NCBI GenBank assembly: GCA_945903265.1
Contig: CAMDNQ010000005.1
Location: 62,001 to 126,000, forward strand
From: Candidatus Sulfopaludibacter sp. SbA3
GTDB taxonomy: Bacteria > Acidobacteriota > Vicinamibacteria > Vicinamibacterales > UBA2999
Length of the DNA: 64,000 nt
Reading direction: 5' to 3'
A program made the translations under genes and the position numbers. Below, piece by piece: positions 1 to 64,000 of the stretch; within the stretch, counting starts at the first letter, position 1; every line of letters starts with the position of its first letter. Below the pieces are notes generated by a model. That model saw only the letters and a program-made list of their open reading frames with translations. It searched no databases and was not told the origin of the DNA.

Positions 1-2404
1 ACGGACGCGCCCCGTTGCCGTTCAGCGGCTGATTCAGATTGCGCAGCACCGCGATGTTCCGGCCGTAGTTCCCGACCAGGTCGGCCGACACCACGAAGTT
101 GCGAGCCAGCTGCTGCTCGATACCGGCGGCGAACTGGTCAAAACTGGCGCTCTCGCCGCCCGGACTGGCAGCACGGATCAACAGACGGCTGAGGACGATG
201 TTCGACGGATCCAGGTAGTTGGCGGGAAAACCGTCACGCATGAACAACACCGGCACCGTTGCCGACGTCGTCGTCTGGTTGATGTTGCGGAGCCCCGGCG
301 GGTTCAGCGCGAGCTGATCCTCCGATCCGATGCGATCGATCGAATTGAAGAACCGGCCGTAGCCTCCGCGCAGGACCGAGCGATCGCTGAGTTGATAGAC
401 CAGCCCGACGCGCGGGCCGATGTTGTTCCGATCGGGCGTCACAAGCGCACGCACCTCGAGCGACGCGTCCGACGCGAACACGAGTGCCCCCGCCACAGGA
501 TCGAAGTTCGCCATCCGGTTGTCCTGCTCGTACGACGGCGACATGAAGTCGTAGCGGAAGCCCAGGTTCACCGTCAGGCGGGGTGTGGCGCGCCAATCGT
601 CCTGGACGAAGAAGGCATAGGCGTGGCGGCGCTGGTTCACCACGTGCACGTTCGAGAGCTCGGCCTGCCGCGCGTATCCGAGCATGAAGTCGGCGACGGC
701 GCTGCCGGTGAACTGCCCGCTGAATCCGAGGTTCCCTCGAGTCGACGGAATGTCCACATACTCGTTGTTCATCGGCAGCATGATGTCGGCGCCGAGTTTC
801 AGCGTGTGGCTCCCGCGCAGCCACGTGACCGTATCGAGGTACTGCACCTGGTCGGTGTGCTGATACTTCGGCATGAAGTTCGGGGATCCGAGACGAATGT
901 GGCCTGAGATATCCACGCCGATGACGCCCCCGGCCACCGCCGGGTTGTCAGGCACGCCGGGAAACTGGAGCCCCACCGTGCCGAACGGATCCTGCTGCCC
1001 ATCCGAAATGCCGCGTGCCCACGAAATCCGCGCCTCGTTGATGAGCGCGGGCCCGAGGACCTTCGTCCAGCCACCGACAGTGCTGTGCGACTTCAGGAAG
1101 TTGCGGCCCCACGCGGACGTCGACGTGCCGTCGAGCGTGCCGCCGAAGAACCCGGGCACGAACCGCGTGCGGTCCGAAAAGATGTAGCGGACGAATACGC
1201 TGTCGTTGTCGCCGGGTCGAACGTCCACCTTGCCCAGATAGCGCTCACCGTTGTCCTCGACATTCGGCTGGCGGATGAAGTTGTTGTTCCCCGCCGCGTT
1301 CGGCACCGGAATCATCGCCATGAGCTGCCGGGCAATCGGGTCGATGCGATCCTGCGGGATCGTGTTGCCCGCAAACGGCAGCCCCGTCAGCGGATCGCGA
1401 ACTGCCGACGAGAACACGCCGGCCCGTTCCTCGTTCGTCATCACCCGGCCGGTGCGCAGCACGCCCTGCGTGATGCGCGTCGCCTCGACGTCGAAGAAGA
1501 AGAACGCGCGATTCCGCACGATCGGACCGCCCACGTTCGCGCCGAACTGATTCTGTTCGTTGGTCGGCTTCGACTGGCCGGCGCGCTTCGCAAAGAAGTT
1601 GTTGGCGTCGAACTTGTCGTTCCGCACGTAGTCGTATGCAGTGCCGGAGAACCGGTTGGTTCCGGACTTGGTGGTCACGATGATCGCGCCTCCCGGAGCC
1701 CGCCCGAATTCGGCGGTAAACGGGCTGGTGACCACGCGGAACTCGCCCACCGCGTCGATCGACGGCCGTGACACCTGAGTGCTCAGCTCCTGCACGTTCG
1801 TCGAGATGGAGTTGTTGTCGACGCCGTCGAGCAGGAAGTTGTTCTGCAGCGAACGGTTGCCGTGAACGCTCACTCCGCCGGTGCGGCCCGCGTTCGTCGT
1901 TCCCGTCTGCTCCGTGTAGCGATCGCCCTGGACGCCGGGCAAGGTAAACAGCAGGTCGTCCCAGTTGCGGATCGCCAGTGGCAGGTTCGCGAGCTCCATC
2001 TGGCTGACGACGGTGGCGACGACAGGCGACTGCGTATCGAGCAGCGGCGTGACGCCTTCCACGTTGACGGTCTCGATGAGGCCGCCAACGGCCAGCGAGA
2101 CGTCGAGGTTCCCGCGCTGGCCCACGGTCAGCGCCACCGTCTGGACGAACTTCTGAAAACCCGACGCATCGACTTCGATGAGATGGTCACCCGGCGCCAG
2201 ATTCGCAATCAGAAAACGCCCCTCGGCAGTGGTCGTCGACTTCGAGGCGACACCCGTCGCGAGGTTGGTGACAATGACGGCCGCCTGCGGCACCAGCGCC
2301 TCGGACGGATCGCGCACGACGCCCGCGAGGGTGGCGCGATCGACCTGGGCGGCGGCCGGTGCGGCGAGAGAGAGAACGAGAGCGAACAGCGCGAGGCGTG
2401 TCAT
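1..2404 (-). CDS. Oar-like TonB-dependent receptor (C-terminus cut by window edge)
   Basis: Outer-membrane beta-barrel protein of the Oar/TonB-dependent receptor type common in acidobacteria. The start ATG at 2404 follows an AGGAG site 9 nt upstream. The protein begins with a signal peptide (MTRLALFALVLSLAAPAAAQ), then a carboxypeptidase-regulatory-like beta-sandwich (about residues 22-105), then a plug-like domain containing LDGVDNNS and the run FRVVTSPFTAEFGRAPGG, then a long barrel. At least 801 residues are present and the C-terminal strands lie beyond base 1. The substrate cannot be told from sequence; in this family it may be an oligomer, peptide or chelate. No SusD-like partner is adjacent. 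Family assignment is firm, function is inferred. Confidence 0.9.
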   Translation of the reverse strand, partial: MTRLALFALVLSLAAPAAAQVDRATLAGVVRDPSEALVPQAAVIVTNLATGVASKSTTTAEGRFLIANLAPGDHLIEVDASGFQKFVQTVALTVGQRGNLDVSLAVGGLIETVNVEGVTPLLDTQSPVVATVVSQMELANLPLAIRNWDDLLFTLPGVQGDRYTEQTGTTNAGRTGGVSVHGNRSLQNNFLLDGVDNNSISTNVQELSTQVSRPSIDAVGEFRVVTSPFTAEFGRAPGGAIIVTTKSGTNRFSGTAYDYVRNDKFDANNFFAKRAGQSKPTNEQNQFGANVGGPIVRNRAFFFFDVEATRITQGVLRTGRVMTNEERAGVFSSAVRDPLTGLPFAGNTIPQDRIDPIARQLMAMIPVPNAAGNNNFIRQPNVEDNGERYLGKVDVRPGDNDSVFVRYIFSDRTRFVPGFFGGTLDGTSTSAWGRNFLKSHSTVGGWTKVLGPALINEARISWARGISDGQQDPFGTVGLQFPGVPDNPAVAGGVIGVDISGHIRLGSPNFMPKYQHTDQVQYLDTVTWLRGSHTLKLGADIMLPMNNEYVDIPSTRGNLGFSGQFTGSAVADFMLGYARQAELSNVHVVNQRRHAYAFFVQDDWRATPRLTVNLGFRYDFMSPSYEQDNRMANFDPVAGALVFASDASLEVRALVTPDRNNIGPRVGLVYQLSDRSVLRGGYGRFFNSIDRIGSEDQLALNPPGLRNINQTTTSATVPVLFMRDGFPANYLDPSNIVLSRLLIRAASPGGESASFDQFAAGIEQQLARNFVVSADLVGNYGRNIAVLRNLNQPLNGNGARP

Positions 2405-2564
2405 GGGTAGCGGACTCCTGAATATGACGGACCGGTGCGTCCGTTGAATGCTACCCAGTGGGTGTAAGGAGGTGGTGAAGGCGGCGCAACATCGCGATAA
2501 ACAGTCCCGCGAGAAGACCGGGCGCGGCGTCGGGGAGGCGATCGGCGTGCGCCTCGCGCGTGGC

Positions 2565-3221
2565 TCAGCGCAGCGAGAGCAGCGCCATGTCGGGGGCGTG
2601 CCTCAGTTGCGCCGCGGTCGCTGCGTCCACGTGGAACGCGGCGGAGCGCCGATCGATCAGGTCGGGCGTCTCGAACCTCGCCCGCATAAGGCCCGTGCGC
2701 GAGTGGGTGGCTGTCCCGAGAAGATAGTGGCCGATCTCGTGCGCAACCACCCGGCCGAGGACCAGCCCCAGGTGGCCGTCATGGAGGGACCGCGGCCCGA
2801 TCGACGGGCCCTGCCAGGCGGTGACGAGCTCCTGGGCGCGATGGATCGAGGCGACGGCAAGCGCGCCGGGGCGTCCAAAACCGAGCAATTCTCCGAGGAC
2901 CACTTTTTCGGAAGATTCCTGTGCACCGGCGCGCCGCGAGATCACGAGCACGCGCAGCATGCGATCGCGCGGAACACTGTCGTCGGAGCCATTTGACCAG
3001 ACGAGCTCAACGCCCGCACGGCCCCACAATTCCGACGCCTCGAGCATGAGGCCGGATCGTGACGCGGCGGGAAGTTCTGGCGCAACCGTCAGGAGGACAT
3101 ACAGCGTGCGAGTCGGCTCCACGGACCTCAGGGGTTCGGACGCCGACATGAGCCGCGGAGCCGCAGCAATGAGGCCGATACCGAAGAGCACGCGCGCAAC
3201 GCGTAACTGACCCACGCGCAT
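2565..3221 (-). CDS. secreted zinc metalloprotease-like protein
   Basis: Small exported zincin-like protein of 218 residues. The ATG at 3221 lies 8 nt after a strong AAGGAGG, so I prefer it to the upstream TTG at 3227. The N-terminus looks like a signal peptide or membrane anchor (residues 1-28). The zinc site is HEIGH at about residues 161-165, followed by Gly169 and His173, and a methionine turn GLM about six residues later. This resembles the metzincin HExxHxxGxxH motif but with wider spacing (HExxHxxxGxxxH). The gene is divergent from the 3359 gene, with phased GTAAC repeats in between. Protease activity is inferred from the motif; the substrate is unknown. Confidence 0.7.
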   Translation of the reverse strand: MRVGQLRVARVLFGIGLIAAAPRLMSASEPLRSVEPTRTLYVLLTVAPELPAASRSGLMLEASELWGRAGVELVWSNGSDDSVPRDRMLRVLVISRRAGAQESSEKVVLGELLGFGRPGALAVASIHRAQELVTAWQGPSIGPRSLHDGHLGLVLGRVVAHEIGHYLLGTATHSRTGLMRARFETPDLIDRRSAAFHVDAATAAQLRHAPDMALLSLR

Positions 3222-3259
3222 CGCCAACCCCTCCTTCCCACCCGGTGTGGAGAAGAGTT

Positions 3260-3275
3260 GTAACGCAGCCGTAAC
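3260..3275. promoter_or_regulatory. putative operator: two GTAAC units 11 bp apart
   Basis: GTAAC occurs at 3260-3264 and again at 3271-3275, an exact 11-bp pitch, about 40 bp upstream of the metalloprotease start. The same arrangement (GTTAC on the minus strand) recurs upstream of several other genes in the first 20 kb. PhoB/OmpR-family regulators bind direct repeats of this pitch; which protein binds here is inference. Confidence 0.45.
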
Positions 3276-3294
3276 GTGTTTGTCGAGACTATTT

Positions 3295-3312
3295 CGTCCG
3301 TGTTAACGGACG
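3295..3312. promoter_or_regulatory. perfect 7-bp inverted repeat in divergent region
   Basis: CGTCCGT, a GTTA spacer and ACGGACG form a perfect palindrome between the divergent metalloprotease gene and the small gene at 3359. It could be an operator for a dimeric repressor or a short RNA hairpin. No T-tract follows, so a terminator is unlikely. Confidence 0.35.
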
Positions 3313-3358
3313 TGACTCGTCTGTACGCAGGGGTACGTCGCTTGCGTGGACACGCTGC

Positions 3359-3634
3359 ATGGAAACGTCCCCTCCGCTCCCGTCAATGAACGTTACAGAT
3401 GTAACGAGAATCGCCCAGGAGGCTGTGAACGCGCAGTCGTCGAAGCTCCGCGTCATGGGCGTCACCATGGGAAACGGCGATGGCAACTACGCGGAGGTCA
3501 TCATTGACCTTGAGGATTGCGGCACGCAGCCCTGCCGTATGTCGGTGGGAATTTTCCGAAACGCGTCCGAGGATACGGTGCGAGGCGAGATCGTCAAACG
3601 CCTCGAGCGCCACGTCCGCGAGCACGGCGCATAG
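3359..3634 (+). CDS. hypothetical protein, 91 aa
   Basis: Small soluble protein with no family that I recognise. The sequence looks like a compact alpha/beta domain: an amphipathic start (DVTRIAQEAVNAQSSK), a hydrophobic strand with a two-cysteine segment (CGTQPCR, about residues 54-60), and a charged C-terminal helix (IVKRLERHVREHG). No signal peptide or membrane segment is seen. No clear ribosome site precedes the first ATG; a second ATG at 3386 would remove nine residues. A GTTAC-n4-GTAAC inverted repeat (3391-3404) lies just downstream of that second ATG. A hairpin follows the stop codon (3634-3669). Coding by frame and composition is likely; function is unknown. Confidence 0.55.
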   Translation: METSPPLPSMNVTDVTRIAQEAVNAQSSKLRVMGVTMGNGDGNYAEVIIDLEDCGTQPCRMSVGIFRNASEDTVRGEIVKRLERHVREHGA

Positions 3635-3669
3635 CGAGAGCGCCGTCCCCGCGAGACTCTGGCGCTCGC
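3634..3669. terminator. imperfect hairpin between convergent genes
   Basis: GCGAGAGCGCC at 3634-3644 pairs with GGCGCTCGC at 3661-3669 with a 2-nt bulge. It sits between two convergent small genes, where a bidirectional terminator would be expected, but there is no T-tract. Confidence 0.3.
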
Positions 3670-3686
3670 CGATGCCGGAAATGGCC

Positions 3687-3938
3687 TTACCGCGCGTGGA
3701 CGCGCGCGAACGACGTTCGGCGGACGCGCACGATGAAGCCTTGCCCCTCGAGCGCCGCGAGGATCGCCTCGCAATAGTCGGGCTCGTACCCCCAGAGGCG
3801 TGCCGCTTGCGGCACGGTCAGCATCAGGCCCGGCATCTCGAGAAAATCCGCCTTCGCGCGTGCGACCGCGTGCGCGAAGGCTTCGCCGCGCTGATCGAGT
3901 GGATCGAGCTCACGAACAGCGATGCTCATGGGACGCAT
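3687..3938 (-). CDS. hypothetical protein, 83 aa, possible small helix-turn-helix domain
   Basis: Short protein with a central stretch (about residues 40-72) that reads like a winged-helix or excisionase-type fold: LTVPQAARLWGYEPDYCEAILAALEGQGF. The pattern of a turn after QAARLWG and a following recognition-like helix is typical of small DNA-binding proteins, and the basic tail RVRRTSFARVHAR fits nucleic-acid binding. This is a structural guess from pattern only. It is convergent with the 3359 gene and lies downstream of the GGDEF/EAL gene, 65 nt from its stop codon. Either ATG (3938 or 3929) could be used. Confidence 0.5.
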   Translation of the reverse strand: MRPMSIAVRELDPLDQRGEAFAHAVARAKADFLEMPGLMLTVPQAARLWGYEPDYCEAILAALEGQGFIVRVRRTSFARVHAR

Positions 3939-4003
3939 CGTAGCTGGGGCGTGTGATCGGAGAATGAACGGCGGGCAACAACCGCGACACGTTCGGCGTC
4001 CTG

Positions 4004-5767
4004 TTAGCGCCGTAGCCCGGGGTCTGCGAGAAACGCGTCAATCGCCTCGGGCGCCATCGGTCTGGCCATCAGGTAGCCCTGTAGCCGGTCGCAGCCGTGC
4101 CCCTCGAGAAAGACCGCCTGCTCTTCCCGTTCGATGCCTTCCCCCGTGACGGTCAGCCCCAGCGAATGCGCCATCACGATGATCGCCTGTGCGATGACGC
4201 CGCCGTTACCCTGGTCGCCGATGCTGGCGACGAAGCTCTGGTCGATCTTGATCGCATCCACCGGCAGCCGCTGCAGCTGGCTGAGTGAGGAGTAGCCGGT
4301 CCCGAAATCGTCGACGGACAACCGGATCCCGAGCTGTTTGATGGCGTCCAGCACCGCGACCGACGACGCATCGGATCGCATGACGCTGCTTTCGGTGATT
4401 TCCAGTTCCAGCGCGTCGGGCGGGAATCCGGTCTCGGCCAGGTGGCGGCAGAGCATCGGCAGCAGCGCGCCATCGCGCATCTCGACACCCGAGACGTTGA
4501 TCGCGAGGCGGGCATGCGGTGCGGGGCCGCGCCGCCAGCCGAGCAGGCGACGCATCGCCTCGCGCATAACGACATCGGTGATGGCGCTGATGAGTCCCGC
4601 GTCCTCGGCGGCGCGAATCAGCTGGGGCGTCGGGCGAAACCCGTCAGATCCGCGCCACCGCACCAGCGCCTCGAACCCGTACAGCGCGCGTGTACCCGCG
4701 CACACCTGCGGCTGGTAGTGCACCTCGAGTTCACCGAAGTCGAGCGCCCGGCGTACCGTGCTGAACTCGAGCAGCGGGTCGGCTGCGGATCGCACCATCG
4801 ATGCTGAATAGCGCTGAGACGTGTTGCGGAACTGCTTCGCGTAGTACAGCGCGTCGTCAGCAGCCCGCGTGAGCGCGCCCCCGGTGCGTCCGTCGTGTGG
4901 GAACACCGCGATGCCGATGCTGCCCGAGAGATTGATGTCCTTCTTGTCAATGCGGTGGACCTGCCGGAGCGACTGAAGGAGCTTGTCGGCAATGACCTCG
5001 GCGTCCAGCGGCTCGGTGAGCTCGGTGAGAACCAGAGCGAATTCGTCGCCGCTCAGCCGCGCCACCGTGTCGTGCGCCCGCACGCCCTCACGCAGCCTCT
5101 CCGCGACTCCCTTCAGCATCTGATCACCGGCGGCGTGCCCCAGGCTGTCATTCACCGCCTTGAACCGATCGACGTCGACGAAGAGGACCGCGAGGATCCG
5201 GTGGTACCGCTCGGCGTGCGCAAGGGCCTGGCTGAGACGATCGCCGAACAGCTGACGGTTCGGCAGGCCGGTGAGGCCGTCGTGGTGCGCCAGGTGATAG
5301 AGGATGGTCTGGCGCCGCTCGGTGAGCCGGCGCATCAGGCTGTACCCCGTGCCGATGCCGAGATATCCGCCATCGCGCGTGACGATGTAACCGTCGAAGA
5401 TGTACCTGTTGCCCTCGTCAACGACGATTTCGCTGAGCTGATCGAGCGACATCCGTTCGTCGACGACCAGCGGCGCGGAATCCATCACGTCGGTGATCGC
5501 GCGGTGGGTCAACAGGTCGCGCCCGAAAGGGCGCGAGAGCAACTCGAAGAAGCGGAAACGATTGATGATCCCGACCGGCACGGAATTCACGTCCACGATC
5601 GCAATCGCGTACAGCGTCTGGTTGGCGGAAAACGCCTCGTACGCACGGAGCGTGGGCGCCGTCACCGGCAGCGGCTCGATGGAGCTCACCAGACCCGCGA
5701 GCGTCTCGCCGTGTTCAGCGGGCGGCTCGACCGCAGGCGCGGCGAGGGGACTCGGACGCCGGAGCAT
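4004..5767 (-). CDS. CBS-like/GGDEF/EAL protein (cyclic di-GMP metabolism)
   Basis: Bifunctional-type signalling protein of 587 residues, predicted soluble. Residues about 25-145 resemble a CBS-pair or related sensor region. The GGDEF domain (about 155-325) has SGDEF at 239-243, a variant often still active, and an RxxD inhibitory site (RAHD, 230-233) five residues before it. The EAL domain (about 330-580) keeps EAL at 366-368, the NVSG Asn, EITES, DDFGTGYSS and the catalytic Lys in IKIDQSF. So both diguanylate cyclase and phosphodiesterase activity are possible. Two GTTAC units 11 bp apart (5807-5822) lie just upstream, suggesting control by the same regulator as the TonB receptors. Confidence 0.93.
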   Translation of the reverse strand: MLRRPSPLAAPAVEPPAEHGETLAGLVSSIEPLPVTAPTLRAYEAFSANQTLYAIAIVDVNSVPVGIINRFRFFELLSRPFGRDLLTHRAITDVMDSAPLVVDERMSLDQLSEIVVDEGNRYIFDGYIVTRDGGYLGIGTGYSLMRRLTERRQTILYHLAHHDGLTGLPNRQLFGDRLSQALAHAERYHRILAVLFVDVDRFKAVNDSLGHAAGDQMLKGVAERLREGVRAHDTVARLSGDEFALVLTELTEPLDAEVIADKLLQSLRQVHRIDKKDINLSGSIGIAVFPHDGRTGGALTRAADDALYYAKQFRNTSQRYSASMVRSAADPLLEFSTVRRALDFGELEVHYQPQVCAGTRALYGFEALVRWRGSDGFRPTPQLIRAAEDAGLISAITDVVMREAMRRLLGWRRGPAPHARLAINVSGVEMRDGALLPMLCRHLAETGFPPDALELEITESSVMRSDASSVAVLDAIKQLGIRLSVDDFGTGYSSLSQLQRLPVDAIKIDQSFVASIGDQGNGGVIAQAIIVMAHSLGLTVTGEGIEREEQAVFLEGHGCDRLQGYLMARPMAPEAIDAFLADPGLRR

Positions 5768-5806
5768 CGGCCGTATTGTCCGCGGCCGGGGTAACGGTGC
5801 ATCGAC

Positions 5807-5822
5807 GTTACAGCATCGTTAC
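5807..5822. promoter_or_regulatory. putative operator: two GTTAC units 11 bp apart
   Basis: GTTAC at 5807-5811 and 5818-5822, with a further GTAAC at 5791-5795, in the 64-bp gap between the CHAD gene and the GGDEF/EAL gene. Its centre is about 48 bp upstream of the GGDEF/EAL start codon. Confidence 0.45.
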
Positions 5823-5831
5823 GGTGCGCCG

Positions 5832-6812
5832 TCAGTGAGACCCGAGAGTGCGAGGCGCTCTCGCACCCAGCAGCAGCCATCCCGCAGGAAGCGCCGCAAC
5901 CACGCCTGCCGCGAGGAGCGGCCGCGCGAAGAAACGGCGTGCCGCCTGCTGGGCTGCGAAGGACGCGCATACGCCACAGACCTCGCGGAGACGCTCGCGC
6001 CGGGCCAGGTACTCCATGTGCCGCTCGCCGATCTCCCCCTCCAGATCCTCCTTGAGCAGCCGCACCTGTCCCGCGTCCACGCCGCTTTCCGTCACCAGGC
6101 CGTCCGTGGTGTCGAGCAGCACCTGCGCGTCGTGAAGCTGCCCGAGCGACTCCTGACCGCGCTTGAGCTCCCCGAGGACATGAAGGTCTGACGACAGACC
6201 GCTCTGCTGCGCCAGCTCGACGCTGTAACGAAGCTTCTTGGCTGCGATACGCACGCGGTGCAGTCTGTTCGGAAAATAGACAGCGGACGCATGATCGATC
6301 GCCGCGCGCAGTTCCCCGGCGCGGTGGCCGATCCGATGGCGAAGGACGCGGCCCCACCCTCCCGCGTCGCGTCCGGAAACGCTCCACCCATGTGTCACGC
6401 GCGACAATCGAAGCTTCTCGGCGCTGTCGAGCGCGAGTCGATCCAGCGCCTTGACGAGTCTGCGGCGGGCCTTGCCGCGCTGGCGGTTGAGGACCAGCCG
6501 CGCGACGCCGATCGCGTGGAGCGCCGACGGCAGCCTGACCGCGCGCCGGGCAAGATCTTCCTCCATGACGTCCAGCTCCCGCACGCGCCCCAGCCTGCGG
6601 CCCGCGCGCTTGACGAGCTGTGTGATCCGATCGACGTCCCGTGGATGGGCTTTGAGGAACAGGGGCAGCGCTTCGCGAAGCCGTCGTGTTGCGACGCGCG
6701 CGTTATGCACGCCCTCGACGTCGGCGTCGCGCGCGGCGGGAAGGCTCGCCAGCAGGACATCGACTTGATGTTCGAAAAGGACACGGGGGGATGTGAGGGA
6801 TGCGTGCGCCAT
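5832..6812 (-). CDS. CHAD domain protein (polyphosphate-binding)
   Basis: CHAD domains are conserved histidine alpha-helical bundles that bind inorganic polyphosphate. Two family signatures are plain: VHNARVATRRLREALP near residue 40 and LHRVRIAAKKLRYSVE near residue 200, the basic helices that line the central pore. The protein is about 326 residues, usual for a stand-alone CHAD protein, and ends with a hydrophobic segment (LLAAGVVAALPAGWLLLG) that may anchor it to the membrane. I use the ATG at 6812; a TTG at 6830 would add six residues. A CYTH triphosphate-tunnel protein and two alkaline-phosphatase-family genes in the same 20 kb suggest a link to phosphate or polyphosphate metabolism. Confidence 0.9.
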   Translation of the reverse strand: MAHASLTSPRVLFEHQVDVLLASLPAARDADVEGVHNARVATRRLREALPLFLKAHPRDVDRITQLVKRAGRRLGRVRELDVMEEDLARRAVRLPSALHAIGVARLVLNRQRGKARRRLVKALDRLALDSAEKLRLSRVTHGWSVSGRDAGGWGRVLRHRIGHRAGELRAAIDHASAVYFPNRLHRVRIAAKKLRYSVELAQQSGLSSDLHVLGELKRGQESLGQLHDAQVLLDTTDGLVTESGVDAGQVRLLKEDLEGEIGERHMEYLARRERLREVCGVCASFAAQQAARRFFARPLLAAGVVAALPAGWLLLGARAPRTLGSH

Positions 6813-6922
6813 ATCTCGCCACAGGTGCAAATGACGATCCTATGACGCGGCGAGGCGGCCGGCGAGGCGGCAGCGCGGAGCCGCCTCGCTGGCATGTTCC
6901 TGCCGATCTGTTACACGCTCAA

Positions 6923-9900
6923 CTAGAACGCGACCTTCACGCCAAGCTGCAGCTGCCTCGGATCGTACGTCTGCGTGATCGATCCGAACGCCGCGGAGCT
7001 GCGATCGCCGTTCGGCGCGCGGAAGTTCGATCGATTGAGCAGGTTGAACATTTCCGCCCGCAGCTCCAGCGACGTCCGCATCAGCGTGACGCGCTTCCCC
7101 ACCATCAGGTCCATCTGCCAGAAGAACGGACCGCGGACGCTGTTGCGCGCCGCATTGCCGAACGGCTGGCTGGGATCGGTCGGCGCGACCACCGTTGCGG
7201 GATTGAACCAGCGCTGAATCGTGCGCTGATCCTCCGGCACGTATGGGTCGCCGTTCACGTTGGGCCGGTAGTTATTCGCGCCACGGAAATCCTGCTGGAT
7301 ACCCGACACCTGAAAGGCCGCGGCCGGCGAGTACCGGAACGTCACCGCTTCGCCCGCGTAGATCGTGTTGATGCCGGCCACCTGCCACCCGCCGAGCAGC
7401 GCGCCGTCGAACGGCAGCTCCCACACGAAGCTGGTGGTGCTGTTGTACGGCTGGTGATACGCCGAGAGCCCGTAGTCGGCGTCCATGTTGTAGAAGTCCT
7501 GCGGCGCGGGGAAATTGCCGTTCGGCCCTTCCAGCGATCCGGCGCCGTTGTCCTTGGTCTGCGACAGCGTCAGCGAGCTCAGAAGCGACAGCCCGCCCTG
7601 CATGCGCCAGTCGAACTTCGCCTGCAGCGCGTGATACCGCGACTTGCCGCCGTTGAACGAATAGGTAATGTCGGCGAACTCCGGGATCGGTCGCCGCGCC
7701 TGCAGAGGGATGGTGCCGGAAGCGTTGTTCGGCGTCGCCTGATTGAAGTTCGCAAACAGCAGCAGGTCGTCGGCCCGGTTGCCGACATACGCGAGGTCCA
7801 CCAGCATGTTGGCCGCGATCTCCCGCTGCACCGACATGTGCCAGCTCTGCACCTGGCTCGATCGGTAGTCCCTCGGCATGTAGGTGATGTTGGCCGCGAG
7901 CGGACTGAACCGCGACGGGTCGGTCAGGCCAGCCGGATACCCCTGCTCGGTCCGGCGGAACGTCGCGTCGAGGGGATTGCTCTGCACGACGACCGCGTTG
8001 ATGACCTGCGGACCGTTGATCGGCAGCACGTTGCCGCCGCCGGCGCGGTGGAAGTGCACGTAACTGACGCCGTAGCCGCCGCGCACGACGGTGCTCGGAT
8101 CCAGCGTATACGCGAAGCCAAGCCGGGGCCCGATGTTGTTCCGGTCGGGCGTCAGCGTCGAGCGGTCCTCAAGCGAACCGTCGCGCGCCATCACCATCTG
8201 CCGCGACTGCGGATCGAAGTTCGAGAGGATGTTGTCGCGCTCCACCCAGGGCGTCGCGTACTCGTAGCGCACGCCCAGGTTGAGCGTCAGCCGATCGTTC
8301 ACCCGCACATCGTCCTGGAGATAGAGGAAATGCATGTTCTGCCGGAGGTTGGCGACGAGGATGTTGCTCAGCGCGAAGCGACTCCGGAGCCCGAACATGA
8401 AGTCCGCGAGGTTGTAGACGTTGTTCGCGGCGGCGCCCACCGGGCGCGTGAACTGGCCGGCGTACTCGTCGCGGCCGTAGAGCGGATTGACGTCCTGCAC
8501 TTCGGTCTGGACGTGCTGGTACTCGTATCCCGCCTTCAGCGACTGGCGGCCGCGCAGCCATGTGTAGTTCGCCTTCGGGTTGTACACCGTGGGGTACTGC
8601 CACTGCGGATTGGTGGCCTGCCGTCCGAGATTGGACAACCCGGTTATGAGCTGTGACGGGAGGCCTCCCGCCACGCGCGGGTCGGTCGGCAGCCCCGCGA
8701 TGCCGTACCCGTCGAGCGCTGATGTGGAACCGAGCGCCAGCGGGTTTTTCCCCGCCCGCGTCGCGGACCATCCGAACCGCACCTCGAGGAGCGAGGTCGT
8801 CGTCGGGATGTACGTCGCCCCGAACGCCATCTGCTTGTTGGTGACGTAGGTTTCGCCATTCCCGTCGCCCCCCGAGGGCAGCGGCACCGGCGGCTGATCC
8901 TGGATGTCGACGTCGCGATACCCATAGCGGGCAAACGCGGTGAACCCGTCGCGGACGTTGAGGTCGACCTTGCCGCCGAACTTGTCGGTGACGTTCCTGA
9001 ACTCCTGGAGCAGCGAATAATTCGCCCCCGCCGTGCCGGTGGGCGCGGGGAGCTCGCTGAGCACCTTGCGGGCAAACGCGGTCATCGGCACCGGTGTGCC
9101 GGGCTCGTATGTTTCACCCGTGAGCGGATTCCGCACGGCCACCGCGAAGACGCCCTGGCGCTGCGCGATGTTGGGAATCGTGGAGAACGCGGCGGCGCCG
9201 CGCGTCTGCCTGAACCCTTCGTAATCACTGAAGAAGAACGCCCGGTTGCGCAACAGCGGCCCGCCGATGACGCCGCCGAACTGGTCGCGCTCGAGCGGCG
9301 GCTTCTGCCCCGACGGCGGCTTGAAGTACCCGGTGGCGTTGAGCGCGGTATCGCGCATGAACTCCCAGGCGCTGCCGCGGAGGCGATTCGTGCCGCTGGC
9401 GTACGCGACGTTGATGGTGGCACCCGCGGAGCGCCCGTACTCCGCGCTCATGTTGTTGGTGACGACCTTGAACTCGGCGACCGCGTCAGGTGGCGGCTGC
9501 ATGACCTGGTTGGAGAATCCCTGATTGCTCGTACCGTAGGCGTTGTTGTCGACGCCGTCGATCAGAAAGTTGTTGAACGTGCTGCGGAGGCCGTTCACGT
9601 TGAACGAACCTTCGCGCGGCGTGCCGCCGCCGGTGTTGAGCGCGGACAACCGCACGCCGGTCGTCAGCAGCGCCAGGCTCGAGTACTCGCGGCCGTTCAG
9701 GGGAAGCGCCCGCGTCTGCTCCCCCGTGATGAGCTGTCCACGCTGGCTCGTGTCGGTCTCGAGGAGCGACGTCGTCGCGGTGACCTGTACCTGCTCGGTG
9801 AGGCCGCCGACCGGCAGCGACAGGTTCACGCGGAGGCGATCGCCGACGCTGAGCCGGATGTTGTCGGCTACGGTGACGGCAAACCCCGGCTTTTCGGCGG

Positions 9901-10153
9901 TGATGACGTAGGTGCCGATGCGAAGGGTGACGAATTCGTAGGTGCCCGTGGCGTCGGAGGAGCGTGTCTGCGTGACGCCGGTGTCGACGTTGGTCAGGCC
10001 AACCATGGCGCCGTCAATGACGCCGCCCGATGCATCCGTGATCGAGCCGAGAATCGAGCCGGTTTCGAATTGTGCCGCGGCCGGCGCGACGGCCGCGGCG
10101 AGAAGGAGGATCGTGAACGTAAGGATTCTGAGCATGGCTGAGACGGTACTCAC
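6923..10153 (-). CDS. Oar-like TonB-dependent receptor
   Basis: Complete outer-membrane receptor, 1076 residues. Signal peptide ends near AAVAPAAAQ; a carboxypeptidase-regulatory-like domain follows (about 30-115), then a plug region with LPLNGREYSSLALL and FLIDGVDNNAYG, then the barrel, ending in QLGVKVAF with the terminal aromatic residue expected for BAM insertion. Start is either GTG at 10153 (GGAG upstream) or ATG at 10135 (no clear site); both leave the signal peptide intact. GTnAC-type units at 11-bp pitch precede it (10159-10196). It lies 48 nt downstream of another receptor gene. The transported substrate is unknown. Confidence 0.93.
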   Translation of the reverse strand: MSTVSAMLRILTFTILLLAAAVAPAAAQFETGSILGSITDASGGVIDGAMVGLTNVDTGVTQTRSSDATGTYEFVTLRIGTYVITAEKPGFAVTVADNIRLSVGDRLRVNLSLPVGGLTEQVQVTATTSLLETDTSQRGQLITGEQTRALPLNGREYSSLALLTTGVRLSALNTGGGTPREGSFNVNGLRSTFNNFLIDGVDNNAYGTSNQGFSNQVMQPPPDAVAEFKVVTNNMSAEYGRSAGATINVAYASGTNRLRGSAWEFMRDTALNATGYFKPPSGQKPPLERDQFGGVIGGPLLRNRAFFFSDYEGFRQTRGAAAFSTIPNIAQRQGVFAVAVRNPLTGETYEPGTPVPMTAFARKVLSELPAPTGTAGANYSLLQEFRNVTDKFGGKVDLNVRDGFTAFARYGYRDVDIQDQPPVPLPSGGDGNGETYVTNKQMAFGATYIPTTTSLLEVRFGWSATRAGKNPLALGSTSALDGYGIAGLPTDPRVAGGLPSQLITGLSNLGRQATNPQWQYPTVYNPKANYTWLRGRQSLKAGYEYQHVQTEVQDVNPLYGRDEYAGQFTRPVGAAANNVYNLADFMFGLRSRFALSNILVANLRQNMHFLYLQDDVRVNDRLTLNLGVRYEYATPWVERDNILSNFDPQSRQMVMARDGSLEDRSTLTPDRNNIGPRLGFAYTLDPSTVVRGGYGVSYVHFHRAGGGNVLPINGPQVINAVVVQSNPLDATFRRTEQGYPAGLTDPSRFSPLAANITYMPRDYRSSQVQSWHMSVQREIAANMLVDLAYVGNRADDLLLFANFNQATPNNASGTIPLQARRPIPEFADITYSFNGGKSRYHALQAKFDWRMQGGLSLLSSLTLSQTKDNGAGSLEGPNGNFPAPQDFYNMDADYGLSAYHQPYNSTTSFVWELPFDGALLGGWQVAGINTIYAGEAVTFRYSPAAAFQVSGIQQDFRGANNYRPNVNGDPYVPEDQRTIQRWFNPATVVAPTDPSQPFGNAARNSVRGPFFWQMDLMVGKRVTLMRTSLELRAEMFNLLNRSNFRAPNGDRSSAAFGSITQTYDPRQLQLGVKVAF

Positions 10154-10158
10154 CGCGC

Positions 10159-10196
10159 GTCACTCCGCCATGACACAGGCGTGAACTTTACGTAAC
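10159..10196. promoter_or_regulatory. putative operator: four degenerate 11-bp-phased units
   Basis: Read on the minus strand, units GTTAC, TTCAC, GTCAT and GTGAC start every 11 bp between 10196 and 10159, directly upstream of the receptor gene. The third unit, with its flanking base, reads TGTCAT as in classical Pho boxes. The units are degenerate, so confidence is moderate. Confidence 0.4.
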
Positions 10197-10201
10197 CATC
10201 C

Positions 10202-13036
10202 TCAGAACAGGACCTTGACGCCGAGCTGCACCTGTCGCGGGCCTCCGAAGCGGGCGGTCGACGGCGCGAACAGGGCCTGTCCGGCGGTGGCGACAGCACT
10301 CGCTGGGGTCCCGAACACGCTGATGCCATCGTTCCCGAAGTTCCTGTTGCTGGCTCTCGTCGCGTTGAGCACATCCACGAGGATCTGCAGCTGGCGGGAC
10401 TCCGCGTAGCGGAACGCCTTCATCAGGCGCACATCGAGATTGAAGAAGGCCGGCTGCCGAAAGGTATTTCGTCCCGCAATCCGGCCGTTGATGATGGCCT
10501 GATCGTTGTCGTCGTTGGCGTCGCGCTGCTGATCGCTGCCGATGACCGCCGTGTAGGGCATGCCGGAGCGCGCAATGACGATGCCTGACGCCGTGATTCC
10601 GGCCGGCAGCACCAAGACCGCGCTGGCGTTGGCCGTGTGCGGCACGTCCTGCTTGGATGGCGCCCATTCCGCGGCCAGGTCGAACGGATTCAGCGTGGGC
10701 TGGCGGCTGAAGTTACGCTCGTTCGAGTCATCGTCCCAGTTGCGGGCGTACGTGTAGTTCACCTGCCAGTGGACGGCGCTGCGACGACCCTCTGTCGTCA
10801 GCACAAGTGCGTCGTACTGCGACTTCGCCGTAGACTCGTTGACGTCCAGCTGGGCGATCGCGGGGTTCGGACGCGTCGCGGGGAATACCGGCAGCCCCGT
10901 GTCGGCAATCGTCGGGGGAAACAGGTTCCGGTCCAGCCGGCGCTGCAGGTGAATGGTGCGGTTGCGCATGTACCCGATCGACATCCGCATCGCGTCGGTC
11001 ACACGGTGCTCGAGGGTGACGGACGCCGCCGTCGTGTCAGGGTTCTGGAAGTCGGCCGAGAAGCCGAAGATCCGCTGGACCGGCACCCGTACGCCGGCGG
11101 GAAGGGACGGCAGCGAGTTCGGGAACACCAGCTGGGTCAGGATTGTCGGGTCCGTACGGCTGTCGACGGCCACGGTCGTGATCCCGTTGTCGGTGAACAC
11201 CCGCTGGAACAGATTCGCCGGCGTGCGGGCGTTGTAGAGACCTCCGTTGAGGCGCACGATGGTGCGGCCGCCGCCGGTCGTGTCCCAGGTCAGGCCCAGC
11301 CTGGGTTGCCACATGGCCAGGTCATTCGGAATCCGGGACGTGTCCAGAAAGGCGGGGTTCGGCCGCGGGGGCTGTGGATTCCACTGGCCCTCCCAGCGCA
11401 GCCCCGCCGCGAGCGTCAGGCGGTCGCCCAGGCGGACGGCGTCCTGGACGAAGACCGCAAGCTCCCGCTGTGTCGCTTCGTAGAACAGGTCGTCGGGATT
11501 GAAACCGGGCAGCGTCTGCCGGTAGCGGGAGATGATTCGGGCGTTGTAGTTCGCCAGCGACGTGAAATCGTAGCGGCCGATGATGTTGCTCTCACGCTGC
11601 TGGCGGGCGGGCGTCATGTTGGCGTCGACGCCGACGCGGATCTCGTGGCGGCCCGCAACCGCGGTCAGACTGTCATTGACCTGGAAGCGGCGGGCTTCGA
11701 AGAACCGGGGCCGGCCGGCGTCGCCGCCGATGGTCCCGAAGCCGGTGATGACGATCTGCGGCAGGGTCGTGTTGGGCTCTTCGGTCCGGTCGTCGGTGGC
11801 GTACTGCACCCGCGCTTCGTTGAGCAACGTCGAGGACAGGACGGTGAGCACCCCGGCCTTGGCCGCATGGCTTTGTGTTCGCCGCGTGAAGTTGGCGGTC
11901 GCCGCGGCGTCGATCTGTGGCGAATCGAAGTTGAAGTTCTTCCCCGTGAGGCGGCTGTAGGTGTACTGGAGATCGAGCCGGCTACGGTCAGAGACGCGCC
12001 AGTCCGATCTCACAAAGAGGGCCGAGGGGTTGTTGGTCCCGAACTGCTCGCCCTCGAGCGCCTTCAGTTCCGCCGGCACGACGACGCCGGGCGCCTGGTC
12101 CTGGAACTTGACGACAAACGGAACCCGCAGGAAGTTCTGCTCGAACGAGCCGAAGAAGAACGCCTTGTCCCTGGCCAGCGGCCCGCCGACCGCCCCGCCG
12201 AACTGGTTCTGCTGGTTGTTCAGCTTGCGATCGAATGCGTTGGCGGACGTCAGCTGCCTGTTCCGGTTCAGGTACAACGCCTCGCCCTGCAGCGCGTTGG
12301 TGCCCGATTTGGTCACCACGTTGACAAAGCCCGCACTCGTGCGCCCGGTCTCCGCGCCGGCGCCGCTCCGCACGACCTGAAACTCCCGCACCGCGGACTG
12401 TGGAAAGAAGAACGAGGACTCGTTGCCGCCGCGCTGATTGCCCTGGAGCGGGTCGTTGAAGTCGGCACCATCAATGGACACGTTCGAGTTAATGGAGCGC
12501 TGTCCGCCAATCACGAGGCCGAAGCGGTCCGATTCCTGGACGACCGACGGCGTCAACTGGACAAACTCGGTGAAGTTGCGGCCGCGCACGGGCAGGTCGG
12601 CAATCGCGCCGAGGTTGATGCTGGATGCCGCCGCCGCGCTCCTCGTATCGACCGACGCCGTTGCCTCGACCGTCACCGATTCGGAGATGCCGGCAATCGT
12701 GAGCTGCAGCGCGACGGTCTCCGTCTGGCCGACCATGACGGTCACGCCGCTCCGGCGGGTGGGCGCAAAGCCCGCCAGCATGGCCTCCACGACATAGCTG
12801 CCCGCCGGCAATGCCGGCGCCACGAATCGACCCCGCACGTCTGTCAGCACGGTACGCACGTATCCGATGCCGAGATCCCGGATGTCGACCGTCGCGCCTG
12901 GGACCGGTTTCTCATCGGCATCCACCACCACGCCTTCGAGAGCACCGTGGCCGGATCCGGATTGGGCGGCCCAGGACGCGCACGGAACGGCCAGCAGGAA
13001 TGACACGATGAGCACGACATTAAAGATGAGGTTCAT
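10202..13036 (-). CDS. Oar-like TonB-dependent receptor
   Basis: Complete receptor of 944 residues from the ATG at 13036; an upstream in-frame start would put a charged leader before the signal peptide, so it is not preferred. The order is signal peptide (to about residue 24, SWAAQ), carboxypeptidase-regulatory-like domain (EGVVVDADEKPVPGATVDIRDL), plug-like region with LPVRGRNFTEFVQLTP and SIDGADFNDP, and a barrel ending QLGVKVLF. Compared with its neighbour it is about 130 residues shorter, mostly in the barrel. Phased GTnAC units lie at 13059-13096. The receptors are diverged from each other rather than recent duplicates. Confidence 0.93.
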   Translation of the reverse strand: MNLIFNVVLIVSFLLAVPCASWAAQSGSGHGALEGVVVDADEKPVPGATVDIRDLGIGYVRTVLTDVRGRFVAPALPAGSYVVEAMLAGFAPTRRSGVTVMVGQTETVALQLTIAGISESVTVEATASVDTRSAAAASSINLGAIADLPVRGRNFTEFVQLTPSVVQESDRFGLVIGGQRSINSNVSIDGADFNDPLQGNQRGGNESSFFFPQSAVREFQVVRSGAGAETGRTSAGFVNVVTKSGTNALQGEALYLNRNRQLTSANAFDRKLNNQQNQFGGAVGGPLARDKAFFFGSFEQNFLRVPFVVKFQDQAPGVVVPAELKALEGEQFGTNNPSALFVRSDWRVSDRSRLDLQYTYSRLTGKNFNFDSPQIDAAATANFTRRTQSHAAKAGVLTVLSSTLLNEARVQYATDDRTEEPNTTLPQIVITGFGTIGGDAGRPRFFEARRFQVNDSLTAVAGRHEIRVGVDANMTPARQQRESNIIGRYDFTSLANYNARIISRYRQTLPGFNPDDLFYEATQRELAVFVQDAVRLGDRLTLAAGLRWEGQWNPQPPRPNPAFLDTSRIPNDLAMWQPRLGLTWDTTGGGRTIVRLNGGLYNARTPANLFQRVFTDNGITTVAVDSRTDPTILTQLVFPNSLPSLPAGVRVPVQRIFGFSADFQNPDTTAASVTLEHRVTDAMRMSIGYMRNRTIHLQRRLDRNLFPPTIADTGLPVFPATRPNPAIAQLDVNESTAKSQYDALVLTTEGRRSAVHWQVNYTYARNWDDDSNERNFSRQPTLNPFDLAAEWAPSKQDVPHTANASAVLVLPAGITASGIVIARSGMPYTAVIGSDQQRDANDDNDQAIINGRIAGRNTFRQPAFFNLDVRLMKAFRYAESRQLQILVDVLNATRASNRNFGNDGISVFGTPASAVATAGQALFAPSTARFGGPRQVQLGVKVLF

Positions 13037-13058
13037 CGCTCCAATTTGCCTCTGGCGC

Positions 13059-13096
13059 GTGACAAGCGCGCGTCCTTTGTGTCGCAACGGTGTAAC
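13059..13096. promoter_or_regulatory. putative operator: degenerate 11-bp-phased units
   Basis: On the minus strand GTTAC (13096-13092), GCGAC (13085-13081) and GTCAC (13063-13059) fall on one 11-bp register upstream of the receptor start; the unit between the last two is poorly conserved. Weaker than the sites at 3260, 5807 and 19044. Confidence 0.35.
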
Positions 13097-13178
13097 TTAC
13101 GAAGGCGGGCGGCCTCTACCACTCGTTCTCTCGCGTTACCTCGGGCTGTTATCGTCCGCTCGTTGCACTGGGGGACTC

Positions 13179-13544
13179 ATGACGAATGAATTCAGGCGCA
13201 TTGCCGACGTCACCGCGTCGGCGGTCGGCTCTCCATGGACGTTCACTGCGACTCTCGCGCTCACGGTCCTGTGGCTCATGCTCGGTCCTGTGTTTCAGTT
13301 TTCGGATACGTGGCAGCTGACGATGAACACAGCCGCGTCTCAAGTGACGTTTCTCATCGCCTTCCTGCTGCAGAGCACCCAGAACCGTGACACGCGGGCG
13401 CTGCAATTGAAGCTCGATGAGCTCATCAGAAGCACCGCAGGAGCACGGCCGCAGCTCATGCAACTCGAAGAGCTCGACGATGACCAGCTCGAGGCGCTGA
13501 AACACGAGTTCGAACGGCTGCGCGAACGGAGAGGGCGAATGTGA
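13179..13544 (+). CDS. low-affinity iron permease family protein
   Basis: Small membrane protein of 121 residues with two hydrophobic segments (about 20-40 and 52-68) and a charged cytoplasmic C-terminal helix. The conserved block typical of this Pfam family is evident: GPVFQFSDTWQLTMNT, then FLLQSTQNRDTRALQLKLDELIR, then an acidic coiled tail. The ATG at 13179 follows GGGGA. Bacterial members are annotated as low-affinity iron permeases by similarity to yeast Fet4, but direct evidence for iron transport is poor, and a general small integral-membrane role is possible. It begins the short plus-strand pair with the CYTH gene. Confidence 0.85.
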   Translation: MTNEFRRIADVTASAVGSPWTFTATLALTVLWLMLGPVFQFSDTWQLTMNTAASQVTFLIAFLLQSTQNRDTRALQLKLDELIRSTAGARPQLMQLEELDDDQLEALKHEFERLRERRGRM

Positions 13545-13584
13545 AGACAAAGGCGGCGCGCCCGACGATGACTGACTGACGCCG

Positions 13585-14049
13585 ATGCCTGAAGTCGAAC
13601 GAAAGTTCCGCCTGCCCGCCGTCCCGGCGGAGATCCTCGCGTTCGGTGGCGTTCCGGTTATTCAGGGATATGTGGTGTCCGGTCCCGGTGAATTGCGCGT
13701 GCGGAAGGAAGGCTCACTCACGTACATGACGGTGAAGGGGGACGGCACGCTCGCGCGCGACGAATGGGAGGCGCGGATTCCCGCCTGGGTGTTCGAGATG
13801 CTGTGGACGCACACGGAGGGCCGACGGATCGAAAAGACGCGATACGTCGTGCCATACGAGGGTCACGTCCTTCAGATCGATGTTTATGAAAGAGCCCTCC
13901 TGGGTCTCGTCACGCTCGAATGTGAGTTTGGCGGCGAAGATGCCGCCCGCGGCTTCACACTCCCCTCGTGGGCGGGTCCTTCCGTCGATGTCACCGCCGA
14001 TCCCGCATACAAGAACAAGACCTTGGCGTCGGAGGGACTGCCGGACTAG
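13585..14049 (+). CDS. CYTH domain protein (triphosphate tunnel metalloenzyme)
   Basis: CYTH proteins fold into an eight-stranded tunnel that binds triphosphate-bearing substrates and divalent metal. The hallmark N-terminal motif appears as EVERKF at residues 3-8 (ExExK-type), followed by alternating charged strands: ELRVRKEG, YMTVKGDG, EWEARIP, LQIDVYE, LVTLECEF. Length (154) is normal. Activity could be inorganic triphosphatase or adenylate-cyclase-like; the family cannot be subdivided by eye. The nearby CHAD gene is notable because CYTH and CHAD domains are often fused or neighbours in polyphosphate-related proteins. Confidence 0.88.
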   Translation: MPEVERKFRLPAVPAEILAFGGVPVIQGYVVSGPGELRVRKEGSLTYMTVKGDGTLARDEWEARIPAWVFEMLWTHTEGRRIEKTRYVVPYEGHVLQIDVYERALLGLVTLECEFGGEDAARGFTLPSWAGPSVDVTADPAYKNKTLASEGLPD

Positions 14050-14058
14050 GCGACGGGG

Positions 14059-15627
14059 TTACTGCATCGCCGCGCCCCGTCTGCCGTTCTCGATCACGAC
14101 GGATGCGTCCACACGGGTCGGCTGCCCCGGCACCGTCACTCGATCCAGGACCATGAAGTCGCCGCGCAATGTCCCGGGGGTTGCCGTGCAGGCGATGTAG
14201 CCCCGGCGGGCGCTGTGGTACTTGACGTGGGGGTTGTCTGCGCGGACACGGTCCCAGCCTGGCGCGACGTCGGTCCCGTCGCCGTTCGAGCTGATAGAGG
14301 TGGTCGTCAGCTCCACGCCGACCGTCTCGGACTCGGGCCGCGCAAAATCCATCTTCAGGTCGGCGGCAAAGTGCTGGTGCACGTCGCCCGACAGGATGAT
14401 GGGATTCGGCGTGCGCGTGTCGACCAGACGGCGGTACAGCCGTCGCCGGGCGGCGACATAGCCGTCCCATTTGTCCATGTTGAAGCGCGCGGCCGGATCA
14501 AGGGCGCCCAGGTCGCGCGCGAAGGTGTAGACCTGCTGCCCGAGGAGCGTCCATCGGCCGGCCGGGCGCTCCAGGTTCGCGAACAGCCACCGCTCCTGGT
14601 CGGTACCGAGCATCGTGCGGCGGCTGTCGAGCGCCTCCTCACATTGGGACTTCCATCCCTTGCCGCACGCCTGGCTGGACCGCCACTGGCGCGTGTCGCA
14701 GACGTGGAGATCGACCAGCTGACCAAAGGCCAACCGCCGGTGCAGTTGCATGCCGGCTCCCCCGGGGAGCGCGGGGCGGCGCAGCGGCATCGCCTCGTAG
14801 TACGCCTGGTACCCGGCGGCGCGGCGCAGTGCAAAGACTTCCGGCGGCACGTCCGCGCCGCCACGGCCGCCGGCGTAGTCATTCACGACTTCGTGGTCGT
14901 CCCACGTAACGATGAAGGGAGCCGACGCGTGGGCGGCCTGCAGGTCGGGGTCGAGTTTGTACTGCGCGTACCGAGCCCGGTAGTCCGCCACCGAATACAG
15001 CTCGGCGCCGTGGTGCGTCCGGACGCCGCCTGCCGAGGCGCCCGATTCGTAGATGTAATCGCCGGTATGCAGGATCCAGTCGAAGCCCTCCTCAGCGATG
15101 CGGCGGTACCCCGTGAAGAATCCGTGCTCGAAGTGATTGCAGCCGCAGACCGCGAAGCGCACGCGCTCGGCCATCGCATTCGCGGCCGGGGCCGTCCGGG
15201 TTCTGCCCGCCGCGCTGGTCTCGCTGCCCGCGTGGAATCGATACCAGTAGTCCCGGCCGGGGAGCAATCCCTCGACGTCGACATGCACGCTGTGCCCCAG
15301 CTCGGGGCGCGCGATCTCGGTGCCGGAGCGGACGATCGAGCGAAAGGAGGGATCGGTGCCCACTTCCCAGGCGACTTCGACCGGCACCATGGGCATGCCC
15401 CCGCCCGCAAGCGGCTCCGGCGCGAGGCGCGTCCAGAGTACGACGCCGGTGGGCAGCGGATCGCCGGACGCGATGCCTAGCGTAAAGGGGTTCGAGCGGA
15501 AGGCGAGCCTGCTGACCGGTGCCTGCGCGCGCACCGGTGCCGCAATGGCCGCGGCGCCGAGCGCCCAGACGATGTTCAGCAGCTCGCGTCGGGAGAACTG
15601 CTCACACGCGCGGTCGTAGTACTGCAT
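14059..15627 (-). CDS. phoD: PhoD-family alkaline phosphatase, Tat-exported
   Basis: Secreted calcium/iron-type phosphodiesterase or alkaline phosphatase of the PhoD family, 522 residues. It opens with a twin-arginine signal (SRRELL near residue 12, then a hydrophobic stretch to about 35). The family N-terminal domain contains FTLGIASGDPLPTGVVLWTRL; the metallophosphatase core shows HTGDYIYES, TWDDHEVVNDY, and ILSGDVHQH, which supply metal ligands. The gene lies 19 nt downstream of the TonB receptor at 15647 and probably shares its promoter, which carries three 11-bp-phased GTnAC units. That fits phosphate-starvation control, as is known for phoD in other bacteria. Confidence 0.92.
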   Translation of the reverse strand: MQYYDRACEQFSRRELLNIVWALGAAAIAAPVRAQAPVSRLAFRSNPFTLGIASGDPLPTGVVLWTRLAPEPLAGGGMPMVPVEVAWEVGTDPSFRSIVRSGTEIARPELGHSVHVDVEGLLPGRDYWYRFHAGSETSAAGRTRTAPAANAMAERVRFAVCGCNHFEHGFFTGYRRIAEEGFDWILHTGDYIYESGASAGGVRTHHGAELYSVADYRARYAQYKLDPDLQAAHASAPFIVTWDDHEVVNDYAGGRGGADVPPEVFALRRAAGYQAYYEAMPLRRPALPGGAGMQLHRRLAFGQLVDLHVCDTRQWRSSQACGKGWKSQCEEALDSRRTMLGTDQERWLFANLERPAGRWTLLGQQVYTFARDLGALDPAARFNMDKWDGYVAARRRLYRRLVDTRTPNPIILSGDVHQHFAADLKMDFARPESETVGVELTTTSISSNGDGTDVAPGWDRVRADNPHVKYHSARRGYIACTATPGTLRGDFMVLDRVTVPGQPTRVDASVVIENGRRGAAMQ

Positions 15628-15646
15628 CCCCGGACCCGCACCCGTG

Positions 15647-18600
15647 TTAGAAGACGAAGCGCGCGCCGAACTGCCACTGACGCGGATCGGCCTGGCTCAG
15701 GAGCTGGCCAAAGGTGGGATCGTTGAGAATTCGACCGACGAGCGTGTAGTTGCGCCGGTTCAGCAGATTGAACGCCTCGGCTCGAAGCTCGAGCCGCCGT
15801 CCGGAACCGAACCTCAATGCCCGCGACAACGAGAGATCCAGGTTGGCGAAGCCCGGGCCGACCAGCGAGTTCCGTCCGATCGTGCCGAACGCGCCGGCGG
15901 CCGGCGCGGCGAACGCCGCGGGATCCAGGTACCGGCCGTTATTCCACTCGCTCTTCGGCAGGTACGGATCGACGCCGGCGACGGCATTGGGACGCACGAG
16001 AATGCCGCCGGTCCCGCCGCCGATGCCTGCGGTATCCCCTCGGAGATTCACGGTAAACGGAAAGCCGCTCTGCATCGAATAGATGCCCGCGACCTGCCAG
16101 TCCCGCAGGAACGGCACGAGCGCGCCGCTGCGGAGGTAGGCGCGATCCGGGCCGAACGGCAGCGCCCACGTCGCGCTGGTCACCCATCGGTGCCGCGCAT
16201 CGTGATACGCGGGTCCCCACTCAGCGTCCAGGCTATGCGAATCCTGCGGAGGGGAGTTCTCCGACCCGTTGACGCCGCCGGCGTTCCGGAACTGCGGCGC
16301 ATTGCTGCGCGCTTCGGAGAGCGTGTACGCGCTCAGCAGCGACATGCCTCCCGCGAGCCGCTTTTCGAGCCGCACCGACACGGCGTCGTACTCCGACCTG
16401 GCCGAGTGCGCGAGGTAGTTGATCTGTCCGACGGGCACCCGATCGCCCTGAACGACAACGTGGTCGGGAAAGGTCGTGCCCGGCGCAAACTGCATCGCCC
16501 CGAACGGCCGGCGGGGATCGACCGCGCCGGCGCCCGGCTGCGCGTTGTTCGGTTGCACGTTCTGCTCGAGATGGCGGCCGCGGGTGCCGACATAGGTCCC
16601 TTCGACAACCCAGCCGAGCCCCATGTCACGCTGGATGCCGAGACTCCATTGCGTCGACTCGCTCGTCTCCTGAAACAGATCGATCCCGGCCTGCTGGACC
16701 TGCACCGGACCCAGTATGGCGGGCCCGAAGATGTCGTAGCCGGGGCCGCGCGCGGGGACAAAGTTGTTGAAGGTGATCGCCTGGGCGATGTTCGCCGGCA
16801 GGCCGGCCGCCAGACGGAAGAGCGGATTGGCGTCGGTCGCCGCGTAGTAGATCCCGGCGCCGCCGCGAACGACGGTCCGGTCCGACGCGCGCCAGGTCAA
16901 TCCGGCGCGCGGCGCGATGTTGTCCTTGTCGGTGTAGGCACAGCCCTTCGGGTAGCCGCTCTGGCCGCAGACGAAGACGATCGGCGCGTAGAACGCCGTG
17001 CGCCGCTCCGCAAAGATCTCAGCAGGCGTCGGCACGTTGCGGTAGTCGATGCTCGACATCATGCCGTTCGCGTCGTGCATCGGCGGCGACAGTTCGTAGC
17101 GGACACCCAGATTCAGGGTCATGCGGTCGCTCATGCGCCACTCGTCCTGCGCGTAGACGGACAAGTACGACTGGCGGCCGGCAATCGTACTGGGGCCGAC
17201 CGACCGATTGCCGGCCTGGGGCAAGCCAAGGAGAAAGCTGGCGAGCGCGTGGCCGGAGCCGTCGTTGCCCGCCGTCCGGCTCGTGTAGCCCGCGCTGAAC
17301 TGGTACGTGCCCAGCGAGCTGGGCGCCTCGGTGCGGTTGTATTCGATCCAGAGGAACTCACCGCCGACTTTGAACGACTGCCTGCCGACCTGCCACACCA
17401 TGTTGTCGTAGACCTGGTACGTCCGGTTGTCCACGTCGACGATTCCGCCGCCGGTCGTCCCGGTGAAGGCGCCCGCCCCGCCGATCGTCGGGAAGCCTGC
17501 CACGATGAACCGCGGGATCGCCTGCTGCCTCCCGCCCAGGTCGAAGGAGAGCTCGGGAAGTCCGGCGCGCAGCGTCATCCGGCTCGCGCCTCCGCGCAGT
17601 TCGTTCACCATTTGCGGGCCGAGCACCGTCGTCCAGCCCACGACCGCGTTCTGGGGACGCGCGTCACCAATGTTGTCGCGGCCCGGAACCGGCTCCGGGA
17701 CAACGGCGTTCTCGTCGGCCAGCGAGAGCCGTCCGAACAGATTGCTGCCGGCGCCCAGGTTCGCATCGATGCGCAGCGAGTAGTTGAAGATGTCCTGCGC
17801 GAGAACCCCCTCGGTGTTCACATAGCCCCTGGTGCCCGTGTTCGGCAGCGGCAGCGCATCGAGTGCGGCCCTGGCGAGCGGGTCAATTCGCCCGGCGGGC
17901 AGGCGATTCCCGGGAAACGGCGTGCGGCTCGGTGCCAGCGTCAACGGATCGAAGATGCCGCCGCCAGGCGACTGACTGAAGTCCCCCTCGCGCTCGAGCG
18001 CGGTTGGCACGGTGACGGTGGTCAGGGCCGCGGCGCCTTCGCGGCGGCGCAGCTGCTCGAAGGCACCGAAGAAGAACACGCGTCCCCCAACCAGCGGTCC
18101 CCCAAGCGTGCCACCGAAGTTGTCGCGCTGAAACGTTGGCAGATCCCCCACCAGGTTGAACGGCCGCGAATCAAAGCGCTTGTTGCGATGGAACTCGAAC
18201 GCTGAGCCATGAAAGACATTGCTTCCGGACTTCGTGACGACGTTGACCTGTGCGCCCGCCCGGCCGAATTCGGCGGTGAACTGCGCCGTCTGCACCTGAA
18301 ACTCCGCGATCGCGTCGATGCTGGGCGAATAGTTCAACGAGTTGTAGTCGGGATCCGTGTTGATGGCGCCGTCGAGGAGGAACGCGGTGTTGTTGGTGCG
18401 GCCGCCGCCGATGCTGACACCACCAGCCTGGTTCTGGCGGACCTGGTTCTGCTGGACGGCCCGGCCACCCGGATTGGCGCCCGGCACGAGGAGCGCGAGC
18501 TGAATGAACTGGCGGCCGTTCAACGGCATGCTGTTGACCTGCTCCTCGGTGATCACCGTACCGAGCGCCGGCGTATGCACCGTGAGGGGCTCCACGGTTG

Positions 18601-18970
18601 CGACCACATCGACGGCTTCGGCGACGTCGCCCACCGCGAGACGGACGCGAAGCTCACCCGGCTGCGCCACACGCAGCAGAATTTCCGGGTTGCGAAACTG
18701 TTTGAAACCGTCGAGGACGACGGTCACCTCGTACCGGCCCGGTTGAAGCAGCGTGAGGACGGCGCGCCCGTCCGAATCCGTCACCTGATCGCGGGAGGCC
18801 CCGCGGGACAGATCGCGCAGGGTGACGGTCGCCCCCGGGATCACCGCGCTGGTGGTGTCCGTGACGGACACTGTGAGTGACGTCGTATCCGACTGCCCCG
18901 AGGCCGGCCGGGCCATGAGTCCCAGCACGACTACTACTCCACACACGTACAGGCAGACCGCACTCTTCAT
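15647..18970 (-). CDS. Oar-like TonB-dependent receptor, upstream of phoD
   Basis: Complete receptor of 1107 residues. The ATG at 18970 sits 5 nt after GGAGG, clearly better than the upstream GTG. Signal peptide ends near MARPASGQ; the carboxypeptidase-regulatory-like domain follows (about 28-110), then MPLNGRQFIQLALLVPG and FLLDGAINTDPDYNS in the plug-like region, then the barrel ending WQFGARFVF. It is followed within 20 nt by the PhoD gene, so a role in taking up a phosphorylated or phosphate-containing compound for cleavage by PhoD is a reasonable inference, not shown by sequence. Confidence 0.93.
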   Translation of the reverse strand: MKSAVCLYVCGVVVVLGLMARPASGQSDTTSLTVSVTDTTSAVIPGATVTLRDLSRGASRDQVTDSDGRAVLTLLQPGRYEVTVVLDGFKQFRNPEILLRVAQPGELRVRLAVGDVAEAVDVVATVEPLTVHTPALGTVITEEQVNSMPLNGRQFIQLALLVPGANPGGRAVQQNQVRQNQAGGVSIGGGRTNNTAFLLDGAINTDPDYNSLNYSPSIDAIAEFQVQTAQFTAEFGRAGAQVNVVTKSGSNVFHGSAFEFHRNKRFDSRPFNLVGDLPTFQRDNFGGTLGGPLVGGRVFFFGAFEQLRRREGAAALTTVTVPTALEREGDFSQSPGGGIFDPLTLAPSRTPFPGNRLPAGRIDPLARAALDALPLPNTGTRGYVNTEGVLAQDIFNYSLRIDANLGAGSNLFGRLSLADENAVVPEPVPGRDNIGDARPQNAVVGWTTVLGPQMVNELRGGASRMTLRAGLPELSFDLGGRQQAIPRFIVAGFPTIGGAGAFTGTTGGGIVDVDNRTYQVYDNMVWQVGRQSFKVGGEFLWIEYNRTEAPSSLGTYQFSAGYTSRTAGNDGSGHALASFLLGLPQAGNRSVGPSTIAGRQSYLSVYAQDEWRMSDRMTLNLGVRYELSPPMHDANGMMSSIDYRNVPTPAEIFAERRTAFYAPIVFVCGQSGYPKGCAYTDKDNIAPRAGLTWRASDRTVVRGGAGIYYAATDANPLFRLAAGLPANIAQAITFNNFVPARGPGYDIFGPAILGPVQVQQAGIDLFQETSESTQWSLGIQRDMGLGWVVEGTYVGTRGRHLEQNVQPNNAQPGAGAVDPRRPFGAMQFAPGTTFPDHVVVQGDRVPVGQINYLAHSARSEYDAVSVRLEKRLAGGMSLLSAYTLSEARSNAPQFRNAGGVNGSENSPPQDSHSLDAEWGPAYHDARHRWVTSATWALPFGPDRAYLRSGALVPFLRDWQVAGIYSMQSGFPFTVNLRGDTAGIGGGTGGILVRPNAVAGVDPYLPKSEWNNGRYLDPAAFAAPAAGAFGTIGRNSLVGPGFANLDLSLSRALRFGSGRRLELRAEAFNLLNRRNYTLVGRILNDPTFGQLLSQADPRQWQFGARFVF

Positions 18971-18993
18971 TCCGTCCTCCGCGCGAATGCGCA

Positions 18994-20352
18994 CTATGGC
19001 TTGTGATCGGAATGCGACGGTATCAGCCGTGCGTCAAGCACGCGTAACGCAGGCGTCAACCGTGTGTAACTCTTCGTGCGTTGCCGAGACGCGCGCGGAC
19101 TGTGAAGCCGCCCCGTGCGCGACCATCGGTGCTCCGATGGCCTGGCCTCGGTACCGAGGCGGTGCAGTTCGTCCTGCAGCGCAAAGTACCGGGGAATGAC
19201 CCGTTCCCACGCGAAGTCGAGCGCCGTGGCGCGCGCGGCCGCGACGCGGATCGCGTTGCCGTCCGCGGCCTCACGCACGGCCGCCGCGAATGCCGCACCG
19301 GTCGGTTCGGCGAGCCAGGCATTCGATGTTGTCGCGTACTCGAGCACGCCGCCGGACGCGGGGAGCACCACCGGAACGCCCGACGCCATGGCCTCGAGCG
19401 GACCGATGCCGAACGGTTCGCGCGGATTCGGATGGACGAAGACGTCGCAGCTCGCAAGGTACGCCGCGAGCGTGCCCCTGTCGAGCGCGCCACAGGCCCA
19501 CAGTCTCCCGTCCAGCGGCCCGCGGGCCTGCTCGCGCAACCACGGCGTGAGTGGACCGTCGCCGACGACGACCATCCGGAAGTCACGCCCGCCGTCCCCA
19601 CAAAGCGCCCGGAGGGTCTCCACGAGGAGGCCCACATTCTTTTCGGGGGATACCCGGCCCGCATAGAGCAGCAGCACGCTGTCGGCGGTTCCGCCGCAAC
19701 GGCCCAGCAGCGACGCCCGAATATCCGCATTGCCGTGCCGCGCACCGAAGTCGTCCGAGTGCACCCCCATCGGGCAGCGCCGGATGAACCCGTCCGGTCG
19801 ATCGTGGAGCGCCTCACGAAGCTCCCGCTCCGTGTACTCGGAGATGGCGATGTGCGCGTCGAACGGCGGCCCGTAGATGTGCCGGAGGTACCAGCGCGTG
19901 AACGCCCGCCCCGCCATCGAGCGAGACACGTAGGCCGCCATGTTGTCGTCGAATCGCTCGCAGCTCAGTGCGACCAGCGTGGGGCGCCTGACGCGCCGGT
20001 GCCATCGCCTGCGCAGCATCGCGGCCAGGTACGGCAGCGTGTATTTGTCGCAGACCTCGACGACATCCGGCTGCTCGCGCTGGAGCACGTCCACGATGGC
20101 CGATCCGGTGCCTGGCAGATACCGGTGCGGGAGGAGCATCCGGTACCGACGGTCGAACAGCGGCGCCCGGGGCGCGGCGATGACATGAATGCGCGCGTAG
20201 GGACCGCGATCGACGACCTCCGTCTCCGCACCCGGCACGATCAGCACGACGCGGCGGCGCGCCCGCTGCGCGCCGTCGAGGAGCGCGTGATAGAACGTGC
20301 GGATACCGCCCGACGCAGGATGGTAGGCGTTCGTGATGTGGACCGACGTCAT
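18994..20352 (-). CDS. glycosyltransferase family 4
   Basis: GT-B fold glycosyltransferase, 452 residues from the ATG at 20352, which overlaps the previous stop as ATGA. The N-terminal acceptor domain begins VHITNAYHPASGGIRTFYH; the donor half has LLYAGRVSPEKNVGLLVETL and the sugar-nucleotide loop REPFGIGPLEAMASGVPVVLP (E-x7-E pattern). The last 45 or so residues (from about SEHRWSRTGR) do not look like the family and run over the phased GTnAC sites of the next gene, so the natural stop may have been lost. Last gene of a coupled six-gene operon; the acceptor is probably a cell-envelope lipid or polysaccharide. Confidence 0.9.
   Translation of the reverse strand: MTSVHITNAYHPASGGIRTFYHALLDGAQRARRRVVLIVPGAETEVVDRGPYARIHVIAAPRAPLFDRRYRMLLPHRYLPGTGSAIVDVLQREQPDVVEVCDKYTLPYLAAMLRRRWHRRVRRPTLVALSCERFDDNMAAYVSRSMAGRAFTRWYLRHIYGPPFDAHIAISEYTERELREALHDRPDGFIRRCPMGVHSDDFGARHGNADIRASLLGRCGGTADSVLLLYAGRVSPEKNVGLLVETLRALCGDGGRDFRMVVVGDGPLTPWLREQARGPLDGRLWACGALDRGTLAAYLASCDVFVHPNPREPFGIGPLEAMASGVPVVLPASGGVLEYATTSNAWLAEPTGAAFAAAVREAADGNAIRVAAARATALDFAWERVIPRYFALQDELHRLGTEARPSEHRWSRTGRLHSPRASRQRTKSYTRLTPALRVLDARLIPSHSDHKP
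19044..19070. promoter_or_regulatory. putative operator: three GTnAC units at 11-bp pitch
   Basis: GTAAC at 19044, GTCAA at 19055 and GTAAC at 19066 start exactly 11 bp apart, 74-100 bp upstream of the TonB receptor start at 18970. This is the clearest of the phased sites. It lies inside the 3' end of the upstream glycosyltransferase frame. The architecture is that of Pho-box-like sites; binding is not shown. Confidence 0.5.
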
Positions 20353-20795
20353 CGCGCCGCGCCGATGAACGAGACCATCAGCCTGGGAAGACTGGCAAGA
20401 TCGCGGCACAGCGACCCGGCGCCCGCGCCGACAATCAGCACTCCTCGGCGCATCGCGAACAGGTTGAAGGCGGTCGACAGCACGGTGAACGCCACCGACG
20501 CCGCCATGCTGGTCGCGAGCTCAGGCGTTCCGCGCGCCGCGTGCACGACGAATTCCAGCGAATGTGCGACAGCCGGCAGCACCGCGATCGCCCCCAGCGT
20601 CCCGAGCCGGGGCGGCTCCACCCGGCGGAACGCCTGCGTCGCCGCTCCGTAGAAACCGGATGTGACGAAACGAAACGCGAATTCCGTCACCATGGCGGCG
20701 GTCGCCGCATCGACGCCCGCGCTCAGGTTCGTCGTGAAAAACAGACTGCTTCTGAAGCAGGAGCTGAGCACCGCCGATTTGTAATTCCACATCAT
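20349..20795 (-). CDS. small membrane protein in glycosyltransferase operon
   Basis: Protein of 148 residues that I do not recognise. It starts MMWNYKSAVLSS, has one or two hydrophobic segments (about 64-85 and 96-115) and an alanine-rich body, so it is probably inner-membrane. Both ends overlap neighbours by 4 nt: its ATG overlaps the TGA of the upstream glycosyltransferase and its TGA overlaps the ATG of the downstream one. That translational coupling argues it is a real gene working with the two glycosyltransferases. A flippase-accessory or scaffold role would be speculation. Confidence 0.7.
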   Translation of the reverse strand: MMWNYKSAVLSSCFRSSLFFTTNLSAGVDAATAAMVTEFAFRFVTSGFYGAATQAFRRVEPPRLGTLGAIAVLPAVAHSLEFVVHAARGTPELATSMAASVAFTVLSTAFNLFAMRRGVLIVGAGAGSLCRDLASLPRLMVSFIGAAR

Positions 20796-21970
20796 GGGAC
20801 TCGCGGCACGGCCGGCGTCAGCAGCGATCCCGCGTCGCTCGTCCGCGGTACGGTCACGACCGACCGGTAGGTGTCGTAGAGCGGCTTCAGGGCGCAATCC
20901 CACCGGCGCGACAGCGCGTAGTCCCGGGCCCGCTCGCGCATGCCGCGGCACAGCGGCTCGTCGCGAAGCAGTGTCACGGCCTTCTCCGCCCACTCCCCGG
21001 CCGTCTCGTCGTCGCAGACGTACCCGGTCCGGCCCTCTTCCATGTTCTCCCGTGGCCCCCCCGCCCCCGACACGAGGACCGGCAGCCCGCTGGCCTGCGC
21101 TTCGAGCACGACGTTCCCCGCCGTATCCGTACGGCTCGGAAAGACAAACAGGTCGCTGGACGCGAAGATCTCGGCAACCTCCGCTCGCGGGAGCGCCCCC
21201 GTGAAGACGGCGTCCCAGAGATGCCGCTCGAGCTCGCCGCGCATCGGACCCTGTCCGACGATGATGAAGCGATGCTGGAGGCCGGCGGCGTGCAATGCTC
21301 GCTGCAGGGACGGCAGCATGCGGAGTCCCTTCTCGGCGGAAACCCGGCCCACGTAGAGAATGGCCGGCCGCCGGTCCGATACGTGCCAGCTGTCGCGGAG
21401 GCGCCGCGACCGTTTCGCCGGGCTGAACAATCCGGTATCGACCCCGCGCGGCCAGACGGCCAGCTTCTCCGGGCGGCACCTGGCGGCCACGAGCATCTCC
21501 CTGGTGGCCTCCGAAGGCACCAGGACGCGTGCGCACCGGCTGTACAGCCACCGCATGTATTCGCGCATCAGCGCACCGAGCCGGGTCGACCCGCTCAGAA
21601 GCGTCGTGTAGGCGGCGAGGTCGGTGTGGAAGCTGCCGACGAGCGGCAGGTTGAGCCGCGACGCCACGTAGAGCGCCGCGAGACCGATCGGTCCTGGCGT
21701 CGTGAGGTGAACGACGTCGATGCGGTCGCGTACCGCCTCGGCGAGGTAGGCGCGCAGGCGCGGAACGTACATCCGCATCTCGCCGTACCACGGGATCGGT
21801 ACACCAAGGGAACGCAACGCGAAGTAGTCGGCTTCGTCGCTGCCCGTCTCCGCCGCCGTGTAGACCCTGACGCGCACATCCTCCGGCGCGTGCTGCACGA
21901 CGGCCCGCAGCGTCGTCGTCACGCCGTTCACCTTCACGAAGTCGTTGTCGGTGAAGATGGCGACGTTCAT
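20792..21970 (-). CDS. glycosyltransferase family 4 (mannosyltransferase-like)
   Basis: GT-B glycosyltransferase of 392 residues. Start region MNVAIFTDNDFVKVNGVTTTL with the glycine-turn typical of the MgtA/PimB-like branch; FHTDLAAYTTLL and VPSEATREML in the acceptor domain; ILYVGRVSAEKGLRMLP and the donor-binding loop RTDTAGNVVLEAQASGLPVLVS in the second domain. Proteins of this branch transfer mannose or glucose to lipids such as diacylglycerol or phosphatidylinositol; the substrate here is not determined. The ATG at 21970 is 2 nt after the stop of the PHP gene, and its own stop overlaps the next start. Confidence 0.92.
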   Translation of the reverse strand: MNVAIFTDNDFVKVNGVTTTLRAVVQHAPEDVRVRVYTAAETGSDEADYFALRSLGVPIPWYGEMRMYVPRLRAYLAEAVRDRIDVVHLTTPGPIGLAALYVASRLNLPLVGSFHTDLAAYTTLLSGSTRLGALMREYMRWLYSRCARVLVPSEATREMLVAARCRPEKLAVWPRGVDTGLFSPAKRSRRLRDSWHVSDRRPAILYVGRVSAEKGLRMLPSLQRALHAAGLQHRFIIVGQGPMRGELERHLWDAVFTGALPRAEVAEIFASSDLFVFPSRTDTAGNVVLEAQASGLPVLVSGAGGPRENMEEGRTGYVCDDETAGEWAEKAVTLLRDEPLCRGMRERARDYALSRRWDCALKPLYDTYRSVVTVPRTSDAGSLLTPAVPRVP

Positions 21971-21972
21971 GG

Positions 21973-22881
21973 TCAGGCCGGTTCAGGAAGCCGGGTGGTC
22001 GCCGGCCGCGCGACGAGATCGAAGAGGAGCGATCGATTGAATCGCTCTTCCAGGATGAAGTGACCGAGCGCGCCCACGAGCGGGAGGCACAGGAGCGGCA
22101 GCCCCAGCACGCCCCCGAGAACGAACGCCTGGTTGCGCCAGTTGAGCGGCTTTCGGGCCGCGCGGGCGAAGCGATCGGCGTAGAACCCTCCCGCGAGCCT
22201 CAGCATGTCGGACGCCATCGTGAAGTAGTTGCCCTGGCGGCCGCCGACGCGGACGCGGCCGGCGTGCAATTCCGTCAGGAACTCTTCGCGGGTGCGCGCG
22301 TTCGGCGCCTCAACCCAGGTACGCCCGATGCCGCGCCGGGTGTGGGAGTCGCTTCCCGCAACGCCGACCTTGCGGCAGGCATCCGCAAGGCATGTGGCAG
22401 TCCGGTTCTGGGTCGTGAGCCTCGAGCCGTTGATGATTTCGATGCCGTCCACCCACGGCATCAGCGCCGCGATGTGCGGCGCCGTGATGGAGCCGTTGAT
22501 CCGAGAGGCGACATGATTGAGGCTGCTGAAGATCCGCTGCTGCTTCATGTATGGCAGCAGCTCACGGATGTCATGGCGCAGCCGCTGTATCTCCCTGTGC
22601 TGCGCCTCCGAAACGCCGAGGGCGCCCAGATGCACGCGAACGCCGTCGTTCGGAAACACACCCGTCACTTCGCATCCCACGAGCACGTCCGGGCGGTCGG
22701 CAATCGTGAGTGCGCCGTCGATGCGGTCGTGATCGGTGATGGTCACGAGGTCCATCCCCCGAGCCTTCGCGCGCGCGTACACTCCCTCCGGGGTGTTGTA
22801 CGACTCGTGCATGATCAGACTGAGGGGATAGATGCTGGTATGTCCTGAGTACGTGGTGTGCACATGCAGGTCAAGCTTCAT
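21973..22881 (-). CDS. PHP domain phosphoesterase with C-terminal membrane segment
   Basis: PHP-family metal-dependent phosphoesterase, 302 residues from the ATG at 22881. Metal ligands are visible: DLHVHTTYSGH at the start, TITDHDRIDGA near residue 50, a Glu in GCEVTG, SLNHVAS, and GSDSHTRRGIG near residue 180. After the catalytic domain comes a hydrophobic stretch (FVLGGVLGLPLLCLPLVGAL, about 255-274), unusual for a PHP enzyme, suggesting inner-membrane attachment. It is encoded with a second PHP protein and three glycosyltransferases, so it may hydrolyse a phosphorylated glycan or lipid intermediate, or a nucleotide; the substrate is unknown. Confidence 0.85.
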   Translation of the reverse strand: MKLDLHVHTTYSGHTSIYPLSLIMHESYNTPEGVYARAKARGMDLVTITDHDRIDGALTIADRPDVLVGCEVTGVFPNDGVRVHLGALGVSEAQHREIQRLRHDIRELLPYMKQQRIFSSLNHVASRINGSITAPHIAALMPWVDGIEIINGSRLTTQNRTATCLADACRKVGVAGSDSHTRRGIGRTWVEAPNARTREEFLTELHAGRVRVGGRQGNYFTMASDMLRLAGGFYADRFARAARKPLNWRNQAFVLGGVLGLPLLCLPLVGALGHFILEERFNRSLLFDLVARPATTRLPEPA

Positions 22882-22959
22882 GTACGCAGTATCTGGGGGT
22901 GATGTGACGGCCGCTTGGCCGCCCGGCAAATTCGGCGGTAACTCGGCGCGCCGGAAGCG

Positions 22960-23706
22960 TTACGCGGCCCAGGAGCCGTTGCGATAGAGCGTGAGCGCGA
23001 CGTCGACGTTCTTGCGCAGTGCGTCGGCGATCGCGGGCCACTGCTTCTCGCACCGCAGGAGCGTCTTCCACGAATAGAGATGCTTGGCCTTGTGGAAGTC
23101 GCTGTTCGCGACGTACGGGTAGTGCTTCAGGCTGGTGACGGAAAAGAGATCGTCGCGGTTCGCAGCTTCCCAGACGTCGACCAGCGGCGCGAGTTCTTTG
23201 CGGTTGTCCCACAGGTAGCAGGTGCTGATCTCGATGCGCCGGGTCGTCCGATGGTGTGGATGACACGCAATACTGAGCGCCCCCTGGCGCCGGATCGCAC
23301 GGAGGATCTCGTCGGCCGTCTGATCGGCGCTGATGTAGTCCGTGATGCCGAGCGCGATGATGTGCGAATTCTTGCGACCACGGAGCCGGTTCTGCGTCAC
23401 CTCGGCGCCGGGGATCACCAGCATCCCGTACTGCTTGAGCGCGCGCTTGCCTTGCATCTCGATGTCTTCGAGGTACGCCTCGAAATGCTCCTGCCGGACG
23501 CCGTAGGCGCGCCGCCCGAGCGTGGCGATGCGCCCTGCCCTGGCCAGCAGATCCTTCTTCATCAGAATATGGTCGGTAATCGCAATGACGTCGAATTTTC
23601 CGGTGGCGCCGTAGAGATCCACGACTTCCGCGACGGTGAGACGGCCGTCGCTCCACTGGGTGTGCACATGAAAATCGCACAGGAGAAACGGCTCATATCC
23701 GGGCAT
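22960..23706 (-). CDS. PHP domain phosphoesterase
   Basis: Second PHP-family protein, 248 residues. The ATG at 23706 overlaps the upstream stop as TGATG. Metal-binding motifs: CDFHVHTQWSDGRL at the N-terminus, AITDHILMKK around residue 45, a Glu in PGAEVTQ, ACHPHHRT, and VANSDFHKAKHL near residue 205. It is only distantly similar to its neighbour at 21973 and lacks the membrane segment, so the two are not a recent duplication. Such stand-alone PHP proteins are often annotated as histidinol-phosphatase-like; the operon context suggests envelope sugar metabolism instead. Confidence 0.87.
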   Translation of the reverse strand: MPGYEPFLLCDFHVHTQWSDGRLTVAEVVDLYGATGKFDVIAITDHILMKKDLLARAGRIATLGRRAYGVRQEHFEAYLEDIEMQGKRALKQYGMLVIPGAEVTQNRLRGRKNSHIIALGITDYISADQTADEILRAIRRQGALSIACHPHHRTTRRIEISTCYLWDNRKELAPLVDVWEAANRDDLFSVTSLKHYPYVANSDFHKAKHLYSWKTLLRCEKQWPAIADALRKNVDVALTLYRNGSWAA

Positions 23707-24443
23707 CAAGTCCTCACATCCAGATGGGTCGTGTCCTTGGGCCGATGATGAAGCAGCTCTGATGTGAAGTTCCTGACATAGAGCCGGACCACCGCCCCGT
23801 TCCCCATCGCCACGAAGCGGCGCGCGGAGGTGTAGAGGTAGCAGTCGTAGAACAGCGCCACGCGCCCCGCGGCATGGAGCCGGCGGCCCAGATTCGTATC
23901 CTCGCCGTGGAACTCGATGCTGGTGTCGAACCCGCCAATCGCCTCCAGCGCCTCACGCCGCACGGCGAAGTTGCCGCCATAGAAAAGCGTCCCGATCCGG
24001 AGGATGTACTTCACCAGCAGCTGCGTCGCCGGCGCCAGCGTGAGGTCATAGGCGCGAATCAGCGTCCTGCCCCGCCAGTCCCAGTCGTAATACCGGTACG
24101 GCGCGGAGAGCGCGAGCAGCGCCGGCCTCGCGATGAATTTCTGTTCCACGCGTTCCAGCCAGGTCAGGGGCGCACGGCAGTCGGCATCCAGGTACACGAG
24201 GACGTCGCCGGTCGCGGCGCGGCGGCCGGTCTCGCGGGCCACCACGAGCCCCTTACGCGGTTCGTCAATGACCTTGACGCCGGGCACCCGGCGCGCGACC
24301 TCGCCGGTCGCATCGCTGCTCGCGTTATTGACGACGATGATTTCGTCGGGGATGCGGGATTGCGCGAGGAGGGAATACAGACAGGGAGACAGGAACTGCG
24401 CTTCGTTATGGGCGCAGACAATGACGCTGACGGTCAGCGCCAT
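23706..24443 (-). CDS. glycosyltransferase family 2
   Basis: GT-A fold glycosyltransferase of 245 residues and first gene of the six-gene operon. Family motifs: VSVIVCAHNEAQFLSPCLYSL at the start, VVNNASSDATG, the metal-binding DxD as YLDADCR (Asp86-Asp88), and HGEDTNLGRRL (about 180-190) supplying the catalytic-base region. There are no membrane segments, so it is a peripheral, single-addition enzyme. With the two PHP proteins and the two GT4 enzymes it probably builds a short envelope glycan or glycolipid. The upstream 147 bp separate it from the divergent PhoX-like gene. Confidence 0.9.
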   Translation of the reverse strand: MALTVSVIVCAHNEAQFLSPCLYSLLAQSRIPDEIIVVNNASSDATGEVARRVPGVKVIDEPRKGLVVARETGRRAATGDVLVYLDADCRAPLTWLERVEQKFIARPALLALSAPYRYYDWDWRGRTLIRAYDLTLAPATQLLVKYILRIGTLFYGGNFAVRREALEAIGGFDTSIEFHGEDTNLGRRLHAAGRVALFYDCYLYTSARRFVAMGNGAVVRLYVRNFTSELLHHRPKDTTHLDVRT

Positions 24444-24590
24444 CTCTGCGCCTGTGGTACTGCTTCACGCCGTGGTATACCCACATGCACGATCCCCATC
24501 CTATGTGGGTCGTATGACGTCGTGATCTCGAACGTGCAACGGGCCTGTTAAAACCGCGGCGTCACAGAAAGTGATCGTCACCGCCGCGAA

Positions 24591-26132
24591 ATGTTTTCAT
24601 CGTCGTGCGCACGGCTTCACATCAGCTGTCTAGTCTCTCCGCACACCTGTTCTGTTTCCCAGAACGACGGAGGACTGATTACACCGACACACCGCGCCCT
24701 TCACCGACGACAGTTTCTTCGCGGCGCCCTGGCCACTGCCGGAGCGGCTGCCGCGCTGCCCGCATTTCAAGGCCTCAATCTCTTCGGCCAGCATGGCCGT
24801 GTGCATGCCGCGCCAGGCAAAGGCAGTTATGGGCCCCTCGTGCCCGCAGCCGACCTGCGCGACGGCGCCATGCGCATGTCGCTGCCGGATGGATTCCACT
24901 ACCGGAGCTTCAGCCCCGCAGGCGCGATGATGTCCGACGGGAACCTCGTGCCGCTCGCGCACGACGGCATGGGCGTCTTCAATACGCGCGATGGCAAGTT
25001 CCGCCTGGTGCGCAACCACGAAGACCGGAACGCGCCTGGCGCCGGCACGCTCGCGGTCGACGGGAACGCCTACGACCGCAAAGGCGGCGGCACGACGACG
25101 CTCGTGGTGAATCCATTCACCCGCGAGCTCGAACGCGATTTCATCAGCCTCAGCGGGACGACGGTCAACTGCGCGGGCGGCGTCACGCCTTGGAACTCCT
25201 GGATCACCTGCGAGGAAACAAACGTCGGCCCGACCCCCGGCGGCTGGCAGAAGCAGCACGGCTACTGCTTTGACGTGCCGGCAGACGCCAATGGCACCGT
25301 GCCGGCGATCGCCATTCCCGAGATGGGGCGCTTCTCACACGAAGCGATCGCCGTCGACCCTGATACCTGGATCGTCTACGAGACGGAAGACAACGGCAGC
25401 AACAGCGGCTTCTATCGCTTTCTCCCGGCCACGCCCGGCGTCCTCATTGACGGCGGCCAGCTCGAGATGATGGCAATCGACGCTGCGTTCAACTACGACA
25501 CGCGCTCGGGCCAGACAGTTGGCACACAGCTCCCTGTCTCCTGGGTGCCCATTGCCAATCCCAACCCGCCCGGCACCAGCTCGACGGCCGTCTACAGCCA
25601 GGGCCGGGCGCTCGGCGGCGCGCGGTTCGGCCGCCTCGAAGGCTGCTGGTACGGCAGCGGCGCGATTTACTTCGTCTCCACCAACGGCGGCAACGCCGGC
25701 GCCGGCCAGGTATGGGAGTTCCGGCCGGAGGGGGACGGCGGCACCCTGACGCTGATCTTTGAATCGGGCGGCGCGGCGCAGCTCGACGCGCCCGACAACA
25801 TCGCCGTGTCGCCGCAGAACGGTCTGCTGCTCTGCGAGGACGGCGGCGGGAATCAGTACCTGCGCGGTCTGACGCTCGGGGGCGAAATCTTCGACTTCGC
25901 GCTCAACCTCGAAAGCGACTCGGAGTGGGCGGGCGCCACGTTCGCGGTGGCGGACCCCTCGTGGAATGACCGGAAGGTTCGAGGCGATAACCGGCCGGTC
26001 GGCAACCGGTGGGAACGCGTCACGCTCTTCGTCAACCGGCAGGGCGCGACGGGCGGACCGACGCCGCCAGCGCCCGGGCAGGAGGGTCTGACCTTCGCGA
26101 TCTGGGGGCCGTGGGGGAACGGCGCGCTCTGA
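24591..26132 (+). CDS. PhoX-like (DUF839) protein, Tat-exported
   Basis: Secreted beta-propeller protein of the DUF839/PhoX family, whose characterised members are calcium- and iron-dependent alkaline phosphatases. A twin-arginine signal is clear (HRRQFLRGALATAGAAAALPAF, about residues 38-59). Family segments include LVRNHEDRNAPG, CAGGVTPWNSWITCEETN, GRFSHEAIAVDP and YETEDNGSNSGFYRF. The start is uncertain: the ATG at 24591 lacks a ribosome site and gives a long leader, while a GGAGGA at 24669-24674 would fit a non-ATG start nearby. It precedes a strong intrinsic terminator. Phosphatase activity is inferred from the family. Confidence 0.85.
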   Translation: MFSSSCARLHISCLVSPHTCSVSQNDGGLITPTHRALHRRQFLRGALATAGAAAALPAFQGLNLFGQHGRVHAAPGKGSYGPLVPAADLRDGAMRMSLPDGFHYRSFSPAGAMMSDGNLVPLAHDGMGVFNTRDGKFRLVRNHEDRNAPGAGTLAVDGNAYDRKGGGTTTLVVNPFTRELERDFISLSGTTVNCAGGVTPWNSWITCEETNVGPTPGGWQKQHGYCFDVPADANGTVPAIAIPEMGRFSHEAIAVDPDTWIVYETEDNGSNSGFYRFLPATPGVLIDGGQLEMMAIDAAFNYDTRSGQTVGTQLPVSWVPIANPNPPGTSSTAVYSQGRALGGARFGRLEGCWYGSGAIYFVSTNGGNAGAGQVWEFRPEGDGGTLTLIFESGGAAQLDAPDNIAVSPQNGLLLCEDGGGNQYLRGLTLGGEIFDFALNLESDSEWAGATFAVADPSWNDRKVRGDNRPVGNRWERVTLFVNRQGATGGPTPPAPGQEGLTFAIWGPWGNGAL

Positions 26133-26152
26133 CCTAATCAACTCCCACACAA

Positions 26153-26216
26153 CCAACTCCCAACCTCCAAGACCTCCTCGGGGTTGGGAGTTGGGAGTTG
26201 GGGTTTGGGATTTTTT
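26153..26216 (+). terminator. intrinsic terminator after PhoX-like gene
   Basis: A perfect 13-bp stem (CCAACTCCCAACC at 26153-26165 with its complement at 26182-26194) is followed by TTTTTT at 26211-26216. The right arm repeats GGGAGTTGG-type units, and the left flank has a further CAACTCCCA, so alternative registers of the stem are possible. Confidence 0.75.
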
Positions 26217-26262
26217 GTATTAGTCTCCACTCGCCGACCGGTTCCTATGCTCTCCCGCATTT

Positions 26263-28245
26263 ATGAATCCGGCGATCCGGCGGCATCTCTACGCTTTACT
26301 CGGATATGCGCTGGTCGCGGTGGCATTCAGCTGGCCGCTGCTGCCGAATATTTCCACGCATCTGACGGGATCCCCCGCCGGCGATACGGGTGTGTACGTC
26401 TGGAACCAGTGGGTGTTCCAGCACGAGCTGCTCAACAACCATCAATCGCCCTATTTCACCGACAAAATCTTTTCGCTGAGCGGCGCCCGCGCGAACCTCA
26501 GTCTCCATAACTACACCGCCTTCCAGGACCTCGTCGCGCTCCCGTTGATTCCCTTACTCGGCGTTGTCGCGACGTTCAACGTCGTCTATCTCCTGATGAC
26601 GGTGCTGACCGGGTATGCCGCCTTTCTGCTCGTGAGGCACGTGACGGGTGCCTGGACTGAGGCATGGCTTGCCGGCGCCCTGTTCGCCTGGAGCCCCGCG
26701 CTCGTGACGCGCGGCGGCGCGCACTTCAGTCTCGTGGCCGCGGCGCCGCTCGCGCTGTTCATGCTCCTCCTGCTGCGGACGGTCGATCGGCAGCGCCTCC
26801 GCGATGCCGTGGCGCTCGGCCTCACATGCGCGTGGGCCGCCAGCACGGACGCGTACTACGCGGTGTATTGCGTCATCCTGGCGGCGCTCTTCGTGGCGGC
26901 CCGTGTGATGACGATTCGGCGTACTGCCGTACAGCCACGGCACCGCGGGGTGCCCTGGACACTCGACGTCCTGTTGTTCTGTGTTGGAGGGCTGGTCCTC
27001 TCGATGCTGATCAGCGGCGGCTGGCAGATCACGGTCCTCGGTCGCGTCGCCAGCATACGCAGTCTGTATACCCCGGTGCTGCTGCTGACACTGCTGGCCT
27101 GTGCCCGGCTGGCCTGGACCTACCGGCCCAACATCTCGCTGTGCGACGGACGGTCGCTGCTCCGGGCGCTGTGGCTGAGTACGGCGGCGGGACTCGTCGC
27201 CGTCGCGGTGCTCTCTCCTGTCCTCTATGCCGCCGCGGTGCGCGTGGCCCAGGGGCGATGGGATCGCGACCAGATTTTCTGGCGCAGCAGCCCGCGCGGT
27301 GTCGACCTCGCCGCGTTCGTCCTGCCGAACCCGAACCATCCGCTGGCGCCTGACAGCCTGCGGGCCTGGCTGACGCCGCGCCCGGACGCGTACTACGAGA
27401 ACGTCGCGTCGCTGACCTTCGTCGCGCTGTTTGCGATCGCTGCCGCGTGGCGTGCCGGCTGGAGGATCCCCCGGTTCTGGGGAGGGCTGGCGCTGGTCTT
27501 TGGCGCCCTGTCGCTCGGGCCCTTCGTGCACGTGATCGGCACGAATACCTACGTTCCAGGTCCGTGGGCATTTCTCCGGTACGTGCCGATTTTCGGGCTC
27601 GCGCGAACGCCGTCGCGCTTCAGCATCGTGCTGATGCTGGTCGTGGCCGTGCTCTTTGGCGCCGCACTCTACTGGCTGGGCCAGCGGTGGCCGCACCGGC
27701 GCCGGGCAATTGTGGCGACAGCAGCCGCGCTCCTGCTCTTCGAACTGCTCCCTGCGCCGCGGCCCGTGTATTCGGCGGCCGTGCCGCAGATTTACAACCA
27801 CATCGCGGCCGTACGGGACGATTCGGTGCGCGTGCTCGAGCTGCCCTTCGGCGTCCGCGACGGCACACGCAGTGTCGGAAACTTCAGCGCGCGCTCGCAT
27901 TACTTTCAGACGGTCCACCGCAAGCCACTCATCGGCGGATACCTGTCGCGCGTCTCACGGCGTCGGATGGCCGACATCCGGCGCGACCCGATGGCCAACG
28001 CGCTGATCTGGCTGAGCGAGGGACACGAGCTCGACCACTCGCGCCGGCCCTGGCTCCTCGCGGACGGTCTGCCATTCGTCGCCCGCGCGAAGGTCGGTTT
28101 CGTCGTCATCGACCGCGAGCGGACGCCGCCGGCCCTCCGCGAGTTCGCCATCGCCGCGTTCGCGCTGCGCCTCGTCGACGGTGACGGCAATTTCGAGCTC
28201 TACGAATCCGCAGCCCGCGGTGCGATAGTCGCACCCGGCGATTAA
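26263..28245 (+). CDS. polytopic membrane protein, GT-C-like glycosyltransferase fold
   Basis: Large inner-membrane protein of 660 residues with about ten to twelve hydrophobic segments across the first 500 residues and a soluble C-terminal domain (about 505-660). The first periplasmic loop after TM1 carries acidic residues (GDTGVYVWNQW, about 40-50), and the arrangement resembles membrane GT-C enzymes that use polyprenyl-phosphate sugars; several acidobacterial proteins of this layout are annotated only as hypothetical. No catalytic motif can be assigned with certainty. It is followed after 13 nt by the cytochrome gene, so the two may be co-transcribed. Confidence 0.65.
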   Translation: MNPAIRRHLYALLGYALVAVAFSWPLLPNISTHLTGSPAGDTGVYVWNQWVFQHELLNNHQSPYFTDKIFSLSGARANLSLHNYTAFQDLVALPLIPLLGVVATFNVVYLLMTVLTGYAAFLLVRHVTGAWTEAWLAGALFAWSPALVTRGGAHFSLVAAAPLALFMLLLLRTVDRQRLRDAVALGLTCAWAASTDAYYAVYCVILAALFVAARVMTIRRTAVQPRHRGVPWTLDVLLFCVGGLVLSMLISGGWQITVLGRVASIRSLYTPVLLLTLLACARLAWTYRPNISLCDGRSLLRALWLSTAAGLVAVAVLSPVLYAAAVRVAQGRWDRDQIFWRSSPRGVDLAAFVLPNPNHPLAPDSLRAWLTPRPDAYYENVASLTFVALFAIAAAWRAGWRIPRFWGGLALVFGALSLGPFVHVIGTNTYVPGPWAFLRYVPIFGLARTPSRFSIVLMLVVAVLFGAALYWLGQRWPHRRRAIVATAAALLLFELLPAPRPVYSAAVPQIYNHIAAVRDDSVRVLELPFGVRDGTRSVGNFSARSHYFQTVHRKPLIGGYLSRVSRRRMADIRRDPMANALIWLSEGHELDHSRRPWLLADGLPFVARAKVGFVVIDRERTPPALREFAIAAFALRLVDGDGNFELYESAARGAIVAPGD

Positions 28246-28258
28246 GAAGGAGGCCGCG

Positions 28259-29392
28259 ATGAACGGCAGATCACCACGCGTCGTGTTCGGACTACTGGTT
28301 GGCGTCGTGGCGGTGGCGCTCCTCGGAGCGGCGTCCGTCAGGGCGCAGCAGCCGGGTGCGCAGCCCTCGGACCAGTTCTTCAAGAACGTCACGGTCCTCA
28401 GGACGCTGCCGGCGCACCTGATGCAGCCGACGATGCAGTTGATGGAGATCGCGCTCGGGGTGCACTGCGTCTATTGCCATGACGCAGACAACACGAAGCG
28501 CGACCTCGACGGGAAGCCCCAGAAGGAAATCGCGCGGCAGATGATCCGGATGGTGGCCGACATCAACCGCACCCAGTTCGCGGGCCGTGAGGTCGTGACC
28601 TGTTTCACCTGCCACCAGGGGAATACCCGTCCCACGACGCTCCTTCCGCATAACGGCGAGGACCACAGGCCAGCCACCGTCGTCGTCGCCGAGGCACCAA
28701 CCGCCGATCAGTTGATCGACCGCTATATCACCGCGGTCGGCGGCGCGGAGGCGATCGCCAGAGCGCCGGCCCGCACGCTCAGGGGCCGGGTCACCAACTA
28801 CGGCCACCTCGACGAAGTGCACCCACAGCGCGCGCCGACGCTGGTCACGCCGGTGGAGGTGATGGTGAAAGGGGCCGACAAGCGGATGGTCGTCCAGCAC
28901 AACATCGCCGCGGACGCCGTCACGACGTTCAACGGCGCGGGAAGCTGGACGCGCGCCGGCATCGCCGCCCCTGGCGATCTCCGGCCGGACCTGGCGGCCC
29001 TCGCCAGGCTCGAGAATGCGGTCATGTATCCGGCGCAGTTCAGGCAGGTGCTGGCGAACCTCAAGGTCGAAGGTCAGGAGAAGGTAGGCGACCGGACCGC
29101 GTGGGTCGTCTCAGGGACCTCGACGTGGCTGCCGCAGGTGAAGCTGTACTTCGACCGCGACACGGCGTATCTGCTCAGCATGACGTATCAGCAGAAGTCG
29201 GGGTACTGCTGCCACGTGTTCCGGGTGAATTACGACAACTTCTACATCGGCGGCGGCATCCGCACGCCGCTGAAATGGACGGTCAACGGGCCGCGCCAGG
29301 CCGTGCTGATGTATGAGTTCGACGCGGTCGACACCGCCGCAATAGACGACGCCCGCTTCGCACGGCCACAGGCCGCGACCGCGTCCAGATAG
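28259..29392 (+). CDS. periplasmic di-heme cytochrome c, reaction-centre cytochrome family
   Basis: Exported c-type cytochrome of 377 residues. A strong AAGGAGG precedes the ATG. The signal peptide ends near SVRAQ (residue 30). Two heme-binding motifs, CVYCH (70-74) and CFTCH (115-119), sit in a domain resembling the photosynthetic reaction-centre cytochrome subunit, a family that is abundant in non-phototrophic acidobacteria. Candidate axial methionines are in HLMQPTMQLMEIA. Residues about 150-370 form a separate beta-rich domain with a CC pair (SGYCCHVFRV) of unknown role. It probably shuttles electrons in the periplasm; the partner is not in the window. Confidence 0.87.
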   Translation: MNGRSPRVVFGLLVGVVAVALLGAASVRAQQPGAQPSDQFFKNVTVLRTLPAHLMQPTMQLMEIALGVHCVYCHDADNTKRDLDGKPQKEIARQMIRMVADINRTQFAGREVVTCFTCHQGNTRPTTLLPHNGEDHRPATVVVAEAPTADQLIDRYITAVGGAEAIARAPARTLRGRVTNYGHLDEVHPQRAPTLVTPVEVMVKGADKRMVVQHNIAADAVTTFNGAGSWTRAGIAAPGDLRPDLAALARLENAVMYPAQFRQVLANLKVEGQEKVGDRTAWVVSGTSTWLPQVKLYFDRDTAYLLSMTYQQKSGYCCHVFRVNYDNFYIGGGIRTPLKWTVNGPRQAVLMYEFDAVDTAAIDDARFARPQAATASR

Positions 29393-30655
29393 TCAAACCG
29401 TGGTGCCGGGGGGAATCACACCTCCCTTCGGCACCACGATGATCCCGCCCCGGATGTAGTACCCGTCCCCGTCCGCCTCCTCCACGCCGCGCGCATTGGT
29501 GAGCCGCGCGCCGTCGCCAATCCGGGCATTCTTGTCCACGATCACGCGGTCGAGGACGACGTCCTTGCCGATGCCGAGTTCGGGCAGCCCGTCGGGCGGG
29601 TTGCCGTCCTCGTAAAAATCGGCGCCCAGCAGCACCGTCCGCGTCACGTACGCCCCGGCGCTGATGTGGCTCCGCAGGCCGACGATCGATTCATCAAGGT
29701 GGCATCGATCCAGGTAACAGCCGTCCACCACGACCGAATTACGGACCGTACAGTCGGTCATCCGCGTTCCCGGCAGCTGCCGAAGATGGGTGTAGATGGG
29801 ATGGTTGATGTCCCAGAACCGGAACGGCGCCGCCGGCCGACCCAGCATGATGTTCGCCTCGTAGAACGACCTGATCGTCCCGACGTCCGCCCAGTAGCCG
29901 CGGTACAGATACGGCTTCACCCGATAGCGGCTCAGCGCGGCCGGAATCAGCTCACGGCCGAAGTCATGTCCCGCCTCGCGTTCCAGCAACTCGAGCATCA
30001 CGCGCCGGGAAAACACGTAAATGCCCATCGACGCCATGAATGGCTGCTCGTCGCTGTGGTCGGCAAAGGTCGCACCCCCCGGGATGCTCCGTCCGATCGC
30101 CTGCAGCCGCACGGCATCCGGCTTCTCTTCGAACGCGACGATCTGGCCGGCCGAATCGAAGCGGAAGATGCCCATCTGGGTGGCCGTGTCGGGATCGACG
30201 GGCTGGGCCGCGATGGTGATCTCGGCGTTGGTGTCCTTGTGGGCGCAGACCAGTTCGTCGTAGTCCATCCGGTACAGGTGGTCGCCGGCGAGGATCAGGT
30301 AGTAGTCCGCCTCGTGCTGGGTGATATGGCGCATCGCCTGCCGGACGGCGTCGGCCGTGCCCTGATACCAGTTGGGATTGTCTGGCGTCTGTTCCGCCGC
30401 AAGGATTTCGACGAACCCGCCCGAAAAGCGGTCGAGCTGATACGTGCCGCCGATGTGACGGTTGAGCGACGCCGAATTGAACTGTGTCAGCACGAAGATC
30501 CGGCGGATCTCCGCGTGGAGACACCGGCTGACCGGTATGTCGATCAGGCGGTACTTGCCGCCAATCGGGACTGCAGGCTTGGAACGCGTGGCAGTGAGCG
30601 GGAAAAGCCGCGAGCCGGCACCCCCGCCGAGCACCACCGCAAGCGTGTCATGCAC
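29393..30655 (-). CDS. glgC: glucose-1-phosphate adenylyltransferase
   Basis: Makes ADP-glucose from glucose-1-phosphate and ATP, the committed step of bacterial glycogen synthesis. Length 420 residues is standard. The nucleotidyl-transfer loop VVLGGGAGSRLFPLTATRSKPAVPIGG is complete, followed by GTADAVRQ, AGDHLYRMDY with the catalytic Asp, FEEKP with the sugar-phosphate Lys, and GYWADVGT; the C-terminal half is a left-handed beta-helix (SHISAGAYVTRTVLLGADFYE). The stop codon abuts that of the convergent cytochrome gene. No other glycogen gene is adjacent. Confidence 0.96.
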   Translation of the reverse strand: MHDTLAVVLGGGAGSRLFPLTATRSKPAVPIGGKYRLIDIPVSRCLHAEIRRIFVLTQFNSASLNRHIGGTYQLDRFSGGFVEILAAEQTPDNPNWYQGTADAVRQAMRHITQHEADYYLILAGDHLYRMDYDELVCAHKDTNAEITIAAQPVDPDTATQMGIFRFDSAGQIVAFEEKPDAVRLQAIGRSIPGGATFADHSDEQPFMASMGIYVFSRRVMLELLEREAGHDFGRELIPAALSRYRVKPYLYRGYWADVGTIRSFYEANIMLGRPAAPFRFWDINHPIYTHLRQLPGTRMTDCTVRNSVVVDGCYLDRCHLDESIVGLRSHISAGAYVTRTVLLGADFYEDGNPPDGLPELGIGKDVVLDRVIVDKNARIGDGARLTNARGVEEADGDGYYIRGGIIVVPKGGVIPPGTTV

Positions 30656-30682
30656 CTGTGAATCTTACTGCGATGAGATGGT

Positions 30683-33109
30683 CTACGGAGAAGCCACAAA
30701 CGGCCTGGACGCATTCAGCGCGCGCTCGATATAGGCACGGAGCTCTGCGAGCGTCCGCTCGGACCCCGTGAACAGGCCTTCTGGATACCGCGACTCCTCG
30801 ATCATGTTCCGGTAGATGTCGGCGCTCTGATAGAAGTTCAGGCCGAGGCCCGCCAGGTACTGCAGCCTGAGGTTACGGTCCGTATTGATCGCCGCGTCCG
30901 TCAGCCATTTCGCCATGTCCTGCCGGCCGCCCGAGTAGGTGCCAAAGAGCTCTACCGCGGAATTGATCCCCACCTGCGCGAGCGACTGACGGATGGGCTC
31001 CCCCTCCGGCGACGACAGCCGCGCCTGCACGGCATCGACATCAATCGGCTGGTTGCCCATCTGGCCGAACAGCACGACGTCGTACCCCTGGTTGTTCACG
31101 GTGTTGGCGAAGACGGCGCCGTTCGGGAACGCTTCGAGAAACGTGCCGATCTCGCTCTTCACCGCGGCGTCGTTGCTCTCGTACAGCTGCACGAACAGGG
31201 TGACGACGCCTCCGGGGTTCAGGTGCTCTTTCACTTCCTGAAAGAACTCCCGCGTGTAGAGCGTCGCCGCACCCTTGACCCACGGATCCAGCGGGTCCGA
31301 CGTGATGGCGTCGAACTTCTCGTCCGTCGTGAGAAGAAAGTGCCGCGCGTCGTCGAGATGAATGCGCACCTTCGGATTACGAACGACGTCGAAGTTGTGC
31401 TCGGAGAAGTGCGTGGACACCACCTGGGGGACGAGCGGTTCGATCTCCGCGATCGTCTGCGCCTTCACCATCGGGTCGATCGAGACGGCGCCGGCCGTCA
31501 CGCCGGCGCCGCAGCCGATCACCAGGACCCGGGCCGGATTCTTCGGGACGAGCGTCGTAATGTGGCCGAGCATGCGCTGCAGCCGCATGTCCTGTGGCTC
31601 GCTCGACGCCTGGATCTTGCCGGCATTGTGATAGTTGAGGACGCCCTCGGGCGTCCGCGAGACTGCCACGGCGGCGGTCACGCCTTCGCCGACGTACTCG
31701 ACCGTGTTTACCCCGACCCAGGTTGCCGCATACCGCCCGTACGCGACGAGCACGCCTGGCAGCGGCGGCACCGTGCGAGCGAGCACGAGTGCGCCAAGGC
31801 ACACGACGGCCACGAGGATGGCGGCGCTGCGCGCACGGATGGCGGGTTGGGTCACGGATTCAGTGGCCGGCGAGGCCCCTACCAGCAGCAGTAGTCCAGA
31901 AAGCGCCGCAATCCCGATCAGGATCTGCTGCGTGACCTGGCTCCCGACCGTGCCGACGAGCACGAGTCCCGTGGCCAGTGCGCCGACGATCGCGCCGACC
32001 GTGTTCGCGGCATAGACGCGGCCGACCACGCGCCCGGGATCGTCAATCTCACGGGCGACAGCGCCGAGCGCCAGCGGAAAACTGGCGCCCCACAGTAATG
32101 TCGACGGCAGCAGGACCCAGATCGCCCGGATCAGATCGAGCTGAAAGATGTACGACAGGTCGGTGGAGATCGCCGGGTTGATCGGCCAGTACGGCATCGA
32201 GGCGCCCGCCGTATAGGCGGCCCATGCCATCGTCGCGCACAGCGCGAGCTGGCAGTAGCCGAGCGCCACGCGCGGGTTGGGAATCCGCCGCGCGATGTCA
32301 GCGCCGATCGTGCTGCCGATGCCCAGGCCGATGAGGAACACGCTCAGGATCAGCGAGAAGGTGTACGTGGTCGCCCCGAAAAGCAGCGACAGGATCCGGG
32401 TCCAGACGATTTCGGCGCCGAGCGCCGTCAGACCCGAGAGCGCAATGGCGACGTAGACGAGACGCGCATTCGGCGCGGCGGTCTCGGCTTCGCGGACAAT
32501 CGCCGCCGGCACGTACGCCGCCCGCCGCGCAACCGCCAGTGCCAGCAGGGCGACCAGGACGTTCAGCGCCACGGCCACGTACGTGGCCGTCGGCATGTCG
32601 AACACGCGCAGGAGATAAAAGCCGGCGAGCATGCAGCCGATCACGGCGCCGACGATGTTGCCGCCGTAAAAGTAGCCGAGCCACGCGACGCCAGCGGGGG
32701 TGGCCCGGACCCATCGCGCGATCGCGGGTAGCGTCGCACCCATGAGCATCGTGGGCGGGAGCAGGCAGATCCCCGCGACGACGGCACGCAGATAGAGATT
32801 CGCCTGGCCCGTGCCCGCGACGCTCGTATAGACATTGCCGGCGAACGGCAGCGCGAAGAGCGCAAGGAGGCCGAACGCGCCGATTCCCAGTTCCAGGCCG
32901 GCGTAGACGCGCAGCGGATGATGTCGCGCACCGATGAGCCGTGGCAGGAGCAGACTCCCGAGACACATCCCGCCCATGAACGTGCCCAGCAGAATGCCGA
33001 GCGATACCGCCGACGAGCCGACAGAGAGTTGCAGGAGCTGAAACCAGACGACTTCGTAGATAAGTGCGGCGCAGCCGGAGCCGACGAAGAGCAGCAGAAT
33101 CAGGGGCAT
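30683..33109 (-). CDS. membrane-spermidine synthase fusion protein
   Basis: Fusion of a polytopic membrane region and a spermidine-synthase-like methyltransferase-fold domain, 808 residues. The N-terminal region (about 1-480) has twelve or more hydrophobic segments starting LILLLFVGSGCAALIYEVVWFQLL, typical of the fused transporter/synthase family. The C-terminal domain has the nucleotide-binding loop VLVIGCGAGVTAGAV, an acidic loop after strand 2 (IAEIEPLV) and DDARHFLL, as in SpeE. The aminopropyltransferase gatekeeper motif is not obvious, so a role other than polyamine synthesis is possible. ATG at 33109 is preferred to a TTG at 33172, which lies inside the divergent regulator gene. Confidence 0.87.
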   Translation of the reverse strand: MPLILLLFVGSGCAALIYEVVWFQLLQLSVGSSAVSLGILLGTFMGGMCLGSLLLPRLIGARHHPLRVYAGLELGIGAFGLLALFALPFAGNVYTSVAGTGQANLYLRAVVAGICLLPPTMLMGATLPAIARWVRATPAGVAWLGYFYGGNIVGAVIGCMLAGFYLLRVFDMPTATYVAVALNVLVALLALAVARRAAYVPAAIVREAETAAPNARLVYVAIALSGLTALGAEIVWTRILSLLFGATTYTFSLILSVFLIGLGIGSTIGADIARRIPNPRVALGYCQLALCATMAWAAYTAGASMPYWPINPAISTDLSYIFQLDLIRAIWVLLPSTLLWGASFPLALGAVAREIDDPGRVVGRVYAANTVGAIVGALATGLVLVGTVGSQVTQQILIGIAALSGLLLLVGASPATESVTQPAIRARSAAILVAVVCLGALVLARTVPPLPGVLVAYGRYAATWVGVNTVEYVGEGVTAAVAVSRTPEGVLNYHNAGKIQASSEPQDMRLQRMLGHITTLVPKNPARVLVIGCGAGVTAGAVSIDPMVKAQTIAEIEPLVPQVVSTHFSEHNFDVVRNPKVRIHLDDARHFLLTTDEKFDAITSDPLDPWVKGAATLYTREFFQEVKEHLNPGGVVTLFVQLYESNDAAVKSEIGTFLEAFPNGAVFANTVNNQGYDVVLFGQMGNQPIDVDAVQARLSSPEGEPIRQSLAQVGINSAVELFGTYSGGRQDMAKWLTDAAINTDRNLRLQYLAGLGLNFYQSADIYRNMIEESRYPEGLFTGSERTLAELRAYIERALNASRPFVASP

Positions 33110-33162
33110 TGGTGCGGGCAATATATCAAAGGCCGATCTGGCCCATGGGATAATCCAGCGTG

Positions 33163-33567
33163 ATGCAGACAACGGCTGGGATGCGGGAGCGCGAACGGCC
33201 GCTCGTGCTGATCGTCGAAGATCAGGGTGACCTGCGCCTGCTGTACGTCGAGCACCTCACGACATCAGGCTTCGATGTCATCGAGGCCGCGAACGGTGCT
33301 GAAGCGATCGATCACACATCAGCCCAGCTGCCCGATGTCGTGCTCATGGATCTGAGCCTGCCGGTCGTCGACGGATGGGAAGCGACGCGGCGGCTGAAAA
33401 GCGACTCGCGAACCGCGCACATTCCCGTCGTGGCAATGACTGCGCACGACGGATCGGGTGAGCTGGAGCGCGCGACGCGCGCCGGATGCGACTGGTTCGT
33501 GCCGAAGCCGTGCCCGCCGCACGCGCTGGTGATCGAAATCAGGCGCGTCCTGCAAGTCTCCGAGTAA
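33163..33567 (+). CDS. single-domain response regulator
   Basis: CheY-like receiver of 134 residues with no output domain. The acidic pocket is EDQ near residue 19-21, the phosphoacceptor Asp63 in VVLMDLSLPVVDG, the Thr/Ser switch in VVAMTAH and the Lys in FVPKP. The ATG at 33163 is preceded by an in-frame GTG. No kinase gene adjoins it; the neighbour upstream is divergent and the neighbour downstream is convergent, with the two 3' ends overlapping by 29 nt. It may take part in a phosphorelay with one of the many orphan kinases farther along the window. Confidence 0.9.
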   Translation: MQTTAGMRERERPLVLIVEDQGDLRLLYVEHLTTSGFDVIEAANGAEAIDHTSAQLPDVVLMDLSLPVVDGWEATRRLKSDSRTAHIPVVAMTAHDGSGELERATRAGCDWFVPKPCPPHALVIEIRRVLQVSE

Positions 33568-34582
33568 CGACCCCTGCCGGCTCCTCCCGGCAGCCTCCAG
33601 CGTTCTCCCCGCACCACATCGTCGAAAAATCATTCCGGCCCTGTGCTTCCGCCGCGGCGCGCAGCGGAGCCAGATACGCCGCGGCCATCGGAAAGGCCGG
33701 CGCCGCGTCGTTCATCGGACCGAGCTCGCGCATCAGCCGGTTCACAATGCCGCGAGCGGGCTTGCCGGTCAGCACGTTCGTGATCGTTGTCGTACGGACC
33801 GCATCGCTTTTCAGCGCTGCGCCGTGAAGCGCACTGGTGGTGGCTTCCGGACACAGGAGATACGCCGTTCCAGCCTGAACGCCGGCCGCCCCGGCTGTCC
33901 GGGCCGCGGCTACGCCGTCAGCGTCGGCAATCCCGCCGGCCGCAATGACCGGCACGCGGACCCTCGCCACAATCTCCCGCACCAGGTCCATGGTCGCGAG
34001 CTGGGTGGCGATACTCCGCTCGAGAAACATCCCGCGATGTCCACCGGCCTCACTCCCCTGCGCGACGATCGCGTCGACCCCGTTCGCCTCGAGCCACTCC
34101 GCCTCCCCCAGAGTCGTCGCCGATGACAACACCTTCGCGCCGCTTCGCTTGACGCGGGCCAGCAATTCAGGGCGAGGCAGGCCGAAGTGGAAGCTGACGA
34201 CAGAAGGACGGAATTCCTCGACAAGCGCGGCGGCGTCCGCGTCGAACGGCAGCCGCGCGCCGGCCAGCTCTCCGGCCGGCGGAGCGACGCCGAACTCCTC
34301 GTAATATCCGGCCAGCGCCGACCGCCAGGCGGCGTCTCGGGCCTCGTCGAAGGCCGGAGTCTGGTGGCAGAAGAAATTGATGTTGAACGGCCGGCTGGTG
34401 GCGCGCTTGATGCGTTCGAGCTCGCTGCGAATCTGATCCGGCTTGAGCAGCGCGCACGGCAGCGACCCGAGACCGCCGGCGTTCGCCACGGCGATGGCAA
34501 GCGCGCTGCCCTGCGAGCCGGCCATCGGGGCCTGAATGATGGGCAGCTCGATGCCGAACAGATCGGTAATCAAGTCAGACAT
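33539..34582 (-). CDS. nitronate monooxygenase (2-nitropropane dioxygenase family)
   Basis: FMN-dependent TIM-barrel oxidoreductase of 347 residues. Family landmarks: PIIQAPMAGSQGSALAIAVANAGGLG at the N-terminus, NINFFCHQTP, SFHFGLP, VIAQGSEAGGHRG with the active-site His, and VPVIAAGGIADADGV for FMN phosphate binding. Class I enzymes detoxify propionate-3-nitronate; related proteins act as enoyl reductases in lipid and polyketide synthesis, so the annotation is a family name rather than a proven reaction. It is the last gene of a five-gene operon, starting 6 nt after the ABC ATPase stop. Confidence 0.88.
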   Translation of the reverse strand: MSDLITDLFGIELPIIQAPMAGSQGSALAIAVANAGGLGSLPCALLKPDQIRSELERIKRATSRPFNINFFCHQTPAFDEARDAAWRSALAGYYEEFGVAPPAGELAGARLPFDADAAALVEEFRPSVVSFHFGLPRPELLARVKRSGAKVLSSATTLGEAEWLEANGVDAIVAQGSEAGGHRGMFLERSIATQLATMDLVREIVARVRVPVIAAGGIADADGVAAARTAGAAGVQAGTAYLLCPEATTSALHGAALKSDAVRTTTITNVLTGKPARGIVNRLMRELGPMNDAAPAFPMAAAYLAPLRAAAEAQGRNDFSTMWCGENAGGCREEPAGVVTRRLAGRA

Positions 34583-34588
34583 CAGAAG

Positions 34589-35308
34589 TCACAACACGGT
34601 CAGGCGCGATTCGCGGATTTCGAATCGGTTCGCAAACCGCGCCGCGAGCTCGAGGCTGTGGGTGACGACGATGAGGATGTTCTGCTGCTGGCGGTGGAGG
34701 GCGACGAGCAGCGCGGCGACGGCGGCGGCGGAGGCCTGATCGAGATTGCCCGTCGGCTCATCGCACAGGAGAAGGCGGGGCCGGCGAATCAGCGCGCGCG
34801 CAATCGCAACCCGCTGCTTCTCCCCACCCGACAATTCTCCCGGCCGATGGGCGATCCGATCGGAGAGTCCGACCTGCGCGATCAGCGAGCGCGCGAATGT
34901 GGCGTCGTCGACGGCGTCGTCCGCGGCACTGCCCGCGGCACTGTCCGCGCCGGCATCGCTCCGGCGTTCCGCGACAAGCGTGGGGACCAGCACGTTCTCG
35001 AGCACGGAGCACTGCGGCAGCAGGCAGTGATCCTGGAAGACGAAACCCACCGACGCATTGCGGAACGCGGCCAGTTCGGCGTCCGACAGCGCAAACGGAT
35101 CGCGCCCGTCCAATGTCACGGTTCCCGCTGTGGGGCGATCGAGCGCTCCGAGAATGTGGAGCAGCGAGCTCTTGCCGCTGCCCGAGGGCCCGGTCACCGC
35201 GGCCGCGTCGCCCGGTGCGAGTGAGAAGGTGACCTCCGACAGGACCGTCAGGGGCCCCCGCGCGGTGGGATACGTCTTGGTGACGTCAGTGACGCGCAGC
35301 ATGGCCAT
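34589..35308 (-). CDS. ABC transporter ATP-binding protein, LolD/MacB type
   Basis: ATPase subunit of 239 residues. Walker A is GPSGSGKS (40-47), the signature LSGGEKQR and Walker B LLLCDEPTGNLD are intact, and FVFQDHCLLPQCSVLENV is typical of the LolD/MacB/FtsE branch, whose members drive periplasmic proteins rather than classical import. There is an Ala/Asp/Ser-rich insertion of about 20 residues before the signature helix. No permease gene is next to it, which is unusual; the partner must lie elsewhere, or the ATPase acts alone. Its start overlaps the 3' end of the glycosyltransferase gene by about 20 nt; a second in-frame ATG is at 35302. Confidence 0.9.
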   Translation of the reverse strand: MAMLRVTDVTKTYPTARGPLTVLSEVTFSLAPGDAAAVTGPSGSGKSSLLHILGALDRPTAGTVTLDGRDPFALSDAELAAFRNASVGFVFQDHCLLPQCSVLENVLVPTLVAERRSDAGADSAAGSAADDAVDDATFARSLIAQVGLSDRIAHRPGELSGGEKQRVAIARALIRRPRLLLCDEPTGNLDQASAAAVAALLVALHRQQQNILIVVTHSLELAARFANRFEIRESRLTVL

Positions 35309-36584
35309 ACGCCTCGATCAATTTTTCCACGGACTGCGCCACCGTGTAGTGACGCCGTATGCCGTCAAACGCGTGCTGGGCGAGCTCGTCGCGTAATGCC
35401 GGCGTGCGAGCCACGCGCTCGAGTGCTTCCGCAAGCGCCCCCGGATCGTCCGGCGGCACGAGGAGCCCCCCACCGGTCCGTTCCACGATCTCCGTAAACG
35501 ATCCGCGGCGCGGCTGGACGACCGGCACCCCGCTCGCCATCGCTTCGAGCAGAAACATGCCCTTCGGCTCGTCGTAGGTGGCGGGCACCGACAGCACGTC
35601 GAGCCGGCGCAGAAACGCGATCTTGCCTGGCCGATCGACCTCACCATGATACTCGAACTCCTGGCCGAGGCCGGCGTCCTTGAGGGTCGTCTTCGCACCA
35701 TCCAGGTAGGGCTGGTGAGCCCGCGGCAAATGCCCCGCTGCGACGAGCCGCATCGGTATGTCCGGCGTTCGTCGTCGCAGCCGCACGTACGCGTTGGCAA
35801 GGACCTGCAGACCCTTCTCCGGTGCGATACGCGCGAAATAGCCGACGGTGAAGGGGGCCGGGCTTCGGGCTTCGGACTTCTGACGTTCACCGTATCCGTC
35901 GAGGGTAATACCCAATGGGACGACCGAGATGCGATCGGACGGAATGGCCAGATACGCAGACATGAACCGCGCGGAGTACTCGCTCACCGCAATGAAGCGA
36001 TCGATCGTCGGCACCTGCGCGCGAATGAGTTCGCGCGCCTGCTCGCGATACGGCGGCACCAGACCGTCCAGGAACAGTTCTTCACCCTGGAGCGTGCAGC
36101 AGACGGGACGATTGAGGGCCCGCTTCAGCGGCGCCGCCATCGCAATGAGGAGGGAATTCGGCAGATCGACGACGTCCGGCGGCGCTTCGTCACGCGCCCA
36201 GTCGATCAGCTTCTCGAACTCCTTCCGCAGGACGCCGTCCTGGCCGCGGAGCATCGAGATCGTCAGCTCTCCGAGGAGCCGGGCGTCGGTCTTGATGGCG
36301 CGTCCGGCAAAGGCGCGGATGACGGCCGGCGAGTCCCAGAGCCGATCGAGCAGACGCGGCGTGGCGCGAAACAGAGGGACGTGTTGCTGGAGGTAGACGC
36401 TGATGCCGCCAAACAACACCCTGTCGCGGCTCACATTCGGCTCGTCCGGCCGCGTCGGCGTATAGACCGGCATCAACGTCACGTCATGCCCGCGCGCCAT
36501 CAACGCTCGCGCCAGCGCGTTATCGCGGGTGCAGCTTCCGCAGTACATGCCGGCGGCGCCGGCGGTGATCTGGAGAATCTTCAC
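35286..36584 (-). CDS. glycosyltransferase family 4
   Basis: GT-B glycosyltransferase of 432 residues. It appears to start with GTG at 36584, overlapping the reductase stop (GTGA). The N-terminus (KILQITAGAAGMYCGSCTRDNALARALMARGHDV) has a Cys-containing variant of the usual glycine loop. The donor half shows VGYFARIAPEKGLQVL and the loop YDEPKGMFLLEAMASGVPVVQP with the two conserved glutamates. A long insertion (about 85-125) follows the first Rossmann strands. Its position between an acid-reducing enzyme pair and an ABC ATPase suggests it decorates the product of that pathway; this is inference. Confidence 0.88.
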   Translation of the reverse strand: MKILQITAGAAGMYCGSCTRDNALARALMARGHDVTLMPVYTPTRPDEPNVSRDRVLFGGISVYLQQHVPLFRATPRLLDRLWDSPAVIRAFAGRAIKTDARLLGELTISMLRGQDGVLRKEFEKLIDWARDEAPPDVVDLPNSLLIAMAAPLKRALNRPVCCTLQGEELFLDGLVPPYREQARELIRAQVPTIDRFIAVSEYSARFMSAYLAIPSDRISVVPLGITLDGYGERQKSEARSPAPFTVGYFARIAPEKGLQVLANAYVRLRRRTPDIPMRLVAAGHLPRAHQPYLDGAKTTLKDAGLGQEFEYHGEVDRPGKIAFLRRLDVLSVPATYDEPKGMFLLEAMASGVPVVQPRRGSFTEIVERTGGGLLVPPDDPGALAEALERVARTPALRDELAQHAFDGIRRHYTVAQSVEKLIEAYGHAARH

Positions 36585-38008
36585 TGGAGCGGAGCGGTCT
36601 GGAATGCACGCGCACGGAACAGGAACTCAACGATGTTCCCTTCGTGGGGCTGGAGCCAGTTCAATCGGGATGTCGGGACCGGCCCGAGGTTCAGCCGGTC
36701 GATGTGGACCGCATCGAGGAGCCGGCGGCGAAAGGTCTCGTCGCACGTAATCGCGGTACACACCAGCGTCGGGCCGATCGCGTCGAGCATGGCGCTCTGC
36801 GGACACTCGACGACCGTCACGAACGGAAACATGTATTCCTGCTTCGCGACCGGCACGCCGGGATTCGACGCGTGGAGCACGGTCGGCAGGAGATAGTCGG
36901 CTTTCCCCTCTTTCACCAGCCGGCCGCCCTGCCGGTAGGCCGCCGTCACGTCGGTGACACCCGGCACTTTCAGCTCGGCATCGATGGCATTCGAGATCGC
37001 GTCGGCCACGCCCGGAACCGTGAACGCCGCCAGGCTCGCCTCCGGATCGGCAGGGGGCAGCGGCCGGATCGCCGCAAGCCGCTGCGCGATCGCGTCGGCG
37101 ATCTCGCGCGTGTGCCGGCTCGCCCAGATGCCCGAGGCGTTGATGCAGCCACGCCCGCTGTTGATGAAGACGCTCTCGACCATCATGTCGAGATGGCGCT
37201 CCCACTGATCGACCTGATCGTCCCCGAGGAGAATCTTGGAGAACCCCGGGCCGTGCGCCTGCACCCGCGGATCGCCGCGGTAGCGATCGACAGTCGCGGT
37301 GCCGCCGAAGATGAGGCTCCTGGCGCAGGCGTCGAGCACGGCCCCGCCGACGTCCGCGTGCCCCGGATAAATCGCAATCGCCTCGCGCGGAATGCCCGCC
37401 TCGAAAAAGGCGGAGGCCATCCGATAGGGCGTCCAGGGTTCCTGCGGACCTGGCTTCAGCACGAGCCCAATCTGCAGCGGAATGATGGGCAGCCACAGCG
37501 TGTGCACGCCGGGCGAGTTCGACGGCAGCACCAGCCCGAGGACGGGGCTCTGCGCCTGGTAGCTGATCGGCACGTCGCGCTCCACGCCGTGGCCGGTGGC
37601 GAGCACGTCGAAGTCGAGCCCGCGCGTCAGCGACGTGAGGACGCTGCGCATCTCGCCCAGCACGAAGGCGTTCTTCTTCATGTTGGCGCGGCACATCCGC
37701 TCCGGGAGCCCCGTGCTGGCCGACTGGGCGTGGGCGAATTCATCGGCCGTCTGCATGCCGTCGCCCATCGGCAGGCGCGCGGTCATGTAGAGCTCCCCCG
37801 CCCGTCCGACCCGTGCGATCAACTCGTCGATCGGAATCGCGCGCAGCGCCTCGCGCGCCCGGTTGGCCTTGCGCATGTCACGCTGAATGAGGCCTCCGTT
37901 GGCGCGGCTCACGCGGGCAATCGGCTCCCCCGTCAGAAAATGGGTGACCTCGTCGACCTCGAGACTCGTATACGGCTCGCCGAAGCGGAGAATCGGAAGG
38001 TGAAGCAT
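36581..38008 (-). CDS. aldehyde dehydrogenase-superfamily reductase
   Basis: Protein of 475 residues with the aldehyde dehydrogenase fold. The catalytic cysteine is Cys288 in INSGRGCINASG; the NAD-binding region includes LVLPSNSPGVHTLWLPIIPLQIGLVLKPG, but the usual general-base Glu segment is replaced by HGPGFSKILLGDD. That pattern fits a reductase acting on a thioester or acyl-adenylate, as in LuxC or EhpG, better than a simple aldehyde oxidiser. The ATG at 38008 overlaps the stop of the adenylating-enzyme gene as TGATG, so the pair is translationally coupled. The acyl substrate is unknown. Confidence 0.82.
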   Translation of the reverse strand: MLHLPILRFGEPYTSLEVDEVTHFLTGEPIARVSRANGGLIQRDMRKANRAREALRAIPIDELIARVGRAGELYMTARLPMGDGMQTADEFAHAQSASTGLPERMCRANMKKNAFVLGEMRSVLTSLTRGLDFDVLATGHGVERDVPISYQAQSPVLGLVLPSNSPGVHTLWLPIIPLQIGLVLKPGPQEPWTPYRMASAFFEAGIPREAIAIYPGHADVGGAVLDACARSLIFGGTATVDRYRGDPRVQAHGPGFSKILLGDDQVDQWERHLDMMVESVFINSGRGCINASGIWASRHTREIADAIAQRLAAIRPLPPADPEASLAAFTVPGVADAISNAIDAELKVPGVTDVTAAYRQGGRLVKEGKADYLLPTVLHASNPGVPVAKQEYMFPFVTVVECPQSAMLDAIGPTLVCTAITCDETFRRRLLDAVHIDRLNLGPVPTSRLNWLQPHEGNIVEFLFRARAFQTAPLQ

Positions 38009-39066
38009 CAGTACACGCCGACGGTCGTGGTCGACGCGAACGCCCGATATGGCCGGACGCCGCTGACCCCATCCCATGGAAAGCGATCGCACGGCGGCTC
38101 GCGCTCGCCCTCGTCCCGCTCGAGGAAGCCCGGCATGAAGAACTCTTTCGTCAGCGTCGTCAGCTTCACGCGGCCTGTCGCTCCGTACTCCACCACGCGG
38201 TCCGCGTCCTCGAAGTCGACGACTTCAATCACCGCCCTGGGCTGCGGGGCGTGGTACGTGATTTTGTAACCATTGGCCGGACCCGTCGGCGCGCTCGCTG
38301 CCAGCCCCATGAGCGTGTTGCCGTAGGTCGGCGTCATGTAGGCGCCGTCGAGCAGCTCCTCGTGCGCGAACCGGTTCCACTGCGGCGTGAACTCCGTGCC
38401 TCCGCAGAAGATGCCGCTGATCCCGCTCTTCCGAATCGTGCTCCCCATCGACTCCAGGCGAAGCGCCAGCGCCTCGAGCAGCTTGGGCGTCGTGAACATG
38501 CACCGGATGTCGTGATTGGCGGAGAGGACGGTGACTGCCTGGTCGATGACGTGGTCCCGATAGGCATGGAGGTGCTCGGTCCAGCCGTTCTTGATCAACT
38601 TGATCACCCACCGCGGATCCAGGTCGACGCAGAAGCAGATGCCGCCCCGGTACTGCGCCAGGTGTTCCACAGCCAGCCGCAGCCGCCGCGGTCCCGAGGG
38701 CCCCAGCATGAGCCAGTTGGCGCCCTTCGGAAAATGTTCATCAGGGAGCGTCGTGCTGAACAGCTCGTAATCGATCCGGAAGTCGTCGACGTTGATTCGC
38801 GTCTTGGGAATACCTGTCGTGCCGCCGGTTTCGAACACATACACGGGCTTGCCCGCGAGTCCGCGCGGCACCCAGCGCTGCACCGGACCGCCGCGAAGCC
38901 ACTCGTCTTCGAAGCCGCCGAACCGGCGCAGATCCGCGAACGTCCTGATCTCCCGGCGGGGATCCCAGCCAAGCGTCTTCGCGCGTTCGAGCCAGAACGG
39001 CGATCCGCTTGCGGGATCGAAATGCCAGTTCACGACTTCCTGTACCCATGCATCAAGGGTCGGCAC
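38008..39066 (-). CDS. acyl-adenylating enzyme, EhpF/LuxE-like
   Basis: ANL-type adenylate-forming protein of 352 residues, short compared with usual acyl-CoA ligases (500 or more), as in EhpF of griseoluteic acid synthesis and LuxE. The phosphate-binding loop is ETGGTTGIPKT (about 79-89). Further family features: GIFCGGTEFTPQWN (aromatic/carboxylate site) and MTPTYGNTLMG (the A5-like YG motif); the C-terminal lid domain is reduced. Start appears to be GTG at 39066, with only 38 bp to the divergent MFS gene. With the next gene it forms a likely two-protein carboxylic-acid activation and reduction module. Confidence 0.8.
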   Translation of the reverse strand: MPTLDAWVQEVVNWHFDPASGSPFWLERAKTLGWDPRREIRTFADLRRFGGFEDEWLRGGPVQRWVPRGLAGKPVYVFETGGTTGIPKTRINVDDFRIDYELFSTTLPDEHFPKGANWLMLGPSGPRRLRLAVEHLAQYRGGICFCVDLDPRWVIKLIKNGWTEHLHAYRDHVIDQAVTVLSANHDIRCMFTTPKLLEALALRLESMGSTIRKSGISGIFCGGTEFTPQWNRFAHEELLDGAYMTPTYGNTLMGLAASAPTGPANGYKITYHAPQPRAVIEVVDFEDADRVVEYGATGRVKLTTLTKEFFMPGFLERDEGEREPPCDRFPWDGVSGVRPYRAFASTTTVGVY

Positions 39067-39104
39067 GTTCGGTAGTATATTCGCGCCTCATCCCACGAGG
39101 CTTC

Positions 39105-40448
39105 ATGACTACTCTTCCTACCTCGCCGAAGGCGCCGCCGCTTACGCCCATCCAGTGGCTGATCTGCGTCATCGCGGCGATTGGATTCGCGTTCGACTCG
39201 TACGAGCTGCTCATGCTGCCGCTCATCGTCCGTCCGGCGCTCGCGGATCTGCTCGGCGCCGCCCCGAACAGTCTCGAGGTGAACAGCTGGGTGGGGACGA
39301 TGCAGTACGTGCCGGCAGTGGCCGGCGGCATCTTCGGATTGCTGGGCGGCTATCTCACCGATTTGCTCGGCCGCCGGCGGGTGCTGGTCTGGAGCATCCT
39401 GCTCTATGCCGGGTCGGCGTTCGCCGCCGGTTATGCGACCTCTGTCGAATGGCTGCTCTTCTGGCGCTGCTGCACGTTCGTGGGGGTCTGCGTCGAATTC
39501 GTCGCGGCGGTGGCCTGGCTCGCCGAGCTCTTCCCCGACCCGGCGCAGCGGGAGCGCGTGGTCGGATACACGCAGGCCTTCGGATCGATCGGCGGCATCA
39601 TGGTGACGGGCGCCTATTACCTGATCGTCACCTATGGCCAGTCGCTGCCCGAGGTGCGCGGGGGCCACGAGGCCTGGCGCTACACGCTCATCTCCGGCCT
39701 GATCCCCGCCATTCCGCTCATCCTGATACGTCCGTTCCTGCCGGAATCGCCCACCTGGATGGAAAAGAAGCGGGCGGGCACGCTGCAGCGTCCCAGCTTC
39801 GCGGCGCTCTTCACCCCGGAGTTCCGCCGGACGACGATCGTGACGACGATCATGATGGCGTGCGCGTATGCCGCGGCGTTCGGCGCCATCCAGCAGATGC
39901 CGCGCATCGTCCCCGGCCTCGAGCAGGTGCAGGGCCTGCCGCGGACCGCGGTGGAACAGACAATCAGTGGCGTGCAGTCATTCCAGGAATTCGGCGGCCT
40001 GATCGGACGGCTGCTGCTGGCGTACCTGGCGGTGGTCATCATCAGCCGGCGCCGGCTGCTCTGGATCTTCCAGATTCCCGGGTTGCTGCTACTGCCGGTT
40101 GTCTACCTGCTGACGCCGACTGTCGGATTGCCGCTCGCCCAGTGGGGGATCTTCCTCGTCGGCATGGCGACCATCGCGCAGTTCAGTTTCTGGGGGAATT
40201 ACCTGCCGCGCGTCTATCCCACGCACCTCCGTGGCACAGGCGAGAGTTTCGCGGCCAACGTCGGCGGCCGCATGATTGGCACTATGGCGGCGCTTGTCAC
40301 CGTGTCACTGGTCACGAGCATGCCGGGCGGCGCGCTCCCGGTGCGCCTCGCGTACGCGGCGGCGGCTGTCGGGACCACGGCGTACATCATCGGGATCATC
40401 GCGAGCCGGTGGCTCCCCGAACCCACGCAGGCGACGCTCCCGGATTAG
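39105..40448 (+). CDS. MFS transporter
   Basis: Major facilitator of 447 residues with twelve predicted membrane segments. The loop 2-3 signature appears as GGYLTDLLGRRRVLVWS (about 83-99), and the acidic TM1 motif is GFAFDSYELLMLPL, as in the sialate/aromatic-acid/H+ symporter branch. WMEKKRAGTLQ lies in the central cytoplasmic loop. It is divergent from the acyl-activation operon with a 38-bp intergenic gap, so shared regulation and a role in import of the acid substrate or export of the product is plausible. ATG at 39105 is preferred because upstream in-frame starts lie inside the neighbour. Confidence 0.9.
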   Translation: MTTLPTSPKAPPLTPIQWLICVIAAIGFAFDSYELLMLPLIVRPALADLLGAAPNSLEVNSWVGTMQYVPAVAGGIFGLLGGYLTDLLGRRRVLVWSILLYAGSAFAAGYATSVEWLLFWRCCTFVGVCVEFVAAVAWLAELFPDPAQRERVVGYTQAFGSIGGIMVTGAYYLIVTYGQSLPEVRGGHEAWRYTLISGLIPAIPLILIRPFLPESPTWMEKKRAGTLQRPSFAALFTPEFRRTTIVTTIMMACAYAAAFGAIQQMPRIVPGLEQVQGLPRTAVEQTISGVQSFQEFGGLIGRLLLAYLAVVIISRRRLLWIFQIPGLLLLPVVYLLTPTVGLPLAQWGIFLVGMATIAQFSFWGNYLPRVYPTHLRGTGESFAANVGGRMIGTMAALVTVSLVTSMPGGALPVRLAYAAAAVGTTAYIIGIIASRWLPEPTQATLPD

Positions 40449-40461
40449 AGTTGAGGCCGTA

Positions 40462-40899
40462 CTGACGATCCTGCCCCGCGCGACGCTCGTGGCAACCACG
40501 CCCGAAGCAATCCGTGCTCTTCGCGGACTGACGCGCGTCGAGCTGACTCATTTTCCCTTCAAAATCGGCCGCGAGAGCCGCGCGCCACGGCCGGCCAATG
40601 GCGACCTGGTCGAGTTGAGACTTGGCGTCGCGCCCGATTTGAACGACCTGTACCTGATCGAACCCCGCTGGTCGGACCTGGTGCAGATTTCGCGCGAGCA
40701 CCTGCAAATCGAGCAGGATGGCCAGCGATTCTTTGTCGCTGACCGTGGCAGCCATTGCGGCACGATCGTCGCCGGCAGGCTGGTCGGCGGAAATCGCTCG
40801 GTCGGCCGCACGGAGGTGAGGCACGGCGACCTCATCGTCGTCGGCAACGACCGTTCCGATTACATCTTCAGGTTCGGGATCGCAGCGTCGGCGAGTTAG
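40462..40899 (+). CDS. FHA-domain-like protein (start uncertain)
   Basis: Small cytoplasmic protein, about 145 residues, whose core resembles a forkhead-associated phosphothreonine-binding domain: FPFKIGRESRAPRP (strand and GR turn), ISREHLQIEQDGQRFFVADRGSHCGTIVAGRLVG (the S-x-x-H and N/G-T turn), then VRHGDLIVVGN. The GR, SxxH and GT positions match the FHA consensus, with Cys-Gly-Thr in place of the usual Asn-Gly-Thr. There is no ATG near the expected start; a CTG at 40462 follows GAGG, and a GTG at 40489 is possible. It begins just after the MFS stop and is convergent with the next gene. Confidence 0.75.
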   Translation: MTILPRATLVATTPEAIRALRGLTRVELTHFPFKIGRESRAPRPANGDLVELRLGVAPDLNDLYLIEPRWSDLVQISREHLQIEQDGQRFFVADRGSHCGTIVAGRLVGGNRSVGRTEVRHGDLIVVGNDRSDYIFRFGIAASAS

Positions 40900-40912
40900 C
40901 TCCGTCGCGCGA

Positions 40913-41878
40913 CTACCCGCCCGGCAGAATCTCTTCGGCGACAGCCGCGCGCAACGCCTCGGTCCGCCCCGCAAACAGCTCCAGCGCGCGAACATCCTGC
41001 GCCAGCCGTTCGATGATGTGTCCGCGTTGAAAGCTGTCCACGCCGACCACCTGTGTCGCGCGTTCGACCGCCCGTTGAGCGGCAACGGTCGCCATGATCT
41101 TGGCGAGCGAGGCGTCGGCGAGCGACAGCGTGGCGGCGGTCGCCGCCTTCCAGGTCATCACCATCGCCGCGTCGAGCTCCGTGGCGGCGTCAGCCAGCAG
41201 TCCCTGCACCGTCTGTTCTCCCGCGGCGGCCGTGTGCGCGGCGCGGGCCGTGTCGAGGGCTTCGCGAAGGGCGCGACGTCCGATGCCGAGTCCGGCCGCA
41301 GCGGTGAGGATGCGGATGCGCGTCATGATCGGCTGCGTCGGTCCTATCGGCTGGCCGCGCGCGGCGGTCAGCATCACATGGCCGAAGATCACACCCGCAA
41401 GCCCCGCCGTCTCGACGGTATCGACGCGCACACCAGGTGTATCGAGGCTCACGGCATACGCCAGGCGCGCCGACGCATCGCGCGGACCGACGACCGCAAT
41501 GCCGCGAGCGGTCACGGGCGCAATCCAGGGGGCGCGGCCTGACAGGAGCCCGCCCTTCTCGACCGGCGCGTCGTCGGATGTCAGGCCGACAGCCGCGACA
41601 GCCTCGCCGCGAAAGAGCGAGGCGAAGCGATCGTCGCCCCCGACGGCGAGCGCGACTCCCGAATGAAGGGCGTAAGTGACGCCGGCGGCCGGCGATTCGG
41701 CCGCAAGCGCCTCGGTGGCCACGGCAACTGCGAGAAGGTCGGCCGCCGGATCCAGCAACCCGGCGCGCGCGGCGCCGGCGACGACGGTTGCCGCGGCGGG
41801 ATCGGCGGCAATGTCGCGACCGAGGGCTGCAGCCTTATCGCGCCACGCACGTTGAACGTCGGTGAGGTCGAAGTCCAC
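40913..41878 (-). CDS. degenerate acyl-CoA dehydrogenase family protein
   Basis: Protein of 321 residues with the acyl-CoA dehydrogenase fold but shorter than the usual 380. The N-terminal helical region (MDFDLTDVQRAWRDKAAALG), a shrunken middle beta domain (residues about 95-170) and the C-terminal four-helix bundle are recognisable. In the C-terminal region, where active enzymes read roughly YEGT, this protein has FAGRTEAL, so the catalytic glutamate appears to be missing. It may bind FAD or acyl groups without dehydrogenating them, or act on another substrate. It is divergent from the Hpt-REC-REC gene and stands alone. Confidence 0.72.
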   Translation of the reverse strand: MDFDLTDVQRAWRDKAAALGRDIAADPAAATVVAGAARAGLLDPAADLLAVAVATEALAAESPAAGVTYALHSGVALAVGGDDRFASLFRGEAVAAVGLTSDDAPVEKGGLLSGRAPWIAPVTARGIAVVGPRDASARLAYAVSLDTPGVRVDTVETAGLAGVIFGHVMLTAARGQPIGPTQPIMTRIRILTAAAGLGIGRRALREALDTARAAHTAAAGEQTVQGLLADAATELDAAMVMTWKAATAATLSLADASLAKIMATVAAQRAVERATQVVGVDSFQRGHIIERLAQDVRALELFAGRTEALRAAVAEEILPGG

Positions 41879-41904
41879 CTCCGCCCATTGTAGGAGGCGG
41901 AGGT

Positions 41905-41937
41905 GGGCGCCCCAGGTGTGTCACACCCTGGGCGCCC
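41905..41937. promoter_or_regulatory. long imperfect hairpin in divergent region
   Basis: GGGCGC at 41905 pairs with GCGCCC ending at 41937, continuing through CC/GG, AGG/CCT and GTG/CAC with single-base bulges, in the gap between the divergent dehydrogenase-like and Hpt-REC-REC genes. It could affect either leader RNA. No T-tract is present. Confidence 0.35.
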
Positions 41938-41980
41938 GGATGGGCGCCGCCCAGTGCCCGCCGTCGCCCTAAACCACTTA

Positions 41981-42017
41981 AACGTCTAACACGTTGTAAC
42001 AAAACGACTTACGTAAG
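41981..42017. promoter_or_regulatory. AT-richer promoter region with two palindromes
   Basis: AACGT-n5-ACGTT (41981-41995) and the perfect 10-bp palindrome CTTACGTAAG (42008-42017) lie 40-77 bp upstream of the Hpt-REC-REC start codon, in a local AT-rich patch. They look like an operator and promoter pair; the regulator is unknown. Confidence 0.4.
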
Positions 42018-42057
42018 GGACTCGTGGCGGCACGCCTTCCGCTCTTTGGAGGGCAAC

Positions 42058-43344
42058 ATGACCACTCTCGACATCGCCTTTCCGGCTTCCCCGAGCGACG
42101 CGCTCCAGCAGATTCTTGAGGAGACTCGGCAGCGGTTTGCCACCACATTCATCGGCCAGTGCGATTCCATCCGGATACTGGTCGACAAGGTGGCAACCCT
42201 CGGCGTGACTGGACCGGTAGCAGCGCTCGCCCAGGTCATCCACCGGCTGAGCGGCCTGGCCGGGACTATCGGCTTTCCGACAATCAGCGCCCGCGCTTCG
42301 GAGCTGGAGGATCTCGTCGATGGAGCCTCCAACGGAACTTTTGATGTCGTGCGCGCCCGACAAAGTGTCGACGCGGTTCAGGCGGCCTTCGCCCACGATG
42401 TCGCGATGGGCACCGTGTGGGCGCCCGCGGCTGTGGCCACGGTCCGCGGGGCGAGAATCCTGATGGCGGAAGACGACGCCGACCAGCGCGCGATCATGAC
42501 CACGTGCCTCGAAAGCGCCGGATACATGCCGGTGTCCGTCGGCTCTGGCGACATGGTGATGGACGCGGTGCGGTCCGAACGGCCTGCGTTGATTCTCCTC
42601 GATGTCGAGATGCCCGGGATGGATGGGTACGCGGTCTGCCGGCAGCTGAAGGCCGATGCCGAGACCGCCGGTATTCCTGTGATGTTCATGACGACGCGAG
42701 CGACGCTCGATGACAAGCTCGCCGCGCTGACTCTCGGCGCCGACGAATTCCTGAACAAGCCCGTGGACCTGCGCGAAGTGATTCTTCGAATCCAGCTGCT
42801 CCTCAAGCGCACCGGATCCAGCGACTCCGTGGACGCGCCAGTGGTCACGGCGGCTTCCGGGCTGGCCGGACGGCGCCAGGGCGCCAGAGCCGGCACGGTC
42901 GTCATCGCGGAAGACGATCCGGATGTCATGCGAATCGTCGATGCTCAGGTCCGTGCCGCGGGTTATACCGCGATCACGGCCGTCAATGGCGAGGAAGCGT
43001 TGGCAGCGGTGGGCGCACATGCTCCCGAGGTGCTGGTGCTCGACTTGATGATGCCGAAGGTCAATGGATTCGACGTGCTCACCAGGCTTCGGCAGAGACC
43101 CGGGACCGCGCCGCGGATTATGGTGCTGTCTGGGCGCGGCCGTGAACAGGACGTCGTGCGCGCGTTCGATCTGGGTGCCGACGACTATATGACAAAGCCG
43201 TTCAACCCACAGGAGATGATGGCGCGTATCGACCGGCTGCTCAAGAAGCCGCTAACGCGCAGCGCGGATATGCAGGTGGACGCCAGCGTTCTGCAGGGCC
43301 TGCGCCTGCCAGTCGTGAGTTCGGTCCTCAGCGCCGCGGCGTAA
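42058..43344 (+). CDS. Hpt-REC-REC phosphorelay regulator
   Basis: Protein of 428 residues without a DNA-binding domain. An Hpt domain comes first (about 15-115), with the phospho-histidine at His62 in IHRLSGLAG. Receiver 1 (about 132-250) has AEDD, Asp182 in LLDVEMPGMDG and NKP; receiver 2 (about 278-395) has AEDD, Asp329 in VLDLMMPKVNG and TKP. The ATG at 42058 follows GGAGGG. Hpt plus two receivers suggests a relay hub that moves phosphate between separate kinases and receivers. It is convergent with the YaiO-like barrel gene, so it may regulate that polysaccharide locus. Confidence 0.9.
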   Translation: MTTLDIAFPASPSDALQQILEETRQRFATTFIGQCDSIRILVDKVATLGVTGPVAALAQVIHRLSGLAGTIGFPTISARASELEDLVDGASNGTFDVVRARQSVDAVQAAFAHDVAMGTVWAPAAVATVRGARILMAEDDADQRAIMTTCLESAGYMPVSVGSGDMVMDAVRSERPALILLDVEMPGMDGYAVCRQLKADAETAGIPVMFMTTRATLDDKLAALTLGADEFLNKPVDLREVILRIQLLLKRTGSSDSVDAPVVTAASGLAGRRQGARAGTVVIAEDDPDVMRIVDAQVRAAGYTAITAVNGEEALAAVGAHAPEVLVLDLMMPKVNGFDVLTRLRQRPGTAPRIMVLSGRGREQDVVRAFDLGADDYMTKPFNPQEMMARIDRLLKKPLTRSADMQVDASVLQGLRLPVVSSVLSAAA

Positions 43345-44622
43345 TCAGAACCGGACTTGCAACCCCGTCGAGACCGAATACTGCCGTAAGTCCAGTCGTT
43401 CGACGCGATCCTCACGGCTGTACGACCCCCCCACACTCAGGCCAAAGCGGTCGGTCAGATTGATGGACGCTTCCGCCGCCCCCACGTCCGAGTCGAGCAC
43501 CTCCAGATCGCGAAGGCTTACAGGTTCCTCGCGCCACGCACCGCGCCCATATCGAACGCCCACATGTGTCCTGGAGCTACCGATGTAACGACGGACGGAG
43601 AAGTGTGTCGAGCGGGAGGTCCCGGCGTTCGCGGGAGACACAAAGACGCGCCCGCTGAACAGCCAGTTTCCGTAATACTTGGCGAGCGACCCGACGTAGA
43701 TGTTCACGCCGCGGCCGAACCCCAGCCGCCGGAATCCTGCTGCACCCTCGAACCCGGCGCCCAAACTCTGATACAGATCGGCGGCATACCGATAACGCGG
43801 ATACAGGCGAGCGTCCGGCGAATAAGCACCGGCCACATAGCCATATGTGCCCGGCCGGAGCAGTGGATATATCTCGACCCCGATCTGGCTATCAGTGAGT
43901 CCGAACCGTTCCGCACGCGACGCATTCATCAGCACGGGGCCCAGAGCTGTGGTGCGACTCAGACCCACGTGGGACTCCCGCCATGCGGCGCGGCCGTCAC
44001 TGAAGCCATCGTACGAGGTTCCGATACTGGCGTGCCAGAGCCGCAGAGCGTGCTGTAATTCCCCCCGCAGAACCTCGGCTTGGGCATTGCGAGGATCGAT
44101 AGCGAACAGACGCTCCAACGTATCGCGCGCTTCGGTCAATCGATTCAACGCGACAAGTGCCCGGGTCAGCCCAAGCAGGTAATCCGGCTCCGCGGGGCGC
44201 TGCACCAGTCCTCGGCGCGTCAGCTCCTCTGCGCGCCCGGGATCCCCCGCGGCGAGTTCGACGGCGATCATGGCAGGCAGTGCGTCGCCATGCGTTGGAT
44301 TCTCCATGAGGACGATCTCGAGTTCGTGACGCGCGTCATCGTACTGCCCGTCCCACCCCAATATGGTTCCGAGCAGGACTCGGGTATCGCTGTCGTCAGG
44401 CCTGAGCACCGCGGCGGTTCGCAACAGCGTGATGGCCGCCGCCCGCTCGCCGCCGACCGCAAGTGCCCGCGCGCGTATCGCTAGCTCCCCTGGCGCCGGT
44501 ACTGCCTGGATCGGCGTAGCGGTCGCAGCTGGCAGATGAGGCTCGCTCTGCGCGCCAAGCGCAGACACGGAGGTCATGACCATCATCAGGACCGCGCCCA
44601 CGCCGAGATGTCGCCTGGTCAT
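43345..44622 (-). CDS. TPR plus YaiO-family outer-membrane beta-barrel
   Basis: Exported protein of 425 residues from the ATG at 44622. Signal peptide ends near SALGAQ. Residues about 45-195 form TPR-like helical repeats (RALAVGGERAAAITLLRTAAVLRPDD, then LLGTILGWDGQYDDARHELEIVLMENP, then LLGLTRALVALNRLTEARDTLERLFAIDP). Residues about 200-425 are alternating strands of a YaiO-type barrel ending SVSTGLQVRF, with a terminal Phe. The TPR-plus-barrel layout is that of PgaA-like exopolysaccharide export pores. It is divergent from the HEAT-repeat and glycosyltransferase genes, which could supply the synthase. Confidence 0.85.
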   Translation of the reverse strand: MTRRHLGVGAVLMMVMTSVSALGAQSEPHLPAATATPIQAVPAPGELAIRARALAVGGERAAAITLLRTAAVLRPDDSDTRVLLGTILGWDGQYDDARHELEIVLMENPTHGDALPAMIAVELAAGDPGRAEELTRRGLVQRPAEPDYLLGLTRALVALNRLTEARDTLERLFAIDPRNAQAEVLRGELQHALRLWHASIGTSYDGFSDGRAAWRESHVGLSRTTALGPVLMNASRAERFGLTDSQIGVEIYPLLRPGTYGYVAGAYSPDARLYPRYRYAADLYQSLGAGFEGAAGFRRLGFGRGVNIYVGSLAKYYGNWLFSGRVFVSPANAGTSRSTHFSVRRYIGSSRTHVGVRYGRGAWREEPVSLRDLEVLDSDVGAAEASINLTDRFGLSVGGSYSREDRVERLDLRQYSVSTGLQVRF

Positions 44623-44746
44623 CGTGTAGCAAGGCTCCGTGTTACGGGTACAGTCGTGAGGCTTGAGCATGCTTGAGAGCAGACAGACGCTGCTGTTCCA
44701 TTCTGCACAGCCTCTGGCGTGACAAGGCGCATAGCATCGAGGGTGT

Positions 44747-45817
44747 ATGTCCGAGGCCGCCGAGTTGCTCCGCCTCGTCCTATTACCCTTTCTTCTCTTC
44801 TGCGGATCGCTGCTCACGGCGCTGATTGCCTACCTCTTCATCCAGCGGCTGACGCGGGAGATTGCAGAAAAACGGCGGCAGGCGATGATCGCCCTGTATC
44901 GGCCGCTGATCGATGCGGTCACCTGCTTCGGCGTGACGGCGGCGCTCCGCGATCGACTCGAGGCGGCGCCCCCGTCCCACCGTCGATTCATCGGAGAACT
45001 TCTGCTGGCACCGTTGCGTACGGCGCGTGGCGACATCGTCACGCATGTCCGCGAGGCAGCGCAGACCGTGGGCCTCACCAAGGACTGGCTCGCGGATCTG
45101 ACGCATCGCCGCTGGTGGCGCAGGGCCGATGGGGTGAGAGCGCTGGGAGCTGTGGAGGAACGGTCGGCGCTATCGGCTGTACTGCTTGCACTGGATGACG
45201 ACCACGAAGAAGTCCGCGCCGCGGCTGTCGAAGCGGCCGGACGTCTCGGCGATCTCCGTGCTTTGCCGGCGCTCCTGGGGCACCTTGGCGACGGTTCGCG
45301 GTACCAGCGCGCGCGGGTCATTGAAGCGCTCCGCAACCTGGGGCCGGCGGTGACTCCGGGGCTCGTGGAGTTCGTACGCTGCCGCCCCGAGCTTACGCGC
45401 CTCGCGGCAGAAATCTTCGGAATGATCGGCACCGTCGCCGCCATCGATCCGCTGCTCGAGTGGTGCGACGATCGCCGTGGCGACGTGCGGGCCGCCGCGC
45501 TGCACGCCATCGGGTCCCTCGGTATCGATGATCGAAGTTACTACTTCGTGCTGAGGGGGCTTGGTGACGCCGACCCTCATGCCCGTGCGATGGCCGCCCG
45601 CGCGCTGGGGCGAGGCCGACGGGAAGATGCGGTCAGCTATCTGGCTGAACGGCTCGACGACGAATGGCTTCCTGCGGCGCAGGCCGCAGGGGCGCTGCAG
45701 CGGCTGGGGGCGCCGGGACGGGCAGCCCTCGAAGCTCGCGCGCGCGACGAAGGTCAGGCCGGGGATCTGGCGCGTCAGATGCTGTGGACACGGGGCCTCG
45801 GCCCGGCGCAAGCCTAG
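44747..45817 (+). CDS. membrane-anchored HEAT-repeat protein
   Basis: Protein of 356 residues. One N-terminal membrane segment (about 8-33, LLRLVLLPFLLFCGSLLTALIAYLFI) is followed by a charged linker and, from about 120 on, HEAT/PBS-lyase-type helical repeats such as RADGVRALGAVEERSALSAVLLAL, VRAAAVEAAGRLGDLRALPALLGHL and VRAAALHAIGSLG. These make a curved protein-binding scaffold. Only 3 nt separate its stop from the synthase ATG (the ribosome site GGAG overlaps the stop), so the two are coupled. An assembly or regulatory role for the glycosyltransferase is inferred. Confidence 0.85.
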   Translation: MSEAAELLRLVLLPFLLFCGSLLTALIAYLFIQRLTREIAEKRRQAMIALYRPLIDAVTCFGVTAALRDRLEAAPPSHRRFIGELLLAPLRTARGDIVTHVREAAQTVGLTKDWLADLTHRRWWRRADGVRALGAVEERSALSAVLLALDDDHEEVRAAAVEAAGRLGDLRALPALLGHLGDGSRYQRARVIEALRNLGPAVTPGLVEFVRCRPELTRLAAEIFGMIGTVAAIDPLLEWCDDRRGDVRAAALHAIGSLGIDDRSYYFVLRGLGDADPHARAMAARALGRGRREDAVSYLAERLDDEWLPAAQAAGALQRLGAPGRAALEARARDEGQAGDLARQMLWTRGLGPAQA

Positions 45818-45820
45818 GAG

Positions 45821-47233
45821 ATGCCGGGGGCCTTCTTCAGCGGCGCAGCCGCGTTTCTGGAAGTCGCGATCATCATCTACTTCCTGGCTCTCAATAGTCT
45901 CTACCTGCTGTTTTCGGTCGTCGCGTATGTTCGGCTTCGTCAGCACAGGCGGCGATGGACCGCACGCGACGTCGAAACCATCATGCGGTCGTCCGACACA
46001 CCGGCCATTTCAGTCATCGTTCCCGCGTTCAACGAAGAGGCGTCCCTCGCCGAAAGTGTTCACTCGCTGCTGCACCTGAACTATCCCCAGTTTGAGGTCA
46101 TCGTCGTGAGCGACGGATCGACCGACGGCACCCTGCCTGGGGCGGCCCGCGACTTCGAACTCATGCGCGCACCCGTGAGTTACGCGCAGCCGATACCCAC
46201 CCAGCCCGTACGCGGCGTCTATCGATCACTCGTGCATCCCGATCTGGTGCTGATCGACAAACAGAACGGGGGAAAGGCGGACGCCATCAATGCGGGGATC
46301 AACGCGGCACGGTACCCACTGGTGTGCGTCATCGACGCCGACTCATTACTTGAAGAGCAATCGCTCAACCGCGCCGTGCTTCCCTTCATCGAAGACCCTG
46401 ACACGATCGCGTCAGGCGGGATCGTCCGTATCGCCAATGGCTGTCGCATCGAGCACGGGCGCGTGACCGAGGTCAGGCTGCCCCGCAGTCCTCTCGCGAT
46501 GTTTCAGACCGTCGAGTACCTGCGCGCGTTCCTGGCAGGCCGCGTCGCTCAATCCGCTGTCAACGCACTTCTGATCATTTCAGGCGCATTCGGTCTGTTC
46601 AGACGCGAGGCGGTGATTGAGGTTGGGGGATTTCGGGCAGACACAATTGGCGAGGACATGGAACTCGTCACCCGCCTTCATCGGCTCTATAGAGAACGTG
46701 GACAACGTTACCGGATTGTCTTTCAGCCCGAGCCGACCTGCTGGACCGAAGTACCCGAATCATTGCGGATGCTCGGCCGCCAGCGGAACCGCTGGCAACG
46801 CGGGACGATGCAGGTGCTCGGGTACCACGCTTCGATGCTGTTCAACCGCCGGTACGGCGTCATTGGCATGCTGGCCATGCCCTATTACTTCATTTTCGAA
46901 GCGATAGGCCCGGTCATCGAGCTCGCGGGTTATGTACTCACCATATTGGCGATTGTCTTCGGCGTCATCGACTGGAGGTTCGCCGAGCTCTTTTTTCTCG
47001 CGGCGATCGTATACGGTAGCTTGCTCTCCGTAGCTGCCGTCGCCCTGGAGGAATTGTCGTTCCGGCGGTATCCGAAGGCGCGCGATCTGCTTCGGCTCGT
47101 GGCGTACGGCGTACTCGAGAACTTCGGGTACCGCCAGCTTGCAACCTGCTGGCGCATCGCAGGCGTCGTCGATTTTCTCAGAGGCAAGCAGGCGTGGGGC
47201 GCCATGACACGCAAGGGATTCACGACGACGTAG
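45821..47233 (+). CDS. processive family-2 glycosyltransferase (polysaccharide synthase)
   Basis: Inner-membrane polysaccharide synthase of 470 residues, like PgaC, hyaluronan synthase and NodC. An N-terminal membrane segment (about 12-36) precedes the cytoplasmic GT-A domain with VIVPAFNEEASL, DGSTDGT, KQNGGKADAIN, the UDP-sugar DxD (Asp172, Asp174 in VIDADS), the base motif GEDME (278-279) and the processivity motif QRNRW (321-325). At least three more membrane segments follow (about 345-440). All catalytic motifs are intact. The polymer made is unknown; sequence cannot separate GlcNAc from other sugars. Confidence 0.92.
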   Translation: MPGAFFSGAAAFLEVAIIIYFLALNSLYLLFSVVAYVRLRQHRRRWTARDVETIMRSSDTPAISVIVPAFNEEASLAESVHSLLHLNYPQFEVIVVSDGSTDGTLPGAARDFELMRAPVSYAQPIPTQPVRGVYRSLVHPDLVLIDKQNGGKADAINAGINAARYPLVCVIDADSLLEEQSLNRAVLPFIEDPDTIASGGIVRIANGCRIEHGRVTEVRLPRSPLAMFQTVEYLRAFLAGRVAQSAVNALLIISGAFGLFRREAVIEVGGFRADTIGEDMELVTRLHRLYRERGQRYRIVFQPEPTCWTEVPESLRMLGRQRNRWQRGTMQVLGYHASMLFNRRYGVIGMLAMPYYFIFEAIGPVIELAGYVLTILAIVFGVIDWRFAELFFLAAIVYGSLLSVAAVALEELSFRRYPKARDLLRLVAYGVLENFGYRQLATCWRIAGVVDFLRGKQAWGAMTRKGFTTT

Positions 47234-47240
47234 CCGCCGC

Positions 47241-47614
47241 TCATGAGCCGGACGACCGTTTCAGCAGGATCCGTACCTCCTCGGACAACGTTCGCGGATC
47301 GAACGGCTTGGTCAGGACGCCGGCCGCGCCGAGGCTGTTCATCCGTTCGACTTCGGCCCCAACCGTCTTTGCGGTCAAGAAGATCACCGGCGTGGCGGCG
47401 GTGGCGGGATGCGCGCGAAGCGCCGTGATCGTTTCTGACCCGTCCATGACCGGCATCATCATGTCCAGCAGGATGACGTCCGGATTCTCGTCGCAGGCTT
47501 TGCGGATTCCTTCCGCGCCGCTGGCGGCCTGAATCACGTCCATGCCTCCGACACGCGAGAGCGTCAGTCCGGCGATGGATCGGATGTCGTCGTCGTCATC
47601 GATGATCAGGACCT

Positions 47615-47618
<4 letters not shown>
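47241..47618 (-). CDS. single-domain response regulator
   Basis: CheY-like receiver, 125 residues. It begins with GTG at 47618 that overlaps the upstream kinase stop (GTGA). Acidic pocket IDDDDD (5-11), phosphoacceptor Asp52 in LLDMMMPVMDG, Thr in FLTAK, and Lys in TKPFDP. Last gene of the long minus-strand signalling operon, probably phosphorylated by the REC-kinase just upstream. No output domain. Confidence 0.92.
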
Positions 47619-48772
<1,154 letters not shown>

Positions 48773-48914
48773 GGGAGCCTCGCGTGCGGCGATCAGCGGG
48801 TCGCGCACCTGCTGCACGAGCTCCGCAGCGGTGAATGGCTTCTGGACGAACCGTTGGCCGCTGTCGATACCCAGTTCGCTCACCGCCGAGTGCTCGGTAT
48901 ATCCGGACATGTAC
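48773..48914 (-). pseudogene. C-terminal remnant of a receiver domain
   Basis: In frame with the REC-kinase and upstream of its likely start, the sequence reads YMSGYTEHSAVSELG, then a short link to RFVQKPFTAAELV. This matches the last third of a receiver domain; the hybrid kinase at 53955 ends with the same pattern (YMSGYTEDAISHHG, then FLHKPFSSEAL). The first two thirds of the receiver are missing. The previous gene runs out of its own domain and into this stretch in another frame. It looks like the scar of a deletion. If translation starts at the ATG at 48910, this piece would be attached to the kinase. Confidence 0.6.
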
Positions 48915-49278
48915 TCGCGCGAAGCCGTGCCGCGACCGTGGCCAGGAACTCCTTATACGCAAGCGGTTTGGCAATGTATCCATCGCACCCCGCGGCTCGA
49001 ATGCGCTCCTCGTCGCCCTTCATGGCGAGCGCGGTGAGCGCAATGACGGGGATCGCACGAGTGGCGTCGGCCCCCTTCAGCAATTGCGTTGCTTCGAGGC
49101 CGTCCATGCCGGGAAGCTGGACGTCCATGAGAATCAGGTTGGGCTGCGCCTCGCGCGCCAGTGCAAGCCCTGTCTCCGCGTCGCGTGCCGTCACGACGGC
49201 ATGGCCGGCAGATTCCAGGAGCATCACCGCCAGTTTCATGTTGGCGACGTTGTCCTCAATGACCAGTATTGTTGCCAT
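48880..49278 (-). CDS. single-domain response regulator (DivK-like) with out-of-frame tail
   Basis: Receiver of 132 residues. Acidic residues IEDN at 7-10, phosphoacceptor Asp52 in LMDVQLPGMDG, Thr in ALTAL, and Lys in IAKPL; overall DivK-like. The domain is complete by about residue 122 (VAARLRA); the last dozen residues are read from the receiver remnant in the wrong frame before a chance stop. So the natural end of this gene was lost in a rearrangement. The ATG is 1 nt after the stop of the three-PAS kinase, so the two are co-translated. Confidence 0.88.
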   Translation of the reverse strand: MATILVIEDNVANMKLAVMLLESAGHAVVTARDAETGLALAREAQPNLILMDVQLPGMDGLEATQLLKGADATRAIPVIALTALAMKGDEERIRAAGCDGYIAKPLAYKEFLATVAARLRASTCPDIPSTRR

Positions 49279-49279
49279 G

Positions 49280-52195
49280 TCAGCACACCGTGCGGAACGA
49301 CATGGCTCGCTGGACTTCGGCGGTAAACTGCATGGGATCGAAAACGCCTTTTTCCATGATGTTCGCCACATAGCCATTGAGCTTGGCCCTGTCGCCTGCA
49401 GTGATCTGTTTAGCGGTGACGACGAGGACCGGAATGCGAGCGGTCGCGGGATCGCCCTGGAGGGCCTCGATCACGTCGAAGCCGTTCACCTCCGGCATCA
49501 TGAGATCCATGACGATGAGGTCGGGCAGTTCACGTCGCGCGGCGTCAATGGCCTCGCGCCCGCCGTAGGCGCGAAGTACCGTGCTCGCCATATCCAGAAT
49601 TCGAACGGCAATCAGCTCGACAGCCTTCGGGTCGTCGTCGGCGACCAGGACTTTGAGCGTTTTTCCGCGCGCGAGAGGCAGCAGGCCAAGCTCGACGAGC
49701 GATTCGTAGAGCTCCTGCCGCGACATCGGCTTCTGCATGACCGCGGCGGCACCGAGCGAGAAGCCTATATTCCTGTCCGCCACAATCGAGATAATCACCA
49801 CCGGAATGCGGCGCAGGCTCGGCACCTGCCTCATGCGTCCCAGAAATTCCCACCCGTCCATGCCCGGCAGCATGATGTCCAGCGTGATCAATGACAGTGG
49901 CTGCTTCACGGCGAGCGCCAGGGCGTCCTCACCGTTCGTCGCGTGGACGACGATGAAACCCTCAGCTTCGAGCTGCAGTCGAATCAGCTCAGCGGATTTC
50001 GGGTCATCTTCGACGACCAGCGCCCTGCGAACACCAGGCGCACCGGGCCGCGCGCCCGGAAGTGTTGTGACCGGTGCGATCGCCTGGCCGTCCGCGGTTC
50101 GGAGCGGCAGCCAGATGGCAAAACAGGAGCCCTCGCCCGCCGAGCTTTCAACCGCCACCGAGCCTGAATGCAGATCAGCGAGAAGCTTCACCATGGCGAG
50201 GCCAAGGCCGGTACCTTCGAATTTTCGCGCGAGACCGCCGTCGATCTGGGTGAACGGGGTGAACAGCTGCTCGAGGCCGGCGGGTGACATGCCAATGCCG
50301 TTGTCGGTGACGCTGATCTTCAGGAACTCGTCGAACTCGCTCTCGACCAACGGGAAGCTGCGGGCCGGCCACGTCCCCGAGAGTCGCCCGACATCGCCGC
50401 GCCGATCGCAGCTCGCGCGCAATGTGACCGTGCCGCCGTCATTGGTGAATTTCACGGCGTTGAACAGCAGGTTATAGACGATCTGCTTGACCTTGCGCGC
50501 GTCCGCCGTAACTGAAGGCATGTCGTCGGGGATGTCCATGTTGAGATGGATGCGCCGCGCAGCCGCCTTCTCCCTGACGATCGACAGGCTGTTCGCGAAC
50601 AACGACGCCACCGGGACCGGCTCCAGGTCGAGCGTCATCTTGCCCGCTTCCACCTTCGACAGGTCGAGGATGTCGTTGATCAGCGACAGCAGATGCTTGC
50701 CGCTGCCAAAGATGTCCCTGATGCACCCGCGCTGCTGTTCCGACATCTCGCCCATGAGACCGTCCTTCAGCACCTCCGAGAAGCCGATGATGGCGTTCAG
50801 CGGAGTCCGCAATTCGTGCGACATGTTGGCGAGGAATTCGGACTTCATCCGGCTGGCTTCTTCGAGCTCGACGTTCTTCTGCTGCAGCGCGTGCTCGAAG
50901 TGCCGCAATTGCGTCACGTCGCGTGCCGCCGCAAACACGCCCTTCAGATTCCGGTCGCGATCGTGGAACGTTGTAGCGTTGTAGGACACAAGAGTGCGCG
51001 TGCCGTCCCGCGCCTGCGCCGTCAGCTCGTAATTAGTGACCTTGCCTTCGGTAAGGACCCGATTGATTCCCGCTTCGGCCCGGGTGGAATCGGTGAAGTA
51101 GTTCTTGAACGGAGCGCCGATGAGCTCATCGCGGGTGCAACCGGTCAGGGTTTCTGTCTGCTTGTTGACGTCGGTGATGATACCGTCCGGATCGGTAGCC
51201 ATCAGTGCGTCGATGTTGGATTCGACGAGCGACCGCGTGTAGAAATGATGATCGCGCAATCGCTGGTCGAGCTTCTTGCGGTCCTCCTCGATCTGTTTCC
51301 GCGCCGTAATGTCCGTCCCCAGCAACAGGTAGCCGATGATCGCATCCTGAGGATCACGGAGCGCCGTCACCCGCACGACCGCGGGGAACCGGCTTCCGTC
51401 TTTCCGGATCGTTGTCAGTTCGTACATGTCTTCGATCCCCCGCGCCGCCCTGAAGACGATGGCATCGAACCCGGGAGCAATCGGCGTCGAAAATTCGACA
51501 CTCAGCGCGGCAGCCCGCTCGGCCATCTCCTGGGCGTCGTGAAGGTCGGCCGGCGTCATGCGGTTCACCACCTCCGCTGCCGTATAGCCGAGCATCTGTT
51601 CGGCACCCACGTTGAAGATTTGAATGATCCCGGCGGCATCGGTGGCAATACTCGACAGGCTGGCGCTGCGCAAAATGGCTTGCTGGAGCGCGCCGGCGGT
51701 GAGCAGCGCCTGCTCCGCGGCTTTACGCGCCGTGTTGTCGGTTCCAATCAACAGATATCCGATGATCCGATCCTGCACGTCGCGGAGGGCGGTAACGGAC
51801 ACCACGGCCGGGACCCGAATCTTGTCCTTTCGGACGTATGTCAGTTCGTAAATGTCTTCGATCCCGCGGGACGCCTTGAACACCAGCGCTTCGAATCCTG
51901 GTGCGATCGGTGTTCCGAGCTCGGCCGTCAGTGCCTTCGCGCGCCTGATCAGTTCCCGTGGATCTGAAATATCGGCGGGGCTGGCCTTGTTCACCATTTC
52001 GTCCGCGGCGTACCCGAGCATCCGTTCCGCCCCGACGTTGAAAATCTGGATCACGCCATTTGCATCAGTGGCAATGCTCGAGAAATTCGCGCTGTTGAAA
52101 ATCGCGCTTTGCAGCGCGCTCGTGTTGAATGGATCCGCGGTGAGTACGGAGGCGTGCGCAGCAACAACATCGACAGTGCGTGTGTGTGCAGTCAC
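49280..52195 (-). CDS. hybrid sensor kinase PAS-PAS-PAS-HK-REC-REC
   Basis: Cytosolic hybrid kinase of about 971 residues. A GTG at 52195 with GAGGA 7 nt upstream is the likely start; a further upstream ATG adds 38 unlikely residues. PAS1 (about 26-155) and PAS2 (about 165-300) are internal duplicates of each other (shared SSIATDAxGxIQIFNVGAExMLGY), PAS3 (about 318-432) is different. The kinase core has His460 in ANMSHELRTPL, NLLFNAVKF, DNGIGM and GTGLGLA. Receiver 1 has Asp773 in TLDIMLPGMDG; receiver 2 has Asp897 in VMDLMMPEVNG. No membrane segments. Redox, gas or ligand sensing by the PAS domains is possible; no cofactor ligand is evident. Confidence 0.93.
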   Translation of the reverse strand: MTAHTRTVDVVAAHASVLTADPFNTSALQSAIFNSANFSSIATDANGVIQIFNVGAERMLGYAADEMVNKASPADISDPRELIRRAKALTAELGTPIAPGFEALVFKASRGIEDIYELTYVRKDKIRVPAVVSVTALRDVQDRIIGYLLIGTDNTARKAAEQALLTAGALQQAILRSASLSSIATDAAGIIQIFNVGAEQMLGYTAAEVVNRMTPADLHDAQEMAERAAALSVEFSTPIAPGFDAIVFRAARGIEDMYELTTIRKDGSRFPAVVRVTALRDPQDAIIGYLLLGTDITARKQIEEDRKKLDQRLRDHHFYTRSLVESNIDALMATDPDGIITDVNKQTETLTGCTRDELIGAPFKNYFTDSTRAEAGINRVLTEGKVTNYELTAQARDGTRTLVSYNATTFHDRDRNLKGVFAAARDVTQLRHFEHALQQKNVELEEASRMKSEFLANMSHELRTPLNAIIGFSEVLKDGLMGEMSEQQRGCIRDIFGSGKHLLSLINDILDLSKVEAGKMTLDLEPVPVASLFANSLSIVREKAAARRIHLNMDIPDDMPSVTADARKVKQIVYNLLFNAVKFTNDGGTVTLRASCDRRGDVGRLSGTWPARSFPLVESEFDEFLKISVTDNGIGMSPAGLEQLFTPFTQIDGGLARKFEGTGLGLAMVKLLADLHSGSVAVESSAGEGSCFAIWLPLRTADGQAIAPVTTLPGARPGAPGVRRALVVEDDPKSAELIRLQLEAEGFIVVHATNGEDALALAVKQPLSLITLDIMLPGMDGWEFLGRMRQVPSLRRIPVVIISIVADRNIGFSLGAAAVMQKPMSRQELYESLVELGLLPLARGKTLKVLVADDDPKAVELIAVRILDMASTVLRAYGGREAIDAARRELPDLIVMDLMMPEVNGFDVIEALQGDPATARIPVLVVTAKQITAGDRAKLNGYVANIMEKGVFDPMQFTAEVQRAMSFRTVC

Positions 52196-52339
52196 GTGTG
52201 GTTCCTCGTTCGCTGACGGTAGTTTCGAACCAGGAAACCACCCGGAGTCCGGACGTCTTTCAGCCACTATATTGGTCGCCCAGGCAAGCAGATGTATCGG
52301 ACTGCACACCCGTCAACACGACCCACCCCGCCAGAAGAG

Positions 52340-52546
52340 TCAGGGCACAGGTGGTGCCGGCTGTCCCTGCAGTTGCGCGACCAGGCCGAGGGCGTTCGCG
52401 GCCGCCTTCTGAATCTCTTCGAAGTCCTCTCGGCGCCGATCGTCCGGAGCAGCGTCTGCCAGCAGGATTTCAGCGAAGCCCGACACAACCGCAAGCTGGT
52501 TGGTCAAGTCGTGAAGCGTCTTTTCGGTCGTTTGCACGTCATGCAC
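52340..52546 (-). CDS. isolated kinase phosphoacceptor-helix mini-protein
   Basis: A protein of only 68 residues. The core TLHDLTNQLAVVSGFAEILL, with His12, matches the H-box and first helix of kinases of the HDxxNxL type, and the second half (REDFEEIQKAAANALGLVAQLQG) matches the second dimerisation helix. There is no ATPase domain. Start appears to be GTG at 52546 with AGAAG upstream. It sits 18 nt after the sigma-54 activator gene and 144 nt before the three-PAS kinase, in the same direction. It could act as a histidine phosphotransfer protein, or be a remnant of a lost kinase. The short length and open frame make it credible but not certain. Confidence 0.6.
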   Translation of the reverse strand: MHDVQTTEKTLHDLTNQLAVVSGFAEILLADAAPDDRRREDFEEIQKAAANALGLVAQLQGQPAPPVP

Positions 52547-52564
52547 CTTCTCGGAAAACGTTGA

Positions 52565-53941
52565 TCAACTGATATCCAATGCCTGCATCCGGCGATAAAG
52601 TGCTCGTCGGCTGATACGAAGCTGTTTCGCTGCAGCGGATCGGTTGCCGCTTTCCTGTTGCAGCGCCTGCACGATGATCGGACGTGTCAATTCCGGGCTC
52701 GGTTCGGCGCATGGCACTACACTCACCGCCGCGGGCCCGGCGGCAACGGCCTCAGGGCGCGCGCCGCCAAGGGCCTTGAGCACTTCACGTTCGCTGAGCA
52801 TGCCGCCCTCGCTCCGCATACAGGCGCGCTCGATCACGTTGCGGAGCTCCCGGACGTTGCCTGGCCAGGGCGCGTTGTGCAGCAGACGTTCCGCTCCAGG
52901 AAGGAGACCGAGGACTTGTTTGCCGAAGCGCGCTGCGAATTCCCGGACAAACGCCGCCGTGAGATACACGATGTCTTCGCGCCGGTCCCGAAGGGGGACG
53001 ATCGGAATCTCGACAACGTTGAGCCGGTAATACAGATCCTGCCGAAACCGCCCGGCGGCGACCTCGTCGGCGAGCGTGCGATTTGTCGCCGCAATGACAC
53101 GGACATCGATGCGCTTGCCGTCGAGGGCGCCCACCCGCTGCACCTCCCCGTTCTCGAGCACACGCAGGAGCTGCGCCTGTACCGACAGAGAGAGTTCGCC
53201 CACCTCGTCGAGGAAGAGCGTGCCCCCGTCGGCGTGTTCGAACAGGCCGGCCTTGGCGTCTACGGCCCCCGTAAAAGCACCACGCGCATGCCCGAACAGT
53301 TCGGTCTGGGCCAGACTTTCGGTGATGGCCGCGCAATTGAACGCGACATATCTGCCTTTGTGCCGCGGCCCGCTCTTGTGCAGCGCGCGTGCGACCAGTT
53401 CCTTGCCGGTGCCCGTTTCACCGGTGATCAGCGATGTTCGGGCGTGAGGCGCCAGACGTCGAATCAGATCGAACAGCTCCTGCATGGCCGGACCTCGTCC
53501 CACCATCCCGCAGAACTCGCACTGGGTCGCCAGCGCCATATCGGCCGCCAGGAGAAGGCGTCGACTCGCAATGCCTTCACGCACGGTGCCGAGCAGCTCG
53601 CCCAGGCGTTCGAGATTCAGGGGCTTGGCGAGGTAGTCCAGCGCACCGAGTTTGACGGCCTCGATCGCCGAATCGACCGTGGCTTCCGCGGTCATGAGAA
53701 TGACCTGGCACGTGGGGTCGGCTTTGCGAATCGCGCGCAGAATATCCAGCCCCCCGAGCTCCGGCATGTTTCGGTCGAGGAGCGCCACGTCCGCCCTGAT
53801 CGCCGGCAACTCTGTCAGCAACTCGTGGCCGCCTTCCCGCGCAATCACTTGATAGCCGTGACGCTGCGCAAAGCGCTCCGCGAGCGCCCGCATGCCTGGG
53901 TCATCGTCGACGACCAGGAGTCGGGGATCGTGTTCGGGCAT
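52565..53941 (-). CDS. NtrC-family sigma-54-dependent response regulator
   Basis: Transcription activator of 458 residues (ATG at 53941). Receiver (about 8-125) with Asp56 in VALLDRNMPELGG and AKP; AAA+ domain (about 145-375) with Walker A GETGTGKE, the sigma-54 contact motif GAFTGA (221-226), Walker B LFLDE and the sensor NVRELRN; C-terminal Fis-type helix-turn-helix (about 420-455, NRSAAAKQLRISRRALYRRMQ). It starts just after the hybrid kinase that follows kaiB, its likely partner. So this operon has a route from KaiBC to transcription through sigma-54 promoters. Confidence 0.95.
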   Translation of the reverse strand: MPEHDPRLLVVDDDPGMRALAERFAQRHGYQVIAREGGHELLTELPAIRADVALLDRNMPELGGLDILRAIRKADPTCQVILMTAEATVDSAIEAVKLGALDYLAKPLNLERLGELLGTVREGIASRRLLLAADMALATQCEFCGMVGRGPAMQELFDLIRRLAPHARTSLITGETGTGKELVARALHKSGPRHKGRYVAFNCAAITESLAQTELFGHARGAFTGAVDAKAGLFEHADGGTLFLDEVGELSLSVQAQLLRVLENGEVQRVGALDGKRIDVRVIAATNRTLADEVAAGRFRQDLYYRLNVVEIPIVPLRDRREDIVYLTAAFVREFAARFGKQVLGLLPGAERLLHNAPWPGNVRELRNVIERACMRSEGGMLSEREVLKALGGARPEAVAAGPAAVSVVPCAEPSPELTRPIIVQALQQESGNRSAAAKQLRISRRALYRRMQALDIS

Positions 53942-53954
53942 CAGAGGCAATCCG

Positions 53955-56000
53955 TTACCCACCGAGCAGCTCCTGCATTTTTCGACCCAGTGCTTCTGAG
54001 CTGAACGGCTTGTGCAGGAACGCAGTATCGGGATCGATGATGCCGTGATGACTGATCGCGTCTTCGGTGTACCCGGACATGTAGATCACTTTCAGGGTTG
54101 TGTGCCGTTTCATGAGCTGACGGGTCAGCTCAGGACCAGTGGCACCCGGCATGACGACGTCCGTCAGCAGGACGTCGATACCGGGATTGTCCTCGAATGT
54201 CAGGAGTGCTTCTTCCGCACTCGCAGCAACGAACACCTCGTACCCCTGTCGCTGCAGAAACCGTCTGGTCAACTCGCGAAGCCCGGTTGAATCGTCGACC
54301 ACGAGGACCGTCCCGACCCCGGCATGCGGTAAGTACGGCGGCGCCTGGACCTCGGTGGGGATCGCCGCAGCATCCCGCCGGAAATACACCTTCAACGACG
54401 TCCCCTTGCCGACCTCGCTGTAGACGCCAACAGTTCCGCCATTCGCGACGACGATTCCATGAACGGTCGCGAGACCCAGACCCGTGCCCCTGCCGACCGC
54501 CTTTGTAGAGAAGAAGGGCTCGAAGAGCCGCGCCTGCACTTCCGCTGTCATGCCTGTGCCCGTATCAGACACGGTCAGCGCGACGTACGAACCGGCGTTC
54601 GCGGCGAAGTGGGTTGACGTATAGTCGCCGTCGAGATCGACGTTGGCGGTGTTAATGGTGAGTGTGCCGCCTTTCGGCATTGCGTCCCGGGCATTGACCG
54701 CCAGGTTCATGATGATCTGTTCCACCTGGCCACGGTCGGCGGTGACGGCGCCAAGATTGGGCCGCAGATTCACGACGACCGCCACGTCTGCTCCGATCAG
54801 ACGCTCGATCATCGGGCGCATGTCCGCGACGATGACGTTCAGATCGAGCAGCGTCGGCTGGATGATCTGCTGGCGGCTGAATGCGAGTAGCTGCCGTGTC
54901 AGTCCCGCGGCCATCGTGCCCGCGTTCTGGATCTGGATGATGTCCGCCTGACGCGGATCCGTCGGCTGCAGATCGACGAGCAGGAGCTCGCAGTACCCCA
55001 GGATCGCGGTCAGGAGATTGTTGAAGTCGTGCGCGACCCCGCCCGCCAGCCGGCCGACGGCATCCATTTTCTGTGCCTGCAGGTACTGCGCCTCCAGGGT
55101 ATGCCGTTCGGTGACATCCTGGGAGATGCCGATGCCTCGAACGGGTTCGCCGTTGCTTCCGAGAAAAATCCGCCCTGTGCCACTCAGCCGACGGACCGTG
55201 CCGTCTGGCCATGTCGCGCGATTCAATACCGAAAAATCGGATCCGGTCTTGATCGCGTTCTCCAGGGCTTTCAAGAAGGGGGCGCGATCCTCCAGATGAA
55301 TCCGATCCCTGAAGGCCGCGAACGTTCCCGGAAACGTACCTGCCTGGAAGCCGTACTGCGCTGCCATGGTGTCGGACCATCGGAGCACGCCGGTCGTGTA
55401 GTCCATGTCCCAGATGCCAACGTGCGCAGCCTCTAACGCAAATTGCATCCTTTCATCTGCGACTTGCAGCGCCGCTTTGGCCCGACCCCTTTCGGAGATA
55501 TCTGCTCCGGAACTGAACGTACCGATCACGCGGCCTCCGTCGTCGCGCAGCACTGTATTCCGCCACTCAATCAGCCGCTCCTCGCCGGACCGGGTCAGCA
55601 CGGCGTTCTCGCCCAAGGGAAGGCCGCCACTCAGCAAGAGATGAAACTTGCTCCTCAGCTCTTGCCTGATTCCCGCTGGAAGGCAGGTGTCAATCCAGTC
55701 GCGGCCCATCAACTCCGATGCTTCCCATCCGAGGACCGCGCATGCGTAGCGATTGACCAGCGTGATCCGGCAGTCGGTGTCGAGCGCCAGCAGGAGCACA
55801 TCGGGCGTATCGAGGTACCGCTGGGCGCGGTCTCGCTCCTCGCGCAACGCATCCTGCGCTTTCGCCAGCAGCACCGGCGTCTTGCTCGTCGAATCGACGA
55901 CCGCATCGATCTGGCCGGAGAGCAACGCCTCGATGGTCGCTTCGGCCTCCGCCAGGCGTCGCTGAAGCTCCCGCGTGTGGCGGTCTTCGGCGGCGGTCAT
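53955..56000 (-). CDS. hybrid sensor kinase PAS-PAS-HK-REC downstream of kaiB
   Basis: Cytosolic hybrid kinase of 681 residues. It opens with a coiled coil (LQRRLAEAEATIEALLSGQIDAVVD), then PAS1 (about 55-175), PAS2 (about 180-300), a kinase core with His324 in GGVAHDFNNLL, N-box MNLAVNARDA, DTGTGM and GTGLGLA, and a C-terminal receiver with Asp614 in LLTDVVMPG. Its ATG overlaps the kaiB stop by 4 nt, which ties its synthesis to KaiB. By analogy with SasA/CikA-type output kinases it may read the KaiC phosphorylation state, but it lacks a KaiB-like sensor domain of its own; the neighbouring kaiB may take that place. Confidence 0.93.
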   Translation of the reverse strand: MTAAEDRHTRELQRRLAEAEATIEALLSGQIDAVVDSTSKTPVLLAKAQDALREERDRAQRYLDTPDVLLLALDTDCRITLVNRYACAVLGWEASELMGRDWIDTCLPAGIRQELRSKFHLLLSGGLPLGENAVLTRSGEERLIEWRNTVLRDDGGRVIGTFSSGADISERGRAKAALQVADERMQFALEAAHVGIWDMDYTTGVLRWSDTMAAQYGFQAGTFPGTFAAFRDRIHLEDRAPFLKALENAIKTGSDFSVLNRATWPDGTVRRLSGTGRIFLGSNGEPVRGIGISQDVTERHTLEAQYLQAQKMDAVGRLAGGVAHDFNNLLTAILGYCELLLVDLQPTDPRQADIIQIQNAGTMAAGLTRQLLAFSRQQIIQPTLLDLNVIVADMRPMIERLIGADVAVVVNLRPNLGAVTADRGQVEQIIMNLAVNARDAMPKGGTLTINTANVDLDGDYTSTHFAANAGSYVALTVSDTGTGMTAEVQARLFEPFFSTKAVGRGTGLGLATVHGIVVANGGTVGVYSEVGKGTSLKVYFRRDAAAIPTEVQAPPYLPHAGVGTVLVVDDSTGLRELTRRFLQRQGYEVFVAASAEEALLTFEDNPGIDVLLTDVVMPGATGPELTRQLMKRHTTLKVIYMSGYTEDAISHHGIIDPDTAFLHKPFSSEALGRKMQELLGG

Positions 56001-56287
56001 TTCGCGGAGAGGGCCATGAGCAGCTGCGTCGTGTCGCTCAGACTGCCGATCACGCGCTGGGCCGGCAGCGGCGCCAGCTTCAGGAGCGTCGGGGTGACGA
56101 TGATGCTGTCCGCGAGCCCTCGCTCGGGGTGTTTGAACAGATCGACAATTTCGAGTTCATGGCCGGAGGCGAAGTGCTCGTCACAGATCGCCCGCACGTT
56201 CGCGACCGCGCGTACCGAGTTCGGCGCCTGGCCCGCGATATACAGGCGTAGCCGCAGTCCGGTCGTTCTCGCGCGGGCCTTGGCCAA
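55997..56287 (-). CDS. kaiB: KaiB family protein
   Basis: Thioredoxin-like fold-switching clock protein of 96 residues. LYIAGQAPNSVRA (15-27) matches the KaiB hallmark LYVAGNTPNSVRA; VTPTLLKLAPLPAQRVIGSLSD (64-85) covers the conserved cis-proline strand and GxLSD. The C-terminal helix is cut short compared with cyanobacterial KaiB (102 residues). The start is probably TTG at 56287, 2 nt after the kaiC stop, because no ATG or GTG is available in frame nearby. Its stop overlaps the hybrid kinase start (ATGA). KaiB binds phosphorylated KaiC in known systems. Confidence 0.9.
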   Translation of the reverse strand: MAKARARTTGLRLRLYIAGQAPNSVRAVANVRAICDEHFASGHELEIVDLFKHPERGLADSIIVTPTLLKLAPLPAQRVIGSLSDTTQLLMALSAK

Positions 56288-56289
56288 CG

Positions 56290-58044
56290 TTACGACGCTC
56301 CCCGTCCACTGGTGATGGGCGTTCCTGGCCTTTCGACCCGGCGCGACCCCGCAAGAATCTCTGCATCTGCATGACGCATCTTCCGCAGCACCGCCCGGTC
56401 GGTCTTCAGTAGTCTGGATGCAGTTCCGGTGGCGTCCGCGAGGAGCGCGATCTCTGCGCTCCTCGCCTCCATTTCGGTGTGCACGACCTGCAGCCGCGCC
56501 GCGGCCTCGGCCTGCGCGAGCTGCAACTGGAGCCGTTTGAGCTCGAGGGCAACCTTGGTGCGCTTGGCCGCCGCAGTTTCCTCCTGCTCCCACTCCCATC
56601 GCGCAACCCCCATGAGCACTTTTCCCTGGGCGATAAACACGTCGGTCAGGCTTACCCCGTCGTTGGAGAGCGTGAGCTCCCGCACCTGATTGGAATGGCC
56701 TGTTCCCCGCGATTTGACAATGGTCAGCGCGCGATTCCGCTCGCCGTCCTGGACGATATAGGAGAGGTGGATCCACGTATCGGCGATGGTCGAGATGCCG
56801 GTGGCGGTCGCCTCGTCCGTGCTGAGACCTTCCATCAGCGACGTGTTGACGACCGTAATGCCCTCACCCTTGAGGAAGTCGAGGAACTGCTGCGCCGCAT
56901 CCGCCGAAGCGAGGTGCGACAGCTTCGTCGACAGCGCCGACAGCGGATCGATGATGAGGCATTCGGGCCTGTGCTCACGGACCTTGTCACGCAACGCCCC
57001 GAACTGGTCCTCGACGTTCGGTCCGCGCGTGCGCGTGGAATACATCCGGAGCAGACCGGACTTCAGGTGTGGAGCGAGCTGGATATTCACGGATCGCAGG
57101 TTACGGACGATCTGCGCGGCGCCTTCGTCAAAACTGACGTACAGCGTGCGGTCTCCGCGCTTGCAGGCAGCCGCGGCGAAGAGGCCGGACAGCGTCGACT
57201 TGGCGGTGCCTGGGGCGCCGGAGATCAGGACGTTGCTGCCCCGGTGATAGCCGCCGTTCAGCATGTGGTCGAGCCTGGGAAGGCCCGATGACACCCGTTG
57301 GTCGCTGACCTCATACGTGAGCTCTCTGGGGCCGCGGTTGGTCAGCTGCATGCCTTCGGCGGTGACTGAGACCGGAAACTCGTCACCCGCAAAATCGGAG
57401 CCGCGGTATTTCATGACCCGGAGGTTGCGGAACGCCGACCCCTCGACGACCTGATGCCGAAGGACGACGACACAATCGACCATGAACTGCAGAAAGCTGT
57501 AGCGCTGGTCGGCTTCGTTGGAACCGACCTTCTGGGTAATGGTGGCCGTCAGTCCCGTCTGCGCCAGCCAGTCGCGAAGGCGATAAATCTCCCGGCGCTC
57601 GGCGACTGGATCATCCAGAAGGCCGAGTAATACGTCGATCCCGTCGAAGACGATGCGCTTCGCATGCAGTTCCGTGGCCTTCGCCTGAAGCAGACTGAGC
57701 AGCCCGGCCAAGTCGAATTCCCCGGCTTTGACGACGTCCGGCGAAAGGCGCGCATCGAGGAAAAAGAGCTTCTTCTTGACGAGCGCCGGAAGATCCCAGC
57801 CGAACGTGGCGGCATTCGCGATGATTTGCTGCGTACTCTCCTCGAAGGCCACGAATACACTCGCTTCTTTCGCGATATGTGCCGCATTGACCAGCGACTG
57901 CAGGGCAAAGACCGTCTTCCCGCACCCCGCCCCCCCCATCACGAGCGTTGTTCGTCCGCGGGGCAGCCCCCCGTTGGTGATCTCATCAAATCCCTGGATC
58001 CCGGTGGCAAATTTGGTGACGTTGGCGGGGGTACGAGTCTTCAT
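56290..58044 (-). CDS. kaiC: KaiC-family double-domain ATPase with coiled-coil tail
   Basis: Two RecA-like domains, 584 residues, ATG at 58044 after AAGGA. CI (about 10-235): Walker A GGAGCGKT (37-44), catalytic pair Glu68-Glu69, Walker B IVFD. CII (about 250-480): Walker A GAPGTAKST (276-284, Lys282), acidic pair Asp306-Glu307, and the autophosphorylation segment TATGISTIADT, where Thr413, Ser418 and Thr419 align with Thr426, Ser431 and Thr432 of the cyanobacterial clock protein. The C-terminal 100 residues are a Gln/Ala/Leu coiled coil instead of the A-loop and KaiA-binding tail. KaiB follows directly; no KaiA gene is near. Confidence 0.95.
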   Translation of the reverse strand: MKTRTPANVTKFATGIQGFDEITNGGLPRGRTTLVMGGAGCGKTVFALQSLVNAAHIAKEASVFVAFEESTQQIIANAATFGWDLPALVKKKLFFLDARLSPDVVKAGEFDLAGLLSLLQAKATELHAKRIVFDGIDVLLGLLDDPVAERREIYRLRDWLAQTGLTATITQKVGSNEADQRYSFLQFMVDCVVVLRHQVVEGSAFRNLRVMKYRGSDFAGDEFPVSVTAEGMQLTNRGPRELTYEVSDQRVSSGLPRLDHMLNGGYHRGSNVLISGAPGTAKSTLSGLFAAAACKRGDRTLYVSFDEGAAQIVRNLRSVNIQLAPHLKSGLLRMYSTRTRGPNVEDQFGALRDKVREHRPECLIIDPLSALSTKLSHLASADAAQQFLDFLKGEGITVVNTSLMEGLSTDEATATGISTIADTWIHLSYIVQDGERNRALTIVKSRGTGHSNQVRELTLSNDGVSLTDVFIAQGKVLMGVARWEWEQEETAAAKRTKVALELKRLQLQLAQAEAAARLQVVHTEMEARSAEIALLADATGTASRLLKTDRAVLRKMRHADAEILAGSRRVERPGTPITSGRGAS

Positions 58045-58082
58045 TTCAGATCCTTCAGGAAAGTTCGGATAACAGGGCCCAT

Positions 58083-58514
58083 TTACGGCACCAACGCGCG
58101 TTCCAGGGCTTGACGCAACAGAAACTGGGAGAAGGGCTTCGTGACGTAGGCGACCGCGCCGATCTTGCGGCTCGTCTTCACGGTGTGGGAATCCTCGTGC
58201 GCGGTGCACATGACGATCGCGGTCGCGGGCCACCGGGCGTGCACGTGCTCCGCGAGCCACAGACCGTCGTGTTCCGGCATGCCGACATCACACACAAGGA
58301 TGTCAGCGGGCTCGGCCGCCATCACGTCGAGAGCCTCAACGGCGTCTCCCACGTGTCTGACGCCGTAGCCCCAATCCTTCAGCATCCGGGCGAGCAGGAT
58401 TCGCATCCCGATCTCGTCATCCGCAATAAGAACTCGCGGACGACGGACGCTGGCTGTGACTGTCGGCGTCTCGATGGCGTGTCTTACGGAATCGGCCGCG
58501 AACGCATACATCAT
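58083..58514 (-). CDS. single-domain response regulator, first gene of kaiBC operon
   Basis: CheY-like receiver of 143 residues with an N-terminal extension of about 25. ADDE pocket (31-34), phosphoacceptor Asp76 in LVCDVGMPEHDG, Thr in VMCTAH, Lys in TKPFS. Two adjacent ATGs (58514 and 58511) can start it. It is 38 nt upstream of kaiC in the same direction and probably shares its transcript. It may accept phosphate from one of the hybrid kinases downstream, giving an input arm to the KaiBC unit. Confidence 0.9.
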   Translation of the reverse strand: MMYAFAADSVRHAIETPTVTASVRRPRVLIADDEIGMRILLARMLKDWGYGVRHVGDAVEALDVMAAEPADILVCDVGMPEHDGLWLAEHVHARWPATAIVMCTAHEDSHTVKTSRKIGAVAYVTKPFSQFLLRQALERALVP

Positions 58515-58817
58515 TACGTCCCCATCTCAGACGACATTTTCGGCACGGTCGCTGCCGACCGCTGTTCAGAAGAGAACACGTTGGCGCTCATGTCTCCTCG
58601 TGGCAGCTGGATTCCTTGAAAAAAATTTACAGGGAAGCTGGGCAGTTGGCGTGCGCGCCCGGTTGCCGCGCCCATCGCACGGGCTGCAGCGCACAGGTAC
58701 TGTCAGATAACTGCTTTAAATACAAAGGCTTGCATCCTCGCGAACTGGTGGCACCCGCCTCGCTCTTAGCGGAGGTGTCCGGCGCAATCAAGCACCGGAA
58801 CCTTTAGAGGCCGCCCC
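58515..58817. promoter_or_regulatory. 303-bp divergent intergenic region
   Basis: Region between the kaiBC-operon start and the first tandem-repeat gene. It should hold promoters in both directions; I could not assign -35/-10 or -24/-12 boxes with confidence. An A-rich run followed by TTTAC (58617-58632) lies about 105 bp upstream of the response regulator start. The right half (from about 58630) has a related copy at 59440-59640, so it belongs to the duplicated unit. Confidence 0.4.
58747..58817 (+). ncRNA. conserved structured leader, copy 1
   Basis: Leader of the first tandem gene. Hairpin A: CCTCGC (58758-58763), loop TCTTA, GCGGAGG (58769-58775, one bulge). Hairpin B: TCCGG (58778-58782), an A-rich loop GCAATCAAG, CCGGA (58795-58799). 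Both recur in copy 2, with hairpin A still able to form despite base changes. It resembles no riboswitch class I can name; a regulatory leader is inferred. Confidence 0.4.
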
Positions 58818-59261
58818 ATGAACCGCATCGCCACCACCGTCGCCGCCGCCGCCATCCTGAGCCTGCTGATGTCCGCGTCCGCGTTCGCCGGCGAAGACAC
58901 GGTGGTCGTGACGGCCTCGGCCGCGGCCGCGCAGATGCGACTGGGCAAGGCCCTTTCCCGCCCGAAGCTGCTACCGGCGCTCTATGCCAGCTATGCCGCG
59001 CTGCAGGCGTATGACGTGGTTTCCACGAAGCAGGGACTCGCGCGGGGCGCGCAGGAAGCGAATCCCCTGATGCAGGGTGTCGTCGGCAACAACGGCGCGT
59101 TCCTCGCCATGAAGGCCGCCGCCGTCGTCGGAACAATTGTCGCGGCCGAACGCCTCTGGAAGACCAACAAGGCCGCCGCGATCATGGTGATGGTCGCCTC
59201 GAACGGCGTCGCGGCAGTCGTGGCGGCCCGCAACGCACGCACGCTCCGTCAGCTCCCGTAA
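58818..59261 (+). CDS. small exported protein, tandem copy 1 (DUF5658-like)
   Basis: Protein of 147 residues. Signal peptide MNRIATTVAAAAILSLLMSA ending at AFAGE, then a basic segment, a helix with YDVVSTKQGLARGAQEANPLMQG (about 65-88), and two hydrophobic segments (about 93-110 and 119-136). The D-x-x-S/T and E-x-NP pattern resembles the DUF5658 family of small membrane proteins; that match is by eye. It differs from copy 2 at only six residues. Function is unknown. The strong conservation with copy 2 shows either recent duplication or gene conversion. Confidence 0.8.
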   Translation: MNRIATTVAAAAILSLLMSASAFAGEDTVVVTASAAAAQMRLGKALSRPKLLPALYASYAALQAYDVVSTKQGLARGAQEANPLMQGVVGNNGAFLAMKAAAVVGTIVAAERLWKTNKAAAIMVMVASNGVAAVVAARNARTLRQLP

Positions 59262-59639
59262 CGCCGCGCCGCTCCCGATCGTCGCGCCCCGCCTCCGCTC
59301 GCTCCGCACGGTCTCACGCACAACCGGGGGAACACCGCCCTCGGCTCCAGCCCGCCGAAACCCTCCTCGCCTTTCTCATCTCCCAACCGCAACCACACCG
59401 TCGAGTCCCGTCTGACGCCGCAGCCCTGGGCAGTGGTCAACGGGGGATTTGAGAGCTGGGCCATACAGGGTGTGCGCGCTCGCTCGCGGCGCTCACCGCA
59501 CGGGCCGCCGTGCACAGGACTTGTCAAGTAACTCTTTCAGAATCAACATCTTGCGTCTTATGTAACGGGTGGCACCCGCCTCGCTCTTAGAGGATGCATC
59601 CGGCGCAATCAAGCACCGGAACCTTTTAGAGGCCGCCCC
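59262..59639 (+). other. 378-bp spacer between tandem copies
   Basis: Holds the 3' flank of copy 1 and the upstream region and leader of copy 2. I see no convincing gene. The leader hairpins are at about 59580-59620. The upstream part is diverged from that of copy 1 but keeps short matching blocks (for example a GCACAGG near 59512 and 58689). A promoter for copy 2 is likely here. Confidence 0.5.
59568..59639 (+). ncRNA. conserved structured leader, copy 2
   Basis: Second copy of the leader. Hairpin A is CCTC, loop GCTCTTA, GAGG (59579-59593); hairpin B is unchanged (TCCGG to CCGGA, 59599-59620). The stem of hairpin A is kept although its sequence has changed, which supports a structured RNA. 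Confidence 0.4.
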
Positions 59640-60083
59640 ATGAACCGCATCGCCACCACCGTCGCCGCCGCCGCCATCCTGAGCCTGCTGATGTCCGCTC
59701 CCGCGTTCGCCGGCGAAGACACGGTGGTGGTGACAGCCGCGGCTACCGCGGCGCAGATGCGACTGGGCAAGGCCCTCGCCCGCCCGAAGCTGCTGCCGGC
59801 GCTCTATGCCAGCTATGCCGCGCTGCAGGCGTATGACGTGGTTTCCACGAAGCAGGGACTCGCGCGGGGCGCGCAGGAAGCGAATCCCCTGATGCAGGGT
59901 GTCGTCGGCAACAACGGTGCGTTCCTGGCCATGAAGGCCGTCGCCGTCGTCGGCACCATCGTCGCCGCCGAACGCCTCTGGAAGACGAACAAGGCCGCGG
60001 CGATTATGGTGATGGTCGCTTCGAACGGCGTCGCGGCGGTCGTGGCGGCCCGCAACGCCCGCACGCTCCGTCAGCTTCGGTAA
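59640..60083 (+). CDS. small exported protein, tandem copy 2 (DUF5658-like)
   Basis: Second copy, 147 residues, differing from copy 1 at six positions (Ser21 to Pro in the signal peptide, two changes near residues 34-36, Ser to Ala before RPK, Ala to Val in the first hydrophobic segment, and a C-terminal Arg for Pro). All domain features are the same. Both copies have full open frames and leaders, so both are probably expressed, perhaps under different conditions because their upstream regions differ more than the genes. Confidence 0.8.
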   Translation: MNRIATTVAAAAILSLLMSAPAFAGEDTVVVTAAATAAQMRLGKALARPKLLPALYASYAALQAYDVVSTKQGLARGAQEANPLMQGVVGNNGAFLAMKAVAVVGTIVAAERLWKTNKAAAIMVMVASNGVAAVVAARNARTLRQLR

Positions 60084-60232
60084 CTCACGCCGCTCTCGTT
60101 TCGTCGCCCCGTCTCCGCTCGCTCCGCAAGGTCTCACGCACAACCGGGGGGAGCACCGCCCTCGGCTCCAGCCCGCCGACCTTCCACGGCGACCCTCACA
60201 CTCTCCCGCTACAACGCTTATTACGTGGACAC

Positions 60233-61909
60233 TCAGCCATCGCGGGGCAGGCGAACCGTAAACGTCGCCCCTTGCCCGGGACCTGCGCTTTGCGCGGCCA
60301 CCGTTCCTCCGTGCGCCTCGACGATCTGCTTCACGATCGCGAGTCCCAGGCCGAGCCCGCCGTGTTCGCGGGCATCCTTGCCCTGGCGGAAGCGCTCGAA
60401 CACGAGTGGCAGGAACGCCGGATCGATGCCACGGCCGGTATCGGTCACGGTCACGATCGCTTCGTCGCCGACCCGCGTGCCCGCCACTCGGATAGAGCCG
60501 CTCGGCGCGGTGAACTTGATCGCGTTATTGAGGAGATTCCAGAACACCTGCTGCAGCCGGAGACGATCGCCACACACGCGCAGAGAAGGGACGGCGATGT
60601 CGATGCGGATCCGGCGCGCCTTCGCGGCCGGCTCGACCACCTCGCGGGCGGCCTGCACAGGCTCGCCAATCGGCAACGACTCGGTCGCCAGCCGGACGCG
60701 CCCAGCGACGAAGGCCGAGAGATCCAGCATGTCGTCAACCAGACGCTTCTGCGCCAGTGCATTGCGGCGGATCGTCTCGGCGATGCGAGGCAACCGCGCC
60801 TCGTCGACAGCACCTTTTGCGAGCATGTCGCTCCAGCCAAGCACCGCATTCAGCGGCGTCCGCAGCTCGTGCGAGAGCGCGGCAAGGAACTCGTCCTTGA
60901 GGGCGTTCGCGCCCTCCGCTTCGTCGCGGGCCGCACGTTCCCGCTCGATCAAGCTCTCCCGTTCGCGCTCGTGCTGCTGCCGTTCGGTGATATCGCGCAC
61001 GAACCCGATGAACGTCCACGCGCCTCTCACCCGCATACGGGTAATCGTCAACTCCACGGGAAAGACACTGCCGTCGCGGCGGCACGCGGTCAGCTCCACC
61101 CGGCGTTCCAGCAGCTGTGATTGTCCGGACGCCTGGTGACGCCGCAGCCCGGCACGGTGCGCTTCGCGCAGGTGTGGCGGGACGATAAGAGCGGCAAGTT
61201 CCTGCCCGACCGCATCCTCCCGGTCGTACCCGAAGAGGCGCTGGGCGGCGATATTGAACTCCTGCACCATGCCCTGCTCGTCCATCGCGATGATGGCATC
61301 GAGCGACCCGTTGATGATGGCCGCGTAGCGTGCCTCGTTCTCGTCGAGCTGCTCTTCGAGGGCCCGTCGCTGAATGAACTGCCCCAGCTGACGACCAATC
61401 GCCTCGGTCAACCGGAGGAACTGCGGCGTGACCGACTCGGTCCGCCAGGTGAAGCACTCGACCACGCCGACGATGCCGTCGCGGTTCACCACGGGGAACG
61501 CCACGGCGCCGTGCAGACCGGCGTGGCGCACGGCGTTGATACGTGGCATCCGCGTCTCATGCTGGACGCGCGAGAGCCACATCGCGTTGCCGTCCTGCCA
61601 GCACCGGCCGGGAAGCCCCTCGCCAGGCTTGAAACGGAGTCCGTGCGAGATGCCCGCGAACTCCTTGACGCGCGGCTCGGCAATCGACCACGCGTGCGTG
61701 CACTCGATCTCTGCGGATTCGCGACGAACGATCCAGAACCCTGCGTACTGCCACTGCAGCGCCTCGCCGAGCGCCGGCAGCAGGGCGACAGCCGCGCCGT
61801 CGACGCTGACGGCGTCGCTCAGGACCCGGCTGACGGCGTACTGGACCTCTGCATGCCGCGCCGGATCGATGTCCGATGCGGCTGCGTCAGGTGGGGACTC
61901 GTCGGCCAT
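60233..61909 (-). CDS. GAF-PAS sensor histidine kinase
   Basis: Cytosolic kinase of 558 residues (ATG at 61909; upstream frame start not preferred). GAF domain about 20-180 (WQYAGFWIVRRE, FKPGEGLPGRCWQ, FPVVNRDGIVGVVECF), PAS domain about 190-310 (SLDAIIAMDEQGMVQEFNIAAQRLFGY), a coiled linker, then His347 in AALSHELRTPLN, N-box NLLNNAIKF, DTGRGID and GLGLGLA. It has no receiver, so it needs an external partner; none is adjacent. It is divergent from the MEDS-domain gene, another sensor, which could share control. Confidence 0.92.
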   Translation of the reverse strand: MADESPPDAAASDIDPARHAEVQYAVSRVLSDAVSVDGAAVALLPALGEALQWQYAGFWIVRRESAEIECTHAWSIAEPRVKEFAGISHGLRFKPGEGLPGRCWQDGNAMWLSRVQHETRMPRINAVRHAGLHGAVAFPVVNRDGIVGVVECFTWRTESVTPQFLRLTEAIGRQLGQFIQRRALEEQLDENEARYAAIINGSLDAIIAMDEQGMVQEFNIAAQRLFGYDREDAVGQELAALIVPPHLREAHRAGLRRHQASGQSQLLERRVELTACRRDGSVFPVELTITRMRVRGAWTFIGFVRDITERQQHERERESLIERERAARDEAEGANALKDEFLAALSHELRTPLNAVLGWSDMLAKGAVDEARLPRIAETIRRNALAQKRLVDDMLDLSAFVAGRVRLATESLPIGEPVQAAREVVEPAAKARRIRIDIAVPSLRVCGDRLRLQQVFWNLLNNAIKFTAPSGSIRVAGTRVGDEAIVTVTDTGRGIDPAFLPLVFERFRQGKDAREHGGLGLGLAIVKQIVEAHGGTVAAQSAGPGQGATFTVRLPRDG

Positions 61910-62059
61910 GAATGATGGGCCGCGTGGACGGCCGCTGATTTCATTATGCAGCGGCCAGACGCGCGAAGATCCCGGAGGCGGCGACGCCTCGGCACGCTGC
62001 GTCATAATGCATGAACGTGCGCAGGCCGCCTACCTCAACCATTGCGCACAACTGGCAGC

Positions 62060-62668
62060 ATGCCTGACAAGATCGTCGTCCCCATCGGTAATGCGCATGC
62101 GAACGTGAGTCATGGCGACCATATCGCCTACTTCTGGGAATCGCCGGCTGAATTCGAACGCGGCGTCGCGTTCCTGATTGACGGCCTGAAATCCGGTGAC
62201 TTCTGCGTGATCTTCGGTCACGACGAGGCCAATGCGCAGGTCTGCGGCATCCTCGATCGAGCCGGCTGCCCCTCGCATGAATACATTCGCAGCAACCAGC
62301 TGCTCGTCCTCGGTCCCGAGACAACGGGCGATGCGACACTGCAGAAGATCGGACATGTGTTCGAGGATGCGGTGGGCCGCGGCGCTCCGCTGATTCGCCT
62401 GCTCGGGAACATTGGATGGGGCAAGCCGGGATGGCCCCACGAGGATGACATCCTTGCCTTTGAGGCAAAAGTCACGGGTGCGGCCCGCCACTATCCGTGC
62501 GTGGTCGTCTGTATGTATGACGTTCGCGCTCTCCCGGGCACCGTGATTCTGCACGGTGCGTTCGAAACTCACCCTGTCACGGTGTGCGGCAATATCGTGC
62601 GCGAGAACACGCACTACGTGGAAGTGGACGATTTTCTGGCGCGGTTCCCCAAACCACCGGTGGGCTAA
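62060..62668 (+). CDS. MEDS domain sensory protein
   Basis: Protein of 202 residues matching the MEDS (methanogen/methylotroph, DcmR sensory) domain, a degenerate RecA-like fold found in signalling proteins. Characteristic segments: SHGDHIAYFWESPAEFERGVAFLIDGLKSGD at the start, RLLGNIGWGKPGWP in the middle, and CVVVCMYDVRALPG near the C-terminus. It lacks a kinase or DNA-binding domain. Such proteins often work with histidine kinases; the divergent GAF-PAS kinase is a candidate. The ligand is unknown. ATG at 62060 is chosen over an upstream start. Confidence 0.85.
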   Translation: MPDKIVVPIGNAHANVSHGDHIAYFWESPAEFERGVAFLIDGLKSGDFCVIFGHDEANAQVCGILDRAGCPSHEYIRSNQLLVLGPETTGDATLQKIGHVFEDAVGRGAPLIRLLGNIGWGKPGWPHEDDILAFEAKVTGAARHYPCVVVCMYDVRALPGTVILHGAFETHPVTVCGNIVRENTHYVEVDDFLARFPKPPVG

Positions 62669-62704
62669 GCAGCCGCAGCGACCACTGTCGAGTACAGTCG
62701 GAGC

Positions 62705-64000
62705 ATGAGCCCCCTCTCCGACGTGATCCCGTCGCCACTTCAAAGCGGAAACACTCCCGCCGCCAGGAGCGAACTCGAACGCGAGGTATCGAGGCGGCGC
62801 ACGTTCGCCATCATTTCCCATCCGGACGCGGGCAAGACGACGCTGACGGAGAAGCTGCTGCTCTATGCCGGCGCGATCGAACTGGCCGGCGCGGTTCGCG
62901 GGCGCGCCGGGCGGCGCCACGCCACGTCGGACTGGATGGAGCTCGAACAGGAGCGCGGCATTTCGATCACATCGGCCGCGCTCGAGTTCGAGCTGCAGGG
63001 GCGGCGAGTCTCGCTGCTGGACACTCCCGGCCACAATGACTTCAGCGAGGACACCTACCGGGCGCTGATCGCGGCCGACAGCGTCGTGATGGTGATCGAT
63101 GCCGCCAATGGCGTCGAGGCGCAGACCCGGAAGCTGTTCGAGGTGTGCCGGCGCCGCCAGCTGCCGATTCTCACCTTCGTGAACAAACTCGACCGCCCAT
63201 CGCGGGATCCGCTCGAACTGATGGATGACATCGAGCGGACGCTCGGCATCGCGGCGGCGCCCGTGAACTGGCCGATCGGCAACGCCGAACGGTTCCGAGG
63301 CGTGTACGACCTCCGGCACCGGGCACTGCACCGCTACGAGCGCGAGGCGCAGGGACAATATCGCGCACCCGTCGACATCTCATCTCTCGACGATCCCGAC
63401 GCGCGGGAGCTCATTGGCGCCGACGAGTACACGCGTTTCCGAGAGTCGCTGGATGTCGTCACTGAAGCCGGCACGCGGTTCGACATCGGGGCGTATCTCG
63501 CGGGCCGGCAGACGCCGGTGTTCTTCGGCAGCGCCTTGACCAACTTCGGCCTCGACCCGTTTCTCCAGGCCCTCATCGAGCTCGCGCCAGCGCCGCAGCC
63601 GCGATCGAGTGATGCGGGCACGGTGGACCCGACGGATGATCGTGTCACCGGTTTCGTGTTCAAGATTCAGGCGAACATGGATCCCCGGCACCGCGATCGC
63701 ATTGCGTTTGTCCGCGTCTGCTCCGGCCGTTTCACCAAGGACATGGTGCTGTCGAACAGCCGTACGGGAGCGGTGCTCAGAGCGTCGCGCGCGTACCGCT
63801 TCTTCGGACGCGAGCGCGAGACGATCGAGGTGGCCTACGCCGGCGACATCATCGGCCTCGTGAACCCTGGACAGCTCGCGATCGGCGACACGCTGCACTC
63901 GGGACCGCCGCTGCAGTTTCACGAACTCCCCCGCTTCCCGGCGGAGCATTTTGCGCGTGTCCGGATGCGGAACACCCGTCATAAGCAGTTCGATGAGGGC
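62705..64000 (+). CDS. prfC: peptide chain release factor 3 (3' end beyond window)
   Basis: GTPase that recycles release factors 1 and 2 from the ribosome. The ATG at 62705 begins MSPLSDVIPSP; then RRRTFAIISHPDAGKTTLTEKLL (G1), TSDWMELEQERGISITS (switch I), LLDTPGHNDFSEDTYR (G3), FVNKLDRPSRDP (G4) and GSALTNFG (G5), then the translation-factor domain 2. 432 codons are present of about 530; the end lies beyond base 64000. An initial stretch of about 30 residues precedes the G domain, longer than in E. coli RF3. Confidence 0.95.
   Translation, partial: MSPLSDVIPSPLQSGNTPAARSELEREVSRRRTFAIISHPDAGKTTLTEKLLLYAGAIELAGAVRGRAGRRHATSDWMELEQERGISITSAALEFELQGRRVSLLDTPGHNDFSEDTYRALIAADSVVMVIDAANGVEAQTRKLFEVCRRRQLPILTFVNKLDRPSRDPLELMDDIERTLGIAAAPVNWPIGNAERFRGVYDLRHRALHRYEREAQGQYRAPVDISSLDDPDARELIGADEYTRFRESLDVVTEAGTRFDIGAYLAGRQTPVFFGSALTNFGLDPFLQALIELAPAPQPRSSDAGTVDPTDDRVTGFVFKIQANMDPRHRDRIAFVRVCSGRFTKDMVLSNSRTGAVLRASRAYRFFGRERETIEVAYAGDIIGLVNPGQLAIGDTLHSGPPLQFHELPRFPAEHFARVRMRNTRHKQFDEG

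Follow-up and report, generated by a model that had tools for sequence, protein, structure and literature searches.

Genes and repeat arrays in the window

The window, a 64-kb stretch of DNA (positions 62001-126000 of contig C5, in a genome of 3.52 Mb and 45 contigs), carries genes for several TonB receptors, a GGDEF-EAL enzyme, CHAD- and CYTH-domain proteins and the phosphatases PhoD and PhoX, and the repeat arrays described here lie among them (Table 1). The phosphate-linked neighbours named in the original prediction (PhoD, CHAD and CYTH) are all three supported by Pfam. The phoD gene lies 19 bp after receptor TB3, with which it likely forms an operon. The likely starts of three receptors are at 18970, 13036 and 10135 instead of the longer open reading frame (ORF) starts, and the true start of PhoX is probably inside its ORF.

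Table 1. Array sites and neighbouring genes in the window (positions count from the first letter of the window; bits of the sites are those of the four-unit scan)
Feature	Position	Strand	Remarks
Receptor TB0	1..2404	-	Continues past the low end of the window
Sixth, weaker site	2459..2481	-	CTTCACCACCTCCTTACACCC; before receptor TB0 (start 2404)
Gene with no Pfam match	2565..3221	-	Between site A and receptor TB0
Site A	3248..3310		TGTAACGCAGC/CGTAACGTG and a reverse-strand GTTAACACGG unit; 19.0 bits
CBS-GGDEF-EAL protein	4004..5767	-	Pfam
Site B	5785..5834	-	CGTAACGATGC/TGTAACGTCG array ~25 bp before the GGDEF-EAL gene; 17.5 bits
CHAD-domain protein	5832..6812	-	Pfam
Receptor TB1	6923..10135	-	Pfam (OMP_b-brl_4, CarboxypepD_reg, Plug)
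Site D	10144..10198	-	GGTTACGTAAA/GTTCACGCCTG/TGTCATGGCGG/AGTGACGCGCG, then -10-like GTACCGT; putative promoter of receptor TB1; 17.9 bits
Receptor TB2	10202..13036	-	Pfam
Site E	13058..13096	-	AGTTAC/TGCGAC/-/TGTCAC, degenerate; upstream of receptor TB2; 16.5 bits
CYTH-domain protein	13585..14049	+	Pfam
PhoD phosphatase	14059..15627	-	Pfam PhoD, 345 bits
Receptor TB3	15647..18970	-	Pfam
Site C	19018..19072	-	AGTTACACACG/GTTGACGCCTG/CGTTACGCGTG/CTTGACGCACG, four units, then -10-like GATACCGT; upstream of the receptor-phoD operon; 23.3 bits
Weak candidate array	24513..24551	+	Between the glycosyltransferase and PhoX genes; 14.9 bits
PhoX alkaline phosphatase	24591..26132	+	Pfam PhoX, 197.9 bits

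The original prediction had described GTTAC/GTAAC-like units that start exactly 11 bp apart, upstream of minus-strand start codons. This spacing was found as described at site A (GTAAC at 3260/3271) and site B (GTTAC at 5807/5818), and these are the only two GT[A/T]AC pairs at a lag of 11 bp in the 64 kb. At 19044-19070 (site C) the units are in phase, but the two GTAAC (19044/19066) are 22 bp apart and the unit between them is GTCAAC. The versions at 10159-10196 and 13059-13096 (sites D and E) are weaker, as had been said, yet they are in register and were recovered by the four-unit scan described below. GTTAC/GTAAC is present, then, as part of the signal, but the unit proper is broader (nGTnAC, shading to kTTAACA at pst) and the arrays comprise about four units.

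The sites do lie near starts, but the setting of two of them needs correction. Site A occupies a divergent gap, with the gene at 2565-3221 (minus strand) on one side and a small ORF at 3359-3634 (plus strand) on the other, and includes an extra unit of the pst type (GTTAACACGG, ~3298-3310). Site C does not lie in clean intergenic DNA: it covers about the final 25 codons of the glycosyltransferase ORF upstream (18994-20352), the tail of which, past the glycosyltransferase domain, looks non-coding; the site is the putative promoter of the receptor-phoD operon. Site E is divergent from an iron-permease-like gene, and the sixth site resembles TTACAACCTCCTTACA, which is found before receptors of other genera. 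No -35 consensus is present at sites C and D, where the four units extend to the -10-like element; a -10 of this kind was looked for at sites A, B and E and none was found.

Pitch controls, simulations and a phosphate island

Counts were made on 2.14 of the 3.52 Mb of the genome (61%), with genes from a simple codon model (approximate, as are the gene starts; 93% coding). When all 5-mers were compared, allowing no more than one free position per word, GTNAC was the top word at lag 11 in the intergenic DNA of these 2.14 Mb, with 9 distinct pairs (18 over both strands; one pair lies in 16S rRNA) vs. ~1.7 expected. No such peak appeared in coding DNA, and the excess is on the promoter side, as the prediction would have it. 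Lags other than 11 show stronger words of other kinds.

A unit matrix trained only on the DUF47-pit promoters of other genomes was scanned as four units at an 11-bp pitch. At a threshold of at least 16 bits, it returned exactly five loci in the window (3248, 5785, 10158, 13058 and 19032), the same five sites that the original prediction had named, with the top array at 19032, where the strongest site had been placed (before the receptor-phoD operon). In 150 Markov-simulated windows, the mean was 0.05 arrays of at least 16 bits and the maximum was 1. Over the 2.14 Mb there were 10 such arrays at 11 bp, 7 of them at C5:50.8-81 kb, vs. 0-4 at other pitches, and intergenic arrays of at least 14 bits numbered 21 at the 11-bp pitch vs. 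0-5 at pitches of 8-10 and 12-15 bp.

The exact word GTTAC-n6-GTTAC, proposed for a genome scan, occurs three times in the 3.52 Mb, two of them in the window, but a broader unit is required: across 59 genomes of the order it was counted ~94 times vs. ~59 for the reversed control, and with so modest an enrichment it was rejected as the motif. TTACAn6TTACA reached ~117 vs. ~26 for the reversed control in the same 59 genomes, a count that comes partly from a desaturase promoter. A further sequence recurrent in relatives, TTACAGAAGTATTACA, is found in front of a desaturase-kinase-regulator operon and was left out, as it probably belongs to another system.

An upstream array of at least 16 bits was found for 12 of the 1881 sampled genes, and 10 of these 12 lie at C5:47.9-81 kb. 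The array-bearing genes of this island are a 70-aa gene, an orphan regulator gene, receptor genes, the GGDEF-EAL gene and the genes around sites A and E. PhoX, PhoD, CHAD and CYTH proteins are also encoded in the island, and the second of the two PhoX genes on contig C5 lies just past it. The PhoX gene of the window has at most a weak array, the exopolyphosphatase and CHAD genes beside pst had none in the upstream scan of sampled genes, and none was established for the second phoD of the genome.

The receptors are paralogues, and their promoters might have been copied from one ancestor, the GTnAC words being incidental; we regard this as extremely improbable, because the simulations and pitch controls argue against chance and the arrays are conserved in other genera and before unrelated genes. 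Related receptors in six other genomes have TTTTACAACcTCCTTACA-type repeats at an 11-bp pitch upstream of their starts. Orthologue synteny around phoD was tried as a line of evidence and dropped (the pairing of receptor and phoD is not maintained in the relatives that were compared).

The pst and pit promoters as reference

The genome's own pstSCAB-phoU operon has a promoter that reads GTTAACACGGAATTAACACGG before pstS, and an 11-bp array of the same family precedes pst both here and in a further 21 genomes, almost all with Acidobacteria or Vicinamibacteria in their titles. Common to the 21 promoters is an array of four units, cgtTaACAcGG/AATTaACAcg/GAAAC/GCGAAAt, after which comes a GATAGCGT-like element; the mean score of pst promoters is 13.75 bits at 11 bp vs. 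6.1-7.5 at other pitches. A 55-bp matrix trained on these 21 had its top four matches in the own genome at pst (60.4 bits), the promoter of a PhoB-like regulator (24.1 bits), a position 9 bp before the gene of a 389-aa protein (21.0 bits), and site D, fourth in the 2.14 Mb (12.2 bits; the receptor starts 8 bp away). Only after the scan was the 389-aa protein identified; it matches phosphate-selective porin O/P (Porin_O_P). Since the reversed control reaches a maximum of 12.7 bits, site D is not significant with the pst matrix alone; the combination of matches is significant. Site C was matched weakly (4.3 bits, rank 31) in the predicted register. The -10-like elements of sites C and D (GATACCGT and GTACCGT) occupy the position, relative to the array, of GATAGCGT in pst promoters, and this array-to--10 offset is shared by pst, C and D and was not seen at A, B and E.

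In the relatives, exact TTACA/GTTAC repeats with the 11-bp pitch are located ~20-100 bp from the starts of DUF47-pit operons in many genomes and also before pstS-pstC and pstB-phoU (Pfam-supported); in several genera the DUF47-pit promoters have the sequence TGTAACn5TGTAACn5TGTGACATACT. When a 33-bp pit matrix built from these promoters was scanned over the 2.14 Mb, the promoter of the PhoB-like regulator (C5:51158) came first, site B fourth (17.2 bits) and site A eighth (16.3 bits). DUF47-pit is absent from the own genome. Across all positions this matrix gave no excess over its reversed control; an excess appears in intergenic DNA alone (12 matches of at least 14 bits vs. 1 for the reversed matrix). 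The enrichment near pst, pho and TonB genes that had been anticipated was found both in the 61% of the genome and in relatives. With 11-bp arrays of the same family at pst, pit and pstB-phoU, the proposal of PhoB/OmpR-type direct repeats is strongly supported at the level of sequence.

Several OmpR-family regulators bind similar words, and of the genes next to arrays in the window TonB receptors form the largest class, which would suit another regulator of the family, dedicated to receptors or the envelope (MtrA-like), with the phosphate genes as bystanders. We consider such a regulator very unlikely, as same-family arrays are present at pst and DUF47-pit in many genomes and at the phosphate porin, and as only 3 of the 28 sampled main-family receptors have an array of at least 14 bits; a general receptor signal was rejected on the same count (25 of 28 without a strong array).

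The effector domains of PhoB-type regulators attach head-to-tail to direct repeats of 11 nt and also interact with sigma, and the consensus of the PHO box varies by species (PMC4415409). The arrays found here likewise consist of 11-bp head-to-tail units, but they differ from the PHO box of E. coli (two 11-nt units, most conserved motif CTGTCAT) in having four units rather than two at sites C and D, an nGTnAC/kTTAACA unit and both array orientations. The E. coli consensus CTGTCAT was not found among the window sites (TGTCAT occurs in site D only), which is no bar to membership of a wider PHO-box family. Counted from the first base of the penultimate unit, the -10-like element lies ~27 bp downstream, without a -35, a box-to--10 distance like that of E. 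coli. The Bacillus subtilis PhoP box consists of TTAACA-like repeats at an 11-bp pitch, and the own pst promoter is similar to it (TTAACAn5TTAACA), although B. subtilis belongs to another phylum and in the class studied here the last two units are GAAAC/GCGAAA-like. Site D contains the GTTCAC unit of the Streptomyces PHO box (GTTCACC, PhoP), and the orphan regulator has its best PDB match in RegX3 of the mycobacterial SenX3-RegX3 system; in both systems, the consensus and the gene set differ from those found here.

Candidate regulators and a proposed phosphate switch

Eight OmpR-type DNA-binding domains are encoded in the genome, and the regulator in question is probably either that of a PhoB/PhoR-like pair (C5:43.3-45.2 kb, on the same contig as the window) or an orphan PhoB-like regulator (C5:51.3 kb). 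In the pair, the best model of the regulator (C5:43273-43959) is PhoB (230.9 bits, below the NCBIfam equivalog cut-off of 296), and it is followed by a PAS-HisKA kinase with PnpS (346.8 bits) and PhoR (302 bits, below the 334-bit equivalog cut-off) as best models; all kinase and regulator matches are below cut-offs. The orphan (C5:51327-52025; 219.6 bits to PhoB) adjoins a PhoX gene (304.5 bits), and no array in the sample is stronger than the one in its own promoter (24.6 bits); none of the six other regulator promoters tested has an array.

In their recognition helices, the DNA-binding domains of the regulators are similar to GlnR and RegX3. For the C5:43.3-kb regulator the best solved structures are 8hig, 8hml and 8hih, which we take to be GlnR, an actinobacterial OmpR-family regulator, and the recognition helix is nearly identical. 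GlnR sites in actinobacteria read GTnAC-n6-GTnAC (as in S. venezuelae) or gTnAc-n6-GaAAc (PMC10704036), i.e., the word and pitch of sites A and B, and with a GlnR-like helix a phosphate-type regulator could read this word. The same helix makes it worth testing whether a GlnR-like nitrogen regulator uses the arrays, a reading that we judge very unlikely: the C5:43.3-kb regulator has a PhoR/PnpS-like PAS kinase as its partner; the array neighbours are pst, the phosphate porin, PhoX, PhoD and pit, whereas the GlnR box is found at nitrogen genes; and the exact pattern GTNACn6GTNAC was absent from the 300 bp in front of both ammonium transporter genes and of the glutamine synthetase-like gene.

On the sequence evidence, the sites are very probably PHO boxes, at which a PhoB-family regulator bound to 11-bp arrays would switch on receptors and phosphatase under phosphate starvation. 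In a variant of the PHO-box reading there are two regulators, the PhoR-partnered PhoB at the TTAACA-type pst box and the orphan at the GTnAC arrays of the island, at its own promoter and at the window receptors. This is possible because the unit is TTAACA at the own pst but GTnAC in the window, and it agrees with the clustering of the arrays around the orphan and with the position of the strongest array, but we hold it only tentatively: the pst-trained matrix also finds the orphan promoter (24.1 bits), the porin and site D, so the box types overlap, and the pst promoters of relatives carry both GTTACA and TTAACA units.

Under the PHO-box reading, a phosphorylated PhoB-family response regulator would bind the 11-bp units head-to-tail along one face of the helix. 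The shared -10 offset and the lack of a -35 at sites C and D suggest activation without a -35: in phosphate starvation, the regulator would replace the -35 contact and recruit sigma, and outer-membrane receptors, PhoD and perhaps PhoX would be switched on. A TonB-receptor-like signalling system with PhoB boxes has been described in Pseudomonas aeruginosa (PMC4971064). In the pit promoters of relatives, the array lies right against the -10 and the start codon, and its orientation is opposite to that at sites C and D. Sinorhizobium meliloti offers a parallel to these promoters and, by orientation, to site B, as its orfA-pit is repressed under phosphate starvation, with a PhoB box just before the start (PMC3131613). 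An opposite array that crowds the start, as at site B and at the relatives' pit, suggests repression, and since site B shares the orientation and closeness of pit, the GGDEF-EAL enzyme may be repressed via site B.

A more far-reaching and rather doubtful proposal is a Pho regulon of Vicinamibacteria with Oar-like TonB receptors and the GGDEF-EAL enzyme as its main local output, in which the orientation of the four-unit array would set activation or repression and the orphan PhoB paralogue would have taken the island from the PhoR-partnered PhoB. If true, the receptors would import some phosphorus source.

Pho regulons are known in many phyla. A literature search for a PHO box or Pho regulon in Acidobacteriota found no paper describing one (subscription journals not covered); the switch would be of a known kind, with a box of its own and a four-unit architecture. 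The phylum is abundant in soils in which phosphate is often in short supply. With a box defined at pst and pit and a scan for it, the phosphate regulon of uncultured members would become readable from sequence, and the Oar-like TonB receptors, which are numerous and whose substrates are mostly unknown, would gain a first testable function, the uptake of phosphorus compounds.

Small proteins next to PHO-box-like arrays

The PHO-box-like array (direct repeats at 11-bp pitch, proposed as PhoB-type regulator sites) recurrently precedes genes of a family of ~70-aa proteins (..DWHRVERA..), one of which lies directly 5' of the phosphate-transporter operon DUF47-pit. No Pfam match was found for these proteins or for the 91-aa ORF at site A, an array in a divergent gap; the ~70-aa family is a candidate phosphate-regulated small protein.

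Coordinates of features near repeats (G000, source genome; C2 and C5, its contigs)
Feature	Location	Strand	Context or relatives' loci
~70-aa family	G000:C5:50857-51069		L218, L234, L237
91-aa ORF	window 3359-3634	+	across site A from minus-strand gene, divergent
Glycosyltransferase ORF C-terminal tail	window 18994-19140		overlaps site C
Fatty-acid desaturase, histidine kinase, OmpR-type regulator operon	G000:C2:256969-259517		L226, L231, L233, L235, L240

Array surroundings and other repeats

The glycosyltransferase tail overlapping site C (the four-unit array ahead of the receptor-phoD operon) reads like non-coding DNA. In two relatives (L076, L079), a second array, TTTTTACAGGATYCTTACAAC, was placed near position 1480, between the receptor 3' end and a putative PadR-like regulator gene (labelled by eye). 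The genome's intergenic DNA also has strong short-period repeats of ATCCC (lags 14 and 21), CGAAG (lag 9) and CGAAC (lag 12), which are unconnected with the 11-bp array.

Desaturase operon promoter

A TTACAG direct repeat is present in the promoter of the desaturase operon, where it is kept in ~15 Vicinamibacterales genomes, in many relatives as TTACAGAAGTATTACAG; this is probably a separate desaturase two-component system.
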